The notes beneath the pieces are model-generated. The model made no database searches and was not told the origin of the DNA. It saw nothing but the letters and a program-made list of their open reading frames with translations. Positions 1 through 64,000 of a DNA stretch of 64,000 nucleotides are shown here, piece by piece. The translations under genes were made by a program, and so were the position numbers. Numbering within the stretch: position 1 is the first letter of the stretch; each line of letters starts with the position of its first letter. Where the stretch lies: assembly GCA_002118135.1 (NCBI GenBank), contig BDIU01000155.1, positions 248,001 through 312,000 of the forward strand, in the 5' to 3' direction. Source of the DNA: Trebouxia sp. TZW2008. Taxonomy: Eukaryota > Chlorophyta > Trebouxiophyceae > Trebouxiales > Trebouxiaceae.

Positions 1-428
1 CAGTCCACGTCAGCACGCAACCTAAACGACAGAGCAATCTGCAAGGCCTCACCTTGCTTGGCTCACTGCCTGTCATCTCGATAGATATGTGAAAGAGAAA
101 GAAAGCAAGGGTCTGTAAGCGTTTGATGCGCGAAGGAAGCTTGAAGCAAGTTTTGACTTTGACACCGAAGTCGCGCTCTTCTTGTAGCAGGTTCTCAGGC
201 GGCAATCTAAATATTGTCAATATTCTGGAAAAAGGGTAAACCCGAACATTAGCGAAATATTACCCTCCTGAACCCTTACAGAGACACCTGGCACTGCCAA
301 TTCTCTTTGCCGTGCCTTGTAGCGATCGTGATTCCTGCGCGATTGCTCTCGGGTGCCAAGATGGGCAGAGTCGCCTGCCGCTGAGCTTGCTGGTTTGAGT
401 CGATCCCTGGCCCGCGAAGCTGCGGGCA
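1..428. other. 5' flank, no gene seen
   Basis: I see no convincing coding region here. A minus-strand open frame overlaps this stretch but has no recognisable domain. The stretch probably holds the promoter and 5' UTR of the bZIP gene that follows. Confidence 0.4.
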
Positions 429-3379
429 ATGTACCAACTAGATCAGACACCATTACCCAACTGGACAACACCTCTGGACCCGGTTGACTTGTTTTGGCAG
501 CATGATTCTAGTTTCTCTGAGCCGACGCATCTGCCAGCCAAAATATCACCTTCTGCCTCCTTGCAAACATCGAGTAGGCCAGCCGATAGCCGGTGGCCCG
601 AAAGCATTGCAACTCGTGACGGAGCACAGACGCAAGTAGGATCTACGGCACAGCCAGATCACATGTGGGAGCCGATCCCAAGCGCACCCAGCGATACTCG
701 GGAGGAAGTGCTCAATCTGTTCAGCGCCAGTGAAGCGCCACAGCTTGAGCCCGCAAAGCATGAGTCTGCTCAGTCCGCCCCAGCGCCTTCCGGCCTCACA
801 GCTGCAAGCGAGAAAAGTGGCAACATTCGCCGAGACGTCTCAGCACTGTCACGGACGCGCAGTCAGCCCCATACGTCAGAGCAGAAGCAAGCCAATGCTC
901 GCGAATCGCAGAAGCGGTTCCGAATGAGACAAAAGGTACAGCGCACACGCTGCACCACCATCGAAACCGCTGTTGAGTACCTGAACATGATCAGCAGCCC
1001 TGTTTCGGCGCGCGGACAACTTGCAGAAGCAATTGCCCCAACGCCTAGTAGCAGCACTGCCACAAAATGCTTGTCTGCTGTTGCAGGCACGAGCACAGGC
1101 CACAGAGGCACAGCTTGCTTCAACAGTTGCAGAACTGTGCAATCTGCGAGTGCGACAGCAACAGCTGGAGAGCAGAAATCTTTTGCTGGAAAAGTGCTCA
1201 CGCTTGAGTAACCAACAGCATGATGAGCTTGCTGGGGTATGTCTCTCACAGCTGGTGTCCTGTACGTGACGGACTCAGGGCATGACTCGACCCCCTGATT
1301 CCACTCATGCTCATGCTCTGTTCTTGCAGGAAGGTCCATATGAGAGACTGTACATTGCGCACGAAACAGATGCCTCAGAAAATGGACCATCAGTGACAAT
1401 TTCTGTGCGTGGGGCACGACACAGCATGACTGTGCAAGAAATCAGTGTCATGCCAGTATCGCAATTTGCCTTCTTGTGGACGGTGAGGGTCAAGATTTTG
1501 ACATGCATGATACCAACAAAACCTGTTGCCAGTTCATTGTGTAGACAAGCATATGCTTTTCAGTGTGGCAATATATATTGTTTGAAGAAGAAACCTTGCA
1601 GCTGTCACGAATGTGGGCTCTGACAGTCAACCTCGCGCTCTGTGTTAGCCTCCAGCGAGTGCTTTGCCAAAATTCCATGGACCATCCCAAGTCATCTGAA
1701 GCTATCCCATTGAATCGCTGGTCCTAGCTGCTCTGCATACAGGCCCTTCAGCCTTAGGATTTGGTTCTGCAACAGTAGAGTGCTTATGCAGGAGTACATC
1801 AGAGAGATTGGGGCATGTCTTATACAACTTGAACAGAAACAGGATCTGATCACCCAGCATCTCATGGAGAGGTTGACTATTGAGTCAAGCCGGCTTATCG
1901 GCTTGATTAAGCTGCTGAACCATGATGTACATCAAGCCATGCTAGATGGCAAGCTGGACCCAAACCTGGCCAACACACACAAGCTGGGATCTGCATTCTA
2001 CACCAATCTGACGGTGGGACCACTGGTACTCTGCTGTGTGCCGATTGTGCTTTTGCGTTGGCAAGCTGGACTGCTTTACCTGCCTAGCCATGCGAGTGAG
2101 AGTGCTGCATGCATCAATGCTGCAACCCCAGCAGCAGTTTCAGTATTACAACATCTGCAAGTCCCTCCTGTTTGTCTAATGCATCATGGCACAGGTTTTA
2201 TGCAATAGCAGCATGCCCATTTGTTCCAAGTACTCATTGCTTGACGAGGACAACACGTATCAGATTATGAGATGCAAGGTTGGCCAGCAGAGCAAGCGAA
2301 AGAAGCTTTGCAGCTGACGACCTTCCAAGCAGCTTACAGGACGTGTTGATACACCACTGTGCTTGCAGAGACTGTTGTCATTCTCAGAAGAACAGATGCA
2401 AGACATCATGGTGCTGCGGCGCATCTATGTCATCAGGCGCGGCTTGCATGCCACAGAGCGCAGGCAGATCCTTGCCCAGGCTGGTGTCAGCCATCATCAG
2501 ATGCCACTCCCCAATGACAACCTGGCTAGATCATCAGACCTGGCAACCCAGATCAAGAACAACGCCAGAGATGACTACAGGGTGTACCACAGGGTTGCGT
2601 GTGCCCTCCGCCGCGGGGTGAGCTATCCAGCTCATCTGTTTATAGCGTAATCTGCTGCCCACATGGTGCTATTGGATGCACTGAATGGCATCTCAAATAA
2701 AAGCAGTCTAAATGCACAGCTTGCAAGCGCTTTTTCTAGACAGGGTGTCCCTGCTTACTGCAACAGTCTGGTCACCGACCATCTGCCCTGGCTCTGTAAC
2801 CTTTGTACATGCATCAGCAGGCAGGAATCTGCTCGGCATCTCCATGACAAGGCGAGCTTGGTCAGCTCGAACTGATGATGTAGCTTCAGATCTGCTCATC
2901 CTCAATTCTGCAGCTCAATCAAGTCACTGGCATACGCACCCCAGAGGTTATCATCACCAGCATGCCATTGCCGATGTGCGTCTCCTTTCTCTGCATTAGA
3001 AGCTTTGATCAAAGCAGGGTCAGGCCTCTACCCAACATCTAACAAATGCCATGCAATGCTGCAGGTGTACACAACAAAGCAGTGGGCTATTGTGGTGGTG
3101 CAGTCCTACCCCTACTTGCCTGTTCTTGAGACGCATCTGGAGACAATGGCATTAGACAGAGGAGAGCCAAGCAGGGCAGAGCTGCTCGGCATTGCTACAG
3201 GCAACTATATGGCTGCAGAGTGGCGCCATCTGAACAAGTATCTTGAGGTCATAGCGTCTACAAAGTCTCATGACTATATCCCGTTTTCTGACAGGCCTGT
3301 TCAGCCTGCCTTTCCTTTGGCAGGCATGCCTATCGGCTCTGGAGCAGCTGCTAGGGACCTGCGTTACATGATGGCTTAG
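429..3379 (+). CDS. bZIP transcription factor, 7 exons
   Basis: Putative DNA-binding transcription factor of the bZIP family, acting in the nucleus as a dimer. Proposed exons: 429-935, 1087-1236, 1330-1482, 1792-2013, 2369-2617, 2914-2946, 3065-3379; all introns are phase 0 and the sum encodes 542 residues. Exon 1 is a polar Ser/Ala/Gln-rich region ending in the basic region (RESQKRFRMRQK). The first intron splits the basic region from the zipper, which starts ARAQATEAQLASTVAEL and keeps Leu heptads through exon 2. Exons 3-5 encode a conserved-looking helical segment (EYIREIGACLIQLEQKQD; RRIYVIRRGL), and the last exon has the aromatic motif VVVQSYPYLP often found near the C-terminus of chlorophyte bZIPs. 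The expected invariant Asn is displaced by one residue (see findings). Exon 6 is small and least certain; the start Met is the first in frame. Confidence 0.75.
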
Positions 3380-4785
3380 GCATTATGTTTGTGTCCATGT
3401 ATCATCATGTTGCATCTTGAGACTCACATATCATGCTTGTCAGATGATTGAGGCTCATGGTGATACTTGACATTCTGTGGTGTGTGTTGAGTGCTAGTGG
3501 TTCAAGAATCTGTTGTCTCGTCAATGCTAGATCTGACTGCATGCTAGATCTGACTGCATACAGAAAGGTGCATGAGCGGAGCGCTGCTTGAGACTGTCAA
3601 GATGAGTGTGTAGATTGCTGGTGGTCATGTCGAAGTTGTTTCATCTCTTGATTGATGGGTCTGCTTCTGCTTTTACTTTTGAATGCCTAGCACATGGTCT
3701 GCTGAAATCTTGATGGTTTCAGTGGAGTTTGAGTGGATTTAGCGGAGTCCTCAGGGCTCTGCAGAAGGAAAGGAGTTTTGTTGGCTGGTTTCGGTTGTGT
3801 TGTTGAGTTGCTTGGCTACATTTGAAACTGCTGCTTTTGCTGATAGCGTGTTTGCGTCTGTTACTGTGCTTGCTCATGAGCGCATGATATACTTGTATGA
3901 CATTGCAACTCAGGTTACGGTTTGAAATAGCAATTCTAGCTGGGCTGCTCTGTCATGCGCTGGAGCTTGGCTTTCCGCTGAACAGTAGAAGCTGATTTGT
4001 AACAAAACATATCCTCTGACCAATGCTTGGGGCGCGTGTCAGTGCTTTCAATGTCAACGTGTGGCTGCCCAAGCTGTGACAAGTCTCAACATCTGCAGCG
4101 GTCACTTGGGCATGCATGTGGTGTATGACAATGACAGCAGCAATGTGCACTCTTGATTGCTGTTCAACACATGTTTAGACAAAATCTGTCAGGCCATGAC
4201 TGGGTCATTGAGCATGCTTGCCATATGGCAACAGGCATGCTGTTGCTGCTCCGCATGCCAGTGGGCAAAAGTTGATAGTTCAGCAGGAATCGTAGCTTGC
4301 GTCCTGAACTAGGTGTGTGCCACACCTATTGGGTTCCTGGTGAACAGCAACAGGAAAGCTGCTGTAAGCAGTCAAAACATGACATGGCCAGCACCTCTGT
4401 TGGTACTTGGTCTAATTGACCAGATGCACTGATCAGTGTGCATGAGTGACACATTGCCTCACTACTGCATTTATGCAGTAGCAATGCTGAGTGCTGTGCT
4501 TCAAAAGAAAAGGCGTAACACGTGCGGCCCTGGAAAGGTTGCATATGTCAAAGTCAAGACTGCAGACAATGGACCTGTTTGAACGTTTTCCTGCTACCTC
4601 CCTGAAAAGGCTGTGTGTACAAACTGGACCAGCAAGGGAACTATCCTGGCTGAGATGTTGGGCATCCTGCACAATACAGCATCCAATTCTCAGGCAATAT
4701 CAGGCTGCAAAGTGCATCACAAAGTATCATTTGACTTTGCAGACCTTCCTTGTCAGTGCCTTTTTGGAAACTTCCTTTCAGTGCT
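3380..4785. other. intergenic, no gene recognised
   Basis: About 1.4 kb without a recognisable gene. Open frames are short and have no domain signal. A small direct repeat, tgctagatctgactgca, occurs twice near 3520-3560. The bZIP and profilin-like genes converge here, so it probably holds two 3' UTRs. Confidence 0.4.
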
Positions 4786-5532
4786 TCAAGTAAGTAGAAT
4801 GGCTTTTGAGTCAAGCACTTTGCAAAATGATTCAGAGTCACAAGTGGGAGCGTACTCATAGGTCACAACTGAGAAGATGGGCGCTCCTGCTTGACTTCCA
4901 GCAAGCATGTGCACTGCAGCTCCTTCAGTCAACTCTGGCTCGTTTGTCATTGAGCGTCCATACACCAGGGGATCAGGACCATCTATATGATGCCTGTGCA
5001 CCTGAAGGCATTGAATATACTGTCAGGATTGCTTTGAACCTGCAGCCTCGGTCTTGTAAAGGAACGACCAGCGCTTCTGGCATACAGGCGCAGCATATAG
5101 CTACCTCATATCGCTTATTCTGTAGTACAATGCCAGTTCTCAGTGCAGCCTCTCTAGGTCCAAACAGGCTCTGCAAACTGTGCAGCTCAGCCGGGAATGC
5201 CTGCAGGCACACCTTTTCTGAGCCGTGCATGTTTGCGCATTGCCAAGCTTGCGGGCAAGCAAATTGTGCTGATGGACGTCTGAAGCAGTGTTGTTACAGA
5301 ACACCAACGACGTTCTTTGCAAGGCTTTGGCTGCAGTGAGCTCTTGTCCAGGCAGCTGCTCACTTTGAGACAACATGGTCACAACTTGACGTACCTGGCA
5401 GGCTTTGGAGAACAAGACTGTCCCATCTGCAGTGAAAACGAGGACCCTCGAGCAGGTTGCCAGGTACTGTTGAGCGGCAAGCGCTGCTCGATTGCTTGGT
5501 GCTTGATCAGCTTGCTGTGGCGGGTGCTGCAT
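4786..5532 (-). CDS. profilin-like protein, 3 exons
   Basis: Small protein with a profilin-type fold, possibly actin- or membrane-associated. Exons on the minus strand: 5532-5395, 5200-5105, 5001-4786; all junctions are phase 0, giving 149 residues (classical profilins have about 130). Visible motifs follow profilin order: a core strand RVLVFTADGTVLFSK, then AFPAELHSLQSLFG, then LRTGIVLQNKRYEVHRHH, then VYGRSM, and a C-terminal TEGAAVHML/FSVVTYE pair of strands. The N-terminal MQHPPQQADQAP is not the usual profilin start (MSWQxYVD-like). The actin and poly-Pro binding residues cannot be verified by eye. It could belong to a divergent profilin-related family rather than bona fide profilin. Confidence 0.6.
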
Positions 5533-6000
5533 GCTAGAATAGAATGTCTGGCTCAAGCTCCTACGTCATAATACAGATGCTGATGCATTTGCTGAATTGC
5601 AAATCATCGCTATCACAACCGCAACTCGCAAGGACTGCATGGAGTCATCGATGCCTTGCGGCAGAGTCAACGAGAAATGTACACAACCGCTTGGAAATTC
5701 CCCTAAGCAACAAGTTCTGGACGTGCTAGTTCCTACAGCGAGCTGGTCACTCTGACTTATAACAGAAGCGCTTCAGCTTCATGCTTGATGCCTTCATGAT
5801 GATCCTTGACTTGGGCTATAACGCCAGCTTGACATGCAGTCTGATCACCGCTGAAGCGCATGACAGTACCTGTTGACCTCGTGTCGTGGCACGACTCGCA
5901 GCTTCTGATCTGAAGAAGTATATGCAATCTCAGATCATACTGAACTGCAGCACCACACTTCCGGAAGGTGCAGCTTGAGTCATGTATAGCCCGTCAAAGT
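5533..6000. other. shared upstream region of profilin-like and LHC genes
   Basis: No coding signal seen. The two flanking genes are divergent, so this 468-bp gap probably holds both promoters. I could not pick out a clear TATA box. Confidence 0.35.
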
Positions 6001-7866
6001 ATGCAGACTAGGCAGTTACAGCCTCACATCTTCAGCTCAGCCCCTGTCCGGGCTGCAGCTCGTCCGGGCAAACGGGAAGGTGTCAGATCAGCAGAGCAGC
6101 TCAGAGGAGGCCCTCTTTGCAAAGCCAAAGCCAGGGACAGCAGCAGCACTAGCAACCTCAAGCAGAGTTCCAGCGCCAAGAAGAAACCAATTCCAGGGTT
6201 AGGACATCAGCACCAGAGCAACATTGTATGCAGTCACATCACCTGTCTTTGCTGGACCTGATACAATCATATGCTGCAGGAATGCTGGGTTTGACCCGCT
6301 TCACTTCAGCAGAGACCCAAAGAAATTTGAAGCTTTCAGGCACGTCCTGCAGATGTTGTTGCGTCAGTAACGGCATGTGTCACGACAACATGCTCTTGTA
6401 CATGTGCAGCAATATGGCATAAGTGTTTGCTGCTTCAGGGAAGCTGAAGTAATCCATGCAAGATGGGCAATGCTAGGCGTGCTTGGTCTCATCATACCCG
6501 ATGTGCTTGGTGCGCCCCTGTACATGCTGCCAGAGCTTGGGACAGAGAGGCTGCTGCCCTTCACAATCATTGTGGTAGTTGCCTTCGGTGGACTGGAGAT
6601 CTACAGGGTGCAGTCCATTCTTCAAGGGCGTGATCTGAATAGCAGGGTATACCCTGGTGGCAAGCAGTTTGACCCCCTGGGACTTGCCAAGAGGCAGCCC
6701 GCAGGGCAAAAAGAGCCTGACAGCCCAGGTGAACATGCTTTGCCACATTGACGTGCTACATACCTGCTATATGCCAGGTGCACACGCATGTGCTGTCCGT
6801 GCCATAGCTCAAGCTATGCTGATGCCCTTAAGCCGCCCAAGGTTTTTCTGAGTTTGCCTGCAGTTATCTTGAGCGCCCCCGTACCACTGCTGCTGCTGTC
6901 GATTGTCTGCATGTGCTTCTAATTCTGCATCTGCTGAGCAATTGTTGATTAGTTTACAGAGGCCAAGCCCTTGCATCACCCTGGCAGTTTGCTGCACGTC
7001 AGGTCTACATGCATTGCATCTGCTGCAGATTGACTGAGATGCCAGGAACATGGGTCACTCTTTGATGGCTCGGCTGCAGCTGTTGCATCGATTGATTATA
7101 CCATTGCAGCTGCACACAAAATAGATCAAGTCTGTAGTTGTAATGGTTGCATTGAATCTCAGTTGCAAGGGAGGAATACGTAGTTCATCTTGTAGCTAGG
7201 CAACCAGTTTGCAAGGTGCAAATCAAGAGGTCATTGGTTTGAGTTGCGTAAAGCATCATTACAGCAGCACATTGACACATGCGTGCAGGCCTTGGAGTAT
7301 TCTCCTCGTGGCTTGGTGGCCTGCCTGGCTGGCTCAGTGGCGGCTGGTGGCTGGAGAAAAGGAACAAGACCGAAAGCGAGGTCAATGATCTGAAGACAAA
7401 GGAGCTGAGCAATGGGCGCCTAGCCATGTGAGTGTCTGTTTGCTTGTGTTTCACCAGACGCATGTCTCCAGAAGTCCTCATGTCTGCTGCAAAGCACATG
7501 TCTGCTTGTGCACTCTTGTCTGCTGCAGGACACATGTCTGCTGCAACACCAGCAGTTACCTTGTCAGTGGTGCTTGTTGCCATGTGAGTGGCAACAACTG
7601 CATGTGAGCATCAGCATGCATCCCTCATTGCAAGTTGGGTTGTGCTTGACACAAGGCTCACGTCAAGCATCCATCTGTACCAGGCGCCAAATCTTCAGTT
7701 TATGTCTTGTCATGTCATGGCTTGTTATGTAGTGGGTATGCTGCGCAGGATCTCATGTGTGGGCATCTATGTGGCCTCCATGATCACTGGCAAAGGTCCA
7801 TATTCTCTGTTGTTGGAGCATGTACAAGACCCAATACACCACAATGCCGTGCAGAACTTGCTGTAG
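6001..7866 (+). CDS. chlorophyll a/b-binding light-harvesting protein
   Basis: Thylakoid antenna protein that binds chlorophyll and feeds a photosystem. Exons: 6001-6339 (with an unresolved frame change near 6203-6230), 6439-6728, 7289-7427, 7749-7866. The N-terminus (MQTRQLQPHIFSSAPVRAAA) is basic and Ser-rich, as expected of a plastid transit peptide. LHC signatures appear in order: SPVFAGPDTII, AGFDPLHFSRDPKKFEAF, helix B EAEVIHARWAMLGVLG, LLPFTIIVVVAFGGLEIYR, RVYPGGKQFDPLGLA, helix A LKTKELSNGRLAM, and the C-terminal ASMITGKGPYSLLLEHV. The intron at 6340-6438 is GC..AG. An insert of about 40 residues rich in Trp and Gly lies between FDPLGLA and helix A. It is a member of the Lhca/Lhcb superfamily; I cannot assign a subtype with confidence. 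Confidence 0.85.
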
Positions 7867-8808
7867 TCACAAGTTGCAGGGACTTGTTTGTTGGTTATGA
7901 GTCATGTCACAACAGCTTCCGTCTATTCATTGGGCATCAGCAATGCGGAGTGCCATTCAGATTTGTATGTTGATCGAGTAGGTGTCTCCCTGGTTGTCTT
8001 CCTGCCCGCTAGATATTCTTTATCAATACTTGATAATCTGAAATGTATAGTAGAGCTTCCCTCAGCAAATTCTGTTCTGGCTGCAGCTGACGCTGAGAGC
8101 ACCCAATCAACTGGTCTCTGCCCCTTTAAATTTAGGACTTTACTACAAAGCCAGACTGACCCATTTTTGTATTAATGCATTGACATGACAATACAATCCC
8201 CAGGAGATTGCTTTCACCACACCTTTAGGGTGATGACCTGTGCAAAAGTTTTCAAACTGTATATGTTGATTGTAACTTGCCAAGCAGACATTCAGTCATG
8301 TCCCTCTCAATCCGATTGAGGACGATCCGTCCTGAGGTTCACTGAGCCTCAGTGACTGAGGTATTCAACCAGGACCTTTCGGAGTGCAAGGCAGCTTGCA
8401 AAATGCACCTTCAGATTCATTTCTGTTCACTTCGCATGATCAAAAGTCCACTTCGCAACATCAAAAGTCAAGGCTTGCCCTTCACTTGTACTGTTCCCGA
8501 ATGCCCTGGGCCCACCCATTGCTTGCAGTGCAACATTGGCATGAGCTATCTGGCTGTTGAGCAAGCAACATGAGAATTTATGCACAGGTGAATGATAAGA
8601 TGCTTGATGCCAGGTGGAATCCAGGTTGGCATCAAGGCTCGACAAAGAAGCCGTCGAGTCGATTTTGAAACTTATGTCACGTTCCGACAGGTGCTGAGGC
8701 ACTCTATTCGTGCCGTGTCTCTCTCTCTCTCTCATGCAAGTGTTGTGATTTGATCGACGGTGGTGAGGCAGTGGGTGCGCGCAAAGCGTGCGCGCCACAG
8801 CGCGTTTC
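7867..8808. other. intergenic, no gene recognised
   Basis: No coding signal found in 0.9 kb. A short CT microsatellite lies near 8716-8733. Confidence 0.4.
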
Positions 8809-11800
8809 ATGCTGACGGAGTCTCCGGCCATCCGGACTGGGATTGAGCAGGTGCTTAAGCAAGACTCCGAACAGGTGTCATATGCGCTTGACACGCCCAA
8901 GTCATCTGGTACGAGTGCAGCGTTGACAACCTCTGCGCCAGTTGGAGTTCACTTCGTCCGCTTATAGTCTGCCGTGCTGGAGCAGGCGATAGCCCAGTAG
9001 TTTGCGTCACAGCCAGTGGAAACCGCCCATTCAGACAGCCAGGCACAGCAGCGTTTCACAGGCATAGATTGTACTACTGGGACGAGGTGCCTGCAGTATT
9101 GCAGTTCAATCCATACATCAAAAGTGGATACCGAGCTGGTGTGTTTGCTTGGCAAGCAGCTTGAAAGAATATGCTTGCTTGTACATTCTACTGTTGGCAA
9201 TGTTAGTCAATAGGTGATCAATCTTCTGCAGGCTTGAGCTGTCAGGAATGTGTAGGGACTCTGTTCCAGTATCATAATGAAACAGGTGAACATGCATGGC
9301 TGTTGCAATTTGCGCATTTGCTGGAAAGTCGTGTTTGACTTTTGCGCTGCTTCATCCAGATTGCATCTGCGACAATGCAGCTGAACGTGTTTTTGTACGC
9401 AAGCACGTGTTCATCAACCATTACATGCCAGCCCAACACATGCCCTGCATTTGCAGGTTCTGCAATTTCATTCCCAACAAAGAAGCATCTCGCCTGACCT
9501 GTGCATTGTGCAGGCACGTCTGGGTGCACCTGACCTCATTGCTAGCATGCATAGCCATAAGGGCGGTTCTTGACAACAGCAGCTCATCTCATCTGACCCA
9601 TTGCCTCATGCAGGCAACATCTGGGTGCACCTAATCTCACTGCTAGCATGCATAGCCATTGTAGCAGCAGGCATGGTGGCGCCTTGGCCCTTGGGTGGCG
9701 CTGCTCTACTGTCACTGCTGCTCCCAGTGATACTCTGCCTTGCTGGCTCGGTCACCTACCACACCATGATGGCCAATCACTGGAATTATAAGCTGTACAT
9801 CACCATGGATGTAAGCCTGACAGCCTTACGCTCATGTGTCTCATGCATGCAGCGTAGGCTTGATACTCGCACTCTTATACATGGTTTACATTTGAAACTA
9901 CAGAGACTATTTTGTTGACGCTCTGGAAGATGTTGCTGCACCTGCATATTGCAGAAGACTAAGTTGCTGAGACGCTCTGTGCATGCAGCTGTGCTGCCAT
10001 TGTGTGCTGGGCTGACATGCAATGCTTGTGTTCTGCTGCTGTCTCGTTTTGCTCAGGCACACAATGCTGCTTATCTGCTTGCTTGTGTGCTTCCGTTTCT
10101 GTCACAAGTGATCATGCTCGCTTTGCAGGTGTGCGGGGTGTTTGCGCTCTTCCTGACTGGTGCCCACAACTTCATCTGGATGGGACTGTACTGCTATCCC
10201 CGCCTGAGGAATGCAGCAGTCACAGCATACTTTCTCACAGCTGGCACGTGTGCCCTCATGGGTGTGACAGCCAAGAGCATTGCTAAGCGAGCTGTACCAA
10301 TGCTGGTGCTGCTGCTGCTGAGGTGCAGCATATTGCTGACAAGGGTGTATCTGAAAAGCGGCTCCTGGTGGGGCTCACTCAACTTCTGTTGGATGGAGGT
10401 GAGGCTTTTGGACTGTTGCATTTGTGCTGCTGAGAGTCGCATCAGTGCTGCCCTTCATGCTGAGAGATGCATCTGCGCTGCCACTTTGTGGCAGTGGCAA
10501 CAGTGTTGTCAGTTGCTTTTGTGCTGGTGGATGCAACAAGGCAAGCAGCATGGCCATAGTGACCTGCCAGCCACCATCTGGCTGGCATGCTTTTGCACCA
10601 TGCTGACTAGGCAGACAGCATGGCCATGACGGTCATTTGCAAATTGCACCTTTACATTTGCATGATTGCACAGCATGCAAGTACAGCAAACAGCACATCC
10701 ATAATGATCAGCCAAGATCTACACCTTTGACTTGCATAAATGTATAGCATGTGCGCTTGCACATTGGTGACATACCTACAGGCTTCCTTTTGCTTGCCAG
10801 CTGCATGATATTTCTGAGCTGAGCAGTTCCCAGCAGATGCTTGTCAGCACAGGGTCGCTAGCATAGTTCTGGGATGGTCTATGGCATGGAATGGTCTATG
10901 GCATGGACATTGGCCGGCCAGGGATGCCTCTTGTTGAATCTCATGTCTTCCATCTGTCAAGCGCACATGCGGACGATATCTGTTGTCATGCTAGCTTACT
11001 ACTAGGGCTGTTATGTACGCATACCGTGTACGGTACTCCGTATATACGCGTACATTGGCTCGTTGGCCGTGTATATACGCTGAAAACCATGCGTATCAAG
11101 GATGCGTACATAGTGCAGGTTTTGCCTCAACTATGGGCATTTCAGCCTGATTTCCATCGATTTTGGCCTTATTTCTGGGGATTTAGGCTATGCATAATGA
11201 TAGACATTGCATTGGGCGGTGCAATTTTCAGTAGATTTGCCCATAGAAGCAAAACAAATTTTGAAAAGTGGCTCACTGATGACTCATCGTCTCATGACAA
11301 ATAGGATTACGCAAGACACCATGAGTCACATGTAACGGTTGACTCATATTTGACTATGTATATCATGTTTTTGTGCGTTTGTGCACGCTGTATAAGCGTC
11401 CTTTCGGTGTCACGCCCTTTTTGGCCAAATGTGCGCAAAAATGGGCGTTTGTACGGATACATGCGTATTATACGCGTTATGCGTACAAAAACTCTCGGAA
11501 GAGTTATGTACATAACAGCCCTACTTACTACTGGGCTCAATGAGAGCGCTGGCCCATACAAAACAGTCTGTCTGCATGCAGGTACTGACATGCATTGGTG
11601 CAATTGTGAATGTCAAGCGCATACCTGAGAAGTGGTTCCATGTCAAAGACCCACGCACCCCTGGGAGGTTTGACTATTGGCTCAACTCCCACCAGATCAT
11701 GCACGTTCTTGTGGCCTGGGCCATGGCGCACTATGGTCTGGGAGCTACATTTGACTACATGCACTTTGCCAAAGAGACACAGTGCCCGGCGTGGGAGTTG

Positions 11801-11809
11801 GCGCTATAA
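8809..11809 (+). CDS. PAQR (AdipoR/haemolysin III) family seven-TM protein
   Basis: Integral membrane protein of the progestin/adipoQ receptor family, a group of putative zinc hydrolases (ceramidase-like) or receptors. Exons: 8809-8908 (join uncertain), 9013-9138, 9232-9285, 9614-9810, 10129-10398, 11582-11809; the sum is 975 nt, 324 residues, and phases agree. The N-terminal YYWDEVPAVLQFNPYIKSGY matches the PAQR entry motif, followed by HNETGNIWVHL. The conserved metal-site residues are visible: Ser/His in SVTYHTMM, an Asp in ITMDVCG, and the C-terminal pair in NSHQIMH. The RIPEKWF motif precedes the last helix. The region between exons 5 and 6 is a 1.18-kb intron carrying a MITE. The first exon could alternatively join at 8940/9039. 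Confidence 0.8.
9514..9570 (+). repeat. decoy copy of PAQR exon 4 start with acceptor
   Basis: The 5' end of the exon starting at 9614, together with its TGCAG acceptor, is duplicated exactly 100 bp upstream. The copy would encode HVWVHLTSLLACIAI against NIWVHLISLLACIAI in the real exon, then diverges. Use of the copy would lose the TM segment that follows. Confidence 0.8.
10869..10908. repeat. short direct duplication in PAQR intron
   Basis: A unit close to atggtctatggcatgga occurs twice in immediate tandem. Confidence 0.7.
11003..11523. mobile_element. hAT-like MITE, 521 bp, in PAQR intron 5
   Basis: The element begins TAGGGCTGTTATGTAC and ends with its exact reverse complement GTACATAACAGCCCTA, so the terminal inverted repeats match perfectly over 16 bp. 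It is flanked on both sides by the identical 8-bp target duplication CTTACTAC (10995-11002 and 11524-11531). An 8-bp duplication and a TIR of YAGGGCTG type are diagnostic of the hAT superfamily. Subterminal regions are rich in short motifs such as GCGTA and TACGC in both orientations, typical transposase binding arrays. There is no transposase frame, so it is non-autonomous. It lies wholly within an intron. Confidence 0.9.
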
Positions 11810-13174
11810 CAGGCAGAGCTAAGGGCTCGCCCACATAGGTCCAATCAGTGCTGTTTGCTGCTCTGAAGGCAAGTCTGCAGCCGGACGCGCTCATTCACAT
11901 AGCTCGCGTCATGACGACTGAAGGCGCAGACTTTTATTTGCGTTTTCAGGCTCTTAAGGACGGGGCCATAAGCCAGCAGTCAGCCTGGTTTAGGGCTTGC
12001 TCATAGGAGTGCTGCCAGTTTGTTCTTGTCATGCTCAATCCTAGCAGCTTTGAGCATTGCAAGCCAAGACGCCCTGTCCTCTAGCTAGTTCTTAGGTTGT
12101 GGTGAGCTGTGACCTAGCTGCAGCTGTGCAGTCAGTTCCATCTTCCCTAGCAACTCCTCAGTTTCTGGCAAGCATGGTCCTTGAACCTGCAATATGCTGC
12201 ACAAGCACCATACTTGCCAGGGTCAACTATAGAGTGCAGCGTTGTATGCATGTTAGGTGGTGAGGTTTATTGCTTCTAAGCAGGAGCAGTACATGTTGCA
12301 CAGGATGTGTGCACTGCGCGGCATTGTTCAAAGTCATTGGCCGGTTTGTGCAATTGTACAGGAGCATGAACCCCTCTATCATGCAAACACAGATTTGAAG
12401 CATCCAAAGTTTTGAGTGATGGATGTCACTGCAGCTGTTGTAAAATTTCAATCAAGGCATTTCTTGTAGAGGTTGACCAGCCAAGACTGAAGGTCGTCAC
12501 CAGGGCTGCAAATCATCATGAGCAACAGCACAGCTGATTGCTGCTGCATGACCCTCTGAACGAGCGTGCGCATGCTACACTGTCAAGCCACCATTTCTGA
12601 GTACTCCAGCTGAGGATAAAGCTGGTACACCGTGGCAGTGCAGACTGGATTGTGAACACGTGCGGGTCTTTCAAAGCACTCAAGCCTGAGGGTAAGTGCA
12701 TGATTGGCTGTCCCAATATTAATTAACCATAGTTGCGTTGGTGCGTCATTTTTTATTTTCGGTGCGCAGGTGCGCGTACGGGGTGCACGCTAAGTGCGGG
12801 AAGACTGCATTAGTAAGCATTAGTAGCTGCTGAATCTATCGTAAATTGAATTTAGAACGATGCGAAAGAAGCCGGATTTTGACTCCTGCTGCCATAGCCA
12901 CACCTTAGGGGGTGTTTGCAATGCAAGCATTGCACTGCAGCTGCCCCACTTACAGACCCGATTGTTTACAGATGCACCCATCCGCACCAGCCAAGTTTTG
13001 AGGTGCGTAGGTGCGGGCCGTAGGATTAAATTAACATTGTCACAGAACGTACATCTCCAACCATCAGGCAATTGAGCTCCTGTGCAGGTGCAGGTAGAGG
13101 GTAGATACGCAGAAGTCTTCACACTGCATAAATGCTGCAGCAGAAGCAAATTGCAATGATTGAGTGACAGCCCG
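11810..13174. other. convergent intergenic region, possible old repeat
   Basis: No coding signal. The stretch 12740-13040 is richer in G+C and contains several GGTGCG/CGCACC words in both orientations, suggesting a decayed mobile element, but I could not define ends. The PAQR and CinA-NMNAT genes converge here. Confidence 0.35.
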
Positions 13175-16100
13175 CTATTGCTTCTCTGCCAGCTTCTTCC
13201 GCAGCTCCGTTGAGGATATATCGTTTCTGAAGATGGATTCTGGAATAGATGAGAACAAGCCCTGCAATCAGCAATGATATTTTGAGCAACTTGTCAAGTA
13301 AACCATACACAGCGCATGCCACAGGTCCGGCGCAAGCACGCCATAAACACATGGCAGGTGAACAAGCAGCATTGCTGCCAGACACAGTTCAATTTAGTAA
13401 CACCAAGTACACGTCAGACCGAATGCGCTTGTAGATACAATGTAACATACCATGCTGCATGAATGCCAAGCAGCCCTTCATCACGTGAAAGAGACATTCT
13501 CATGTCTCCCAACCTGCAGGCAATGCATTCGGCTGAGGGCTCACAAGCTTTGTGATGACTTCAGGTACTTCGACGTCATCAAAAGTCTTGAACTGCTTGT
13601 TGCCTTGATCGTCTGTGACTACTCGCCCAGCAACAATGACTGAGCAGCCCTGATGACTCATGCTGGCCAGTGACAACAGCATGCCGTCATGCCCTCCATA
13701 GTATTTGGGCATCACTAGCCTGATGGTTGTGTCATATCCTATCACAAATGTGCTGTTGGGAAAGATCTGGGCTTTGTCTGGGTACAATGGGGCCTGCATG
13801 GAACAGAGCTATTGGCTATGATCATTGTTAATTCAAGGTCAGTTTGTTGCTGTTGATGCTGTGACAGCACACTGCAGATTGTGTCATAGCCTATCGCAAA
13901 GTGCTGTTTGGGAAGATCTGGGCTTTGTCTGGGTAAAAAGGAGCCTGCGCAGAGCACAGAACGAGGAAATAGACACAATCTTGCTCTGGCGACACAGCGT
14001 CAACAGCCTGACTCACATGACCAAAGTGACTGCTGGTTGTGTCGAATCCTATCACAAACAATCTGATTGGGAAGATTTGGGCTTGATCTGGGTGTAACGG
14101 GGCCTGCACTGCACAAGGCTGTCAGCAGTGGCTGTGTTGTGTTCATTGTTTCTTGTCATGCTGTGAGAGTACACTGATTGCATGACATAGAACAGAAGTG
14201 GTGTCTGCGGCTTGACACTGCTCGAAGTGCATTGCACCACCTCACCTTTGCTTTGCTGGTTGTCATCTGATGCTGACGGACATGATGTTTGACAACGCAA
14301 TTACGTCTACCAGAATCAGGCGACAGACGGCAAAGAAAAGCTTGCAGGTCAAGCCTACACATGCTGTCTGCCTGTGAAGAGCCCTGATTTCCAGAAGGGT
14401 AGCATCAGATCAAGGGTTCCAAAGCTGCACAGGATGCATGCCTTGCATGCAGCCTAAGTAGCATGTATTCTGCAATGGGTCAAGGGTTGCAGTATAAGTC
14501 ACGGGGAGGAGAGAGCCAGGTCAAGATAGTTGATAGAAGCCTTGCCTGTGTGAGCACCAATGGCAAGTTCTGATCAATGAAAGGCTGTAATCGCCTTTGG
14601 ATCTCTTCAATGGGCATCAAGCCCTTGTCAGCATTGCCAACTGACAACTCATAGCAGCCCTCCAATTGCTCTGCACACATACACAGCCTTGGAAGATCAA
14701 ATGTAGCACAGACCAAACGTTAGGCAGGTCAAGTGTTGTGCAGGCCAAGGGCTTTGCAGCCTAAACACCACATAGAAGCAGCTATAAAGCTGTGCGAGGG
14801 TGCACCAGTGTTGTGTTCATGCCAGGCTATAGTTGGCCTATTTTCTTGCAAAACATATGCTGAAAGTACCAGCTTTTGGCAGAAGGCCTCATAGCATGCC
14901 AGGTTGCTCAGGATGCTGTGGACTATCTCCATCCTTCTGCTGTGCTTGTATGGCAGCAGCTAGCATTCCCTGGTGACCTTGCAAAGGGTTGAGGCTGCTG
15001 GCCATGCAGACTTTGCCACCCCTGGGGGCATCAACAAAACATGAAAGACCTGCCTCCATTCTTCTGCCTTGCTTTTACGGCAGCAGCCAACATCCCCCCT
15101 TTGGCCCCTAGGCAAGGGTTTGATTTTCCTGGAAAGAGTGCATGCAGCAGCATAACATGAAAGCTTGCTTGGCCTGCATACTATGGCCTACCTCCATTCT
15201 TCTGCCTGGCTTACACGGCAGTAACCAATGTCCCCCTGTGACCTTCGTGCGAGGGATCAAAATTTCGTGCACAAAGCAAACAGCAGCATTGACCGCTGCT
15301 CTTCTGCCGTGCTTGTGTAGTAGCAGCTAGCATCCCCATGTGACCCTGAGGTGTTGTAAGTGTCTGAAAGGCAAACAGCAGCATGCAGTGACAGCTTGCT
15401 TAAGATGGGATGACCTACCTCCATCCTTCTGCCGTGCTTGTATGGCAGCAGCTAGCATTCCCTGGTGACCTTCATGCAAAGGGTTGAAGCTGCCTGCCAT
15501 CTTCTTGCCACCTTCAGGGGCATCAACAATGACATGGATGACCTACCTTCAGTTTCCTGACGTGCTTGTATGGCAACAGCTAGCATTGCATCAAGACTCA
15601 TTCTTCAGAATTTTTCAGGTTCGTACTTTCTGGGCAAAGCCAACAGCAGCATTTACCTCCATCCTTCTGTCTTGCTTGCATGGCAGCAGCTAGCATTCCC
15701 TGGTGTCCGTCATGCAAGGGATTGAAGCTGCCTGCCATGTAGACCTTGCCTCCCCTAGGGGCATCAACAATAACATTGCCATTGCTGTACTCCACTGTCC
15801 TGACTCTACCTGCTAGAAGCTCTTCCACAGGGTCTGCCATTTCTGTACATTCCTCCTGCACACCACCAACCTAATAGGTTTGCAAGTAGAAACATGCTTT
15901 GCAAATGGAGACACGATGCTAGTTGGTAGCCTTGCTGTGAAGTGGATCATCACAAATCAAACAAATAGCAGGTCTTGCGCTTCAGCTTGGCATCGAGTGA
16001 CTGCCACGATGTCTCGCTTTTGCAGCTCACGCTTCAGGATTACGCATCAGCAGTGTACGTCACATGCCTGCTTGGCAGCATGGTCCTTTTGAGCCACAAC

Positions 16101-18743
16101 ATATTGGCAAAGCAGGCACTGAGCTATTGATGTGGTGAAAGTCTGCCTCATTGCCACACAGCACAAGTTGGCATGCACTTAGCTTTCATGGGGTTGAAAC
16201 TAAACATTGAAAATGGATCGATCGATGATCTTCCTTTTGTTTGAATCAAGGCGAACAACCGCAGACATCTCAAAGTTCCTGTGTCCTATGTCTCAAGCTG
16301 TAACTGCACGGTTCCCAATGATGATCATTGGTCACGTTCGGCAGTGTCGATAGGGAAGAGCTTTTCAAGCTCCTCATTTTCCCAGCAGCAATGCAGACAC
16401 TGCACTTGAGTCAAAGCAGTACCTAGCACACCTGGACGTGCTCACTGCCGCTCACTAGCCCAAGCTCAGCATGACTGTCCTCAGGAAGACCAGAAGCAGC
16501 AGCCAAAGCGTTCAATAGCATCCTGCTGGCCACAGCGTCCTCTCCTAGGCGGTCTCTCTTGCCTTTGTCAAGCTTCAGGCTGTAGGAGAGGGTCTTCCTG
16601 CCTGTGTGGGCTGAAACATAAGCCTGCACAGCACATGAACAGTGAACATGGGTTGCCCATATATTGCAAAGGTTGTAGGTTCTTGAGCTTCAGGCTTTAG
16701 AAGAGAGTCCTCAAGCGTGTATGGGCTGAAGCATAAGACTGCAGGGTGTCCACACAGCAGTGAAATAAGAGACGAACAAGGCGTTGCCAGAGACAAGGCT
16801 GTAGGAGAGTGTCTTGCTGCTTGTGCAGCCTGCACAGCCCGTGCACAATCAACTGCATTGCTTGAGCATTGCAGCGCTGGCGCTTTGTCAACTTTCAAGT
16901 TGGAGGAGTGTGCCTTCCTGCCTGTGTAGGCTGAAACAAACGCCTGCAAGATCCATGCACGGTGAAAAGCTGACATGCAGTCAAAGCGTTCAATAGCATC
17001 CTGTTGACCTCAGCATCCTTGCCTGGGCGGTCCCTCTTGCTTCTCTCAAGCTTCAGGCTGTGAAAAAGGGACTCCCGCCTGTGTGGGCTGAAACATAAGC
17101 CTGCACAGCCCATGCAAAGTGCAAGTGAGACCTCAGGTCATTGCTAATCTTGCCGCTAGTGAGGCTGTAGGCACGCAGATTGCACCACTTGAGCCTTGTC
17201 AAGCTTTAGGCTATAGACAACTGTCTTCCTGCCTCTGTAGGCTGAAATGAAATCCTGCAGGCTGTTTGTTCAACCCATATGGGCAGACTCTGTCAGTCAT
17301 CAAGGCGCAGGTGCAGTCAATGCCAGTGAGTGAGGATCCCAATCGAGACAGCTGAGCGGCTTGCTGGTATGCAACCTTTGCCATGCTGTCTGCTGTGGCC
17401 TTGCTGGCATATTCAGAATTTTCACGCCACATACCTTGTGATTGCCTTTCTTGACTCTGCCTATCATCAAGGCGCAGGTGCAGCCAATGCGCCAATAATA
17501 TGAGAATCCAGCTGAGACAGCTGAGCAGAGAACATCATCAAGAGCTGTTGTGTACACTGCATGTGAGCAGTCTCTAAGCAACATACCCTGTGATCGCCTT
17601 TTTTGACTCTGTCCGTCATCAAGGCACAGGTGCAGCCAATGTCAATAAGTGAAGGACCCAGCTGAGACAGCTGAGCAGAGAACATGAACAGGACCTGTTG
17701 TCTACAGTACATGTGATCAGGCATTGAGCAACATGCCTTGTGATTGCCTTTCTTGACTCTGTCAGTCATCAAGGCCCAGGTGCAGCCAATGCCATTGAGT
17801 GAGGATCCCAATTGAGACAGCTGAGCGGCTTGCTGGTGTGCAACCTTTGCCATGCTGTCTGCTGTGGCCTTGCTGGCACATCCAGAAGTGCTGTGCAACA
17901 TACCTTGTGATCGCCTTTCTTGACTCTGTCTGTCATCAAGGCACAGGTGCAGCCAATGCCAATGATTGAGGATCCCAGCTGAGACAACTGAGCGGCTTTC
18001 TGATATGCAGCCTTTGCCATGCTGTCTGCTGTGGCCTTGCTTGCATATCCAGATGTGCTCTGATGCAATACGTCTTGTAAAGCAGACTGGGCGTATGGCA
18101 CACGAGACTCCAGCACGGTCCTTGAAGCACCAGGCACTGTGAGCAGCCATGTCAATGCCTGCAGGAAGATAGTTTTGAGTGCAGCAACCATTGGAGACTG
18201 ACTTTTTGCATCACGCCCCTTCTTGCATGCGAATGACACATGCTTGAAATATATATATTTATATATATATATATATGTGTTATTGTGGCAGTGGTGCCCT
18301 GTGATTTGAGCTCATACCTTGCTGGCATGACATTTGGCCTTGCTTGTTGCATCAAACAGACAGGGAATGGCTGCTCAGAAAACAAGTTGACGCTTGTGTA
18401 GTGTTATGATCACCTGCATGCCTCCACCAGTGGCATACAGAACAGCTTGGGGTGGACTGTCATGTATCTTCTTTATCAGAGCAGTCAAATTTGCATCCAT
18501 TGACGCGGCACGCAGGCTAGTGAATAGTCCTCGTCGCGGCGAGGGATGCTGTTGTCGTGAAGCTGTAGACAAGTCTGAAGTCTTGTGCGGTACTGCCAGC
18601 GCTTGCCGACGCCGCAAACTCTGTTTCCACAAGTTGCAACCAAGTTGTAGCTGAGACGTTTGAGAACAAGCACGCTGAGTGAGACTCGCAGCTGTGTTTG
18701 CCCAGCAACAGGCTTGATGCATGCAGACCGCAAGCCGGAGCAA
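13175..18743 (-). CDS. CinA-like + nucleotidylyltransferase fusion (NAD metabolism)
   Basis: Predicted two-domain enzyme of the uncharacterised plant/algal group that includes Arabidopsis At2g01220 and is related to yeast POF1. Exons (minus): 18500-18414, 18158-17904, 16623-16432, 15855-15657, 14670-14546, 13793-13545, 13261-13175; phases 0,0,0,1,0,0 agree and give 397 residues from Met at 18500. An in-frame Met at 18743 adds 81 residues rich in Arg/Ser and poor in acids, probably an organelle presequence. The N-terminal half resembles the CinA C-terminal (NMN deamidase) domain: YATGGGMQ, then ALTWLLTVPGAS, later GIGCTCALMTDR and GEDAVASRMLLNAL. The C-terminal half is a nucleotidylyltransferase: GSFNPLHDGH (HxGH site), VIGYDTTIRL, and NDISSTELRKKL (ISSTxxR). 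The intron after 14546 has a GC donor. Coupling of the two activities is inference. Confidence 0.8.
13944..14103 (-). repeat. two decoy copies of NMNAT exon 6 start
   Basis: The acceptor end and first about 60 bp of the exon starting at 13793 recur with copy starts at 13944 and 14103, i.e. units of 151 and 159 bp. The copies still read like APFYPDKAQIFPNS and retain AG at the acceptor. They continue upstream into duplicated intron sequence. Confidence 0.8.
14928..15600 (-). repeat. about six decoy copies of NMNAT exon 4 end
   Basis: The last part of the exon at 15855-15657, which encodes the nucleotide-binding GSFNPLHDGH region, is followed in the intron by degraded copies near 15547, 15418, 15290, 15188, 15054 and 14928. 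Most keep ctccatccttctgc..gcttg and a donor-like GTAGGT. The copies at 15418 and 14928 cover more than 100 bp of exon; the others are shorter and more diverged. Confidence 0.8.
16735..17262 (-). repeat. array of decoy copies of CinA exon 3 start
   Basis: Copies of the acceptor side of the exon starting at 16623 (AYVSAHTGRKTLSYSLKLDK) occur with apparent starts near 16737, 16828, 16943, 17100 and 17254. The copy at 17100 is the longest and reads close to the real exon for about 120 bp but with lesions. All keep a TGCAG- or TGCAG-like acceptor on the minus strand. Confidence 0.8.
17282..17893 (-). repeat. four decoy copies of CinA exon 2 end
   Basis: The 3' part of the exon 18158-17904 (SKATADSMAKAAYQKAAQLS through MTDRVKKGDHK) is repeated four more times, with donor-side edges near 17737, 17588, 17435 and a partial unit at 17282. 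Units are about 150-167 bp. Several copies keep long open frames and a donor (GTATGT), so they resemble true exons closely; only the first has the upstream VPGAS segment. Confidence 0.85.
18248..18279. repeat. AT microsatellite in intron 1 of the CinA-NMNAT gene
   Basis: Alternating A and T run of about 30 bp. Confidence 0.85.
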
Positions 18744-19151
18744 CTACGCTGGCCACGATGAGACGTGCAATGCTCGGGCTCAGCAGAAGTATTCACCAAT
18801 CGAGAAGAGCTCGATTGCCCTTGGCAACCGGAAGACTGCAACTTGAGCTCGCATGCCAACGAGACAAGTTTGACTGCATGCGAAATGGAACTCGAGCTCG
18901 CAGTTGACCGATTCAGTCTACGATTCAGTGCAAGCTGCCGCACCAACTACCGCAGTCGGCGTTGCGCTTTCAGTGCTACGAGACCGTAAACGACACGCGT
19001 TTTTGTTGATTGTCCCACGTGTAGCTGCGTCAGTAGCGCAAGCTCTGTTGCAACTGTGCATGGCCGAACGCTTGTGCCGAACTCGGTTGCACTGAGTGGC
19101 TGTCGCGTCAGCTGTACGATCTAGCTTGCATCGCGTTGTGTCTCCCACATC
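18744..19151. promoter_or_regulatory. divergent promoter region, CinA-NMNAT and DFRP2
   Basis: The two genes are head to head with starts at 18743/18500 and 19152. No specific element recognised; this placement is inferred from gene orientation only. Confidence 0.35.
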
Positions 19152-22100
19152 ATGGACTATTCAGCTGAGCAAGAGATGGAGATTGAGGCACTGGAATCGA
19201 TATTGATGGACGACTTGCAAGGTGCGCAGACTTAAAAAGGACAGCGCCCTTTCTGCCTCCAACCTTGCATGTACCATCTACGCATAAGCCTCTGCACAAA
19301 GGAAGCGACAGCAACAGGATTGCAAATTGGTGTATATTCGGTGCAGAGGTGCAAGGTCCATCCCCAAGTGGCTGGTCAGATAGTGTCAAGTGCTATCGAA
19401 TTGGGTTACCCACAGGAGAAGCTGAAAGCTTCCCAGAGAGTGGAGCATCAAACAGTGCGCTGCGCAGCTTTGTCAAGTCTGTGCTTGCTGAATGTGCAGC
19501 AACAGCTAAGCTGATGCACATTTCTGCAGTGCAGTTCGACCTCCTGTTTGCGCACACGCCAACATATCCTGATGAGGCGCCTTTGATAAAGCTCAGCAAG
19601 TAAGCATCAACAAAGCTAGATTTTGACTGAACTGACAGCGTTGATGTCATGTGTACATTGTTTCTGGACCATGCGCAACATGCAGTGTGCAAGGCATGAG
19701 CAATGAAGATATTCAGAGCCTACAGCAAGTGGTGGATGATCAGATCCAGGAGAACCTAGGCATGGCAATGATCTACACCATTGTGACTGCGGCGCAGGAG
19801 TGGATGCAAGATCATGTAAGGACGTCGCAAATTCCACTGCTTTTGCGTTCTCGGTGCAAAAGCTGTGTGCAAAGCTCATGGTCAATGTTCAGAAAGATGC
19901 ATTGTTCATGCAGTTGTACCAAGCTGCTGTGAGCCTGCATGTAGCTAGCTATTGTCAAATGCAATACCCAGCCAGGAGTATCATGCAAGCAGCACACGGC
20001 AGTCAACTGTGTACAAGGACCTCTCCGCCCTCCATGTCCAATACAAACGGTTTAGGTTAGCACATGATCGAACTGGCTGGAGACAGTTGATTGCTTCTGT
20101 ACGTACCTAGATGGGCCTGCTGAGCCTGCCTAGCCCACGTTTTACAATGAATGAATGAATGAGCATTGTTGTTCAACAATGTCTGGCACAGTGCTTACTC
20201 ACGCAACCTCAGCACACACTCACAGCGCTTTACAAAAGGGCGTCAGCGACGGCAGCCATCAGACACACAATGACAGTTACAAGCAAAAGGTCAAGTACAA
20301 ATACTTCAGCGCACTGATGCTTGTGTTGCTGTACCTGCACCTGCAGGCAAATGTGCCACAAGAAGCGACACTAGATCCAGAAGAAGCCAAAAAGCGTGCT
20401 ATTGAAGCTGAAGAGGCGCGCTTGGCAGCTGCCCGTGCCCACGGCACGCAAGTCACGCCCGAGACCTTCACACAATGGCGGAAACGCTTTGATACGGAAC
20501 TAACGCTGCAGAAAGCCAGGTGTGGTTTTGCTGAACTTGCATTTTGGTCCCAGCAGCACTGTTGGTCTAGCACCTGCCACGCTGTACCAGGCAGGCTGCT
20601 GGGCTGCCAGCCTATGCATCATTGTGAGCTCATGCCAAGAGAGAAAGTCTTGAAGGTGAAGTTATCATGACACCAGGCTTGCACCTCAGGCTTACCTGTT
20701 TCCACCAGGCGTTACATGTGCCGCTGTATGCCATCATATTCTGTCAAGGTTCTGCTGCAGGCTGTGACTTGTGCTGCTTGCATGTACATCTGCATGCCAT
20801 TGTGGGTTGATGAGCTGGTTGCTCATGAGCATAGACGTACGACGTGTATGCAACATCAACAAGGACCTGATGCGATTGGTTTTTGGTCATTATGTTGTGC
20901 CTGTTTGCAGCTTGGCAGAGCAGCAGCAGGCAGCAGAGAAGAAAGGGCGACTCACCGGCAAGCAGTTCTTCCAGTCACAAGAAGCAGAGGTAGGCTTGTG
21001 AAGACCCACATTGCTTGACTGATGCTGAAGTTGCAAACCAAGTGACTGTCTGTGCTATAGAGCAAGCCAATGTTTGCCATCTCCAGCATAGTGAGGTTTA
21101 AAGATGTCTTGAGACAGTGGCTGTAGACAGGCGTCGTTCCCAGCATGCTTGCAAACAGTCAACACACAGTATGTATGTTTGCACAAAGCTGAGCATGCCG
21201 TATTCCTTTGTCTGAACCTGTATAACAGCACTTCTCAACAGTTATGCACTGGGTGTTCCGGTGGGCTGAAGTGTAACGCCAAGGGTTTCACAACTGTGTC
21301 TGCATCAATCCTGGCATCAGAGATTGGTTCAACTCAGGCATGAGTTTTTACCCGCGTTTTTGCTGCTGCAGGCTGAAGAGAGCGAAGCCAGCGACTTTGA
21401 GTTTGAAGGTGAGGAGCAGCTTCAACAACAAGCAGCTGATGACAGCGAAGAGGAAGAGCTCTTGTCTGATGATGATGAAAGTGGTAAGCACCTCTGTCAT
21501 GCTGTGACTAAGCTCTTAATTCTCCTGGTGGTCATTTAGTCAGAAGGCAAATGCCCTATGCGACTGTCTTCTGACTTGAGTTCTTTACAAGTCTGTAGCC
21601 ATAATCACAGCAGTGCATGTTCACTTCCCTTAGAGAAAGGCTTTCAAACAACATGCATTGAGTGAGAGAAACAAATCTTTGTGCATGTCTGCTACAGCAT
21701 CTGCATTGCGCCTGCTGCACTACCTTGCAGGATTGGCACTTGAGGCATGTAGTATTCGTTGGCCCTTGATGGAAAGTCCACGTAAGCTGCCTCTGCAAGG
21801 CTAGACTTTCATCTGCTGATTGGGCTTCACATTTTGTGGTCAAAGAAAGGCTTTCAATTTGGCCAGATGGCTGCAGTGAATGGGAAACAGATCTTTGTGC
21901 GCATCTGCCACAGTCCTGGGCTGCCTCTTTAGACAGAGGCTCCCATTATGACGCCTAATGGCGTAGACTTTTCTTTTTCTTTTCTGCTACAGTCTCTGCA
22001 TTGCCCTACTGCACTACCTTGTAGCATAAGCTCTTGAGGCATGTACATCTGTTGGCCCTTGATGGAAGCTCCATGCGACTTGACTCTGCATGGCGAGACC

Positions 22101-22325
22101 TTCATTTGCTGATTGCAATCCACACTGCTATAGCTGCACCTCTGCACAGATCAAAATGCTTGAGGGCATGTTGTGCAAGTTGGCTGCATGCCAAAGGGTC
22201 TTGCCCTTTGCTTCATGCCCTGCTTGCAGCTTTGAGCAAGTCATATATACTTTTGCCAATTGATCATCAACTAATTTTCTGATTGCTCTGCAGATGAGGA
22301 TGAAGTTTTGGCTGCTCTGGAATGA
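19152..22325 (+). CDS. RWD-domain protein, DFRP2/Gir2/RWDD1 family
   Basis: Predicted partner of DRG-type developmentally regulated GTPases (and of Gcn1 in yeast), acting on ribosome-associated control in the cytosol. Exons: 19152-19221, 19347-19599, 19686-19815, 20347-20519, 20911-20989, 21372-21483, 22294-22325. The RWD domain starts MDYSAEQEMEIEALESILMD and contains the diagnostic TPTYPDEAPLIKL. It is followed by an acid/basic coiled stretch (DPEEAKKRAIEAEEARLAAA), the conserved TPETFTQWRKRFD motif, GRLTGKQFF, and an acidic tail (DDSEEEELLSDDDESG, DEDEVLAALE). This order matches RWDD1/Gir2. Phases agree at every junction. Exon 2 has an extra poorly conserved stretch before VQFDLLF, so a further small intron there is possible. 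Confidence 0.85.
21600..22125. repeat. duplicated intron segment in DFRP2 intron 6
   Basis: Two diverged copies of a unit of about 270-300 bp lie in direct orientation (roughly 21633-21830 and 21845-22115). They share gaaaggctttcaa, the ctgcactaccttg block and gttggcccttgatgga. No exon sequence is included, so tandem duplication also acts inside introns. Confidence 0.7.
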
Positions 22326-22528
22326 GCAGATACGCAATCACAGACGCCCTCAGGGAACAGCGTGTCAGATGGCCACTAGCAACAATTGCTGCTTCAAAGC
22401 ATGCAGATGTGGTTGAGCCGCATGCAAGCTGCGCTGCTGTTGACAATCAAGATAAGGGAAATCTAGCAATTGTCAGTGGCCGACAAGCAACAAAAGTCGT
22501 CGCTGCTAAATGCGTGTGCCCACTTCAG

Positions 22529-23977
22529 TCAAAGTCCGTGCTGTGACAACTCAGCCTCACTACCACCATTTGGCACATCAGACAAACCACTCATACTATC
22601 AGCCAGTTCTGATGAATACTGTTGTGTGACAGCATTGTGTGCTGAGGCTTCTACAGACCCTGTGTGGCCAGTACTCTGCTGTGAACGCTCTGCTTTTGAG
22701 ACTGCATGACGCTCTTGATCTGGATCAGGACTGCTTGCACGCGATGTGCCGTGGCTTGCTGCAACACTGTTGCTCTTCCCATGCTGAGTGTCCAGACCTT
22801 GCAGGTGCAGCCTGAACCTGCAACCACCATGCCGTGCATCACAGAAACATGCATACTACTAGAGTGAATGCTGTATTAGGCACAATTACACAGGGACAAA
22901 GCATGCTGCCAATGTAGGCTCACGATATAGAACTATACTGTGAGCATGCAAAACCCAGGCCCAAAGCCATACTCTTGCAATATGCTGTTATCCAGAACCT
23001 TCTAGTCTACACACAATGACTTGCAGCCAATGCACGCTACATGTGATGATGCAAATAATCCCATGAGCATGTGCGTGCGCATTGCATGTGGCGTACAATG
23101 CTGGCAGTATCACAGAGTTGATATGTGCATGAACTTACCTGGTCAGAGAACCATCAGAATCTTCCAGCAATGCATTGAAAGCTCCAGCTTTGGGCAGGGC
23201 TTGGTCCACGCTCGGCAAGGATGCAAACTGCAGCAAGATGCTAGTAGCCCTCTGCTCTATACTGGCTGCAAAACAATTAAAAAGCAGTCAGATATCTGTC
23301 ACAAAACAACACTTTTCATTGCATTGGTCAAATGGCTGCCATGTATGTGCTCCCAAGCAAGCCTCAGAGCCGCGCAAAGTGCTTAGCGCATGCATGGAGC
23401 TCTGTTGCGTGCAAGCGTCCTGTTCAATAAGGAAAACCAACGGCTGTGCATGTCAAGGTGATGTATGCTGCATGCAGCGCCAAGCATGCACATCTTACCT
23501 AGCGAGTCAGTGAGATTGTCAGTTGTCACTGCATTTACCTCCTCCCAGGTATCATCTTTGCCATGACCCTGCAAGCCACAGAACCCACATGAGCTGCACT
23601 GAGCAGATTACTGTTTGGGTGACTGATGCATTGATCATTGCAAGCTGTGGTGCTGTCACAGAAAGCTTTGAGCACCGTCAGCCTGGCCAGACAAGTCATT
23701 TGCAGATGTGTCGAGATCTCGATGATGTTGAGAGTCTGCACACGGTGTGTTATGCAACAGCAAGCAGGTGATGCGCTCACAACACAGGCTCTTTACCTGA
23801 CTGGCAGATGGGAGCACATTCACAATGTGTGTCAAGGCTCTGAAGACTTCCTCCAATGTACGCATGGCTCTGTTAGCTTTGGCCAAATGCTGCTCAGCTG
23901 CATGATGTGCTGCTGTCACCCGCCTTGATAGTCCCAATTGCACTAGCCAGTCTGGATCGCTTTGATCACTCTTCCGC
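22529..23977 (-). CDS. unrecognised helical protein, 5' end not found
   Basis: A splice-consistent chain on the minus strand: 23977-23797, 23568-23539, 23251-23139, 22817-22529, with phases 2,0,0,2 fitting and at least about 200 residues. The first visible exon is helical and amphipathic (RVTAAHHAAEQHLAKANRAM), the third reads SILLQFASLPSVDQALPKAG, and the last is a polar Ser/Gln/Glu-rich tail ending in TGA. The initiating exon must lie between 23978 and the U2 gene but I could not place it. I do not recognise the family. The acceptor at 23252 is unusual, with purines close to the AG. Confidence 0.45.
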
Positions 23978-24236
23978 CTGCAAACAGTACGGCATATACA
24001 TATTGTTTGCATTGCAGTTGTCAGATGAATAATGCAGCCGAACATGCACATTCCGCAAGAGCAGCAGCCAGAAGTGTAGTCATGTCAACTGTCCCAGCAT
24101 GCTGCTATGTAATAATTTTGTGGTGTTGTGCACATGCAACCTGATGTGACATGGGATGTTGTACACGGGAAGTGAGCAAATGATCAGAAGATGTTGTTAG
24201 GGGACATTGATTTGATTGAGAGGGTGCTCGGTCAAG

Positions 24237-24411
24237 GCTGTAGTGCAGTGCCATGACCAAGCTGCCAACCCAGCAGTGCAAGCACTACTATTGAGAAGGC
24301 CCCCAGAAAAATAGGTTAGATAACAAGGGGGACAATGTCCCCCATTAGAGTTATCAAACTCTAAAGAACAGATACTACACTTGATCTTAGCCAAAAGGCC
24401 GAGAAAGGTAT
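24237..24411 (-). ncRNA. U2 spliceosomal snRNA
   Basis: On the minus strand the RNA starts ATACCTTTCTCGGCCTTTTG at 24411, identical in character to the universal U2 5' end. The branch-point recognition sequence GTGTAGTATCTGTTC follows, then stem IIa/IIb (TTTGATAACTC.. and GGGGGACATTGTCCCCC). An Sm-site-like run CTATTTTTCTGG follows, then a large terminal stem closed by GTAGTGC/GCACTAC whose 3' side ends at 24240. The 3' end is set from that stem and may be off by a few bases. It is a core part of the spliceosome, consistent with the intron-rich genes around it. Confidence 0.95.
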
Positions 24412-24525
24412 GTCTATCCTGCCCAACCTTTGGATTGATATTGATCGGGAACAGTACGAAATGCCGGGCACGTATGGCCAGCTGAAAAACCTAACCAACC
24501 CTGTTTCCCGGCGGCGCAGATCAGT

Positions 24526-24560
24526 GGTTCGAATCCTGCTGTGACAGCGTTTTTGCTCGT
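24526..24560 (+). promoter_or_regulatory. consensus B-box followed by T-run, no tRNA
   Basis: GGTTCGAATCC is a perfect RNA polymerase III B-box on the plus strand, and TTTTT follows about 15 bases later. The flanks do not pair into a T-arm or acceptor stem, so this is not a functional tRNA. It lies about 120 bp upstream of the U2 start, in the opposite orientation. Confidence 0.35.
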
Positions 24561-24699
24561 GCGACATGAGTACGATCATCCAGAACAAGCTGCAATCAAC
24601 ACATCAGAGGTCTAGTTGGGCCCCTACCTGGCCTGTCGGTCTGCTGCTATTGATGCTGAGCTTCTGTGCATACCATCCATGATGTTCAGTTGTAATTTG

Positions 24700-24870
24700 C
24701 GACTTGACATGCCAGCAACTACGCCTGAATGCCTTGAAATTGAATGCAAGACCCTGCTGAGGCAGTACATGAGTGCAGACAGAGCTGCCCTTAGCAAACG
24801 AGAGCTTGAGCATGCAATACAAAGACTTGCGCTGGCGCCATGCATTTGGCTCTATCAGGGACATGCATGA
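24700..24870 (+). CDS. possible small ORF, helical
   Basis: A 56-residue open frame from Met at 24700 with a strongly helical composition (TPECLEIECKTLLRQYM, SKRELEHAIQRLALAP). No family recognised. The downstream docking-subunit gene on the minus strand may extend its 3' part into this region, so the frame could be chance. Confidence 0.2.
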   Translation, partial: RLDMPATTPECLEIECKTLLRQYMSADRAALSKRELEHAIQRLALAPCIWLYQGHA

Positions 24871-24969
24871 CAGGACCAGCTCATGTTGAAGCGAATAAAC
24901 CCCTCCCCAGATCATGTCATGCTCGTTAAGGCTTGTTTAGCTTTTCTGCAGTGTGACCTTATGTGACTG

Positions 24970-25200
24970 TCACTGACCATGAACCCAAGACCTGCCATAG
25001 TCTTTTGCAATTGACTTCTGTGCGACGTTCATTGTGAAAGCAACTGATGACAAAGCAAGCCAACTGCCATGACCAGAGCAAGGAGGCATGTCTAAGGCAG
25101 CCTATCAGCACCTGCTGTTGAACCGTCTGCTGCTGCATCTGTGCAATCCGGGCATTGATGTTACCCACTTGCTTGAAAAGATCACTCATCCTATCATACA
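24970..25200 (-). repeat. decoy copy of docking-subunit exon 7 end
   Basis: The 3' half of exon 25452-25256 ([18 protein letters not shown]) recurs once downstream, reading DLFKQVGNINARIAQMQQQ. The donor position is mutated in the copy. Confidence 0.8.
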
Positions 25201-25255
25201 TGGAACATGAGCAAGAAAACAAGCTCATTGCCTGACTCAGAGCAAAGGGTCACAC

Positions 25256-28200
25256 CTGAGTCGGCCTATCAGCACCTGCTGTTGGACTGTCAGCTGCTGC
25301 AGTTGCGCAATCTGGGCATTGATGTTGGCCACTTGGTTGAACAAATCGAAGTTGGCTGCTTCTGCATTGACATAGGCGTCCACCAGCTGAGATGTGCTGG
25401 CCAGGCCGCTTGCTTGCTGCATGCGCTGAAATTGCTCTTCGCATTCATTTTCCTGCAGTCCAACAGAACGATACAGGTTTCAGCTCATGTGTGCCACGTG
25501 GTTTTGTTCAGGGGCTGGCCATGCCGCTTGCTTGCTACATGCGCTGCAAATGCTCCTCACACTCTCTCTGGATTGACAACAGCTTGGTTGTCCTGGATAT
25601 AAATTTTTGGTCTGCGGCAAATGTGTGCAACACATACATGTTGCCATACTCACCTGGCACATGTGCTGGAGAGCATATAGATTGCTATTGTTGTTGTGAC
25701 ATGCTTGATGTATGGACTCATACTACTCTCAAAACTGAGTCTTCCTCAAAATAGCGAAAGGCATGCTGCCAGGTGAGTACGTACACAGCGCAGTGACGAT
25801 CCACAAGAGTTGATGACAACTCCAGAACAATGACATAGTTTCTTTCATCTGTGTATTGACTTCAGTAATCCTTTGCAGACAGAATATTGCATCTTGCCAG
25901 TGCTTGTCGCATTTACTTTGTTGTTTGTGTCTCTTGAGTCAGGTGGTGCATTATGTTTGAACAACGTGTAAGCGTTTCATGGATTCTGAGGTCTGTCAGC
26001 AACTCGCCTCGTCTGCTGTCCAGCTTGGCTCTGCCAGACTTGTAGGGCTGTTGGCAGCAGCCCCATTGACAGGGTCTGCGCCTGGCATAGCCCCAGCTAT
26101 TGAGCCATGCAGCTGCCACAGCTTCTCATCAGCTGCCATGAGCAGCTTTAGCTCATGCATCTGGCTGTCAAACGCCACCTGCGTGCATGGTTTGCTTTGT
26201 ATTGAGTTGTCATCACCAAATGCTGCTGACGCCATGCTGTTGAGTTAAGCGTCAGCACCCGCAAGGCTGCCGTTAGAGTGTGGCCAGCGAACTCAGTTGT
26301 GACAGCTGCCAACGTTGCCCGTAGCGTATCTTTGATAGCAATCAAGCATTGCATGCATCACTGTTATCTTGATTAGTTTTGAACATGACACTGACCATGG
26401 GTAACATCAACAGTTGCTGTAGACAGCTGCGAGCTTATTGAATCAGCAACAGGCATACGCCTGTGAACAGAGAGGCAACTGGTATACATCTGTAGGTAAA
26501 CTAGCAATAGGTACGCGCACGGACAGGCAGCCCTGTTCACCTGTTCTGAGTCACCTTGAGCTTTCAAGACTTCTGTCTCAGCTAAAGCATGCCTTTCTGC
26601 TGTCTGTGCCACCTCAATGCTACCCACCACAGCACTGACCTCTGCTGATGCAGTCTCAAGCTGCTCTGATAGCTTCTCATAGCTTGCATCATAACCAGAC
26701 CTCTCCCTCCTGCAGACCGGAAAACATGTATGTTACATGCTCTAGCACAAGCGCCAGGGGTGTGGGCATGCCGCTCTGCTGTCTGCGCCACCTCAGTGCT
26801 ACCCACCACAGCACTGACCTCTGCTGATGCAGTCTAGAGCTGCTCTGATAGCTTGTCATAGCTTGCATCATACACAGACCTCTCCCTCCTGCAAACAAGA
26901 ACACATGTATGTGCCATGCTGTAGCACAAGTGCCAGGTGTGCGCGCATGCCTTTCAGCTGTCTGTGCCACCTCAATGCTGCCCGGCACAGCACTGACCTC
27001 TGCTGATGCAGTCTCAAGCTGCTCTGATAGCTTGTCGTAGCTTGAGTTATGAACAGACCTCTCTCTCCTGCAACATTAACTCTAGCAGTCTGCAAGCTGC
27101 TGCAGTAGCCTGATGATTGATTGTGCCCGGGCAAATGCAAGGTACTAAGCAGTAGCCCATGAGCAGCCACAATGTCAATCTGCCAGATGTCTTAACGCTG
27201 TCAAGATCTTCTAGCATGTACAGCAAAACATGCATGTGACTGTCTTGCTGTGCCTTGACAAAAGCGCTGGTACAGGCTATCACAGGCTTTGTGCAAGCTT
27301 GATCAGCAAGTCACAGCAACTTGCCCTTGCTCTTGCAGGATGCTCATCTGCCAAAGCAAAACATGCGGCATGCAACAAATGCTGAAAGCGCTTGATGTAG
27401 TCAGAGCCTCAAAAGACCACAGCACGCTGAATGGCGCAGATGCAATGACGATAGCAAAAGTCAAGCCACGGGTACCTGAGTTCCTGAATTTCAGCCTGCA
27501 AGACTTTGCTGCGAGTGAGCAGGTTGTGGTAGTGCAGCAATGCCCTGTCAAGCCGGCTCTGCATTTGGCTGGCATTCAAGGCGTGCAATCGCACTGCCTG
27601 CTTTGGGGCATGTATGCCGCCCATGTGCATGCGAGTCTGCAGAGCCTGTGCATGGCCGCACGGACAACCTTATGCGTGGCAGTCAGAATACTGCATGCAT
27701 GCTCGTTACATTACATGTGCGTCTGCAAAGCCTAAGCATGCGCACGCAGACAAAGTGATGCAGAGTGATGGCTGCAAGCAATGGCATGCATGCATGATCA
27801 CATTCTTGCGTTGAGCAGGACTCAGAACACGCATTTGCACTGCAAGCTGTTCAAGTATGGACAAGCTGTGATTTTTGTACGCATTCACCGTTCTCTTGAG
27901 CTGAGATTTGAGCTTGACCAAATTGCTGCTTTTAGTGCAAAAGTTTGGTCATGGTGTGCAACATCACATGCCTAAGCAGCAGGATATGAGGCATTACCAC
28001 AGATCTACGCATCAAGAGACAAGCCTTGACAAGAAATCCTGCATGGAAAGCCTACCTTCTCTCGACATTGCCTGATTTGTGAATGCAACAACTCAACTTG
28101 CGTTTCCTCCTGTGCAACCTGGCAGGAAAGCAACCTGTCAGCGCGTGAGATGATGCATGGGAAAGTTTGCAGCTCTGCATACCTTTCTTGTAAAGGCATC

Positions 28201-28530
28201 AATTTGTTCCGTCAACTGCGCAATCTTGTCCTGTTGTGTCCCAGTAGGGACATAGGGCTCCCTCTACAGCAATATCAGTGATTGTGAGCCCTGATACTTG
28301 CGCTGACTGCTTGCATTGGGGAGTCTCGCGTAACCTACCTTGGTTCGTACATTAAGCTCTTGTTTCAAGGAGCAGTTCTCAGCCTTGCACCTGTCTATGA
28401 TTTTCCGCTGCTGCAGGATCTGGTGCTGTAAATCTTCGACAGGACCTTTTGCGCCCGGTGTCTGCAATATTGTGCTGGATCGTAGTGCGCCAGTAGGCGA
28501 GTGACTCCGCTGCACTAAGGATGTCGCCAT
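25256..28530 (-). CDS. outer dynein arm docking complex subunit, CCDC114/CCDC63 (DC2) family; 3' end unresolved
   Basis: Coiled-coil protein that anchors outer dynein arms to axonemal doublet microtubules. Exons (minus): 28530-28339, 28263-28183, 28118-28056, 27636-27476, 26709-26541, 26178-26008, 25452-25256, with the last junction phase 2 and the 3' terminal exon(s) not found. Segments line up in family order: [63 protein letters not shown] with [40 protein letters not shown] with [39 protein letters not shown]; and [20 protein letters not shown] with [18 protein letters not shown]. That last segment matches the family's conserved FNYVNE-type motif region. The intron after 26008 would use a GC donor. 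Transcribed divergently from a dynein light chain gene. Confidence 0.8.
25490..25590 (-). repeat. decoy copy of docking-subunit exon 7 start
   Basis: The first about 60 bp of exon 7 plus acceptor recur upstream. The copy reads ECEEHLQRM and then has a TAG where the real exon has CAG (Gln), so it cannot be used as the true exon. Confidence 0.8.
26720..27067 (-). repeat. two decoy copies of docking-subunit exon 5 start
   Basis: Copies start at 26888 and 27067, i.e. exactly 179 bp apart and 179 bp from the real start 26709. Both keep TGCAG or TGCA acceptor ends and about 130 bp of exon. The middle copy carries TAG in LSEQL*, and both lack the 3' part of the exon and its donor. Confidence 0.9.
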
Positions 28531-28684
28531 TGTGACCAAGCCCCGCAGAGCCTGCAGGCTGTGCTGTTCAGGTAAAAGCGTTGTAACGCACATTCATAAC
28601 GCACGCTATGCCAAGGTCAAACTTCATTCGAAAGTGTTGCACAGCATTCAGGTGGGATCAGGGGCCTCAATAAAGTCAGACAAC
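28531..28684. promoter_or_regulatory. 154-bp bidirectional promoter between two dynein genes
   Basis: The only sequence between the start codons of the docking subunit (minus) and roadblock/LC7 (plus). I see no clear TATA box. Shared regulation during flagellar assembly is inferred. Confidence 0.5.
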
Positions 28685-29008
28685 ATGGGGGACATCACAA
28701 TGGTCGAGGAGACGCTGAAGCGGATCAGCTCGCACAAAGGAATCCTCGGAGTCATTGTCGTCAACGCAGACGGCATCCCAATTCGCAGCACTTTTGAGAA
28801 CAATGTGTCAGTGCAGTACGCCTCCTTGGTGTCGCATTTCACTGTCAAGGCCAGAAGCGCTGTCAAGCAAGTCAGCAAGCACGATCCAGAAGATGAGCTG
28901 CAAATGATACGAATACGTTCCAAGAAGCACGAGATCATGGTAGCTCCTGACTTTGATAAAGCACATGAGTATCAGCTGATAGTGGTTCAGAACCCTTCGA
29001 CAGCTTGA
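28685..29008 (+). CDS. dynein light chain, roadblock/LC7 type
   Basis: Light chain that dimerises and binds dynein intermediate chains, in cytoplasmic and axonemal (outer arm, inner arm f) dyneins. Single exon, 107 residues, the usual family length. Family motifs: [51 protein letters not shown] and the C-terminal [18 protein letters not shown]. The Met at 28685 was chosen because it starts the conserved domain ([11 protein letters not shown]); the open frame continues upstream without homology. Lack of introns is unusual in this window. Confidence 0.95.
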
Positions 29009-29443
29009 GGACAAATGCAATCAGTGGTTAGATATATCCTAAAGCACGAACATGTGCTGTTGTAATGCTGCAACAGCTCAAAAAAATGCATTTTGCCAGA
29101 TGTTGGGCTTTTGACAGAAAGCATTGATGCGTTTCGATCTGCACAGACATATCAGGCAAAACTCTCTGGCATTTCTATGCTAGCCTAGGCAGGACTGACA
29201 TGAATCTGTGCATCTCTAGGGCATGTTAAATGAATTCAATCAAATGGCTACTTCTGTATCGCTTAGTTAGGCATGTTGCGTACATTCATTTCAAGTCTGC
29301 TGTGCATGTGCACAGTAAGTCGGTGGGCACACACTGTTCCATTGGAGATGAAAAGCTTGCCAGAACTCAACAGGGGTCATACTTTCGGGGCAATGCTGCT
29401 GTCAATGCTCGTGCTCTACCAGCTTGTCTGATAAGATGCTGTT
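29009..29443. other. convergent intergenic region
   Basis: Short stretch between the converging LC7 and acyl-CoA reductase genes. Nothing recognised; probably both 3' UTRs. Confidence 0.4.
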
Positions 29444-32400
29444 TCATGTCTTGATCGCTGCCTTGCTAGTAGTGTTGGAAGCTGGCAAAGCAGAAGTTCT
29501 GGGCCATGGCACAAAGTCATGCTCATCGGCTGCAGCCAGAACATCTTGCTTGAAGATGCTGTGTTGAATGCCTGCCATGTAAGTGTCAAGGTAGCGTTGC
29601 CAATCTGCATTCTGCCAAGAGAGCCTGAACAGTGGCTTTTGCTTGACTGTCAAGGACTGCTGGAGCTGCTTCAGGTTGTCAGTCTGAAAGCACAAGTCAA
29701 AATCCAGGGCAGGGCTGTTGTACCTCTGCCAGGCCTGCATCACCAGACTAACAACCTCAAAACACATGACAAGCTCTGCATTCAGTAAAATTGACAGACA
29801 TGATGGGACCAGCATACTGTCATGATTGGCACAGCTCAGAGTTGAATCAACCCTACACGGTTGCAACGTTATGTTGGGCTTCTGTGTGACGTAGTTGATA
29901 TGCATTGCTGACCTGTGCTTACACAGAGTCGTACACATTAGCATCCAGATGCAAGCATAACAGCCATATGCATCTGAGCATGCCTTTCAGGATTGCAAAC
30001 TTTAGGACAAGCACGTTCATTGTGCATACCTTCCAGCCTGAATGCATCTTCTTTGCCAGTTTTGCTTGTCCAACACCCCTCAAAACACCACAAATGGCTG
30101 CAAACTTGACCTCTGCTGCAGCTGATCTGACAGCTCTTATGTGATTATTTTGGACAATATTCCAGCCCTGATATCTAGGGTATGGTCCCATAATCACTCT
30201 GAAAGGAGGAGGGTGAGCTGAGAAATATGCCTGAATTTGCTGAAAGAACTGACCGGTAGTGAGGGGGTCCTGACTGCTTGTGCAAGCGTGGATCACCAGG
30301 GGCTGCTTGCTTTTGCGCTTCCTCTGCAGCCACAAGCAACATGTATTAGATATGGTGGATTCAGATTGACATAGCCTGCTTCTGCGACCACGCACTTTTT
30401 GATGGATCAAGGAAGGTCTCGTCTGGATGTCATGCAAATTTGCTGGCTAAGGTCTTGCCTGGGCAAGCTGCGCACTGTACTCTGTGCGGTCATGGCAGGT
30501 TTGACAAAATTGAATGCATCAGATGGGAACACACTTGTACAGAATAGCAGCCGCAGTTACAGACATTGTGGTGTATAATGCAACAGGAAAACAGTGTCTT
30601 GCTAGTCACCTGTGTGGTGACCGCGGCTGCAGCGAGTATTGCTGAAGACACCAGGTCAGCAGGCACCACATCAAAGATGCTGCTTGGCTCATGACATGTC
30701 CATGCTGCAATACCTGCAGCACATGTGAAGCTCTGTACCATGTAAAGCTGCTGAGGATACCTGCCATACGCATTTGCATGATCCTTCTAGACTGGGGATG
30801 ATGCCCTGCTCTTGTCTAACATGGAATGTGCTGAAGAGTCTCTTCATCTGGCAGCTTGCAAGCAAGGTTGTAGTCTCCAAGGCCATCCCGGGCTGCCTCT
30901 ATGAATAGATGCTCCCGCAATGACGCCCAATGGCCTGGACTTTTCTTTTCATTTCTCCAATGCTGGCGCTGATGGCGCCAAAGGATTTTGGCTAAAGCTG
31001 CTCCAAAGGATTTCGGCCAAAGATGCTCCAGTAAGAACAGCAGTGATGCCCAAGGTGGACAGGCAGCAGGACTGAAAATCATGCATGCAAAATGACACAA
31101 GTCCACCTGTCTAGCACACAGAAAACGAAATGCAGCTTAATTTGAGTCCTGGAGTGTGTGCTTTGCAGCCAGAGTTGAGCAGAGTTTGACTGCTTGCTGT
31201 TTCACCTGTGGCAATGGCCAAAGCAGCTCCTGTGGAACCAGCAGTGTTGCCCACATAGCCCAGCAGACATGCCCATCAAGCACTGTTTGATGCAAAGTAA
31301 ACCAAGTCAACACACAAGTATAAGCCACAGGGGCACAAAAAAAGGAGGAACAGAACACAAAACCCACCGTGCCATGGCCAGAAATGACTCTTGAACTGCT
31401 CGCTGTCTTACCTGTGGCAATGGCCAAAGCAGCTCCTGTGGAACCAGCAGTGTTGCCCACATAGCCTGCCAGGGGGGCTCCTGCAAGAGCCCCTATGATA
31501 GAGGGCCTCACAATGGTGACTGGAAAGGCGTTTGTATGGTAGTCTGCTACCAGTGACTCAGCTAGATGCTTTGAGAAGCAGTATGTGTTGGGGAAGCGCC
31601 ACTGCTGCATCAAATGTTGTGCCTGCATAAGAATGGCTGGTATTGCAGGGCCTCACAATGTTAAACAGCATGCGTTCGCATGGTAGTCTGCTATCAGTGA
31701 CTTGGCTAGGTGCTTTGAGGAGCAATATGTGTATAAGCGGCACTGCTGCATTAACAGTTGTGTCTGCACTGAAATGGCCGGTAACAGATCACATTGTGCC
31801 CACACCCTGAGCTGCAGGCAGCTTTGCTGAAAGCTTTAGCCATCCTGTCATTGTGCGATGGGAGCAACGCCAGCAAGCTGGGCTTTCACACATCATGTAT
31901 ACCAAGTAGCATACATGTACGCTGCCAGGCAGCAACATGCGGCTCTGTTTGTGTGACATGCCTATGTTGATGACAGGCAGCCATCATTCACAGGTGTTCA
32001 TGGGATCACAGCCGGAATGAGCAGCACAGGTGTGCAGGGACAGTCACATGACGCAGTGAAATCCAGGAAGCTGTGCAATATCCTCATGAGATGCATTGCT
32101 TATTCACAGCAGTCACAGCTTTTGATGATGGCCTTGCAGTCAAAGAAGAGCCATGCTTGCTGTACACGGCAGTCACAGCCATTCTGAAACAAGTTGGACA
32201 ACAAAAGTACCTGGCTAGCAGCAGCAGACTGTGGACGGGCTTGTAGATGACTGACTAGGCTTGCATGATGCACAGGGGCGTTTGCATGATCCAAAAGAGG
32301 TATCATGGCCTCCCGCACTTGACTGCCTTTTGGCTGATTGCCATTGACGTATGCCGTTGAGACATGTATGAAGGCCTTCAGATTTGGCATACGACAGGCC

Positions 32401-33496
32401 ATATCTGCCAAATGCTTGGTTGCCTGCAGACCAAGCGCTGGATTTGGTCATGATGTAGCTGACGCATTTTCTGTCTTCTGCATATGCTGGTACGCATGTG
32501 TCACCTTTTGCGCAGCTCAAGAATCAGGATGTTTGCCGTCTGCATGTTGTGTCAATAGCGTTTGCACTGCATTTGAACAGCTCAGCTTTGCTGAATGCAG
32601 ATGCAAGTCTTGGGACAGCGGAAATCTTAGCATACCGTGTAATTGTGGGTAATGGCATCATGAATATGGTCATCAAAGCTGATGCTGGCTGCAGCATGTA
32701 TGATTACGTCTGTTTCCTGTTGCAGCTTGTGCATGTCAGCCTCGGCAATGCCATATCCTGGCATTGTCATATCTCCTGCAATGGCCTCCACAATCACACT
32801 GCCATGCCTTTCATCAACTACCGCTGCCTTGTTTGGAGTCAGCCTTTGACCATTGCTGGCCATGCTGGCTGTATCTGTTGTTGGAGTCAGCCTTTGACCA
32901 TTGCTGGCCATGCTGGCTGTATCTGTTGTTGGAGTCAGCCTTTGACCATTGCTGGCAATGCTGGCTGTATCTGTTGTTGGAGTGTCACAAGACTGGAAGG
33001 GCGGACCATCAAGGCTTTGTGCAGCAGCATGATGGCTGTCCCCTGCTGCTGCCTTCCTTGAAGGCAGTCTTTGCCCAGGGGTGGTGCTGCTGGCTGTGTC
33101 TGCTGTTGCTGGATTGTGTGGAGGCTGGAAGAGCGGACTTGAGCACAGCATGTACTGCAGTCGCTCAGGGCCACTCATACCATACTTGTCTCGGACAATC
33201 ACATACACCTTGCGCACATCTGGGCAGGTGCGCAACAACTGCTCTAGCACTGTGCTGCCCACAAAACCAGTCACGCCAGTGAGCAACACTGTCTGTCCTG
33301 CAAAGGCCTGCTGTATATCCAGCTGCTCAGGAACTGGCTGCTGGTCTGACATATTGCTGGCCTCAGATAGAGGCAAGTCGCCAGATGACACTGGGTCAGG
33401 GACGCAGTTCTGCTGTTCATGCTTGTGAGGCCACTGTCCAGGTGCATCTTCCTGGCAGGCAGCCTGAGCCTGCACAACAATCGTGTTGCGGGTCAT
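29444..33496 (-). CDS. fatty acyl-CoA reductase (alcohol-forming)
   Basis: NAD(P)H-dependent reductase producing fatty alcohols for wax esters or ether lipids. Exons (minus): 33496-32636, 32423-32211, 31622-31412, 30704-30610, 30323-30030, 29734-29444; phases agree and give 654 residues. The Rossmann motif TGVTGFVG lies after the N-terminal leader, followed by YVIVRDK; the active-site Tyr/Lys is in TYCFSKHLAE. Other family blocks: HAAASISFDDHIHDAITHNY, NLKAFIHVSTAYVNGNQP, TIVRPSIIGAL, IFDVVPADLVSSAI, and the FAR_C-like domain PALDFDLCFQTDNLKQL with ADWQRYLDTYMAGI. An insert of about 85 residues after the first Rossmann unit contains a tandem peptide repeat. Met at 33496 gives a longer leader; the internal Met at MSDQQPVPEQ is an alternative start. 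Confidence 0.9.
30885..30960. repeat. dispersed repeat related to 21920-21995
   Basis: ggctgcctct, agatgctccc, atgacgccca, atggcc and gacttttctttt occur in the same order as in an intron of the DFRP2 gene at 21920-21995. The two copies sit in introns of unrelated genes 9 kb apart. Confidence 0.6.
31206..31275 (-). repeat. decoy copy of FAR exon 3 end with donor
   Basis: Repeats the last about 70 bp of exon 31622-31412 (GYVGNTAGSTGAALAIATG) 206 bp further downstream, with a donor GTGAAA in place of GTAAGA. Confidence 0.85.
31640..31763 (-). repeat. decoy copy of FAR exon 3 start with acceptor
   Basis: Repeats the first about 110 bp of the same exon with a TGCAG acceptor, 141 bp upstream in gene sense. 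It carries frame lesions and a stop. Together with the copy at 31206, both ends of one exon have been duplicated outward. Confidence 0.85.
32830..32985 (-). repeat. in-frame 48-bp minisatellite in FAR exon 1
   Basis: Three near-identical units encode TPTTDTASMASNGQRL (the first has Ile for Met). A diverged fourth relative, ADTASSTTPGQRL, lies N-terminal. Units are a multiple of three, so the reading frame survives copy-number change. Confidence 0.9.
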
Positions 33497-33520
33497 CAGT
33501 CGTGCAGGTGGCGTTTTGAC

Positions 33521-33883
33521 TCAAGAAGCTGTGCGGCGACAGCTTGTTGAGGCGATTGATACCAGTGTGAAGACGATTCCAAGCAGGCCGTATCCTCCAC
33601 CCGATGGCCCAACATCGTCGCCGTGAAAGTCTGTGCTGGGGATTGGAGTATTGTTTCCTCCGCCGCCTCCGTAGCTTGCAGAGCAAGTGGACTCAGCGAG
33701 CCGGTCGGTCACCGCAATACCCGCATCCGAGACGTTTCGATAATTCACACGACGAGGCCGAGTGTGCGGCAATGAAGAAGCTTGCTTGTTGCGTCTGTTG
33801 CTGGCACGCGTGCAAATATTGCGCCGATGCCACAACACGAGCTGATGTCGGTATGGCTGCAGACTACACTGCAAAGTGGGCAT
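33521..33883 (-). CDS. hypothetical small protein, possibly organelle-targeted
   Basis: Open frame of 120 residues ending only 25 bp upstream of the acyl-CoA reductase start. The N-terminal third is Arg-rich (RRNICTRASNRRNKQ), the middle is acidic and Gly-rich (SYGGGGGNN), and the C-terminus has one hydrophobic segment GLLGIVFTLVSIAS. This layout is seen in small plastid membrane proteins. No family recognised and the start is uncertain. Confidence 0.35.
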   Translation of the reverse strand: MPTLQCSLQPYRHQLVLWHRRNICTRASNRRNKQASSLPHTRPRRVNYRNVSDAGIAVTDRLAESTCSASYGGGGGNNTPIPSTDFHGDDVGPSGGGYGLLGIVFTLVSIASTSCRRTAS

Positions 33884-34434
33884 ATAACAGCCAGCGCATG
33901 TATGCGAGAAAGGTCAACGCGTGGGCGACATCGAGCAGCTTGCACCACAGATCGCGTCACTACTTGCACAAAATTATGATGTGAGCCCGACAGAAGCATG
34001 CGTACGGCGACCGCCTCGCGCTGCAGTGCAAATTCGGTCGCTAAATGCAAACGGTCTCAGCCTTAACAAATTTGCATAACGCCTGCCTGTCTAGCCAGTC
34101 AGGGCTGCATTCACTTGCTGGCCATGTCTCTCCACTGCGCACACATCACACACTTTTGACTGGTGGAATCTTGTAACAAATTTGCTCAAAGCACTCTTGA
34201 GGTGGCTACCAAAATGACACTTTACAGCGTTTGAATTGGTTTTGTGTGCATTGCCAATGCTGACTCAGAGCTGGTGATCATGATTGCTAAAAGTCTGTCA
34301 TGCTCACTTGATTTGCATGATGCAAAGTGCTATGCTCAAGAACGAATGCCCAGGCATTGACGTTGGCAGGTGTCAACTGTGTCAGCTCAGTCTGAATTCG
34401 TACCACTTGGCTGAAACACATGCAGACTGTCTAG
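33884..34434. other. intergenic, no gene recognised
   Basis: No convincing coding signal in about 550 bp. Confidence 0.35.
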
Positions 34435-36913
34435 TCATCTGTGGTTATCAGTGTACATGTTATGATATATTCTGTACATCTGGTCAGGACTGGCACCAAA
34501 GTACCATCTCAGGGAGATGTAGAAATGAATCCAGGTAGCTTGTACAGCGCCCCAATTACTCAGCCGCCGCCCACTTGTCACATTGACTGGATTCATGACC
34601 ATGAACGTCCTCCCTGGACTTCTTTTGTTGTGACCCTGGAGCGGTTCAGCTTTTGCAGCTGACCCATGTTCATGCATTCTGATGCTTAAATCGACATCCT
34701 CCATGATTGGCAGATCTTCTTTGAAGCCGCCAACTGCCTTGAAGGTGGCCGCTCGGCAGAACAAGGTCTGATCCCCAAACAGACAGCGGATGCCCCTACA
34801 GTCACATTTCAAGCTGGCAGCCCCTATCAGTGTGAAAGCAGTTTGGCTTCAATGTGAAGCTGTTCTGACTCCATACTGCAATGCAGCATAGCCCAGAGAA
34901 GTACTGTGCAAAGTGGTACATGTCCAGTACATTAATGACACATCAGCAACTACAGGCACTTTGTGCTCATTTGCTACAGACAAAATATACCAGGTACTGT
35001 GTACTAAGTGTGGAGGTATGTAGTTTTGCATGTAGCATGCAGCAGCAGTACTTCAGGGCAACAGCCTGCAGCAATTTGTCATGTCACCTGACAAAGGCCA
35101 GAGGTCGCAGCAATGCTGCAACGTAATATGTCTTGACAAGGTGATGTAGGGTCATCCCATGTAGCCTCTTGCCATCTGTCTGAATGATGGTCCTGAAGCC
35201 GCCCAGCACGTTCTTGCTGTTATTCATGACCCCTCTGACCACAGCAACCAGCTCTTTTGGTGGCTGTGTGTCCGCATGTAGGAAGCATAGGAGATCCCCT
35301 GCAATAAACACACAGTGATAATGACCCACCTTGACACAATGGAGCAAGCAAGGCCATGAGCATACCATCAAACTTCAGCAATGTATTAGCAGCTGATTTC
35401 TGTCATCGGTGTACAAGTGACATGTCTGTACATGTGCTTGCAAGCGGTTTTGCTTACATCAGTTTCATGATGAACATGCTCAAATTGAGATTGTGATGGC
35501 AGAACAGTATCAGGAGCATCATGCTGTGTTCCTCTTCATTCTATTTGCGCGCTTCAGCAAATGAAGTATGCAATGTTACAGCAAGCAAGTTGGCATTGCT
35601 GCAAATGTAACACATGATTGGCAAAGACAGTACTGAAATGACACTGACAGTTGCGGTGTATAGTCACCTGATGCAGCGCTAGCACCTAGATTCATTTGCC
35701 TTGCTCTGCCGGCTTGTGAAAGCAGCACAGGAACACCCATGCTGGCCACAATCTCTCGTGTCCTGCGCTGAGATTTGAATCGTAAAGAAAAGAAAAGAAA
35801 CAAGGAAGATGTTGCACGTGCTTATGCATGAGCAAGCGCATGTGCAACTGCTGGCAACCACACTGCCTGCCATTGTCTTGCATGATTGTTATAACTATTG
35901 TTGCCCGCAAACTGAACTCAACTGAGCAACATTCAAGCCATGCATCTGCAGACCATATGCTCAATTTGTGCCAGAGACCATACCTGTCTTGGCTGTTTCC
36001 ATCAACCACCAAGACTTCATGAGCAGCAGGGCTCAAGGACAGGACAGCTCTGATGGTGACTGCAATGCATTTCTCCTCATTCAGCGCCTAAAATCGAAAA
36101 AAAGATGATGAAATTGACAAAATCAGTCATGTGAAAAAGCTTACAGAAGCACGGTCAACTCAATGCCATGCTTTTGCAGCTGGAGGAATCAGCTCAAACG
36201 ACAACATGAATGAGCACAAAAGCCTGAAAATGGAGATGAGTGAACGAACATGAACATGAACATGAACGTGAATGAACATGAACATGAACATGGACATGAA
36301 AATGAACATGAACACGAACACGAACATGGTCCTGAACATGAGTTAACATGAGTGCAAATGAGCATGAACATGCATGAGCTTGCATGATGGCACGGTGCAT
36401 AACGCCAAATGCAAGCTCACCGGAATGATGATTGACACTCTGCCAGGGTGATCATAAAAGTCCGCCCATGAGCGTGGAGTTGTCACTACAACCCAACAGA
36501 CACAACCAGCAATGACCAAGGCCTGCAGAAAGAACAAAAATGCTTTCTACACTGCGCTCTTTGTACCTGCTGTGTGGCGCAAAGACATACCAGCACTGCC
36601 CATTTGAAGGGCCCACGGCCACCTGAGTCACCATCGTCCGAGCTGGTGAACTTTCTGGACCCAGGACCCCCTCCTCCGGATCCGTAATCACCAGAACTTG
36701 AACCTTCTCGATGGACGGCATGCACTGCAGGCATCGGATCAGCTTGCACCGATACGCCTATAGTACATACCTGCCAGTATGCCCCGCACAGTTACCTCGA
36801 TTGGAGCCTTTGCTGTCTCTGCATGTGGTACTCGGCCGGCTGAAAGGTCTTGCTGGACTTGCAGCAGGCCGGTAAAATCCGCAGGCTGGCCTGGCGCTGG
36901 CAGTGACTAGCAT
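34435..36913 (-). CDS. family 2 glycosyltransferase, TIGR04283-like, plastid-targeted
   Basis: Predicted membrane-anchored GT-A glycosyltransferase of the type shared by cyanobacteria and plastids. Exons (minus): 36913-36796, 36757-36591, 36522-36421, 36087-35984, 35762-35668, 35298-35088, 34795-34435; phases 1,0,0,2,1,2 agree, giving 385 residues. The N-terminus MLVTASARPACGFYRPAASP is typical of a plastid transit peptide, followed by an acidic Gly/Ser linker and one TM helix (ALVIAGCVCWVVV). Catalytic features: SIIIPALNEE, HEVLVVDGNSQD, SQAGRARQMNLGA, FLHADTQPP (DxD-like), and LPIMEDVDLSIRM near the C-terminus. The acceptor of sugar is unknown. Intron 3 holds a GAACAT microsatellite. Confidence 0.85.
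36238..36345. repeat. (GAACAT)n microsatellite
   Basis: Imperfect hexamer repeat over about 110 bp in intron 3 of the glycosyltransferase gene. Confidence 0.9.
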
Positions 36914-37940
36914 GCTCCGTCCGGGAGCACCATTTGTGCGCCCGTCACTGCATTTCTACGGCTTCGCAAGCTTGTTCACTATTGAGCACGTTTGCAAGAG
37001 CTCAACTGCGTCTGCAATGCGCTTTACTGCAAATTTGTAGACTCCTAGATGCAGATGCAGATTTGGTTTCAGTGCAGTGCATAACGCTTTTGCTGCTTAA
37101 GGACGCAGACCTTGTTCATGCAGTGTGCATGCAATCTACACGTGCAGACGCAGCAGAATGCATTTGTAGCTTCTCTGCAGCACATGCATCACGTCCTGAA
37201 GCTGTCTGCGCAGTCATGCAAGCTGTGGAGGGCATTTGATGCATGCTTTCCATGCAGACATCACTATAGCTAGTAAAATTAGACTTATTAGAGCTTAGTC
37301 AGATGGATGCTGATGCAAGCTCATGCGGTTGAGTGGCAGCAAGCACATCGTCAAAATTTGTGGCGTTAGTGCAGTTCTGTAGATGTGATGACAGATCAAA
37401 CAGAATCTAGTCTTGGACAACTGCTCGTACATGCAAAGGACATGCCTGACATTGGCCTTGAACATGAGATCCATGGACACCTTTGCAAGCTCATGCTGCA
37501 CATTTACAGGACACGGGGAGTCTGAATCATGATGATTTCGTGTCGTGTGGCAAAGGCAATAACAAAAGGCATCTTGCAGGCGTAAGCGCCCCTCTGACGT
37601 CAGCAAATCTTCCTTTCACGTTGCCTTGTTTGTGCCCTTTTGAGGAGATGATGTACCGCTCTTTCCGCCAGTCACTTGCGGAACACATGGCACCCATCTG
37701 GGCGACACATGCACCGACACGTGACGCTGAGAATGGCTTAAACCGTGCCTCCCAAAGCTTCCCAAATTTGTCATGGGCGGCACAATCCCAGGTAGCAACC
37801 CTGTCTTTGACGTCAACCCGTTGCCGGTACCACATACAGGCGGCTTGCCTGCTGGGCAAACTTTTCTGAAGTCGCCATTTTGAGGGGTCGTTGGTGCTCG
37901 ACCGCTTTTAAGCTGTCCTGAGCGCGGGACGAGATCCACG
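36914..37940. other. divergent intergenic region
   Basis: Between the divergent glycosyltransferase and KUP genes. A minus-strand frame at 37527-37859 has a coding-like composition (TWDCAAHDKFGKLWEARF) but no start, no splice context and no family I recognise. The G+C content rises toward 37500-37940. Confidence 0.35.
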
Positions 37941-40900
37941 ATGGCTGAGGCCAAGATCTCGAGCGAAAGATGGGTCCTTGACGCTGACTTGGAGGGCCAA
38001 AAGGCAGACCAACAGGTCAAGGTAGCTTTTCGACTGCACAGCTCGCATTCACCCTCCGCCTTGCTTTGATTTGGTCATCGTAGAAACGATTACGGCAGAA
38101 GCTTCTCTTCGGCATGTCTTTTGCATCTAGTATTCAAACATCTGCGCTGCCTGATCTGGCGTCCGCGTGTCCTGACCTTCGAGCATCGACCGCCGTTCAT
38201 TTTTCGGAGTCGTTTTTGCCGTTGACTTCATATCCGGACTTTCCCGTTGCCCGTTGTTTCGGTTACTGCCGTTTCGAGGCTTTGAATCGTCCCGCTTCTT
38301 TGCAACGTTTGTTGCGTTTCACACCATCACTTGATACGAGCGATGTCAATTGCGACAGCTCTAGTCTCCTAGCAGTTCAAGAGATAGCAGCACAAGCCAT
38401 GCTTCTGTCAGCTACAAGACAAGGTGCTTCGTCAGATGTAAAACGACTGGTTGTGCCCTGCAGAAAAAGGGCTGGTGGAACACCTTGGCCCTCACATACA
38501 GTGCAATCGGTGTTGTGTATGGAGATGTGGGTACAAGTCCTCTGTATGTGTTCTCTTCAACTTTCACAGAGAACACGCCCACTGAGACTGACGTTCTTGG
38601 CGCCATGAGCATCATTTTCTGGACCATCACCCTGGTTGTGGCTGTCAAGTACATGCTGATTGTACTGCTGGCAGATGACAATGGCGAAGGTCAGTCTACA
38701 GCTATCTCATTGCTTTGTCAAAAAGCAAAACTTGCTGGCCATGAGGCATTTTCAGACCTGCCAGCACATGCAAATGCATGCTTAGTCTGACATGGAGAGT
38801 CCGCAACAGCAAGTGCTCGCTTATGCTTGCAAGCAAAGCATCAAGGCAGATTGAGCTTTGCCTCCTGTATGAATGAGTCAGCACCTGCTCACAACAGCTC
38901 ACCACAGCACCTGAGACTGTGGCTAAAAAGGCGTGAGTCAGAGTGTGCCATACAGGTGGCACCTTTGCATTGTACTCCTTGATTTGCCGTTTTGCTGGGA
39001 TGCGGCCTGCCAACTATGGTGTCCCCGACGCCTCAGATGTGACACTGTCCCACTACAGGTCAGGCGTGACAGTGCCACAGCCTTCAGCATGTAGTATGAC
39101 TGTACAGCATACAGCTTGCGCGCACCCATGTGCTGCACAAGTAGGCATGACAAACTCAGCTTGAACCAGCGAAAATAGCATTTTGAAAATCGTTGTGGCA
39201 CGCACATCGCAGCACCCTTGATGCTTCAGCACTGCATGAAATGCAATGCATGCATGTTTGTTGCCAGATGCCAGCCAGTTGGCCCCAGCTTTTGCAACAA
39301 TCTTAACACTGCTTCTGACTTACCCTTCTGCTTGTGTTGACAAATGAGCCTTCTTGACTTGACAACCTCATTGCAAAAGGTGCCTGTGCTGTGCAGTCGG
39401 CGGTCTGGAGATGCCAACAGCAAGACGCTGTCTCGCCGCATCAGTTTCAGGCTGAAACAGATCTTGGCCATGAGCGGGGTTGCGCAGGCTTGCCTGCTGT
39501 GCCTGGTGCTCACAATGACCAGTATGGTTCTGGGTGATGGAGTCCTTACTCCTGCACAATCTGTTCTTGGAGCCATCTATGGCTTGCAAGTCAAGACGAC
39601 AGTCTCTCAAGGTGAACAAATCACCTCGTGTAAAGGTTTTTGCGATCTGTCGCCAGTATGACTTCAAGCATTTGCTCATGCTCCTTGACAGTTTTGTGCT
39701 CCATGGGCAGGATGCATTCTTGGTGTGGGATTACTGTTTCATGCATTCATTCATGTGTAATCTGAGCATACTCAGTCGGCTGCTTGCATGACTGATGGCC
39801 TTGCTGCTAGGGGTTGTGCATTGGGCCAGGCTTGCCAAAGCACGGCATGCCCTGTACTGTCCAAAACATAGATTGTGAGGTCGATGTTTGCATGGTGCAG
39901 GTGTGATCGTGGGTATCTCATGCGCCATTGTTGTTGCCATCTTTATGGTACAGAGGTTTGGCACTGGCCGTGTGGGTTCCACATTTGCTCCTGTTGTTCT
40001 GATCTTCTTTCTGTGTAACTTGATCATTGCCATCACCAACATCAGCCGCTATCAACCAGGAATATTCAGGGTGAGCTTCTGACAATTTCTGCCCTAAGCC
40101 TATCTTTCATACTGTGCCTCTTTGCTCCTTGGACTGTGCGTGACACACTGTCATCATGTGCGTAATGCTGAACCACACTCAGAAACAGGCAAGTTTGGAC
40201 CTGAAGCACAACGTCAAATTCACAATGCCCCAACGATACAGTGCCCTATGGCTGATCCATGTTGCACTGTTGCGTCGGGTGCCAGCCTTACAAGTTGCTT
40301 ACAAGCTTTGCCCTGAACAAGTGTGCTGAAACATGCCCAAGTGTAAGCAAAGCATGACATTTGTCGACTTCCCTGCAGGCTATTTCACCCCACTATGCTT
40401 ACTACTACTTCCGAGACAACCACCACTTGGGTTGGGTACAGTGCTCTGGACTGTTTCTGGCTATCACAGGTGAGATTTCCGCTCGTGTTTTACTTGTGGA
40501 TTGAGCCCATCACCAGCCCGTCTCCTGCTTTTTGCTCCACCTGCTTGCATGTTCACTGCACTGAGGCTGTCACAATGGTCTCAGTGTGTCTTCATCACAG
40601 GAACTGAGGCGACATACGCTGACTTGGGTCACTTCTCTCGACCAGCAATCAGGGTGAGTGCAGAGTACTCCTCTGTACTCATCCACATGTCTGCTGCCCA
40701 TGCAACTCTTTTCATGTCCCCTTTGCCTATCAACGCTGTCTCTGACTTGCTCCCCTTCTTGCTCTGTTGGGTTCAATTCTTGGCTCTACTCTAACATGTA
40801 TGTTCTCAGTGGTTGCTCAAATCGTCGCTCAACTCTTCCTACAGGACGTATGACTGCAGTGAGTCCGTGTGTAACAAAGGTATTGCTTCATGGCGTCTCA

Positions 40901-43900
40901 GGGTTGTGATTTTGCTGCAGATTAGTTTCTTGGTGATCTGCTACCCAGTGTTGATTCTGACGTATCTTGGGCAAGCGGCTTGGTTGATTGCGCACCCGGA
41001 TCAAGTCAGCTCCACCTTCTATGCCTCAATTCCATTTGGTGACGGCTTCTACTGGGTGAGTATCAGCCGGCTCGGTTTGTGTTGTTACATAAATGCTGAA
41101 AGTATACTACCGTATGCCCCCTTCATGTCGCAACAACATGCATGCAGCCGCACTTCTATGGAACATCTTTTCATCAGTACTACTGAAGCATCAGCTTGTG
41201 CTGGCATTCATAGCTGTAGCACTTCAGATTGCGTTAGCAGTCGATGTTTGTGTTTGCTGTGACTGCAATGCATGCTGGTTTGTGTCAAGTTGTGTGAAGC
41301 ATGAACTGATGCTAACATTAATAACTGTGTTGCTTGCCGTCGCAGTTTGCGCTTGTGAAAGCCACAGCTACAGTCCGCATAAAGCTTTCTCATAGTGCCA
41401 CTCAAATGTTGTGGGTGCAGTTTGTGTTTGTGTTTGCGACTGCTGCGGCATGCATTGCCAGCCAGGCCATGATCAGCGCGGCCTTCAGCATCATCAAGCA
41501 GTCCATTGCCCTGGGCTGCTTCCCCCAGCTCACCATCCAGCACGTCTCAACCAAGGTAAGCCATCACTGTGAGTCCTGTCCTTGCAAAATCAGGCATGCA
41601 ACAGGCTCTTGATATTGGTCAAATTGCAGCAACTGTCAGTCCTAGCTTGATGTTGCCCTGGGCTGCGTCCCACAGCTCACCATCCAACACGTTTTCACCA
41701 AGGTAAAGGTCTCAAGTCTACAGCACCTGTTCAGTCTGCCTTTGGCAGGTCATGTGCATATCGGGCTTTGAGCACAGCATGTGTGTACTCAGTCATTCAC
41801 ATCACACAGCCTCATAAACCTGTCAGCCTCCTGTAGTTGATAAGTGCTGTGCTTCCCTGCTTAACTTGCCCATGAATTCTGTCAAATGCTGATGAAGTGT
41901 CTGACACCCTGTCAAGGCTGCCCTTGACATTGCATGTTTGTATCAAGCCTAACACATGACCACACAAACACCTCTGTCATTTTTTTGCATTCTGGCTGTA
42001 TGCCCTCCTACTTTTCACACTATTCAGCTATTCCGCAGGCCTGGTCAGTCCTGTGAACTGCAAGAAACTTTACTTTGGCAACTTCAAGCGTCAACCTTGT
42101 TCAACCACTGTGGCTTGCGATGCAGGTGGCAGGGTCGGTGTACATTCCTGAAGTCAACTACGTCATGATGATTTTGACTGTGGTTGTCATCGCCATCTTT
42201 AAGACCACAGTGCAGCTTGGAAATGCATACGGTAAGCAGAAGCATATCGCTCAGCAGGCCGCTCATGCTCAAAGCACTTGCGAGCTGCATGCTGTGGGTT
42301 GCTTGGTACGCTGTGCAAAGTACAATACAATGGCAGTCTTCTTTGTTGCATGTGCACTGAATTGCAGCCTGTGAGTTTTGTGGCATGCCATGGCGGTGCA
42401 GCGCTTGCTGTCATCATGAGCAAGAACTTGCGTGGAAAGCCATGTAGCAAGTTTCACTGAGCTGCTTTCATTCCTGACAAGCCCTGCATTGTTCTGCCTC
42501 GACCTCAACAAGTTTGGCAATATGAAAAGTTTGGATGTCCACAGCAGGCTCACCTCTCCAGTGTGGATTTCTGGTCGATACTCGCAAATTCAATTTACAG
42601 TCTATATGACAAGACATATGGTGCTGGCAGGTGTGGCTGTCAGCAGCACCATGTTTGGCACGACGGCGCTGCTGTACATGGTCATGCTCATCATCTGGGA
42701 AACCAACTTGTTCCTGGCTACCGCGTTCCTCATTGGCTTTGGCTTCATTGATATGGTGTACGTAACAGGTCAGACCTCCAGACCTCCTTGACTGCATTCA
42801 AGCCTCTGAGCATATTGTGCCTGTGCCCGTCTGCCTTTATACATCAGACCTTCAGGCTTGCACCCATTAAGCCACTGAGCATGTTGTACCTGTGCCTGTG
42901 TACACAACAAGTCAGATTTCTAAGCTTGACTGCATTTAGCTCACCTACACGTTGTGCCTGTGCCTGTCTGCACAATAGGTCAGGTCTTTCAGTCTGAAGG
43001 TTTCAGTCACCACTGCTGACTCCTTGTCTGCCCTTGTCACCACAACTCTTTCAGCTCTATAAACAAGACATGTGTTGTCTGGCAACCAAGACTGCCTCTC
43101 CGTGCTCAGCCTTGCAACAAGACCCAAAATTTTGCATGTCAGAGTTGAACTGCTGCCTGCCACCAAATCGCCTCTGGCTGTTAGCAGCAGGTTGTACATC
43201 ATGCATGACTTGAAGAGCTCTATTGGAAAGCTGCTGTTTTTTCTTGTGCTCGGTGAGTCTGGTTGATAGCTGACTGTAATTTGTGTGGTGCAGCCAATCT
43301 GAACAAGGTGCCTCATGGTGGTTGGTTTGCGCTAGCTATTGGGGCAGGGGTGTTTGGCCTGAGCTTCCTGTGGTGGTGGGGCACTAGTACCAAGCTCAAG
43401 GGAGTCATTGCTACCCAGGTGGGTTGCCCCAATCATTTGATCTGTTCTTGATTAGCTGAAGACAATTGTGAAAAGGCAACTCAGGAATATATTGTACTGA
43501 TGTACAGTTTGGCAAAAAGCGGCCACAGGCATACCTGCATCATCATGATTGCTGACATGAGATGTGGTGCACAAGCTAGAAACCAGACAATTTTGCCTGC
43601 CATTGAAGGTGCTAGCAAACTTGCTGGCTGCACTTGAGGCATTCTTTCAACCGAAGTTCTTACTTCTGTTGAGCCTTTTGAGTTGTGTGTGGAAGGTCTG
43701 AATGTGGTGAAGGGTCACCTGCACCTTGCTTTTTGAGATCTTGTGGTCTTGCTATCACTGAACATCTATGATCAGCTTGGCATGCATCTCCCCTTGCAAG
43801 GCAGCAAAACCTGTTCAGCAAAGCAGCAGACATACTGAGAACAAACCCTTGGGCAGCTGCTGAGGTGCCGCTGTCAAGCAACCTGTGTCTAGCTACTTGC

Positions 43901-46708
43901 AACCAGGCTGTGAATTGAGCGACTGCATGAGTGCCTGCGTGCTCACAAGACGTCAAGGTCCACGAGAACAAAAGCAGAGCCACTTGTTGTACATGCAGAT
44001 GAAGATGCAGGACCTGCTGAGGACTGACACCATGATCAAGGCCAAGAAGCATGATGCTGTCGCTCCTGATGATGTTGAAGTGGAGGAAGGGCCTCAGGGC
44101 AAGGCAGGACCAAGCAGCCCCTTGAAGGACGCTGATGAGGGCATTAGCAGTCCCTTGGTTGTGGGTAATGGCCCTGCTGCTGCAGGTAACAGCTCTGTTG
44201 AGTGTTATGCTTTTTTTGGAATATGGGAAGTGAACTTGCGCAGAATTTTGTAGCTTGGTCGACAGGTGCTGATGTAAATTCAGCAGCCTTCTCTCAGAAA
44301 TCAATACGGCCTGACAATGTGTTCCCATGTTGCACTCCGGCACGCTTTCTTGAGTCTTGTGAGTAGCGTGTCTCAAAATGCCAGCAGTCTCTTGGTTGAG
44401 GGCAATGCCCTGCCTTCGCAGTCCTGGAAGCCGTCTGTGGTGCTAACTTTTGCCCAACTTGCATGAAACAACAGCTGACTCAATGCTGCTGGAGTGCAAG
44501 TTGCGGCTACTGACTTAACTTGGCGCTGCAGTGAAAGAGGGAGCCGGTACTCTGCCAGCTGGTGCTGGCAGGCATCGGGCAAATAGTGCTGTGCAGCCCA
44601 GCTGTGGCACTGTTGTTCGCTGATCATTCAACAGCAACTGTACCACTGCAGTGAATGAGGGAGCTCATAGAGAATCTTGCTTCCCTGACTCTGGCCCTGA
44701 CGTTTGCTGACTTGCAGCATTAGCAACGGTGCTGGTGTTGACTTCTTGACATCTGAATGCAGTGAAAGAGGGACCTCAGTACTCTGGTGAGCAGTTGGTG
44801 CTGGCAGGCACAGGCCAAGCAGTCCTGCGTATCCCAGCTGTGGCGCTGATGTTTGCTGACACGCTGTACGGCGCGCCCACCCTGCTGCCGGAGCTGGTGA
44901 ATCGGTGGGGTGCTGTGCACAAGATCCTCATCATCCTCACTGTACGCCAGGTATGCCTTACTGCACGTCTTGGTGTTGAACTTGGTACACAATCCCTATC
45001 AGCCTCATTGTCTGGCAGGTATGGCTTTCTGGCGCCCACTTAACAGCTGCCTGCAAGGTATTGCGGCCTGCTGTTCCTGGACAACTGCTGTGGCATCATT
45101 TTGCTGCCCCTGCACTGAAAGGCCATCTGCTGTACATGTTGCTGCCCCTGCCCTGAACTGCCATTTGCTGCACATGAAATGCAAATGTTTATTGTTTCAA
45201 TGATTGCTTATCCAGTCAAAATAACATTGCTCTGGTGAAGCAGGTTGTTGTAATTGCAGTTGCCTCGTGTGAAAAGGAACATCCTTGAATGTGATACGAG
45301 GCATGTTGCATTGAGGAGCTGCCAAGTCAAAGCTTCCCCAATGCACGGATGCAGGTGCCAGTGAGCACTGTGACAGATTCTGAGAGGCTGCTGTTCCGCA
45401 AGCTGCACTACCCCGGCATCTACCGCTGTGTCGCTCGCTACGGCTACCATGACCAGGTGCACATGGGCAGCAAGTTTGTCATCAAGCTACTTGACAAGGT
45501 GAAATCACACAGCGCCTGTTGCTCCCGACAACATGTTGCAGAAGCCCAAATCAGGGCATGGTCCACACAAAGCAACTGAGTCTGGCAATAATCCAGACTT
45601 GCCTGATGCTCTTGCCTTCCTGGCAGCAGTTTTGCGTGTGGCTGGAGTTGGCAAGCTCAAACATGGACAGCTTCTTGTGTCAGCATGTCTTGAAAGTGTC
45701 AACATGCATGGCTTCAATGTGTCCTCGATTGCACTTTGTGCAATCCCTGATGACTCAGGTTATCACCTTTTGTCTCAGTAAGACTTCAATTGCAACTTGC
45801 AGCGCCGATGATGTGTAAATTGTGCAAGTGGATCTGAGCACAGCACCCATCCTGGAGCAAGCCAACAGCATGATTGTGTCCTACATTGTGTACTTCGTAA
45901 TCAGTACTGTTTTATCTTGGCTTAGCATGTCTTGATCATGTGCAGATTGTTGAGGTGGACCCAAGCACAGCACCCATTGTGGAGCAAGCCAACAGCGTGA
46001 ATGTGTCCTACATGTTGTCCTTCACATGCAGCAATGTTTTTATCTTCTCTGAGCATGCTGCTCATGTGCAGATTGTTGAGGTGGACCCCAGCACAGCACC
46101 AATTGTGGAGCAGGCCAACAGTGTGAACATATCCTGCGTTGTGTTCTTCACGAACAGTACTGTCTTCATCTTGGCTCAGCATACTGATCATGTGCAGATT
46201 GTTGAGGTGGATCCAAGCACAGGACCCATTGTGGAGCAAGCCAACAGCGTGAATGTGTCCTACATTTTGTACTTCAGAATCAGTACTGTCTTATCTTGTC
46301 TTAGCATGCTGCTCATGTGCAGATTGTTGAGGTGGACCCAAGCACAGCACCAATCGTGGAGCAGGCCAACAGCGTGATCATATCCTACATTGTGTTCTTC
46401 ACAAACAGTACTGTCTTTATCTTGGCTTAGCATATCCTGATCATGTGCAGATTGTTGAGGTGGACCCAAGCACAGCACCCATTGTGGAGCAAGCCAACAG
46501 CATGAACGTGTCCTACATTGTCTCCTTCATCAAGATGTTTGCCAAGCCTGGGGCTAGGGGCGGGGTGAAGGGCATTAAGGGGGGCTTCCGCCGTTTCTGC
46601 CTTGAGTACTTGTATGGCAACATGGGCAGATTCGCTCGCAAGAGCTGGGAGGATTGGAGCATCCCTCATGGCAGCCTGTTTGAGATTGGTGTTGCCATGG
46701 ATGTCTGA
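37941..46708 (+). CDS. HAK/KUP/KT potassium transporter, 16 exons
   Basis: K+ uptake carrier of the plasma membrane or vacuole. Exons: 37941-38021, 38464-38689, 38956-39058, 39397-39611, 39901-40070, 40379-40469, 40601-40653, 40921-41055, 41421-41555, 42126-42231, 42631-42768, 43294-43418, 43999-44185, 44763-44950, 45355-45498, 46451-46708. All phases agree; the sum is 2355 nt, 784 residues, the normal family length. The family signature [19 protein letters not shown] is in exon 2. Others: [95 protein letters not shown], and the cytosolic [14 protein letters not shown]. The end of exon 1 could be 38015 instead of 38021. Four exons have decoy copies in flanking introns. Confidence 0.92.
41650..41702 (+). 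repeat. decoy copy of KUP exon 9 end with donor
   Basis: Repeats the last about 50 bp of exon 41421-41555 ([15 protein letters not shown]) 147 bp downstream, with donor GTAAAG instead of GTAAGC. Confidence 0.85.
42780..42995 (+). repeat. tandem repeat in KUP intron 11
   Basis: About three units of 70-90 bp share ttgactgcatt, gagcat.ttgtgcctgtgcc and gtctgc. They follow the donor of exon 11 directly. Confidence 0.6.
44375..44425 (+). repeat. decoy copy of KUP exon 13 end
   Basis: Diverged copy of the Ser/Gly-rich end of exon 43999-44185 (agtctcttggttgagggcaatg). The donor is not preserved. Confidence 0.6.
44532..44715 (+). repeat. two decoy copies of KUP exon 14 start
   Basis: Starts at 44532 and 44652 precede the real start 44763 by 231 and 111 bp. 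Each keeps a TGCAG acceptor followed by tgaaagaggga or tgaatgaggga. The first copy covers about 95 bp of exon, the second is shorter. Confidence 0.85.
45827..46450 (+). repeat. five decoy copies of the KUP terminal exon start
   Basis: Copies begin near 45827 (damaged), 45946, 46072, 46198 and 46323, and the real exon at 46451. Spacing is 126, 126, 125 and 128 bp. Four copies have an intact GTGCAG acceptor and about 90 bp of exon ([20 protein letters not shown]), then intron sequence that runs to the next acceptor. Copies 2-4 remain in one open frame. Confidence 0.95.
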
Positions 46709-48510
46709 TGTGATTTTGCATCAGTCATGGATGTCTGATGTGACGTAATGTCAGAGAGTCTGGAAGTGCTGCTGCAATGTTGTGATATAGCAACAGATCT
46801 AGAGGTATTACAGCAGCCTGTTCAAGAACGGCATTGCAATAGCTGTCTAATGTGCTGTAATGCTGAACATACGTGGCTAGGACATGATGGTCACATGCTC
46901 AGCATGATGAGCAAATTCTGCAGTGTTATCAAGGTCATGACAGCCTGTATGTGGCTGGTATGGTAACTTCAAGAACCCATATGTTGACAATTTGTTTCAT
47001 CCCTTTTATCATGGCTGTGTGCCTGTCCATCATTCAGTCCATAATCACAGTCCCTCATTGCGCTTGGCAATGAATTTTCTGATATGAAACCGGACTTGCG
47101 CTTGGCATGTGCCAGATGCCTGCAAAGGCAATTGGGTTAGGAGCATGGGATCTGTATGGCTTTTTCCTTGTGTTGCTTGCACAAATAAGTACACCAGCAA
47201 GAACATAAATACCTGACCAGGTGAGGGGAACACCAGTACCTGGTCAAGTAAGGGGAATACTGGTACCTGGTCACGTGTTACTAAGGGAATCTGAAGACAC
47301 GGCCATCATTTGGCTGTTGGACATTAGACAAGCTGCAATCTAAATCTTCCTAGCAGTCAAGTCTCTGCTTTGACACTGTACCATATGCAATAGAAGGCTT
47401 AATTTTTGTCTAGTTTCATGCTGTTAGACGTCTGCGTTGGCAACAAAATCAAGAAACTTAAGTGCCTACGGTCCTCATAGGCTGTCACGTCACTGGTCAG
47501 CAGCATGCATGCTGCAGGTGTTGAATGAGATCACTGTGACAGTCAATACTTCTGCCAGCTGTAATAATTATTCACTACCTGCACAACTTACTCATCTGCA
47601 GTCACAACTGCAGACATGTATTATGCAGCATGACAGTGCAGAGTCGCAGGCTCTTTGCACTCTGCCCTCTTTGCTGGCGTCCTAGCACCAGCTTTGACAT
47701 TCACGCTGTACAGCGTTACACTCTGCATTCTCACGAAGCTACTAGGCTAGCTGTAGCGCTACAGCTACATATACACAGATGCATGTGTATGGTGGTGGTG
47801 AAGCGGGAGCAAAGCAGACTTTGGGGGGCAAAACGTATGGCTAACATTTTGACAGGTTGCATGCTCTCAATCACAAAGGCGAACGCCCTGTGCATGCCAC
47901 ATATCCGCAATGTGCTTTCACTGCATGATTTCACAGCTCAGCATCACCATTCATGAACATCATATTCTCTTCATGATCAGCTCATGCCGTCTCTCTGTTT
48001 GTGTAGCCATTATAGTTGTTGAGAGTCTTGTGGCAATGCAGTTGCTGGGCAAGGGCTATATGTAAGCAAAGTTTGTATGTTTGGTGATGTTTGGCAAAAA
48101 CTCAGCAGCAATGCTGAGTGCTGCTGATTATCCTGGCCAGTCATGTGCGCTGAGCTCAAGAACAACGGCCAGAAACTTCTAATGCACTCAATGTGCTGCC
48201 ATTGCTGACTAACACATTGGCAAGACACCCATGCTGTTGTTCCTCTAGAACACCTGACAAACATGAAATTGCAAAGTGACACTGTGGGCATTTCCTTGCA
48301 GAAGTCACAAAACTGCACTTTTTCTTCATGTAAAGCCTACTCATCTGCATGTCGTCTCCCACAGGGAAACAAAGTGAATCACGCATGTTGCAACAAAACC
48401 CTAGGAGCAAAGGACATCTATCTTTCCACAATCTCTACTGCCCAGCTATGACAAAGCAGCACTAGAACATGAACACGTAATGAAGGCGTTGCCTAATGTT
48501 AACACTCACT
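46709..48510. other. convergent intergenic region
   Basis: About 1.8 kb with no gene recognised. Two repeats of the word tacctggtca near 47225-47275 are visible. It contains the 3' UTRs of the KUP gene and the Ala-rich gene. Confidence 0.4.
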
Positions 48511-51149
48511 TCACCACTCTGAGAAGCTTTCAGACCAACCTTTCAACAGCATTTCTTCGGCACAATCTACTATATTGTAGAGCTTCTCCCTCAGCTCCTC
48601 AGGGACTCTTGATTGTGCATTGACGTCTGAATAACCCCTCTGAAGACATATGCAAGTGCAGAAAAGTGTGCAAGCACTGCTGTAATCCTTCCATAGCACA
48701 TACAGCATTGAAGTTGCTGCTTGCAAGAATCTGATGTGACCTGGAACCTTGATGCATGGTGACTTCACAAGACATGTTGATCAGCTGACATACCTCGGCA
48801 GTCAAGGCTGCTGTAACCGCATTGTACTCTGCGCTTTTCAGGAACACCTTTGGCACAACCCTCTTGGCAACAGAGACTGCTATACGCCAGGCCCCACTCT
48901 GCTAGCTCTTGACTGCTGACCTAGGAGCAAAGATGCTTGCTGCAGCTGCTGTCTGACCCTGTCGCCCAGAAGCAGCAGAACCTTCTGGTCCAGGGTTGCT
49001 GTTGTTGCAGCTGCTCTGGCCACCGTTCAAGCCAAAAGCATTGCCGTCTGGAGCAGGCAATGCGTAGAACTGAAGCCTGGGTAAAGAACTCAATGCAGCA
49101 GCCGCTCCTCTTGCTTGTGCAACCCTTGGGTCAGAGGCTGAGGGAACTCGCTGTGATGCTGCAGTCTTTTTCTGAGCAGCATTTGACGAGCTGCCTTGTG
49201 CTGCTGCAGTCTTTGCTAGAGGAACATGCGGTGAGCTGCCTTGTGCTGCTGCAGCCTTTGCTTCAGTAGCATGCGAAGAGCTGCCTTGTGCTGCTGCTTC
49301 ACAAGTGGGAAGACTGCTGCCATTTGTTGCTGCAACTGCTGCATCTCCAGCAGGGACCTTTCTCACATGGGTAGTGGGGTGAGACTTGTCAGCTGCAGTA
49401 GACAAGTCAGGCTGAACAGCAGTCTGGTTGCTGTCAAGGGCACTTTCACCTGTGAAAAGCTGCCTGATTGCAGTGGCATGAAAGCTGGCCTTGTCTGCTG
49501 CACCCACTGCAGATGAAGAAGATGGGCTGTTGGCGCCCTCTGGCTGCAAGGAAGCAACAGTGCTGACTGGGCTTGTCATGACAGCAGGCAAGCAGCCACT
49601 GGCCACAGCCTTGGCATCAGCTTCTGCAATCAAGCTGATTGTGGGTGACAATGGATTGACAGAAGAAACTGCACTGTCGACATTGCTACTGAAAGCTGCA
49701 GCAGCAGAGGGTGGGCTGCTGTCAAAGGCTGTGGTGACAGGCGCCGCATATCGGCTTGCAGCATAATCTTTGCTGCCCATGGGGATTGGAGATGCTGATG
49801 CCACGCTAGCCACCGCCTCGTGGGTATGTGCCGGAGGTGTGTCCGGCGCTGCCAAGCACGCTGTTGAGCCTACACCATTGCCAGCTGGGAAATAGCTGTC
49901 GTTAGAGGCTGCTACAGGCTTGAATGCTGCATATGGTGATGCTGCAGTACCATCATGGCTGATGATCCCTGAGAGTGAAGGGGTTGAGCTAGAACTCTGA
50001 TGCTGCAAGCGTGCCAAGTATGTGTCAGGCTCAGCCAAGCATTGCACTCCACTGCTGTGTAGCAGTGTCCAGGCTGAGGCTGGCAGATGAAGGCGTCTGA
50101 GTCGCCACAGACGCTGTACCCTCTGCAATAGGTGCACAGCTTTCTGGTGGGGACGCAGTCTTGGGCTCAGCAGGTTGCTTCTGTGCTGCTGTCAGTTCTG
50201 CCACACAACCCTCTAGGTGTTGGATCCTGCTCAAAGCCTTCGCCAAACCTGGCAGCACAAACAGAGTGTTGCTGCACACTTAACGCCGTGTATGCTAATT
50301 TTGCACACTATGAGCAGTGTATGCAGAGCGATAAAGTTGGCAGCAGTGAGGACAAAATTGATGAGGGTCATCACAGCTTAGAAAATGCAGGCTCTAGGCG
50401 TGCTGCGATTTGCAGAACATGGCAGACCGTTGCTCTGGATCTTATAGAGCGCAGCCAATGTGGGCTGTCAACACAGAAGCTGAACCCAACGTCAGCGCAT
50501 GAAAGCAGCAATTTGAGGCAGCAACCTTAACCACAAGCAGCATTGAATACAGCATGAAGTGCATTGTGCATAGTGCTGTCCCACACCTGCTGACAGGTCA
50601 TGAATTCTTTGCTGCATGTCCGCACGCAGACAGCAGCAGGAGCAGTCATCATGGCTTGCACCCACAGATGAGGTCCCAGGCTTTGCAGATCCTGTCGCAG
50701 CATCGCTTTCCTGCACAAGCACAAGGATGGATACACAACAAGGAAGCATGCTGCACTGCAGGGGCGCAAACTGCAAACATGAACTCTGCAACTTCATCGA
50801 GGGCAAAACCAGTTCAGACATGCAAAGCTGTGGCCCAAGAAGTTGCTTCAGCTACTTTGGACAAGAAACAGCAGACTGCAGCCATTACACTGGGAGATGT
50901 GCCAAGCACTGTGCATGACCGCTTGACACTGTTTCCAATCTGTGCATATGATGAATCCTAAAGCACTGTGGGCAACAAGATGGTTGGCAGAGCGTGTGTG
51001 TGCGTCCGGCTCACCTGTCCTGACAGGGTGGGGTCATGTTCAGGTGCAGAAGAGCGTTGCTCTTCTCTCTGGACCACCTCATCATTGTCTAAAGAAGGTG
51101 GCTTGAATAAACACGCAAAAGGCCTCTTTGCCTTGGAATAGACCGGCAT
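48511..51149 (-). CDS. unrecognised Ala/Ser-rich protein, internal stop or two-part model
   Basis: Minus-strand chain: 51149-51015, 50710-50587, an exon starting near 50249 with a coiled stretch (LAKALSRIQHLEGCVAELTA), a long low-complexity exon ending about 48904, then 48901-48794 and 48639-48511. The start MPVYSKAKRPFACLFKPP is basic. The long exon is Ala/Ser/Thr-rich with a tandem AAAQGSS peptide repeat. An in-frame TAG at 48904-48902 separates it from the more conserved-looking segment SGAWRIAVSVAKRVVPKVFL, which continues in the same frame to a good donor and a final exon ending LLKGWSESFSEW. The junction near 50040 is not resolved. Function unknown. Confidence 0.45.
49150..49330 (-). 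repeat. in-frame repeat coding AAAQGSS units
   Basis: Four or five units of about 50-60 bp encode variants of AAAQGSSSHATEAK. The plus-strand word gagctgccttgtgctgctgc marks each unit. Confidence 0.85.
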
Positions 51150-51753
51150 CGAGGCTGCTGGTTGGGATGATTCTCAGACAGTTGAGGTGCCTGCACAACA
51201 GCAGTATGCTGAGATCCGCTACCCAACATTGCTAGATGCCCATACTAGCAAGAGAAATAAAACGAGAACCAAGGCCACCTTCTTTTCTACCTTTCAAGGA
51301 GGCTTCAGAAGCCACGCCTTGGCTGACCGATTGAAGCGTTGAACGAAGTATTGCCGAAGGCTGAAGGTCGCCTGCTATATCGTGTGCGCAGTCGAGCAAC
51401 TACCTGCTACGACCGCTGATGCGTCGAGATGCACGCTGAACGTACAGCGCAAGCCCTTCAGATCGTTGATGGACAAGCATCAAACCGAACACCGCCGGTG
51501 TTCAAACAAACAGCCGTTGTCAACGTGTCGCAAGCCTCGAGCGATCACAGCGTTGCTTGCGAGGTCACTACACAGACACAAGAGCGGGAAGTAGGCCACA
51601 GACCTTGTTCCCGCACTGACGCGCCTGACACATTGTCGCACTCCTCTTCTTGGACATGACTTTCAAACGAAGGTTTCGTTTATCCTGTGAAGGCACGGCA
51701 GAAATGCGGAGGAAAGAGCGCCGATATGTGAATTGCGTTGTTACTCTTGCGGC
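51150..51753. promoter_or_regulatory. divergent promoter region, Ala-rich gene and ferroportin
   Basis: About 600 bp between divergent start codons. No element recognised. Confidence 0.35.
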
Positions 51754-54700
51754 ATGAGCCCCTCGCAAGGGGAAGAGCGGGGTTTGCTGGAAAGTGCAGA
51801 GGACGGAACTACCGGTCGCAGGACCACGACGGACGCCTCAGAACTTTCTGCCTTTCAGCTTGCTGTGAGTGCCCCAGGCGCTCAAGACCGCTCACTTTTG
51901 GCACAGTCTTGCTTATACGCATCGCACTTATTGTCCACATGGGGGGAACGCATGTGGGAGTTCGCCGTCGGTCTGACCATGCTAGAGATGTACCCTTCCT
52001 CCTTGGCGCTAGTCTCCGCGTTTGGGCTCGTTGACGGGCTTGCTAAGGTGCTGTCTGGGTCATTCATGGGGGCGTTCGTCGACAGGTAAGCTTCACGTTG
52101 TCTGCGATTCATCCATGCTCAGATAACACAGTCAGTTTGACCTGTAGGTCTTGAGCTCTGCCCACCACTTGACCTTGGCCACAACTATATTATCTGAAGA
52201 ATTTTCAGAGTGCAGCTGAACTGCCTCAATCCTTTCCTGTTCTTCCTAGGAATGACCGCATGAAGGCAGCATGCAGCATGTACATCCTTCAAAATGCAGC
52301 TGTAGCAGTGTTGGCCCTGACTGCATGGGTTAGTCTCAAGTCATCTCAGGGATCCACTTTGTTCTGGATTGGAGCAGTAAGCACAATTGCCAGCGGAAGC
52401 ATCAGCAGTGTTGGGTCTCAAGGATCCATGCTCTCAGTCGAAAAGGAATGGACAACAGCCCTTTGTGGTTCAGACTCCGCAGCTTTGGCCAAATTCAATT
52501 CAGGTATAGAGCTTCCTTGAGAAAGGATCAGCCCAATGTTGATATTTGTCCTTTTTTGATGCTTGCCTGGGTCACTGCATGCACAGATGTACACCCATCA
52601 CACAGCATCACCGCAAAGCGTTTGTAAGGCAAAGGCAAAGCATAAAGGCATGCAATGAGCCAAGTTTTCAGGTTACGCACAGCACCTGCACCTGCATCAG
52701 CCTTTAAACAAAACAAACACAGAGTCACCAGTGTCAAGGCAGCTTGCCTGTTCCAGTGTCTTTGACAAGTCAGCAAGCCCATCACAGCAGAGGTTGTGCC
52801 AATGCAGGCATGAGCGTAATTGACCCAACATGCCTGCTGCAATGTCCCACAGCCACCTAGACTTATCCTAACAGCTTGCGTCACAGCATTTGCAACAAGT
52901 ACACAAGGCTATGTGAGCAGAGTTTGTGGCATTGCAGGCATGAGGGCAATTGACCTGACGTGCCTGCTGCTAGCACCCATAGCCACCGGCTTCCTGATGA
53001 CGTACACCAGTCCCTTGACTGCAGTCCTGGCCATTGCTGCCTGGAACATGGCAGCCTGGGCGCCAGAGTGTTACCTGCTACTGTGCGCTCGCAATGCTTC
53101 TGCCGCCCTTAGGTCTGCAGGTTGGCACCCATGAATGTTGACATGCTGTGCTTCAGCCATGCCCTGCTCTGTGTTTGCATCTCGTGCTTCAGCCATGCCT
53201 TGCTTTGTTGCTGCTTGGAGTGTAGCAGCCTTGGCACCAGAGTGCTACCTGCTGCTGTGTGCTCGCAATGCTTCTGCAGCCCTTAGGTCTGCATGTTCGT
53301 CCTCATGAATGTGTGCACGCCCTGCTCTGTGTAAGCATCTCATGCCTCAATCGTGCCCTGCTTTGTAGCTGCATACGCTACAAGACGCGCCACACATGTT
53401 CACAAGGCACTGAATGTATGTGACCTGAATCAGGCAGATATTTGCAAAGCAGTGTTTGCCATGTTGGTGCGCAGATCATGCATTGCATGAAGGCTTCTCC
53501 TGTGCTGCATCATAGCTTCTCACAAGGCCCAACACAAATGCAGCTGCTGCAATTCAGGGTCAGATGTACAAAATGGTTTAGGGTTTAGGGTTTTGAAGTA
53601 TTGTCTCACAAATCCAGGCTTAAATGCAGATGCTGGGGTGTAGGATCAGACACACAAATCTGCCTTTGACATGCTCTTTGTTGATGGTGCAGAGCACCCA
53701 AGGAGCCGCCTGCAAAGAGCAAACCTGCTGCTACTGGAGCGTTCAGGCTGAAAGCCCTGAAGCAAGGCAGCTGGGGCATTTACTTCAAGCAGAGGTTGTG
53801 GCCAGCAGCATTTGCGCTAGGCCTGCTGTACCTGACAGTGCTGTCGCTAGGATTGCTGATGACAGCCTATCTGAAGTGGCAAGGCATGACTGAAGCTGAG
53901 CTGAGCCTGTATCGAGGGGCTGGGGCTGTTTCAGGGCTGCTGTCCACATTGGTCTTCCCTTCCCTGCACCATGCTGCAGGTGACACCCTCCTGAGCCAAA
54001 GCTATTGACAATGATCTACATTACCATTGACAAGGCATAAAGCATTTAGGGTCTAGGGTTTAGGTAGATAATTCTGTAAACATTGCAATGAGCTTAGACG
54101 TCTGTGTTGAATGTCGGTCAAGCTTCTGTGCTATTCAATTCACATGCAACTTCAATCAGGCATTTAGCAAGTGTTACAAGTATACAGTTTGTCATGTATC
54201 AAGGTTGCAGGATGAGTTGCAAAATTGTCCCAAGTAGGCACTTGGCAATGCTTGTGCAGGCGCATCAAGTGACACGACGGCAGTAAGATGTGCACTGCTT
54301 TGCTATGTCCGCTCAGCACCCTGCCTAGGCATACAAACCACTCAGACTGTCTCTGCATGTGAGTCCACCGGCTGTGATGTGCAAGCATGACACCAATGGC
54401 AATCAGACATGAAGCACACAGCCTTCACTCGTTGCAGGGCTGAAAACAACAGGGCTTGTTGGCATTTGGTGGCAGACAATCTCACTGGCTGTGGCTGTTT
54501 TGCCAGTATGGTTGGGTCAGCTGGGTGCTCGCCTGCCTGCAGCTACAATCTCGCATGTGCTGCTAGGCGGGCTGGTGGCTTCACGCTTTGGCCTGTGGCT
54601 GTTTGACCTGAGTGTGTCTCAGATGCTGCAAGAGTGGATCCCTGATGAAGATATAGGTGAGCATGCAAAAAAAATACAACAAACATGATTTGATGGCATT

Positions 54701-55042
54701 GCCGCTTACTGGACAGGCATCAGTGAGCTGTTTTGTGCGCTGTTGAGTCATAGTCTGTGCATGCAAGTGCTGCGTTGCAAATTGCCCATGGTTAAGAAGT
54801 ACTCAGATTGACTGATGTGCATGGCTACAGCGTCATGTTGTAATGTTTATCATACAGGTGTCATCAATGGTGTACAGAGCAGCATCCAGAACCTGTTTCA
54901 GAGCCTGTCTTTTGTGGCTGGGCTGTTCTTTTGGAGACCTCAGCAGTTTCCATTGCTGATGTACGCATCCGTAGGGGTTGTATTGGTATCTGCTGCTGTG
55001 TACAATACTTTTGTGCGCTGTTCAGGGATCAACAGGAACTAG
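51754..55042 (+). CDS. ferroportin / IREG (SLC40A1 family) iron exporter
   Basis: Multi-TM transporter of the major facilitator fold exporting Fe2+ or other divalent metals from cytosol to outside, vacuole or plastid. Exons: 51754-52085, 52250-52503, 52938-53112, 53693-53979, 54438-54656, 54858-55042; phases 2,1,2,1,1 agree, 483 residues. Family blocks: LYASHLLSTWGERMWEFAVG, GLVDGLAKVLSGSFMGAFVD with the conserved Asp/Arg at the exon end, a basic loop, KQGSWGIYFKQRLWPAAFAL, GLVASRFGLWLFDLSVSQML, and GVINGVQSSIQNLFQSLSF. These match the signature segments of ferroportin TM1, TM2, TM7-8, TM10 and TM11. Start Met 51754 opens a short polar cytosolic leader. Confidence 0.92.
52808..52845 (+). repeat. 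decoy copy of ferroportin exon 3 start
   Basis: Repeats the acceptor and first about 38 bp of the exon at 52938, 130 bp upstream. Confidence 0.85.
53205..53286 (+). repeat. decoy copy of ferroportin exon 3 end
   Basis: Repeats the last about 80 bp of exon 52938-53112 and the donor 174 bp downstream; the intron that follows is duplicated as well, to about 53390. Confidence 0.9.
53575..53594 (+). repeat. interstitial TTTAGGG telomere-type tract
   Basis: ggtttagggtttagggtttt in intron 3 of the ferroportin gene: two perfect and flanking partial plant-type telomere units. Confidence 0.8.
54045..54064 (+). repeat. second TTTAGGG-like tract
   Basis: tttagggtctagggtttagg in intron 4 of the same gene; one unit carries a substitution. 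Confidence 0.75.
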
Positions 55043-55591
55043 TTGTGCCATCTGGCCATTTGCGTTAATATATATATTGACAAAAGCTGTTGGTCAGCTG
55101 CAGCAGATCTGACAATGCACTTATGTGGCTGTACACATGCTGATGAGACTGTTCATACATGCATGCGAATTCTCTGAGGTCGTATAAAGAGAATTCACAG
55201 ACTGCCTCAGCTGACAACAGCTGCTGTCCTCGAAGTTGATGAGCAACACCGTGCTTTAACAGTGAAATTACTCTATATCTGTCTGCCAGAAGCAGTTGAG
55301 AGATGACCCATAGATCTAAACACTACCTTGCAGCTATTGTTTCTAAAAACAAGGATTCATTCATGTTCAGCTGAATTGTCCCTATGCATTTGAGAACCTC
55401 GTGCATATGCTGTGGACTGTTCAGATGACTACTGTATACGTGTTTGGTCATGGGGTATATTACTAACTTCTAAGCACATCCTGCAGAAGTAAGCAGGAAC
55501 ATGCAAGCGGGCTAGCTTACCCATCTGTAAAAGGCAACCTAAACGCTGGCAGTTGAGTGCATTAGCATGCTCGTACATGCACTGATGCCTT
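55043..55591. other. convergent intergenic region
   Basis: No gene seen; AT-rich start (atatatatatt) may hold polyadenylation signals. Short inverted word gagaattc/gaattctc near 55168-55197. Confidence 0.4.
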
Positions 55592-57693
55592 TCATGTATC
55601 AGTGTTGGCCTTGTTGATGCTCCTATATTTCAATGATTGCAAACCAGCTTGCCTGCAGTCAGCCTGTGCATGCAGAGTCCTGCTGGGAACTTTGCTGCCC
55701 AGCTTTGCCTGATGCAGCTCTGATGGACAATGTTCTGACTGTCTATGCTGTACCATAGACACAGCAGACCCATCGCCTGCGTGCTGCTCATCTACATCAA
55801 GATTTGGGCTGCCTGCAGGTGGCTTCTGCCCTATACAAGCCTCAGCTTGGCAGCCAGTGCACATAGGAGCATTTGTCTGCTGCTTGTCACCTGTTTGAAT
55901 GTGTTGTGTCTGTTGTGCTTGCAGCTGTGGCTGAAGCTGTGCTCCATTGGTCATGCCTGATTGGCTGTTGCTTGTCTGTGTATGCTTTGGTGAAGCAACA
56001 GGCGAGTCTTGCCGAGATTCTGAGCTGGCAGAGCTGTCTGACATGTCAGTATCACTGATCACTCCCATCAAATGACCTCCAACACACTTGATCTCAGCAT
56101 GATTCTCTTGCATGCAAGTTGGCTGTTCTTGGCTCGCACCACTACACCTCCCCATCAGTGACAGACTATCTGTGGTGTTCTGAAAAGGGTGTCTGGCAGT
56201 TTGGCTTGGTGCAATATTGGCCAAGCGTTTTAGCTTCTGAAGTTCAGGATAGCTGCGCTGGTACTGCACGAGGGCTTGCAGCAGATCCCAAAAAGAGTAG
56301 TCTGGCCACAAGGTATCGCTGAACACCAGCTGAGCGTAGCGGCTTTGCCATAGCATGAAGTCGCTGAGGCGATGCTCTCCAGAAGTGCGGATGAGTAAGT
56401 TAACAGGCGGGCATCCCTACACAACAAGGCCGTTTTGCAAGCCGTTGACTCATAAGACAGGCGAACAGTTGTCAGAAGTACTGACTAGCCAGGACTGCTG
56501 AGAAGTCATGACTGGCGATGACATGAGTTGAACAGTGATCGGTCTAAAGACTTTTGGCAAAGAAAGGCCGTTCATGAGCTTGGCTCAATGTGAGTTGCCA
56601 CAGCTGCTCTCTGCTCCAAAAAGAGCCGTTATTGCATCTATGACAACAGCAGTGCCAAACAAAAGAAGTTGAGCTTTGGCAAGATACCTGAGTGTACAGT
56701 AGCCGCTCCAAGGTGTCTGTTTTGACATCTTGCAGAGCCAAGCTGCCCTCCGCAACCTGCTGCTCAACAGCGTGCACAGCATGCGCCATCTCTTGCCTTG
56801 ACCTGCAGGCAAACATTGGTCAGCTGATGACGCTGACATAAAAGCCTGACAGCCCAAGTGATAAGGCACAAACCTATGCGTGCTATTTCATTCCTTGTCA
56901 ATGTTGCGGCAACAACCACATGCAGACAAGTAAATAATGTCACTTGGTGCAAGACAGTCTGATCCCAGCGTCAAGCAGGAGCTTGCCATTTGCTGTTGCC
57001 GCAGTAGGAGAAGTTGCATCATGAATGTACAGGGCATGGGCTTACGTGTAGGCCATGCAGATGTTGAGTCTACACCGCTGATGATGGCGTGTTGCCTGCA
57101 TCACTTGGTTCGCTGCACGCTGTACAGGTGCAGGCAGCAGGCTCAAGTCTCCGATCACCCTCACTTGCACCTCGTTGGTGTCGATGATGTCTTGATGCTG
57201 CAGAAACAGGCTTTGCTTTGATGACAGGCTTTACTCGGGTTGACAGCAGCTGACAGCGCCAGGTAAGATTGAATCTGTATGATGGCTTACATCAAGCAGG
57301 TCCAACAGCTTCTCTTCTGCCAGCGCCATGAGAGCGTCAACTTCTTGCCTGTCTCGCCGGAAGTTGTCTATGCTGAACGCATACACAGTGATAGCTTCTA
57401 CCCCCAGGTCCAAGCACCATTGCAAGGCATCAAGGAGCTGCAGAACACTGACTGTCAGTCTATGAACACTTGAGCGGCCAAAGTCACAGGAGACGAATAC
57501 GAAACACCTTCTGATACCCTTGCTGATGACCTGAGATGCTCTGCAGCCCCTGCTTCGTTGCAAAGCGCCTGTTGCCGTCCATGATGAACGCAACGTGCTT
57601 TGGGATTGGTCCAGATCGTACAATGTAAACCAAAGCAGCTTTGACCCAGCCCCACATCATCAGGTACAGCGCACGTATTCTGTCCGTAAGCAT
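55592..57693 (-). CDS. cis-prenyltransferase (DHDDS/RER2-type) with long C-terminal tail
   Basis: Condenses isopentenyl diphosphates in cis to make dolichol-class polyprenols at the ER. Exons (minus): 57693-57508, 57437-57291, 57197-57046, 56802-56688, 56416-55592; phases 0,0,2,0 agree, 474 residues. Family motifs in order: region I HVAFIMDGNRRFATKQG with the catalytic Asp, then AITVYAFSIDNFRR, then VRVIGDLSLLPAPVQ, LLIRTSGEHRLSDFMLWQ (region IV), and region V FSDTLWPDYSFWDLLQAL. A hydrophobic N-terminal segment (MWGWVKAALVYIV) may dock to membrane. The tail after ELQKLKRLANIAP is about 180 residues, Gln/Ser/His-rich and probably disordered; normal family members stop near this point. Confidence 0.92.
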
Positions 57694-58477
57694 GTTCAGG
57701 GCAAGACGCTAACTTGATCACAGCAAAACCACTCTTCGCTTCAATTGCAATGCACCGATGCCTCACGCGCAAGTCGCATTTCTGCGCGCATCTGCATACC
57801 GCAGCCTCGCTCTGAATACCGCTCGCAATTTGCAGCTGCGACCGTGCTGACTTCAACTGACTGCCGGTTCAGTCTGGCTCAATGGTCATGATCCGCTTCG
57901 ATCTGCCCTTCCAATGGGCAGACACGCCCTGCTCAACGCTCTCCCATAATTGCTGCAGCATCGCTAAACAGCATGACTTGGTGGCTCACGCAGTCCAACC
58001 AGAATTGCAGCATGTCAAGCTGCAACTACAGCATGATATGGCATCTTTGATTCTGCAAAGGGAACATTCGAATGTTGCACCTGCACATATAAACATAGTA
58101 TACATGGCATTGCTGCATAGACAGCCAGGCTGCGACTGTGCTTTCAATCTTCTCAGCAGATTTGCGTCTTCCATGATGGCATGTATGAGCGGCCTCCCAT
58201 CTAACATTCCAGCAGTTCATCTAAGACACCCCTCGTCTTGATGTGTCTGTATTAATTTCTGGACAGTCGCTGACGGTGCAGCCAGTACCAGAATTTATGT
58301 ATAGTCTTGATGCACTGAGTCATGAGACTGTCTCGAATACCATGCTATTGACTCCGGTGTGCTACTCAGCCACCAACGGTGCATCCCAACAGAGCTAGAC
58401 AGTCAGTGCACAGGCACAACTCAGGCCAAAACAGAATTCACTGCTGGGCAGTGATCTAACAGCTATAATGCTGTCAC
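57694..58477. other. intergenic, no gene recognised
   Basis: Upstream of the cis-prenyltransferase start; no coding signal seen. Confidence 0.4.
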
Positions 58478-61400
58478 TCAGGGGGAACAAATGAGTTCGT
58501 GATACGCTACACCCTGCTTCAATCTAACTGCGCTAGAGCTAAGCAAATCCAACTTCGTCCCTGCTTCATTGCCCAGATGCAAACACAATGCTTGCATTGG
58601 ACCCAGCCTCCCTGACATTTTGACACTCGTCAGCTGCTGACACCAATGGCCGCCTGTGCTTTTGCTTGCAGCTATAGAGACACCCCTTGCATTGTCTTGA
58701 GCCACGACGACGCCAATATTGCTGAAGACATGAACAACACTGCTCAGCACTCTCACATGAGCCGCAGGGACTTTTATCTCAACGCCCAGCTGAAGAAAGA
58801 CTGCTGGTGATTGCTGTTGCGTTACCAGCAGGACCAGACAAAGCTGTGCCATTAGTTGTACCATTGGCTGTGGGAACAGGTCCATCAGGACCAGGCAAGG
58901 GTGCACCATTTGCAGCTGTTGCTGGTGTGTTGGCTCGCACTGGAAGAATGTTGAGACTGGGTTGACCAGCAGCAGAGGCAGTGGACCCCTCAGAGGTGAT
59001 GGGGGGTGCGACCCCTACGGAGCTGGGGTCATTGCCAGCAGCCGTCTCTGGTGTAATGATGGCACCTGCCAATGCACACAAAATCAAGTCAGCAGTGGCT
59101 GTTGGTGTGCTTGCTTGCACTGGTAAGGTGTTGAGACTGGGTTGACCAGCAGCAGTGACAGTGGACCCCTCAGAGGTGATCGGGCGTGCAGCCCTCAGGG
59201 AGCTGGGGTCATTGCCAGCAGCAGTCTCTGGTGTGATAGTGACACCTGCGATGCACACTAGGTCAACAGCCCATACAAATTTGAGAGTCACTGCCTGTGC
59301 ATCGCTTGAACCTATCAGTGGCAGCTCAGTGGTCAACCCAGCACAGTTTAGGGCGATCTCACCAAGTTCAGGCTCAGCTGCAATCAGCTCAATAATTGAT
59401 GTTTATAGCCACTTGCATGTGAAATCACAGTATGCTGTCAAAGGCAAGATCCAGGGATGTTGCTATTGCACCTGTCCGACTATGGAGACAAGCCAGGGTT
59501 GCCAGCTAGCAGGGTGACTCCTGCCAGACCATAAGGCAATCGTCAAGAGCAGGCCTGACCCGTCAGCCTGACAAAATTGCACCATCATATCACGTGCAGG
59601 TCAATGGAAATGAAGATATATTCACCTTGGGCAAACACAGGCTTTACTTCTGCAGATTGTGGTGCAGGCGCCAGAAACAAGCCAAGACTTTGACTCAGAC
59701 AGGCAAGACCATTGCATCAGATGCAGAACAAAGAGTCAAAATTGTTATTCTCCTGACAAGATTTGACACCTACCTGGGGCAAAAACAGGCTTGACTTCTC
59801 CAGATTGGGGTGCAGGGGCTAAAGACAAGCCTGGGTTGCCAGCCAGGAAGGTGCAGCCATCCTGGTAACGTGTCTTGTGGTAGTAGCTGTAGTAGGTGGA
59901 ATTGATCACAGGGCACAGTGTAGGGTTGGGGTTGGTGCAAGGGGGGGCTGGGGGTGCTGGGGGTGCAGGTGGGGCGGGAGGGGGGTCACTTGCTGGCGGG
60001 GGCTCCTGCACAAGCATTGACATCAGACATCTGTGTTGACAGTTCACAAGCAATGCACAGCATCATGCATGACTACATAGAGTCAGCTCTTGAAGGGCAA
60101 TGCGACAAGATGTTGCACACAGCACACTTTGCCTGGCACATCACACATGCTTGAGACAGCCCAACACGTGCAACTGTTTTGGCACTCAACAACTACTGCT
60201 ACACCAATAAATGATAACAACACTCGCTGCTACAACAACAGCATTCACCACTCTAGTATGAACAGTCACTGCCCAAGACTGCCCAAGACTGTTACGTATT
60301 CAATGTGACAGGATGATCAAACAGGGCTTGATGGTTATGCAAACTCCAAGCGCTGTATGCATCATGAAAGCGCGGGGGAGCTTACTGGGCACTGGATGGT
60401 GTAGTTGCTGGGGCAGCCCTTCAGAAAGCAGTTCTTGTCAACGGGGCTGTAGGCAAATGCTGAGCAGCCTGGGGCTGTTTCACAGGCCACCATGCAGTCA
60501 GAGGGACTGTGTACTGGAGCTACATTGCCAATGCCACTCTGCACCAACAGACACAGTCATTGTTCAGGACTCAAGAACAGTTTGTTTCATGCTTCCAAAG
60601 ATGCAGTTGGAGTGATTGTATACTGGAGCCACATTGCCAATGCCCATCTGCATGCACAGCAACACTACTGTCAGACATCCCAGCAGAAGGCACACAAGCA
60701 AACACCCTGTGGTGCTGGTGTCTGTAGAGACTTTACAGCAACACTGTCAATGCCAGGACAGGAGGTGACACACTCACAAAGATCTGGTCACATATTCAGG
60801 CGCTATGGCATTCACAGCAGGGCTCGGACTGCTTTGCATGCTTTACACTGTGACAAGCAGCCAGAGCACATTGCCAGTTGCTGTGCTGTATTGGCTGTGA
60901 AGCCATACTGGTTGCGTAAGGGTGCGGTGATAGGCAGACCCTGGGTCGTCTAGGGGGTAAGCCACATCACAGATGAGGGGTCCCTGGATGGCTTCAGTCA
61001 CACACTCAGACAATGCTAACAGCAGGTTTTGGGGTTCTTGGTATGCTGTACGTTTTGACAAGCAGTCACTGCACACTGCTAGTAGGGTGCTCAGTTCGCC
61101 ATGGAGTCTTACTGCTTGTGTAAGTGTGGGGTCATAGGCAGAGCCTGGGGCGTCCAGGGGGTAAGCCACATCACAAATGAGGGGTCCTTGTGTGGCTTCA
61201 GTCACATACTCAGATGCCAGGGCATTCACAGCAGGGCTAGGACTGCAGCTGGTGACGCCGTCTCCTGTGTACCCTAGCCAGCATTGGCATTGGAAGCCGC
61301 CTGCAATGCATGCAAAACATCTTCTGGGCAATGGTTTTGACAGTAGTTCCTGCATAGCACGATGGTCAGGAATGTCGCTGCTTATATGATTGTCAGGGCA

Positions 61401-62349
61401 AACAATTTGTGCATGGCATGGCGCAGCTGCTTGTTTGCACGCTGCATCTTGACTGCAAGGGCATGGATTTGAGCGCATCTGACAGCAGACATTCATGCTC
61501 ATATAATCTTGAATGGTCGTCCAGCAGAACACAGGAGCGAGTTGCAGCAAACAAGTGTGCTGCTTGCTTGCTGGACAACAAATAAAGTGGCATGTCCTGC
61601 TTACTGTAAGTGCACATATCTTGTGCTTTTTGTAACACTTGTACAGCGTCGGCTTGCTGGCTTTAAGGCATAACAATACAAAAATCGCAATTTTAAGCAT
61701 GAAGAAGCAGTTTAAACAAAAATTGTATGCAAAGCATTGCAAAGCATAAATTTGAAATTCATCAAGGACATACCTTGAGTGTTGATGCAAGCAGCATCCT
61801 GTGCGCAGTTGTCAGTGCCACGCACACACTCATTGATGTCAATGTTGCATGTTGGCCCTTCAAACCTGCAGGCATCACAAATCAACTTGCTGATGCTCAC
61901 AAGAACAGATGGCCCAATGCAAGTGTTTGCATTTCTGTGCATAATGCTATCTCTGCAGCCATGGTGTATTGTTGGCTTGTATCAAAAAGCTTTTGTACTA
62001 CGATCTGGGCCTGAGTGCTCAACAAACATGAAACATGCTGTAGTCAATGAGCGAGTCAAACCCTTTGTGAAGACCTATTTGCTGTGAGTATTTAGCTGAG
62101 GCCTCCAACTGTTGCACATTCATTCATACAATTGATGGCCGGATTGCCCCAGATGCAAAACGCCCCTTGTAAGCCATCCCTCCCGTACAAGCAACTGTAG
62201 CAGTTGCATGCATGGGCCATACAGTTTGAAGAAGGTGTCCTGCATCTAGTACAAAGCGCCCAAGTGCTACTTGATGACAGCATAGCTGCATGACCACAAG
62301 CAGGCTCGTCCAAAAGTGCAGCATGACTCAGTGCCCTTGTCTTCATCAA
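58478..62349 (-). CDS. secreted multidomain EGF/PAN-domain protein (partial model)
   Basis: Putative extracellular or cell-wall protein. Recognised exons (minus, N to C): a Cys-rich exon about 62240-62100 (SSNCMAHACNCYSCLYG); 61865-61774 with a calcium-binding EGF start DINECVRGTDNCAQDAACIN; 61300-61113 with the EGF end CQCWLGYTGDGVTSC and a block AVNALASEYVTEATQGPL; 60538-60386, a PAN/apple-like domain (SPSDCMVACETAPGCSAFAY); 60005-59774, a proline linker (PPPAPPAPPAPPAPP) and CTFLAGNPGL; and 59065 downward, a Ser/Thr/Pro-rich tail. A further frame at 58807-58478 may be the last exon. Domain choice suggests adhesion or matrix; pherophorin-like linkers are common in green algae. The N-terminal exon and signal peptide were not found. 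Confidence 0.6.
59090..59245 (-). repeat. decoy or alternative copy of tail exon, 180-bp unit
   Basis: GVTITPETAAGNDPSS.. from 59245 matches GAIITPETAAGNDPSS.. from 59065, exactly 180 bp apart, each preceded by a cag acceptor. The two stay in the same open frame. Confidence 0.85.
59475..59710 (-). repeat. decoy copies of the proline-linker exon end
   Basis: Two partial copies (near 59625-59690 and 59475-59515) of the segment encoding AGNPGLSLAPAPQSGEVKP lie downstream of the real exon end at 59774. Confidence 0.7.
60600..60660 (-). repeat. decoy copy of PAN exon start
   Basis: Repeats the acceptor (TGCAG) and first about 50 bp of the exon at 60538, reading MGIGNVAPVYNHSNC against SGIGNVAPVHSPSDC. 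Two conserved features are altered. Confidence 0.8.
60910..61010 (-). repeat. decoy copy of EGF exon end
   Basis: Repeats VTEATQGPLICDVAYPLDAP from exon 61300-61113 as VTEAIQGPLICDVAYPLDDP about 210 bp downstream. Confidence 0.85.
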
Positions 62350-62399
62350 AAAAGTAATGCTGGGTTTGCATCACTAGACAGTGCTCAAGATATTTGACA

Positions 62400-64000
62400 G
62401 GATGCCTGCCTGATGGCAAGCAGGCTACTTCCAAGAAACGGTCCAAAGGAGCCAAAAGAATTGCAAACAAATGGCAGAACGGCATTCTGGCTCAGCGAGT
62501 GCCATTCAGGGCTTTGACTTGGGTGGCAGAGCAGTCCTGTCTGCGAAACCACTACAAAGTGCTCTTGAGTGCTTTATGACAGTATGTCTGCTTGATGAGA
62601 AGCATGCTGACTCAACACAACTGCGTTATGGCCCCCTCAGTGCTACTCAAGCCTTTGACTCAAAGGCAGAAGCAGCTTTGGGTCTGAAGCACTACAAAAG
62701 GCTTTGAGCACTCTGTGACAGTGTGTCTGCCTGAACACAAGCAGGCTGGTCTGAATGGTGCATCATGACATGCTCAGACCCGTTCAAGCCTTTAACCCGA
62801 GCTGTTGAGCAACTTTGGCTCTGGGCCATCACAACATGCTATACAGACTTTGTGGCAGTTTGTGACTCATGACAAGAAGACGCATTGTGGCTCTCACAGT
62901 GCCATTCAAGCCTCTGACTTTGGTGGAGAAGCAGCCCTGAGTTTGAACCTTCAAGGTCTTCTGAGTGCTTTGTGACGGTGTGGTGCCTGACCACAAGCAG
63001 GCTGGTCTAGATGTTTTGTCACAACATACACAGTGCCGTTCAAGCCTTTGACTTGAGCTGTTGAGCAATGTTGGATCTGGACTTGAACAACATGCTATCA
63101 ACACTCTGTGGCAGCGCTCGTGACTCATGACAAGAAAGTGCATTGTGGCTCGCAAAGTGCCATTCAAGACTCTGACTTTGGTGGAGAAGCAGCCCAGAAT
63201 CAGACCTTCAAGGTGCTCTGAGTGGTTTGTGACAATGCGCCTGCCTGATCACACGCCTGTCATCAGGAATCCACATCATCACAAAGTACTCAGAGCGTTT
63301 TGTACTGGTTCAAGTGAAAGACTGCTTTGCCACCCGAAGCATCACGACTTACCCGATGCCACTCCAAGCCATGACTTGAGAGGAGAAGCAGTCCTTAGTC
63401 TCAACCGCTACAAGGTGATCTGAGTGCTGAGTGACGGTGTTCCTGCCTTGTCATCAGGCAATACAACATCATAAAGTCCTCGGAGCACTTTGCAGTGGTT
63501 AAAATGAGGGACTGTTTTGCCGCCCGAAGCATCACGACCTACCCAGCTCGTTCCAAGCTTTTGACTTGACTGGAAGATCAGTCCCACGTCTACACCAATG
63601 CAAAGTGCTTGGAGCACTGTTTGACAGTGTGTCTGCTTGATGGCAAGCAACCATTGCATTGTGACCTCAACTACAAAAGGACTCCTGGGTCTAGACAGGT
63701 ACAAAGTGCGTTTGTAACTCTTTGACTGTGTGTCTGCTTGATAGCAAGCAGACTGGATTTTGGGACCCTACGGAAATGCTAAAACAGCAGAAGTGCTGCA
63801 ATGAGGTGCGAATAGCATGCAAAAGAAGTGCAGAAACATGCCTAAATATGCATTATGGCTCACCGAATTTGAGCCTTTGACTCCGGGTGGCAGAGCAGTT
63901 CTGAGTCTGGCCACCTATGACGTGCTCTGCATGCTTTGTCACAGTGTATCTGCCGGATGACAATCATGTTATGGTGTCAGCCACACATGCTGTCACAAGA
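62400..64000. repeat. degenerate tandem repeat array, about 10 units, runs off the window
   Basis: A unit recurs containing, in order, cattcaagcctttgact, gagaagcag.cct, a tacaaagtgctctgagtgc-like block, tgtgacagtgtgtctgc and tgatgacaagcaggctg. Marker words occur near 62575, 62717, 62850, 62971, 63113, 63230, 63432, 63620, 63723 and 63937, so spacing is about 100-215 bp. No long conserved frame runs through it. Confidence 0.75.

What the first reader, a model, noticed from the sequence alone, without database searches (positions are those of the whole stretch)
9514..62349. Introns built from outward tandem copies of exon ends with their splice sites
In at least seven genes (PAQR, CinA-NMNAT, dynein docking subunit, FAR, KUP, ferroportin, EGF/PAN) the intron next to an exon contains tandem copies of that exon's end plus the splice site. 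Upstream copies keep acceptor + exon start; downstream copies keep exon end + donor; only one copy is a full exon. I count about 17 affected exon ends and over 35 copies, at graded stages of decay. This is the geometry expected when a tandem duplication spans one exon-intron border, so no special machinery is required, but the frequency is far above anything ordinary and suggests a high ongoing rate, intron growth by this route, and many decoy splice sites.
Basis: partly seen in the sequence, partly recalled or inferred. Interest (0 to 1): 0.88.

Follow-up and report, generated by a model that had tools for sequence, protein, structure and literature searches.

The report
Introns filled with exon-edge copies
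In this lichen alga (Trebouxia), short stretches of DNA that straddle an exon edge have been duplicated side by side again and again, so that many introns contain decaying, apparently unused copies of the neighbouring exon's end together with its splice site.

Summary
The organism is a Trebouxia. Copies are outward only: exon-end + donor downstream, acceptor + exon-start upstream; 0 of 50 wrong-way tests. It is not a peculiarity of the window: 17 of 116 intron-facing ends in 14 genes elsewhere carry copies, and 234 kb of genome hold 75 direct against 3 inverted local repeat arrays, 0 in a random-sequence control. Copies decay without coding constraint (frameshifts, splice dinucleotides lost at about the background rate); the true exon is conserved. 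Best explanation: ordinary short tandem duplications, median period 146 bp, crossing one exon border; the message is unchanged if the outermost sites are used, so they persist and lengthen introns. Not supported: a high ongoing rate (3 of 75 arrays reach 95% identity). No special machinery is required, though border placement is mildly above random (27 of 34 arrays, P=0.018 after a rough detection correction) and intron flanks fit only if mid-size indels are common. Comparison with other algae and RNA use of decoys were not testable. A dense variant of known internal gene duplication.

The parts
9486..9558 (+). PAQR gene: upstream copy of acceptor + exon start (true block 9585-9659, exon start about 9614)
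   Evidence: block 82.7%; exon part 0.91 over 43 nt; HlyIII match of the true exon (E 2.9e-4)
17904..18164 (-). CinA-NMNAT exon 1, the full copy
   Evidence: tblastn with P0121, residues 1-87, 83%
17286..17889 (-). four downstream copies of exon 1 end + donor (17734-17889, 17587-17679, 17435-17488, 17286-17417)
16432..16623 (-). CinA-NMNAT exon 2, the full copy
16686..17247 (-). five upstream copies of acceptor + exon 2 start (17196-17247, 17046-17100, 16884-16938, 16796-16825, 16686-16737); the one at 16796 lacks its first bases
   Evidence: two also by tblastn
15657..15855 (-). CinA-NMNAT exon 3 (NMNAT start), the full copy
14927..15587 (-). six downstream copies of exon 3 end + donor
   Evidence: five by tblastn
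13545..13793 (-). CinA-NMNAT exon 5, the full copy
13886..14103 (-). two upstream copies of acceptor + exon 5 start
25256..25452 (-). ODAD1 exon, the full copy
   Evidence: ODAD1_CC profile hit, splice sites
25514..25564 (-). upstream copy of acceptor + ODAD1 exon start
   Evidence: (86%)
25052..25183 (-). downstream copy of ODAD1 exon end; donor GT lost
   Evidence: (80%)
26587..27073 (-). same gene by position: exon start (26587-26714) with two upstream copies (26766-26894, 26945-27073), period 179
   Evidence: (88-91%); exon assigned by splice signals only
31412..31622 (-). FAR exon (NAD_binding_4), the full copy
   Evidence: splice sites read
31206..31260 (-). downstream copy of FAR exon end + donor; its 55 exon bases are identical to the true exon
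31647..31783 (-). upstream copy of acceptor + FAR exon start
   Evidence: (78%)
41421..41555 (+). KUP exon, the full copy
41653..41706 (+). downstream copy of KUP exon end + donor
   Evidence: 0.88 over 50 nt
44532..44624 (+). upstream copy of acceptor + start of the KUP exon at about 44763-44962 (a second short copy near 44650 seen by eye, not counted)
   Evidence: 79%; residues 605-627
45819..46400 (+). five upstream copies of acceptor + start of the last KUP exon, period about 126
46448..46705 (+). last KUP exon, the full copy
   Evidence: residues 645-730 of P0004
52765..52857 (+). upstream copy of acceptor + start of a ferroportin exon (profile core 52934-53101)
53208..53372 (+). downstream copy of the same ferroportin exon's end + donor
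60601..60652 (-). upstream copy of acceptor + start of the PAN-domain exon (true block 60492-60543)

Best explanation
Short tandem duplications (unit mostly 60-300 bp, median 146) have occurred repeatedly and at many places in this Trebouxia genome. A duplication lying wholly inside an exon changes the protein and is lost. One lying inside an intron is neutral and soon unrecognisable. One that straddles a border leaves the message unchanged as long as the outermost donor and acceptor are used, so it persists: the extra exon edge and its splice site become intron, decay neutrally, may be re-duplicated into arrays, and lengthen the intron. Shown: outward geometry, direct orientation, locality, presence in unrelated genes, decay of copies without coding constraint next to a conserved true exon. 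Inferred: that the outermost sites are the ones used in RNA, and the replication or repair origin of the duplications.
For: Direct only: 50 direct and 0 inverted pairs in the window; 75 direct and 3 inverted arrays in 234 kb, 0 in the Markov-1 control. Outward only: 18 of 134 ends with copies in the expected intron, 0 of 50 in the wrong-way intron, 0 in shuffles. Independent genes: CCT, KUP paralogues and kinesins mapped by Pfam profiles; 11 of 15 genes have at least one array. One full copy and partial decoys confirmed with relatives' proteins. Decay: exon-copy mismatches by codon position 110:89:214, 31 of 32 indels frameshifting; copy-copy mismatches 135:121:170; sites where the exon differs from all copies 4:2:14, so the exon is the constrained one. 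GT kept 16 of 23, AG 15 of 18, near what the copies' average identity (0.87 per base) predicts. Intron-side flanks fit a neutral tandem-duplication simulation with mid-size indels (26 ends, median P 0.59, 1 below 0.05).
Against: If intron indels are only small (mean 3 nt), flanks are more diverged than the exon part allows (KS P 3e-6, best copy per end, n=26); with mid-size indels at 5-10% of the substitution rate the fit is marginal (KS 0.035 and 0.09; for the 16 single-copy ends 0.002 and 0.011). All 16 repeat pairs of at least 88% identity in the fetched sequence are blocks shorter than 0.85 of their spacing rather than full tandems, though some are higher-order lags within full arrays. Young copies are scarce. 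Arrays are clustered by region (variance/mean 1.78, P=0.015).
Confidence: 0.78

Rival explanations
1. The copies arise by duplication, but their exon part is then refreshed from the true exon by short-range gene conversion or template switching, or the copying event itself takes only exon sequence plus the splice signal. Exon parts would therefore look younger than the intron flanks of the same copy.
For: Flank homology to the true site is weak: donor side 0.32 versus 0.26 background at offsets 11-20; the FAR downstream copy is identical over its 55 exon bases while its flank is not; flanks too diverged under small-indel models.
Against: With mid-size indels at 0.2 of the substitution rate and identical detection the discrepancy disappears. 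Mismatches are not clustered into tracts (43 alignments, mean permutation P 0.50, none below 0.05). The best flank partner lies within 10 nt of the copy lag in 11 of 23 ends by my reading, several of them with weak scores. Several arrays have homologous flanks (KUP last exon, ODAD1-gene array, CinA exon 1).
Confidence: 0.1
2. The copies are kept for a function, for example as decoy splice sites that regulate splicing or as alternative exon edges.
For: Splice dinucleotides survive in many copies (16 of 23 GT, 15 of 18 AG); one relative's KUP is annotated as variant 2 (P0001).
Against: Copy-copy mismatches show only a mild third-position excess (135:121:170), 31 of 32 indels shift the frame, and GT/AG are not kept clearly above the background identity. 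Most exon ends have no copy (116 of 134).
Confidence: 0.06
3. Whole-exon duplications (tandem or mutually exclusive exons) of which one copy has degenerated.
For: Direct adjacent copies of exon sequence.
Against: Copies keep the end facing the intron; 0 of 50 wrong-way tests positive; no full second exon in the relatives-guided maps of two genes.
Confidence: 0.03
4. Assembly artefact: repeated segments written twice by the assembler.
For: The genome is in 527 contigs and the reads are not available.
Against: Artefactual duplicates would be near-identical; 72 of 75 arrays are below 95% identity, and the same geometry recurs on many contigs.
Confidence: 0.02

Closest known systems
Internal gene duplication in eukaryotes (Gao and Lynch 2009, PNAS)
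   Same: Direct duplication of a segment inside a gene, often including exon-intron borders, proposed as common and as a source of new introns
   Different: Paper not held; from recall only, 8-17% of genes carry such duplications in six genomes. Here 11 of 15 profile-mapped genes do, mostly across single borders and often in arrays; the methods are not matched, so this is a lead, not a measured excess.
[quoted passage not shown] potato RdRp case, PMC4974935, passages read)
   Same: In potato, a tandem duplication of an intron-exon structure carried the 3' splice site, putative branch site and exon part, the same kind of unit as the upstream copies here
   Different: There the duplication created a new spliced intron and an inserted exon segment; here the copies sit inside an intron and, where relatives' proteins were used, the exon set is unchanged.
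Introners (PMC9860276, start of the abstract seen in the listings)
   Same: Mass addition of intron DNA across a genome
   Different: Introners are an element that copies itself into many genes; here each copy is specific to its neighbouring exon.

Membership tests
Internal (intragenic) tandem duplication | Direct, adjacent copies of a segment within one gene | tested here: met
Internal (intragenic) tandem duplication | The duplicated unit is contiguous across the border, so intron bases are duplicated too | tested here: inconclusive
   Clear for some arrays, weak for most; compatible with the model only if mid-size indels are common
[quoted passage not shown]
Introner / transposable element | Many similar copies at unrelated loci | tested here: not met
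   Only 1 of 51 repeat pairs in the window is more than 4 kb apart; copies match the adjacent exon. The whole genome was not scanned for each copy.
Tandem or mutually exclusive exon duplication | Extra copies are full exons with both splice sites | tested here: not met
   0 of 50 wrong-way tests
Alternative splicing decoys with function | Copied sites are used in RNA or conserved above background | tested here: inconclusive
   No clear excess conservation of GT/AG; no RNA data available

The most novel reading that the evidence does not exclude
Trebouxia carries a lineage-specific mutational process that makes tandem duplications of about one nucleosome or Okazaki-fragment length (median 146 bp), biased towards exon borders, with exon-derived sequence a major and directly datable source of its intron DNA; the exon part of the copies may also be refreshed from the true exon.
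Probability: 0.15. Interest if true: 0.78.

Novelty: new variant of a known kind. Interest (0 to 1): 0.52.

Why it matters
Where intron sequence comes from and why intron lengths differ are open questions. Here intron DNA carries its own pedigree: each decayed exon edge can be aligned to the conserved exon, which gives a clock, a neutral mutation spectrum and a natural test of how the spliceosome ignores near-identical splice sites a hundred bases away. It also warns that gene predictors in this alga will meet many false exon edges.

Tried and rejected
1. Flank anomaly. I first found that intron-side flanks of copies were far more diverged than expected (23 of 23 ends, idealised simulation) and considered gene conversion or exon-only copying. 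Simulations matched on exon identity, with the same detection and with mid-size indels, removed it; the result depends on the indel rate. I do not claim it. Those simulations model the donor-side geometry and were applied to both sides.

2. Coding constraint on the copies: rejected on codon-position and indel evidence. I read the third-position excess as synonymous change in the true exon.

3. Conversion tracts: no clustering of mismatches.

4. Codon-usage gene finding: bias too weak to be useful. Exon-by-exon Pfam scans were insensitive for some genes.

5. Literature: the listings (15 of 81 papers listed; no paper; 1; 4) show no title describing this pattern in Trebouxia; I did not read beyond what follows. 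Trebouxia A48 genome paper (PMC12712428), passages only: repeat content 12.72%, 'tandem' 0 occurrences, 'intron' 1. PMC3443670, passages. PMC4974935, passages. The Okazaki/nucleosome search was seen as a listing only.

6. In one search four KUP junctions were set by hand and three were off by 1-11 nt; they were corrected in the script. The affected ends of that gene did not change.
Full report
WHAT IS THERE. The window lies in contig C150 (248001-312000) of a 68.5 Mb assembly in 527 contigs. The organism is a Trebouxia: the hand-spliced KUP protein matches Trebouxia sp. C0004 at 86% over its whole length, and P0002-P0006, from other Trebouxia, at 73-85% over 88-100%. Within 64 kb there are 50 direct repeat pairs less than 4 kb apart, no inverted pair, and one pair further apart.

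THE SEVEN GENES. The clearest case is CinA-NMNAT on the minus strand. With four relatives' proteins as queries (P0121-P0124) each of six exons is found once in full (P0123 and P0124 show a further one upstream); exons 1, 2, 3 and 5 also have partial copies. Downstream copies run to the last residues of their exon (one of exon 1's stops six residues short); upstream copies lie in the first part of theirs. The intron between exons 1 and 2 (1280 nt) holds four copies of exon 1's end and then five copies of exon 2's start, spread over most of its length. The last KUP exon has five upstream copies of residues 645/646-671/672 of a relative's protein, followed by the full exon, 645-730. One FAR, one ferroportin and one ODAD1 exon are copied at both ends. 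In all I count 16 ends and about 34 copies, 15 ends of them on a homology-supported exon; this tally is mine.

NOT A WINDOW PECULIARITY. Splice sites were set by frame, profile continuity and consensus; 67 introns were kept as reliable, four of them set by hand. Of their 134 intron-facing exon ends, 18 carry a copy (11 donor side, 7 acceptor side), in 15 of 67 introns. Shuffled introns gave none, and searching exon ends in the wrong intron gave 0 of 50. Outside the window this is 17 of 116 ends. Genes differ: a kinesin on C79 has seven arrays, four of 15 genes have none.

BACKGROUND OF TANDEM DUPLICATION. Seventeen 10-kb stretches taken at one fixed position from contigs spread over the assembly (20 asked, three contigs too short) plus the window, 234 kb, hold 75 direct arrays against 3 inverted, and none in a Markov-1 control; array spans cover 13% of bases. 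Median period is 146 bp, interquartile range 116-173. Arrays are unevenly spread (variance/mean 1.78, P 0.015). Identity of the shortest-period pair, some of them under 40 nt long, is at least 95% in 3, 90-95% in 6, 85-90% in 11, 80-85% in 26, 75-80% in 20 and lower in 9. With steady input and neutral decay young copies should be commoner, so either input has slowed, identical copies are lost quickly, or the assembly collapses them. I cannot tell which.

HOW THE COPIES EVOLVE. One search found 44 copies at 23 of 141 ends examined (the 134 above plus seven in CinA-NMNAT and PAQR, two genes taken up because they were known to carry copies). In 38 exon-copy alignments (2944 sites; PAQR and five copies that did not re-align were left out) mismatches at codon positions 1, 2, 3 are 110, 89, 214, and 31 of 32 indels shift the frame. 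Between copies of the same end the counts are 135, 121, 170, and sites where the exon differs from all copies are 4, 2, 14. So copies decay without coding constraint and the true exon keeps its protein. At the projected site GT remains in 16 of 23 donor copies and AG in 15 of 18 acceptor copies, about what 0.87 identity per base predicts: neither clearly purged nor kept.

WHY OUTWARD. A duplicated unit that covers exon end plus donor yields exon edge, donor, exon edge, donor. The message stays the same only if the first donor is used; for an acceptor, only if the last is used. A unit inside an exon alters the protein. Polarity thus follows from selection on the message, without machinery. In 15 genes 27 of 34 arrays touch an exon border and 7 are intron-only. 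Random placement of a 146-bp unit predicts 44%; allowing exon-anchored copies twice the detectable lifetime gives 61% (my estimate); 27 of 34 exceeds this at P 0.018. A modest real bias to borders is possible; so is an underestimate of the detection bias.

A RESULT THAT DID NOT HOLD. Intron-side flanks of the copies looked too diverged for their exon parts, which would have pointed to gene conversion or to copying of exon sequence only. When simulated duplications went through the same detection and were matched on exon identity, the flanks fitted if mid-size indels occur at 0.2 of the substitution rate (26 ends, 1 below P 0.05), were marginal at 0.05-0.1 and did not fit with small indels only. 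For this comparison I took the best-fitting copy at each end, which favours the ordinary model; single-copy ends alone fit less well. The true indel spectrum is unknown, so this stays open.

WHAT IT IS. It works like internal gene duplication and the border-spanning tandem duplication known from potato (PMC4974935, passages), and by its tested features is a member of that kind. What sets it apart is density and order: several exon ends per gene, arrays of up to six copies, outward only in every test made. Whether this exceeds other algae was not testable; no other eukaryotic genome was available.

One search added an ODAD1 exon copied at both ends and showed that the ODAD1 profile hit lies 1.1 kb from the 26.6-kb array; one search tied the affected PAQR exon itself to HlyIII.

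Noticed in passing
13178-18500: A CinA C-terminal domain fused to an NMNAT-like cytidylyltransferase in one gene of about 380 aa; homologues of similar length occur in several green algae, in a Chloroflexi MAG and in many unnamed proteins.
   Followed up: no
36246-36341: Hexanucleotide repeat GAACAT, about 16 copies.
   Followed up: no
21914-21985 and 30886-30956: The only repeat pair in the window more than 4 kb apart: 72 bp at 81% identity, 9 kb apart.
   Followed up: no
57505-57585, minus strand: Start of a possible undecaprenyl-diphosphate-synthase-like prenyltransferase domain (E 8.5e-5, 22.6 bits, below the curated cut-off).
   Followed up: no
62453-63968: Dense field of weakly similar direct repeats (about 71-80% identity) with several periods; not tied to an exon.
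   Followed up: no
KUP genes on C151 (L034), C217 (L035), C156 (L033) of G000: KUP paralogues differ sharply in load: C151 and C217 have six and four arrays, C156 none.
   Followed up: partly
P0001 (Trebouxia sp. C0004): This KUP model, named variant 2, matches the window only up to the exon at 45352-45498 and shows no match to the last exon that follows the five-copy intron; possibly alternative splicing or a prediction error at such an intron.
   Followed up: no
C288:10943-11674 of G000: The second ferroportin gene gives three overlapping profile hits (231-277, 228-277, 237-301), which looks like upstream copies of an exon start.
   Followed up: no
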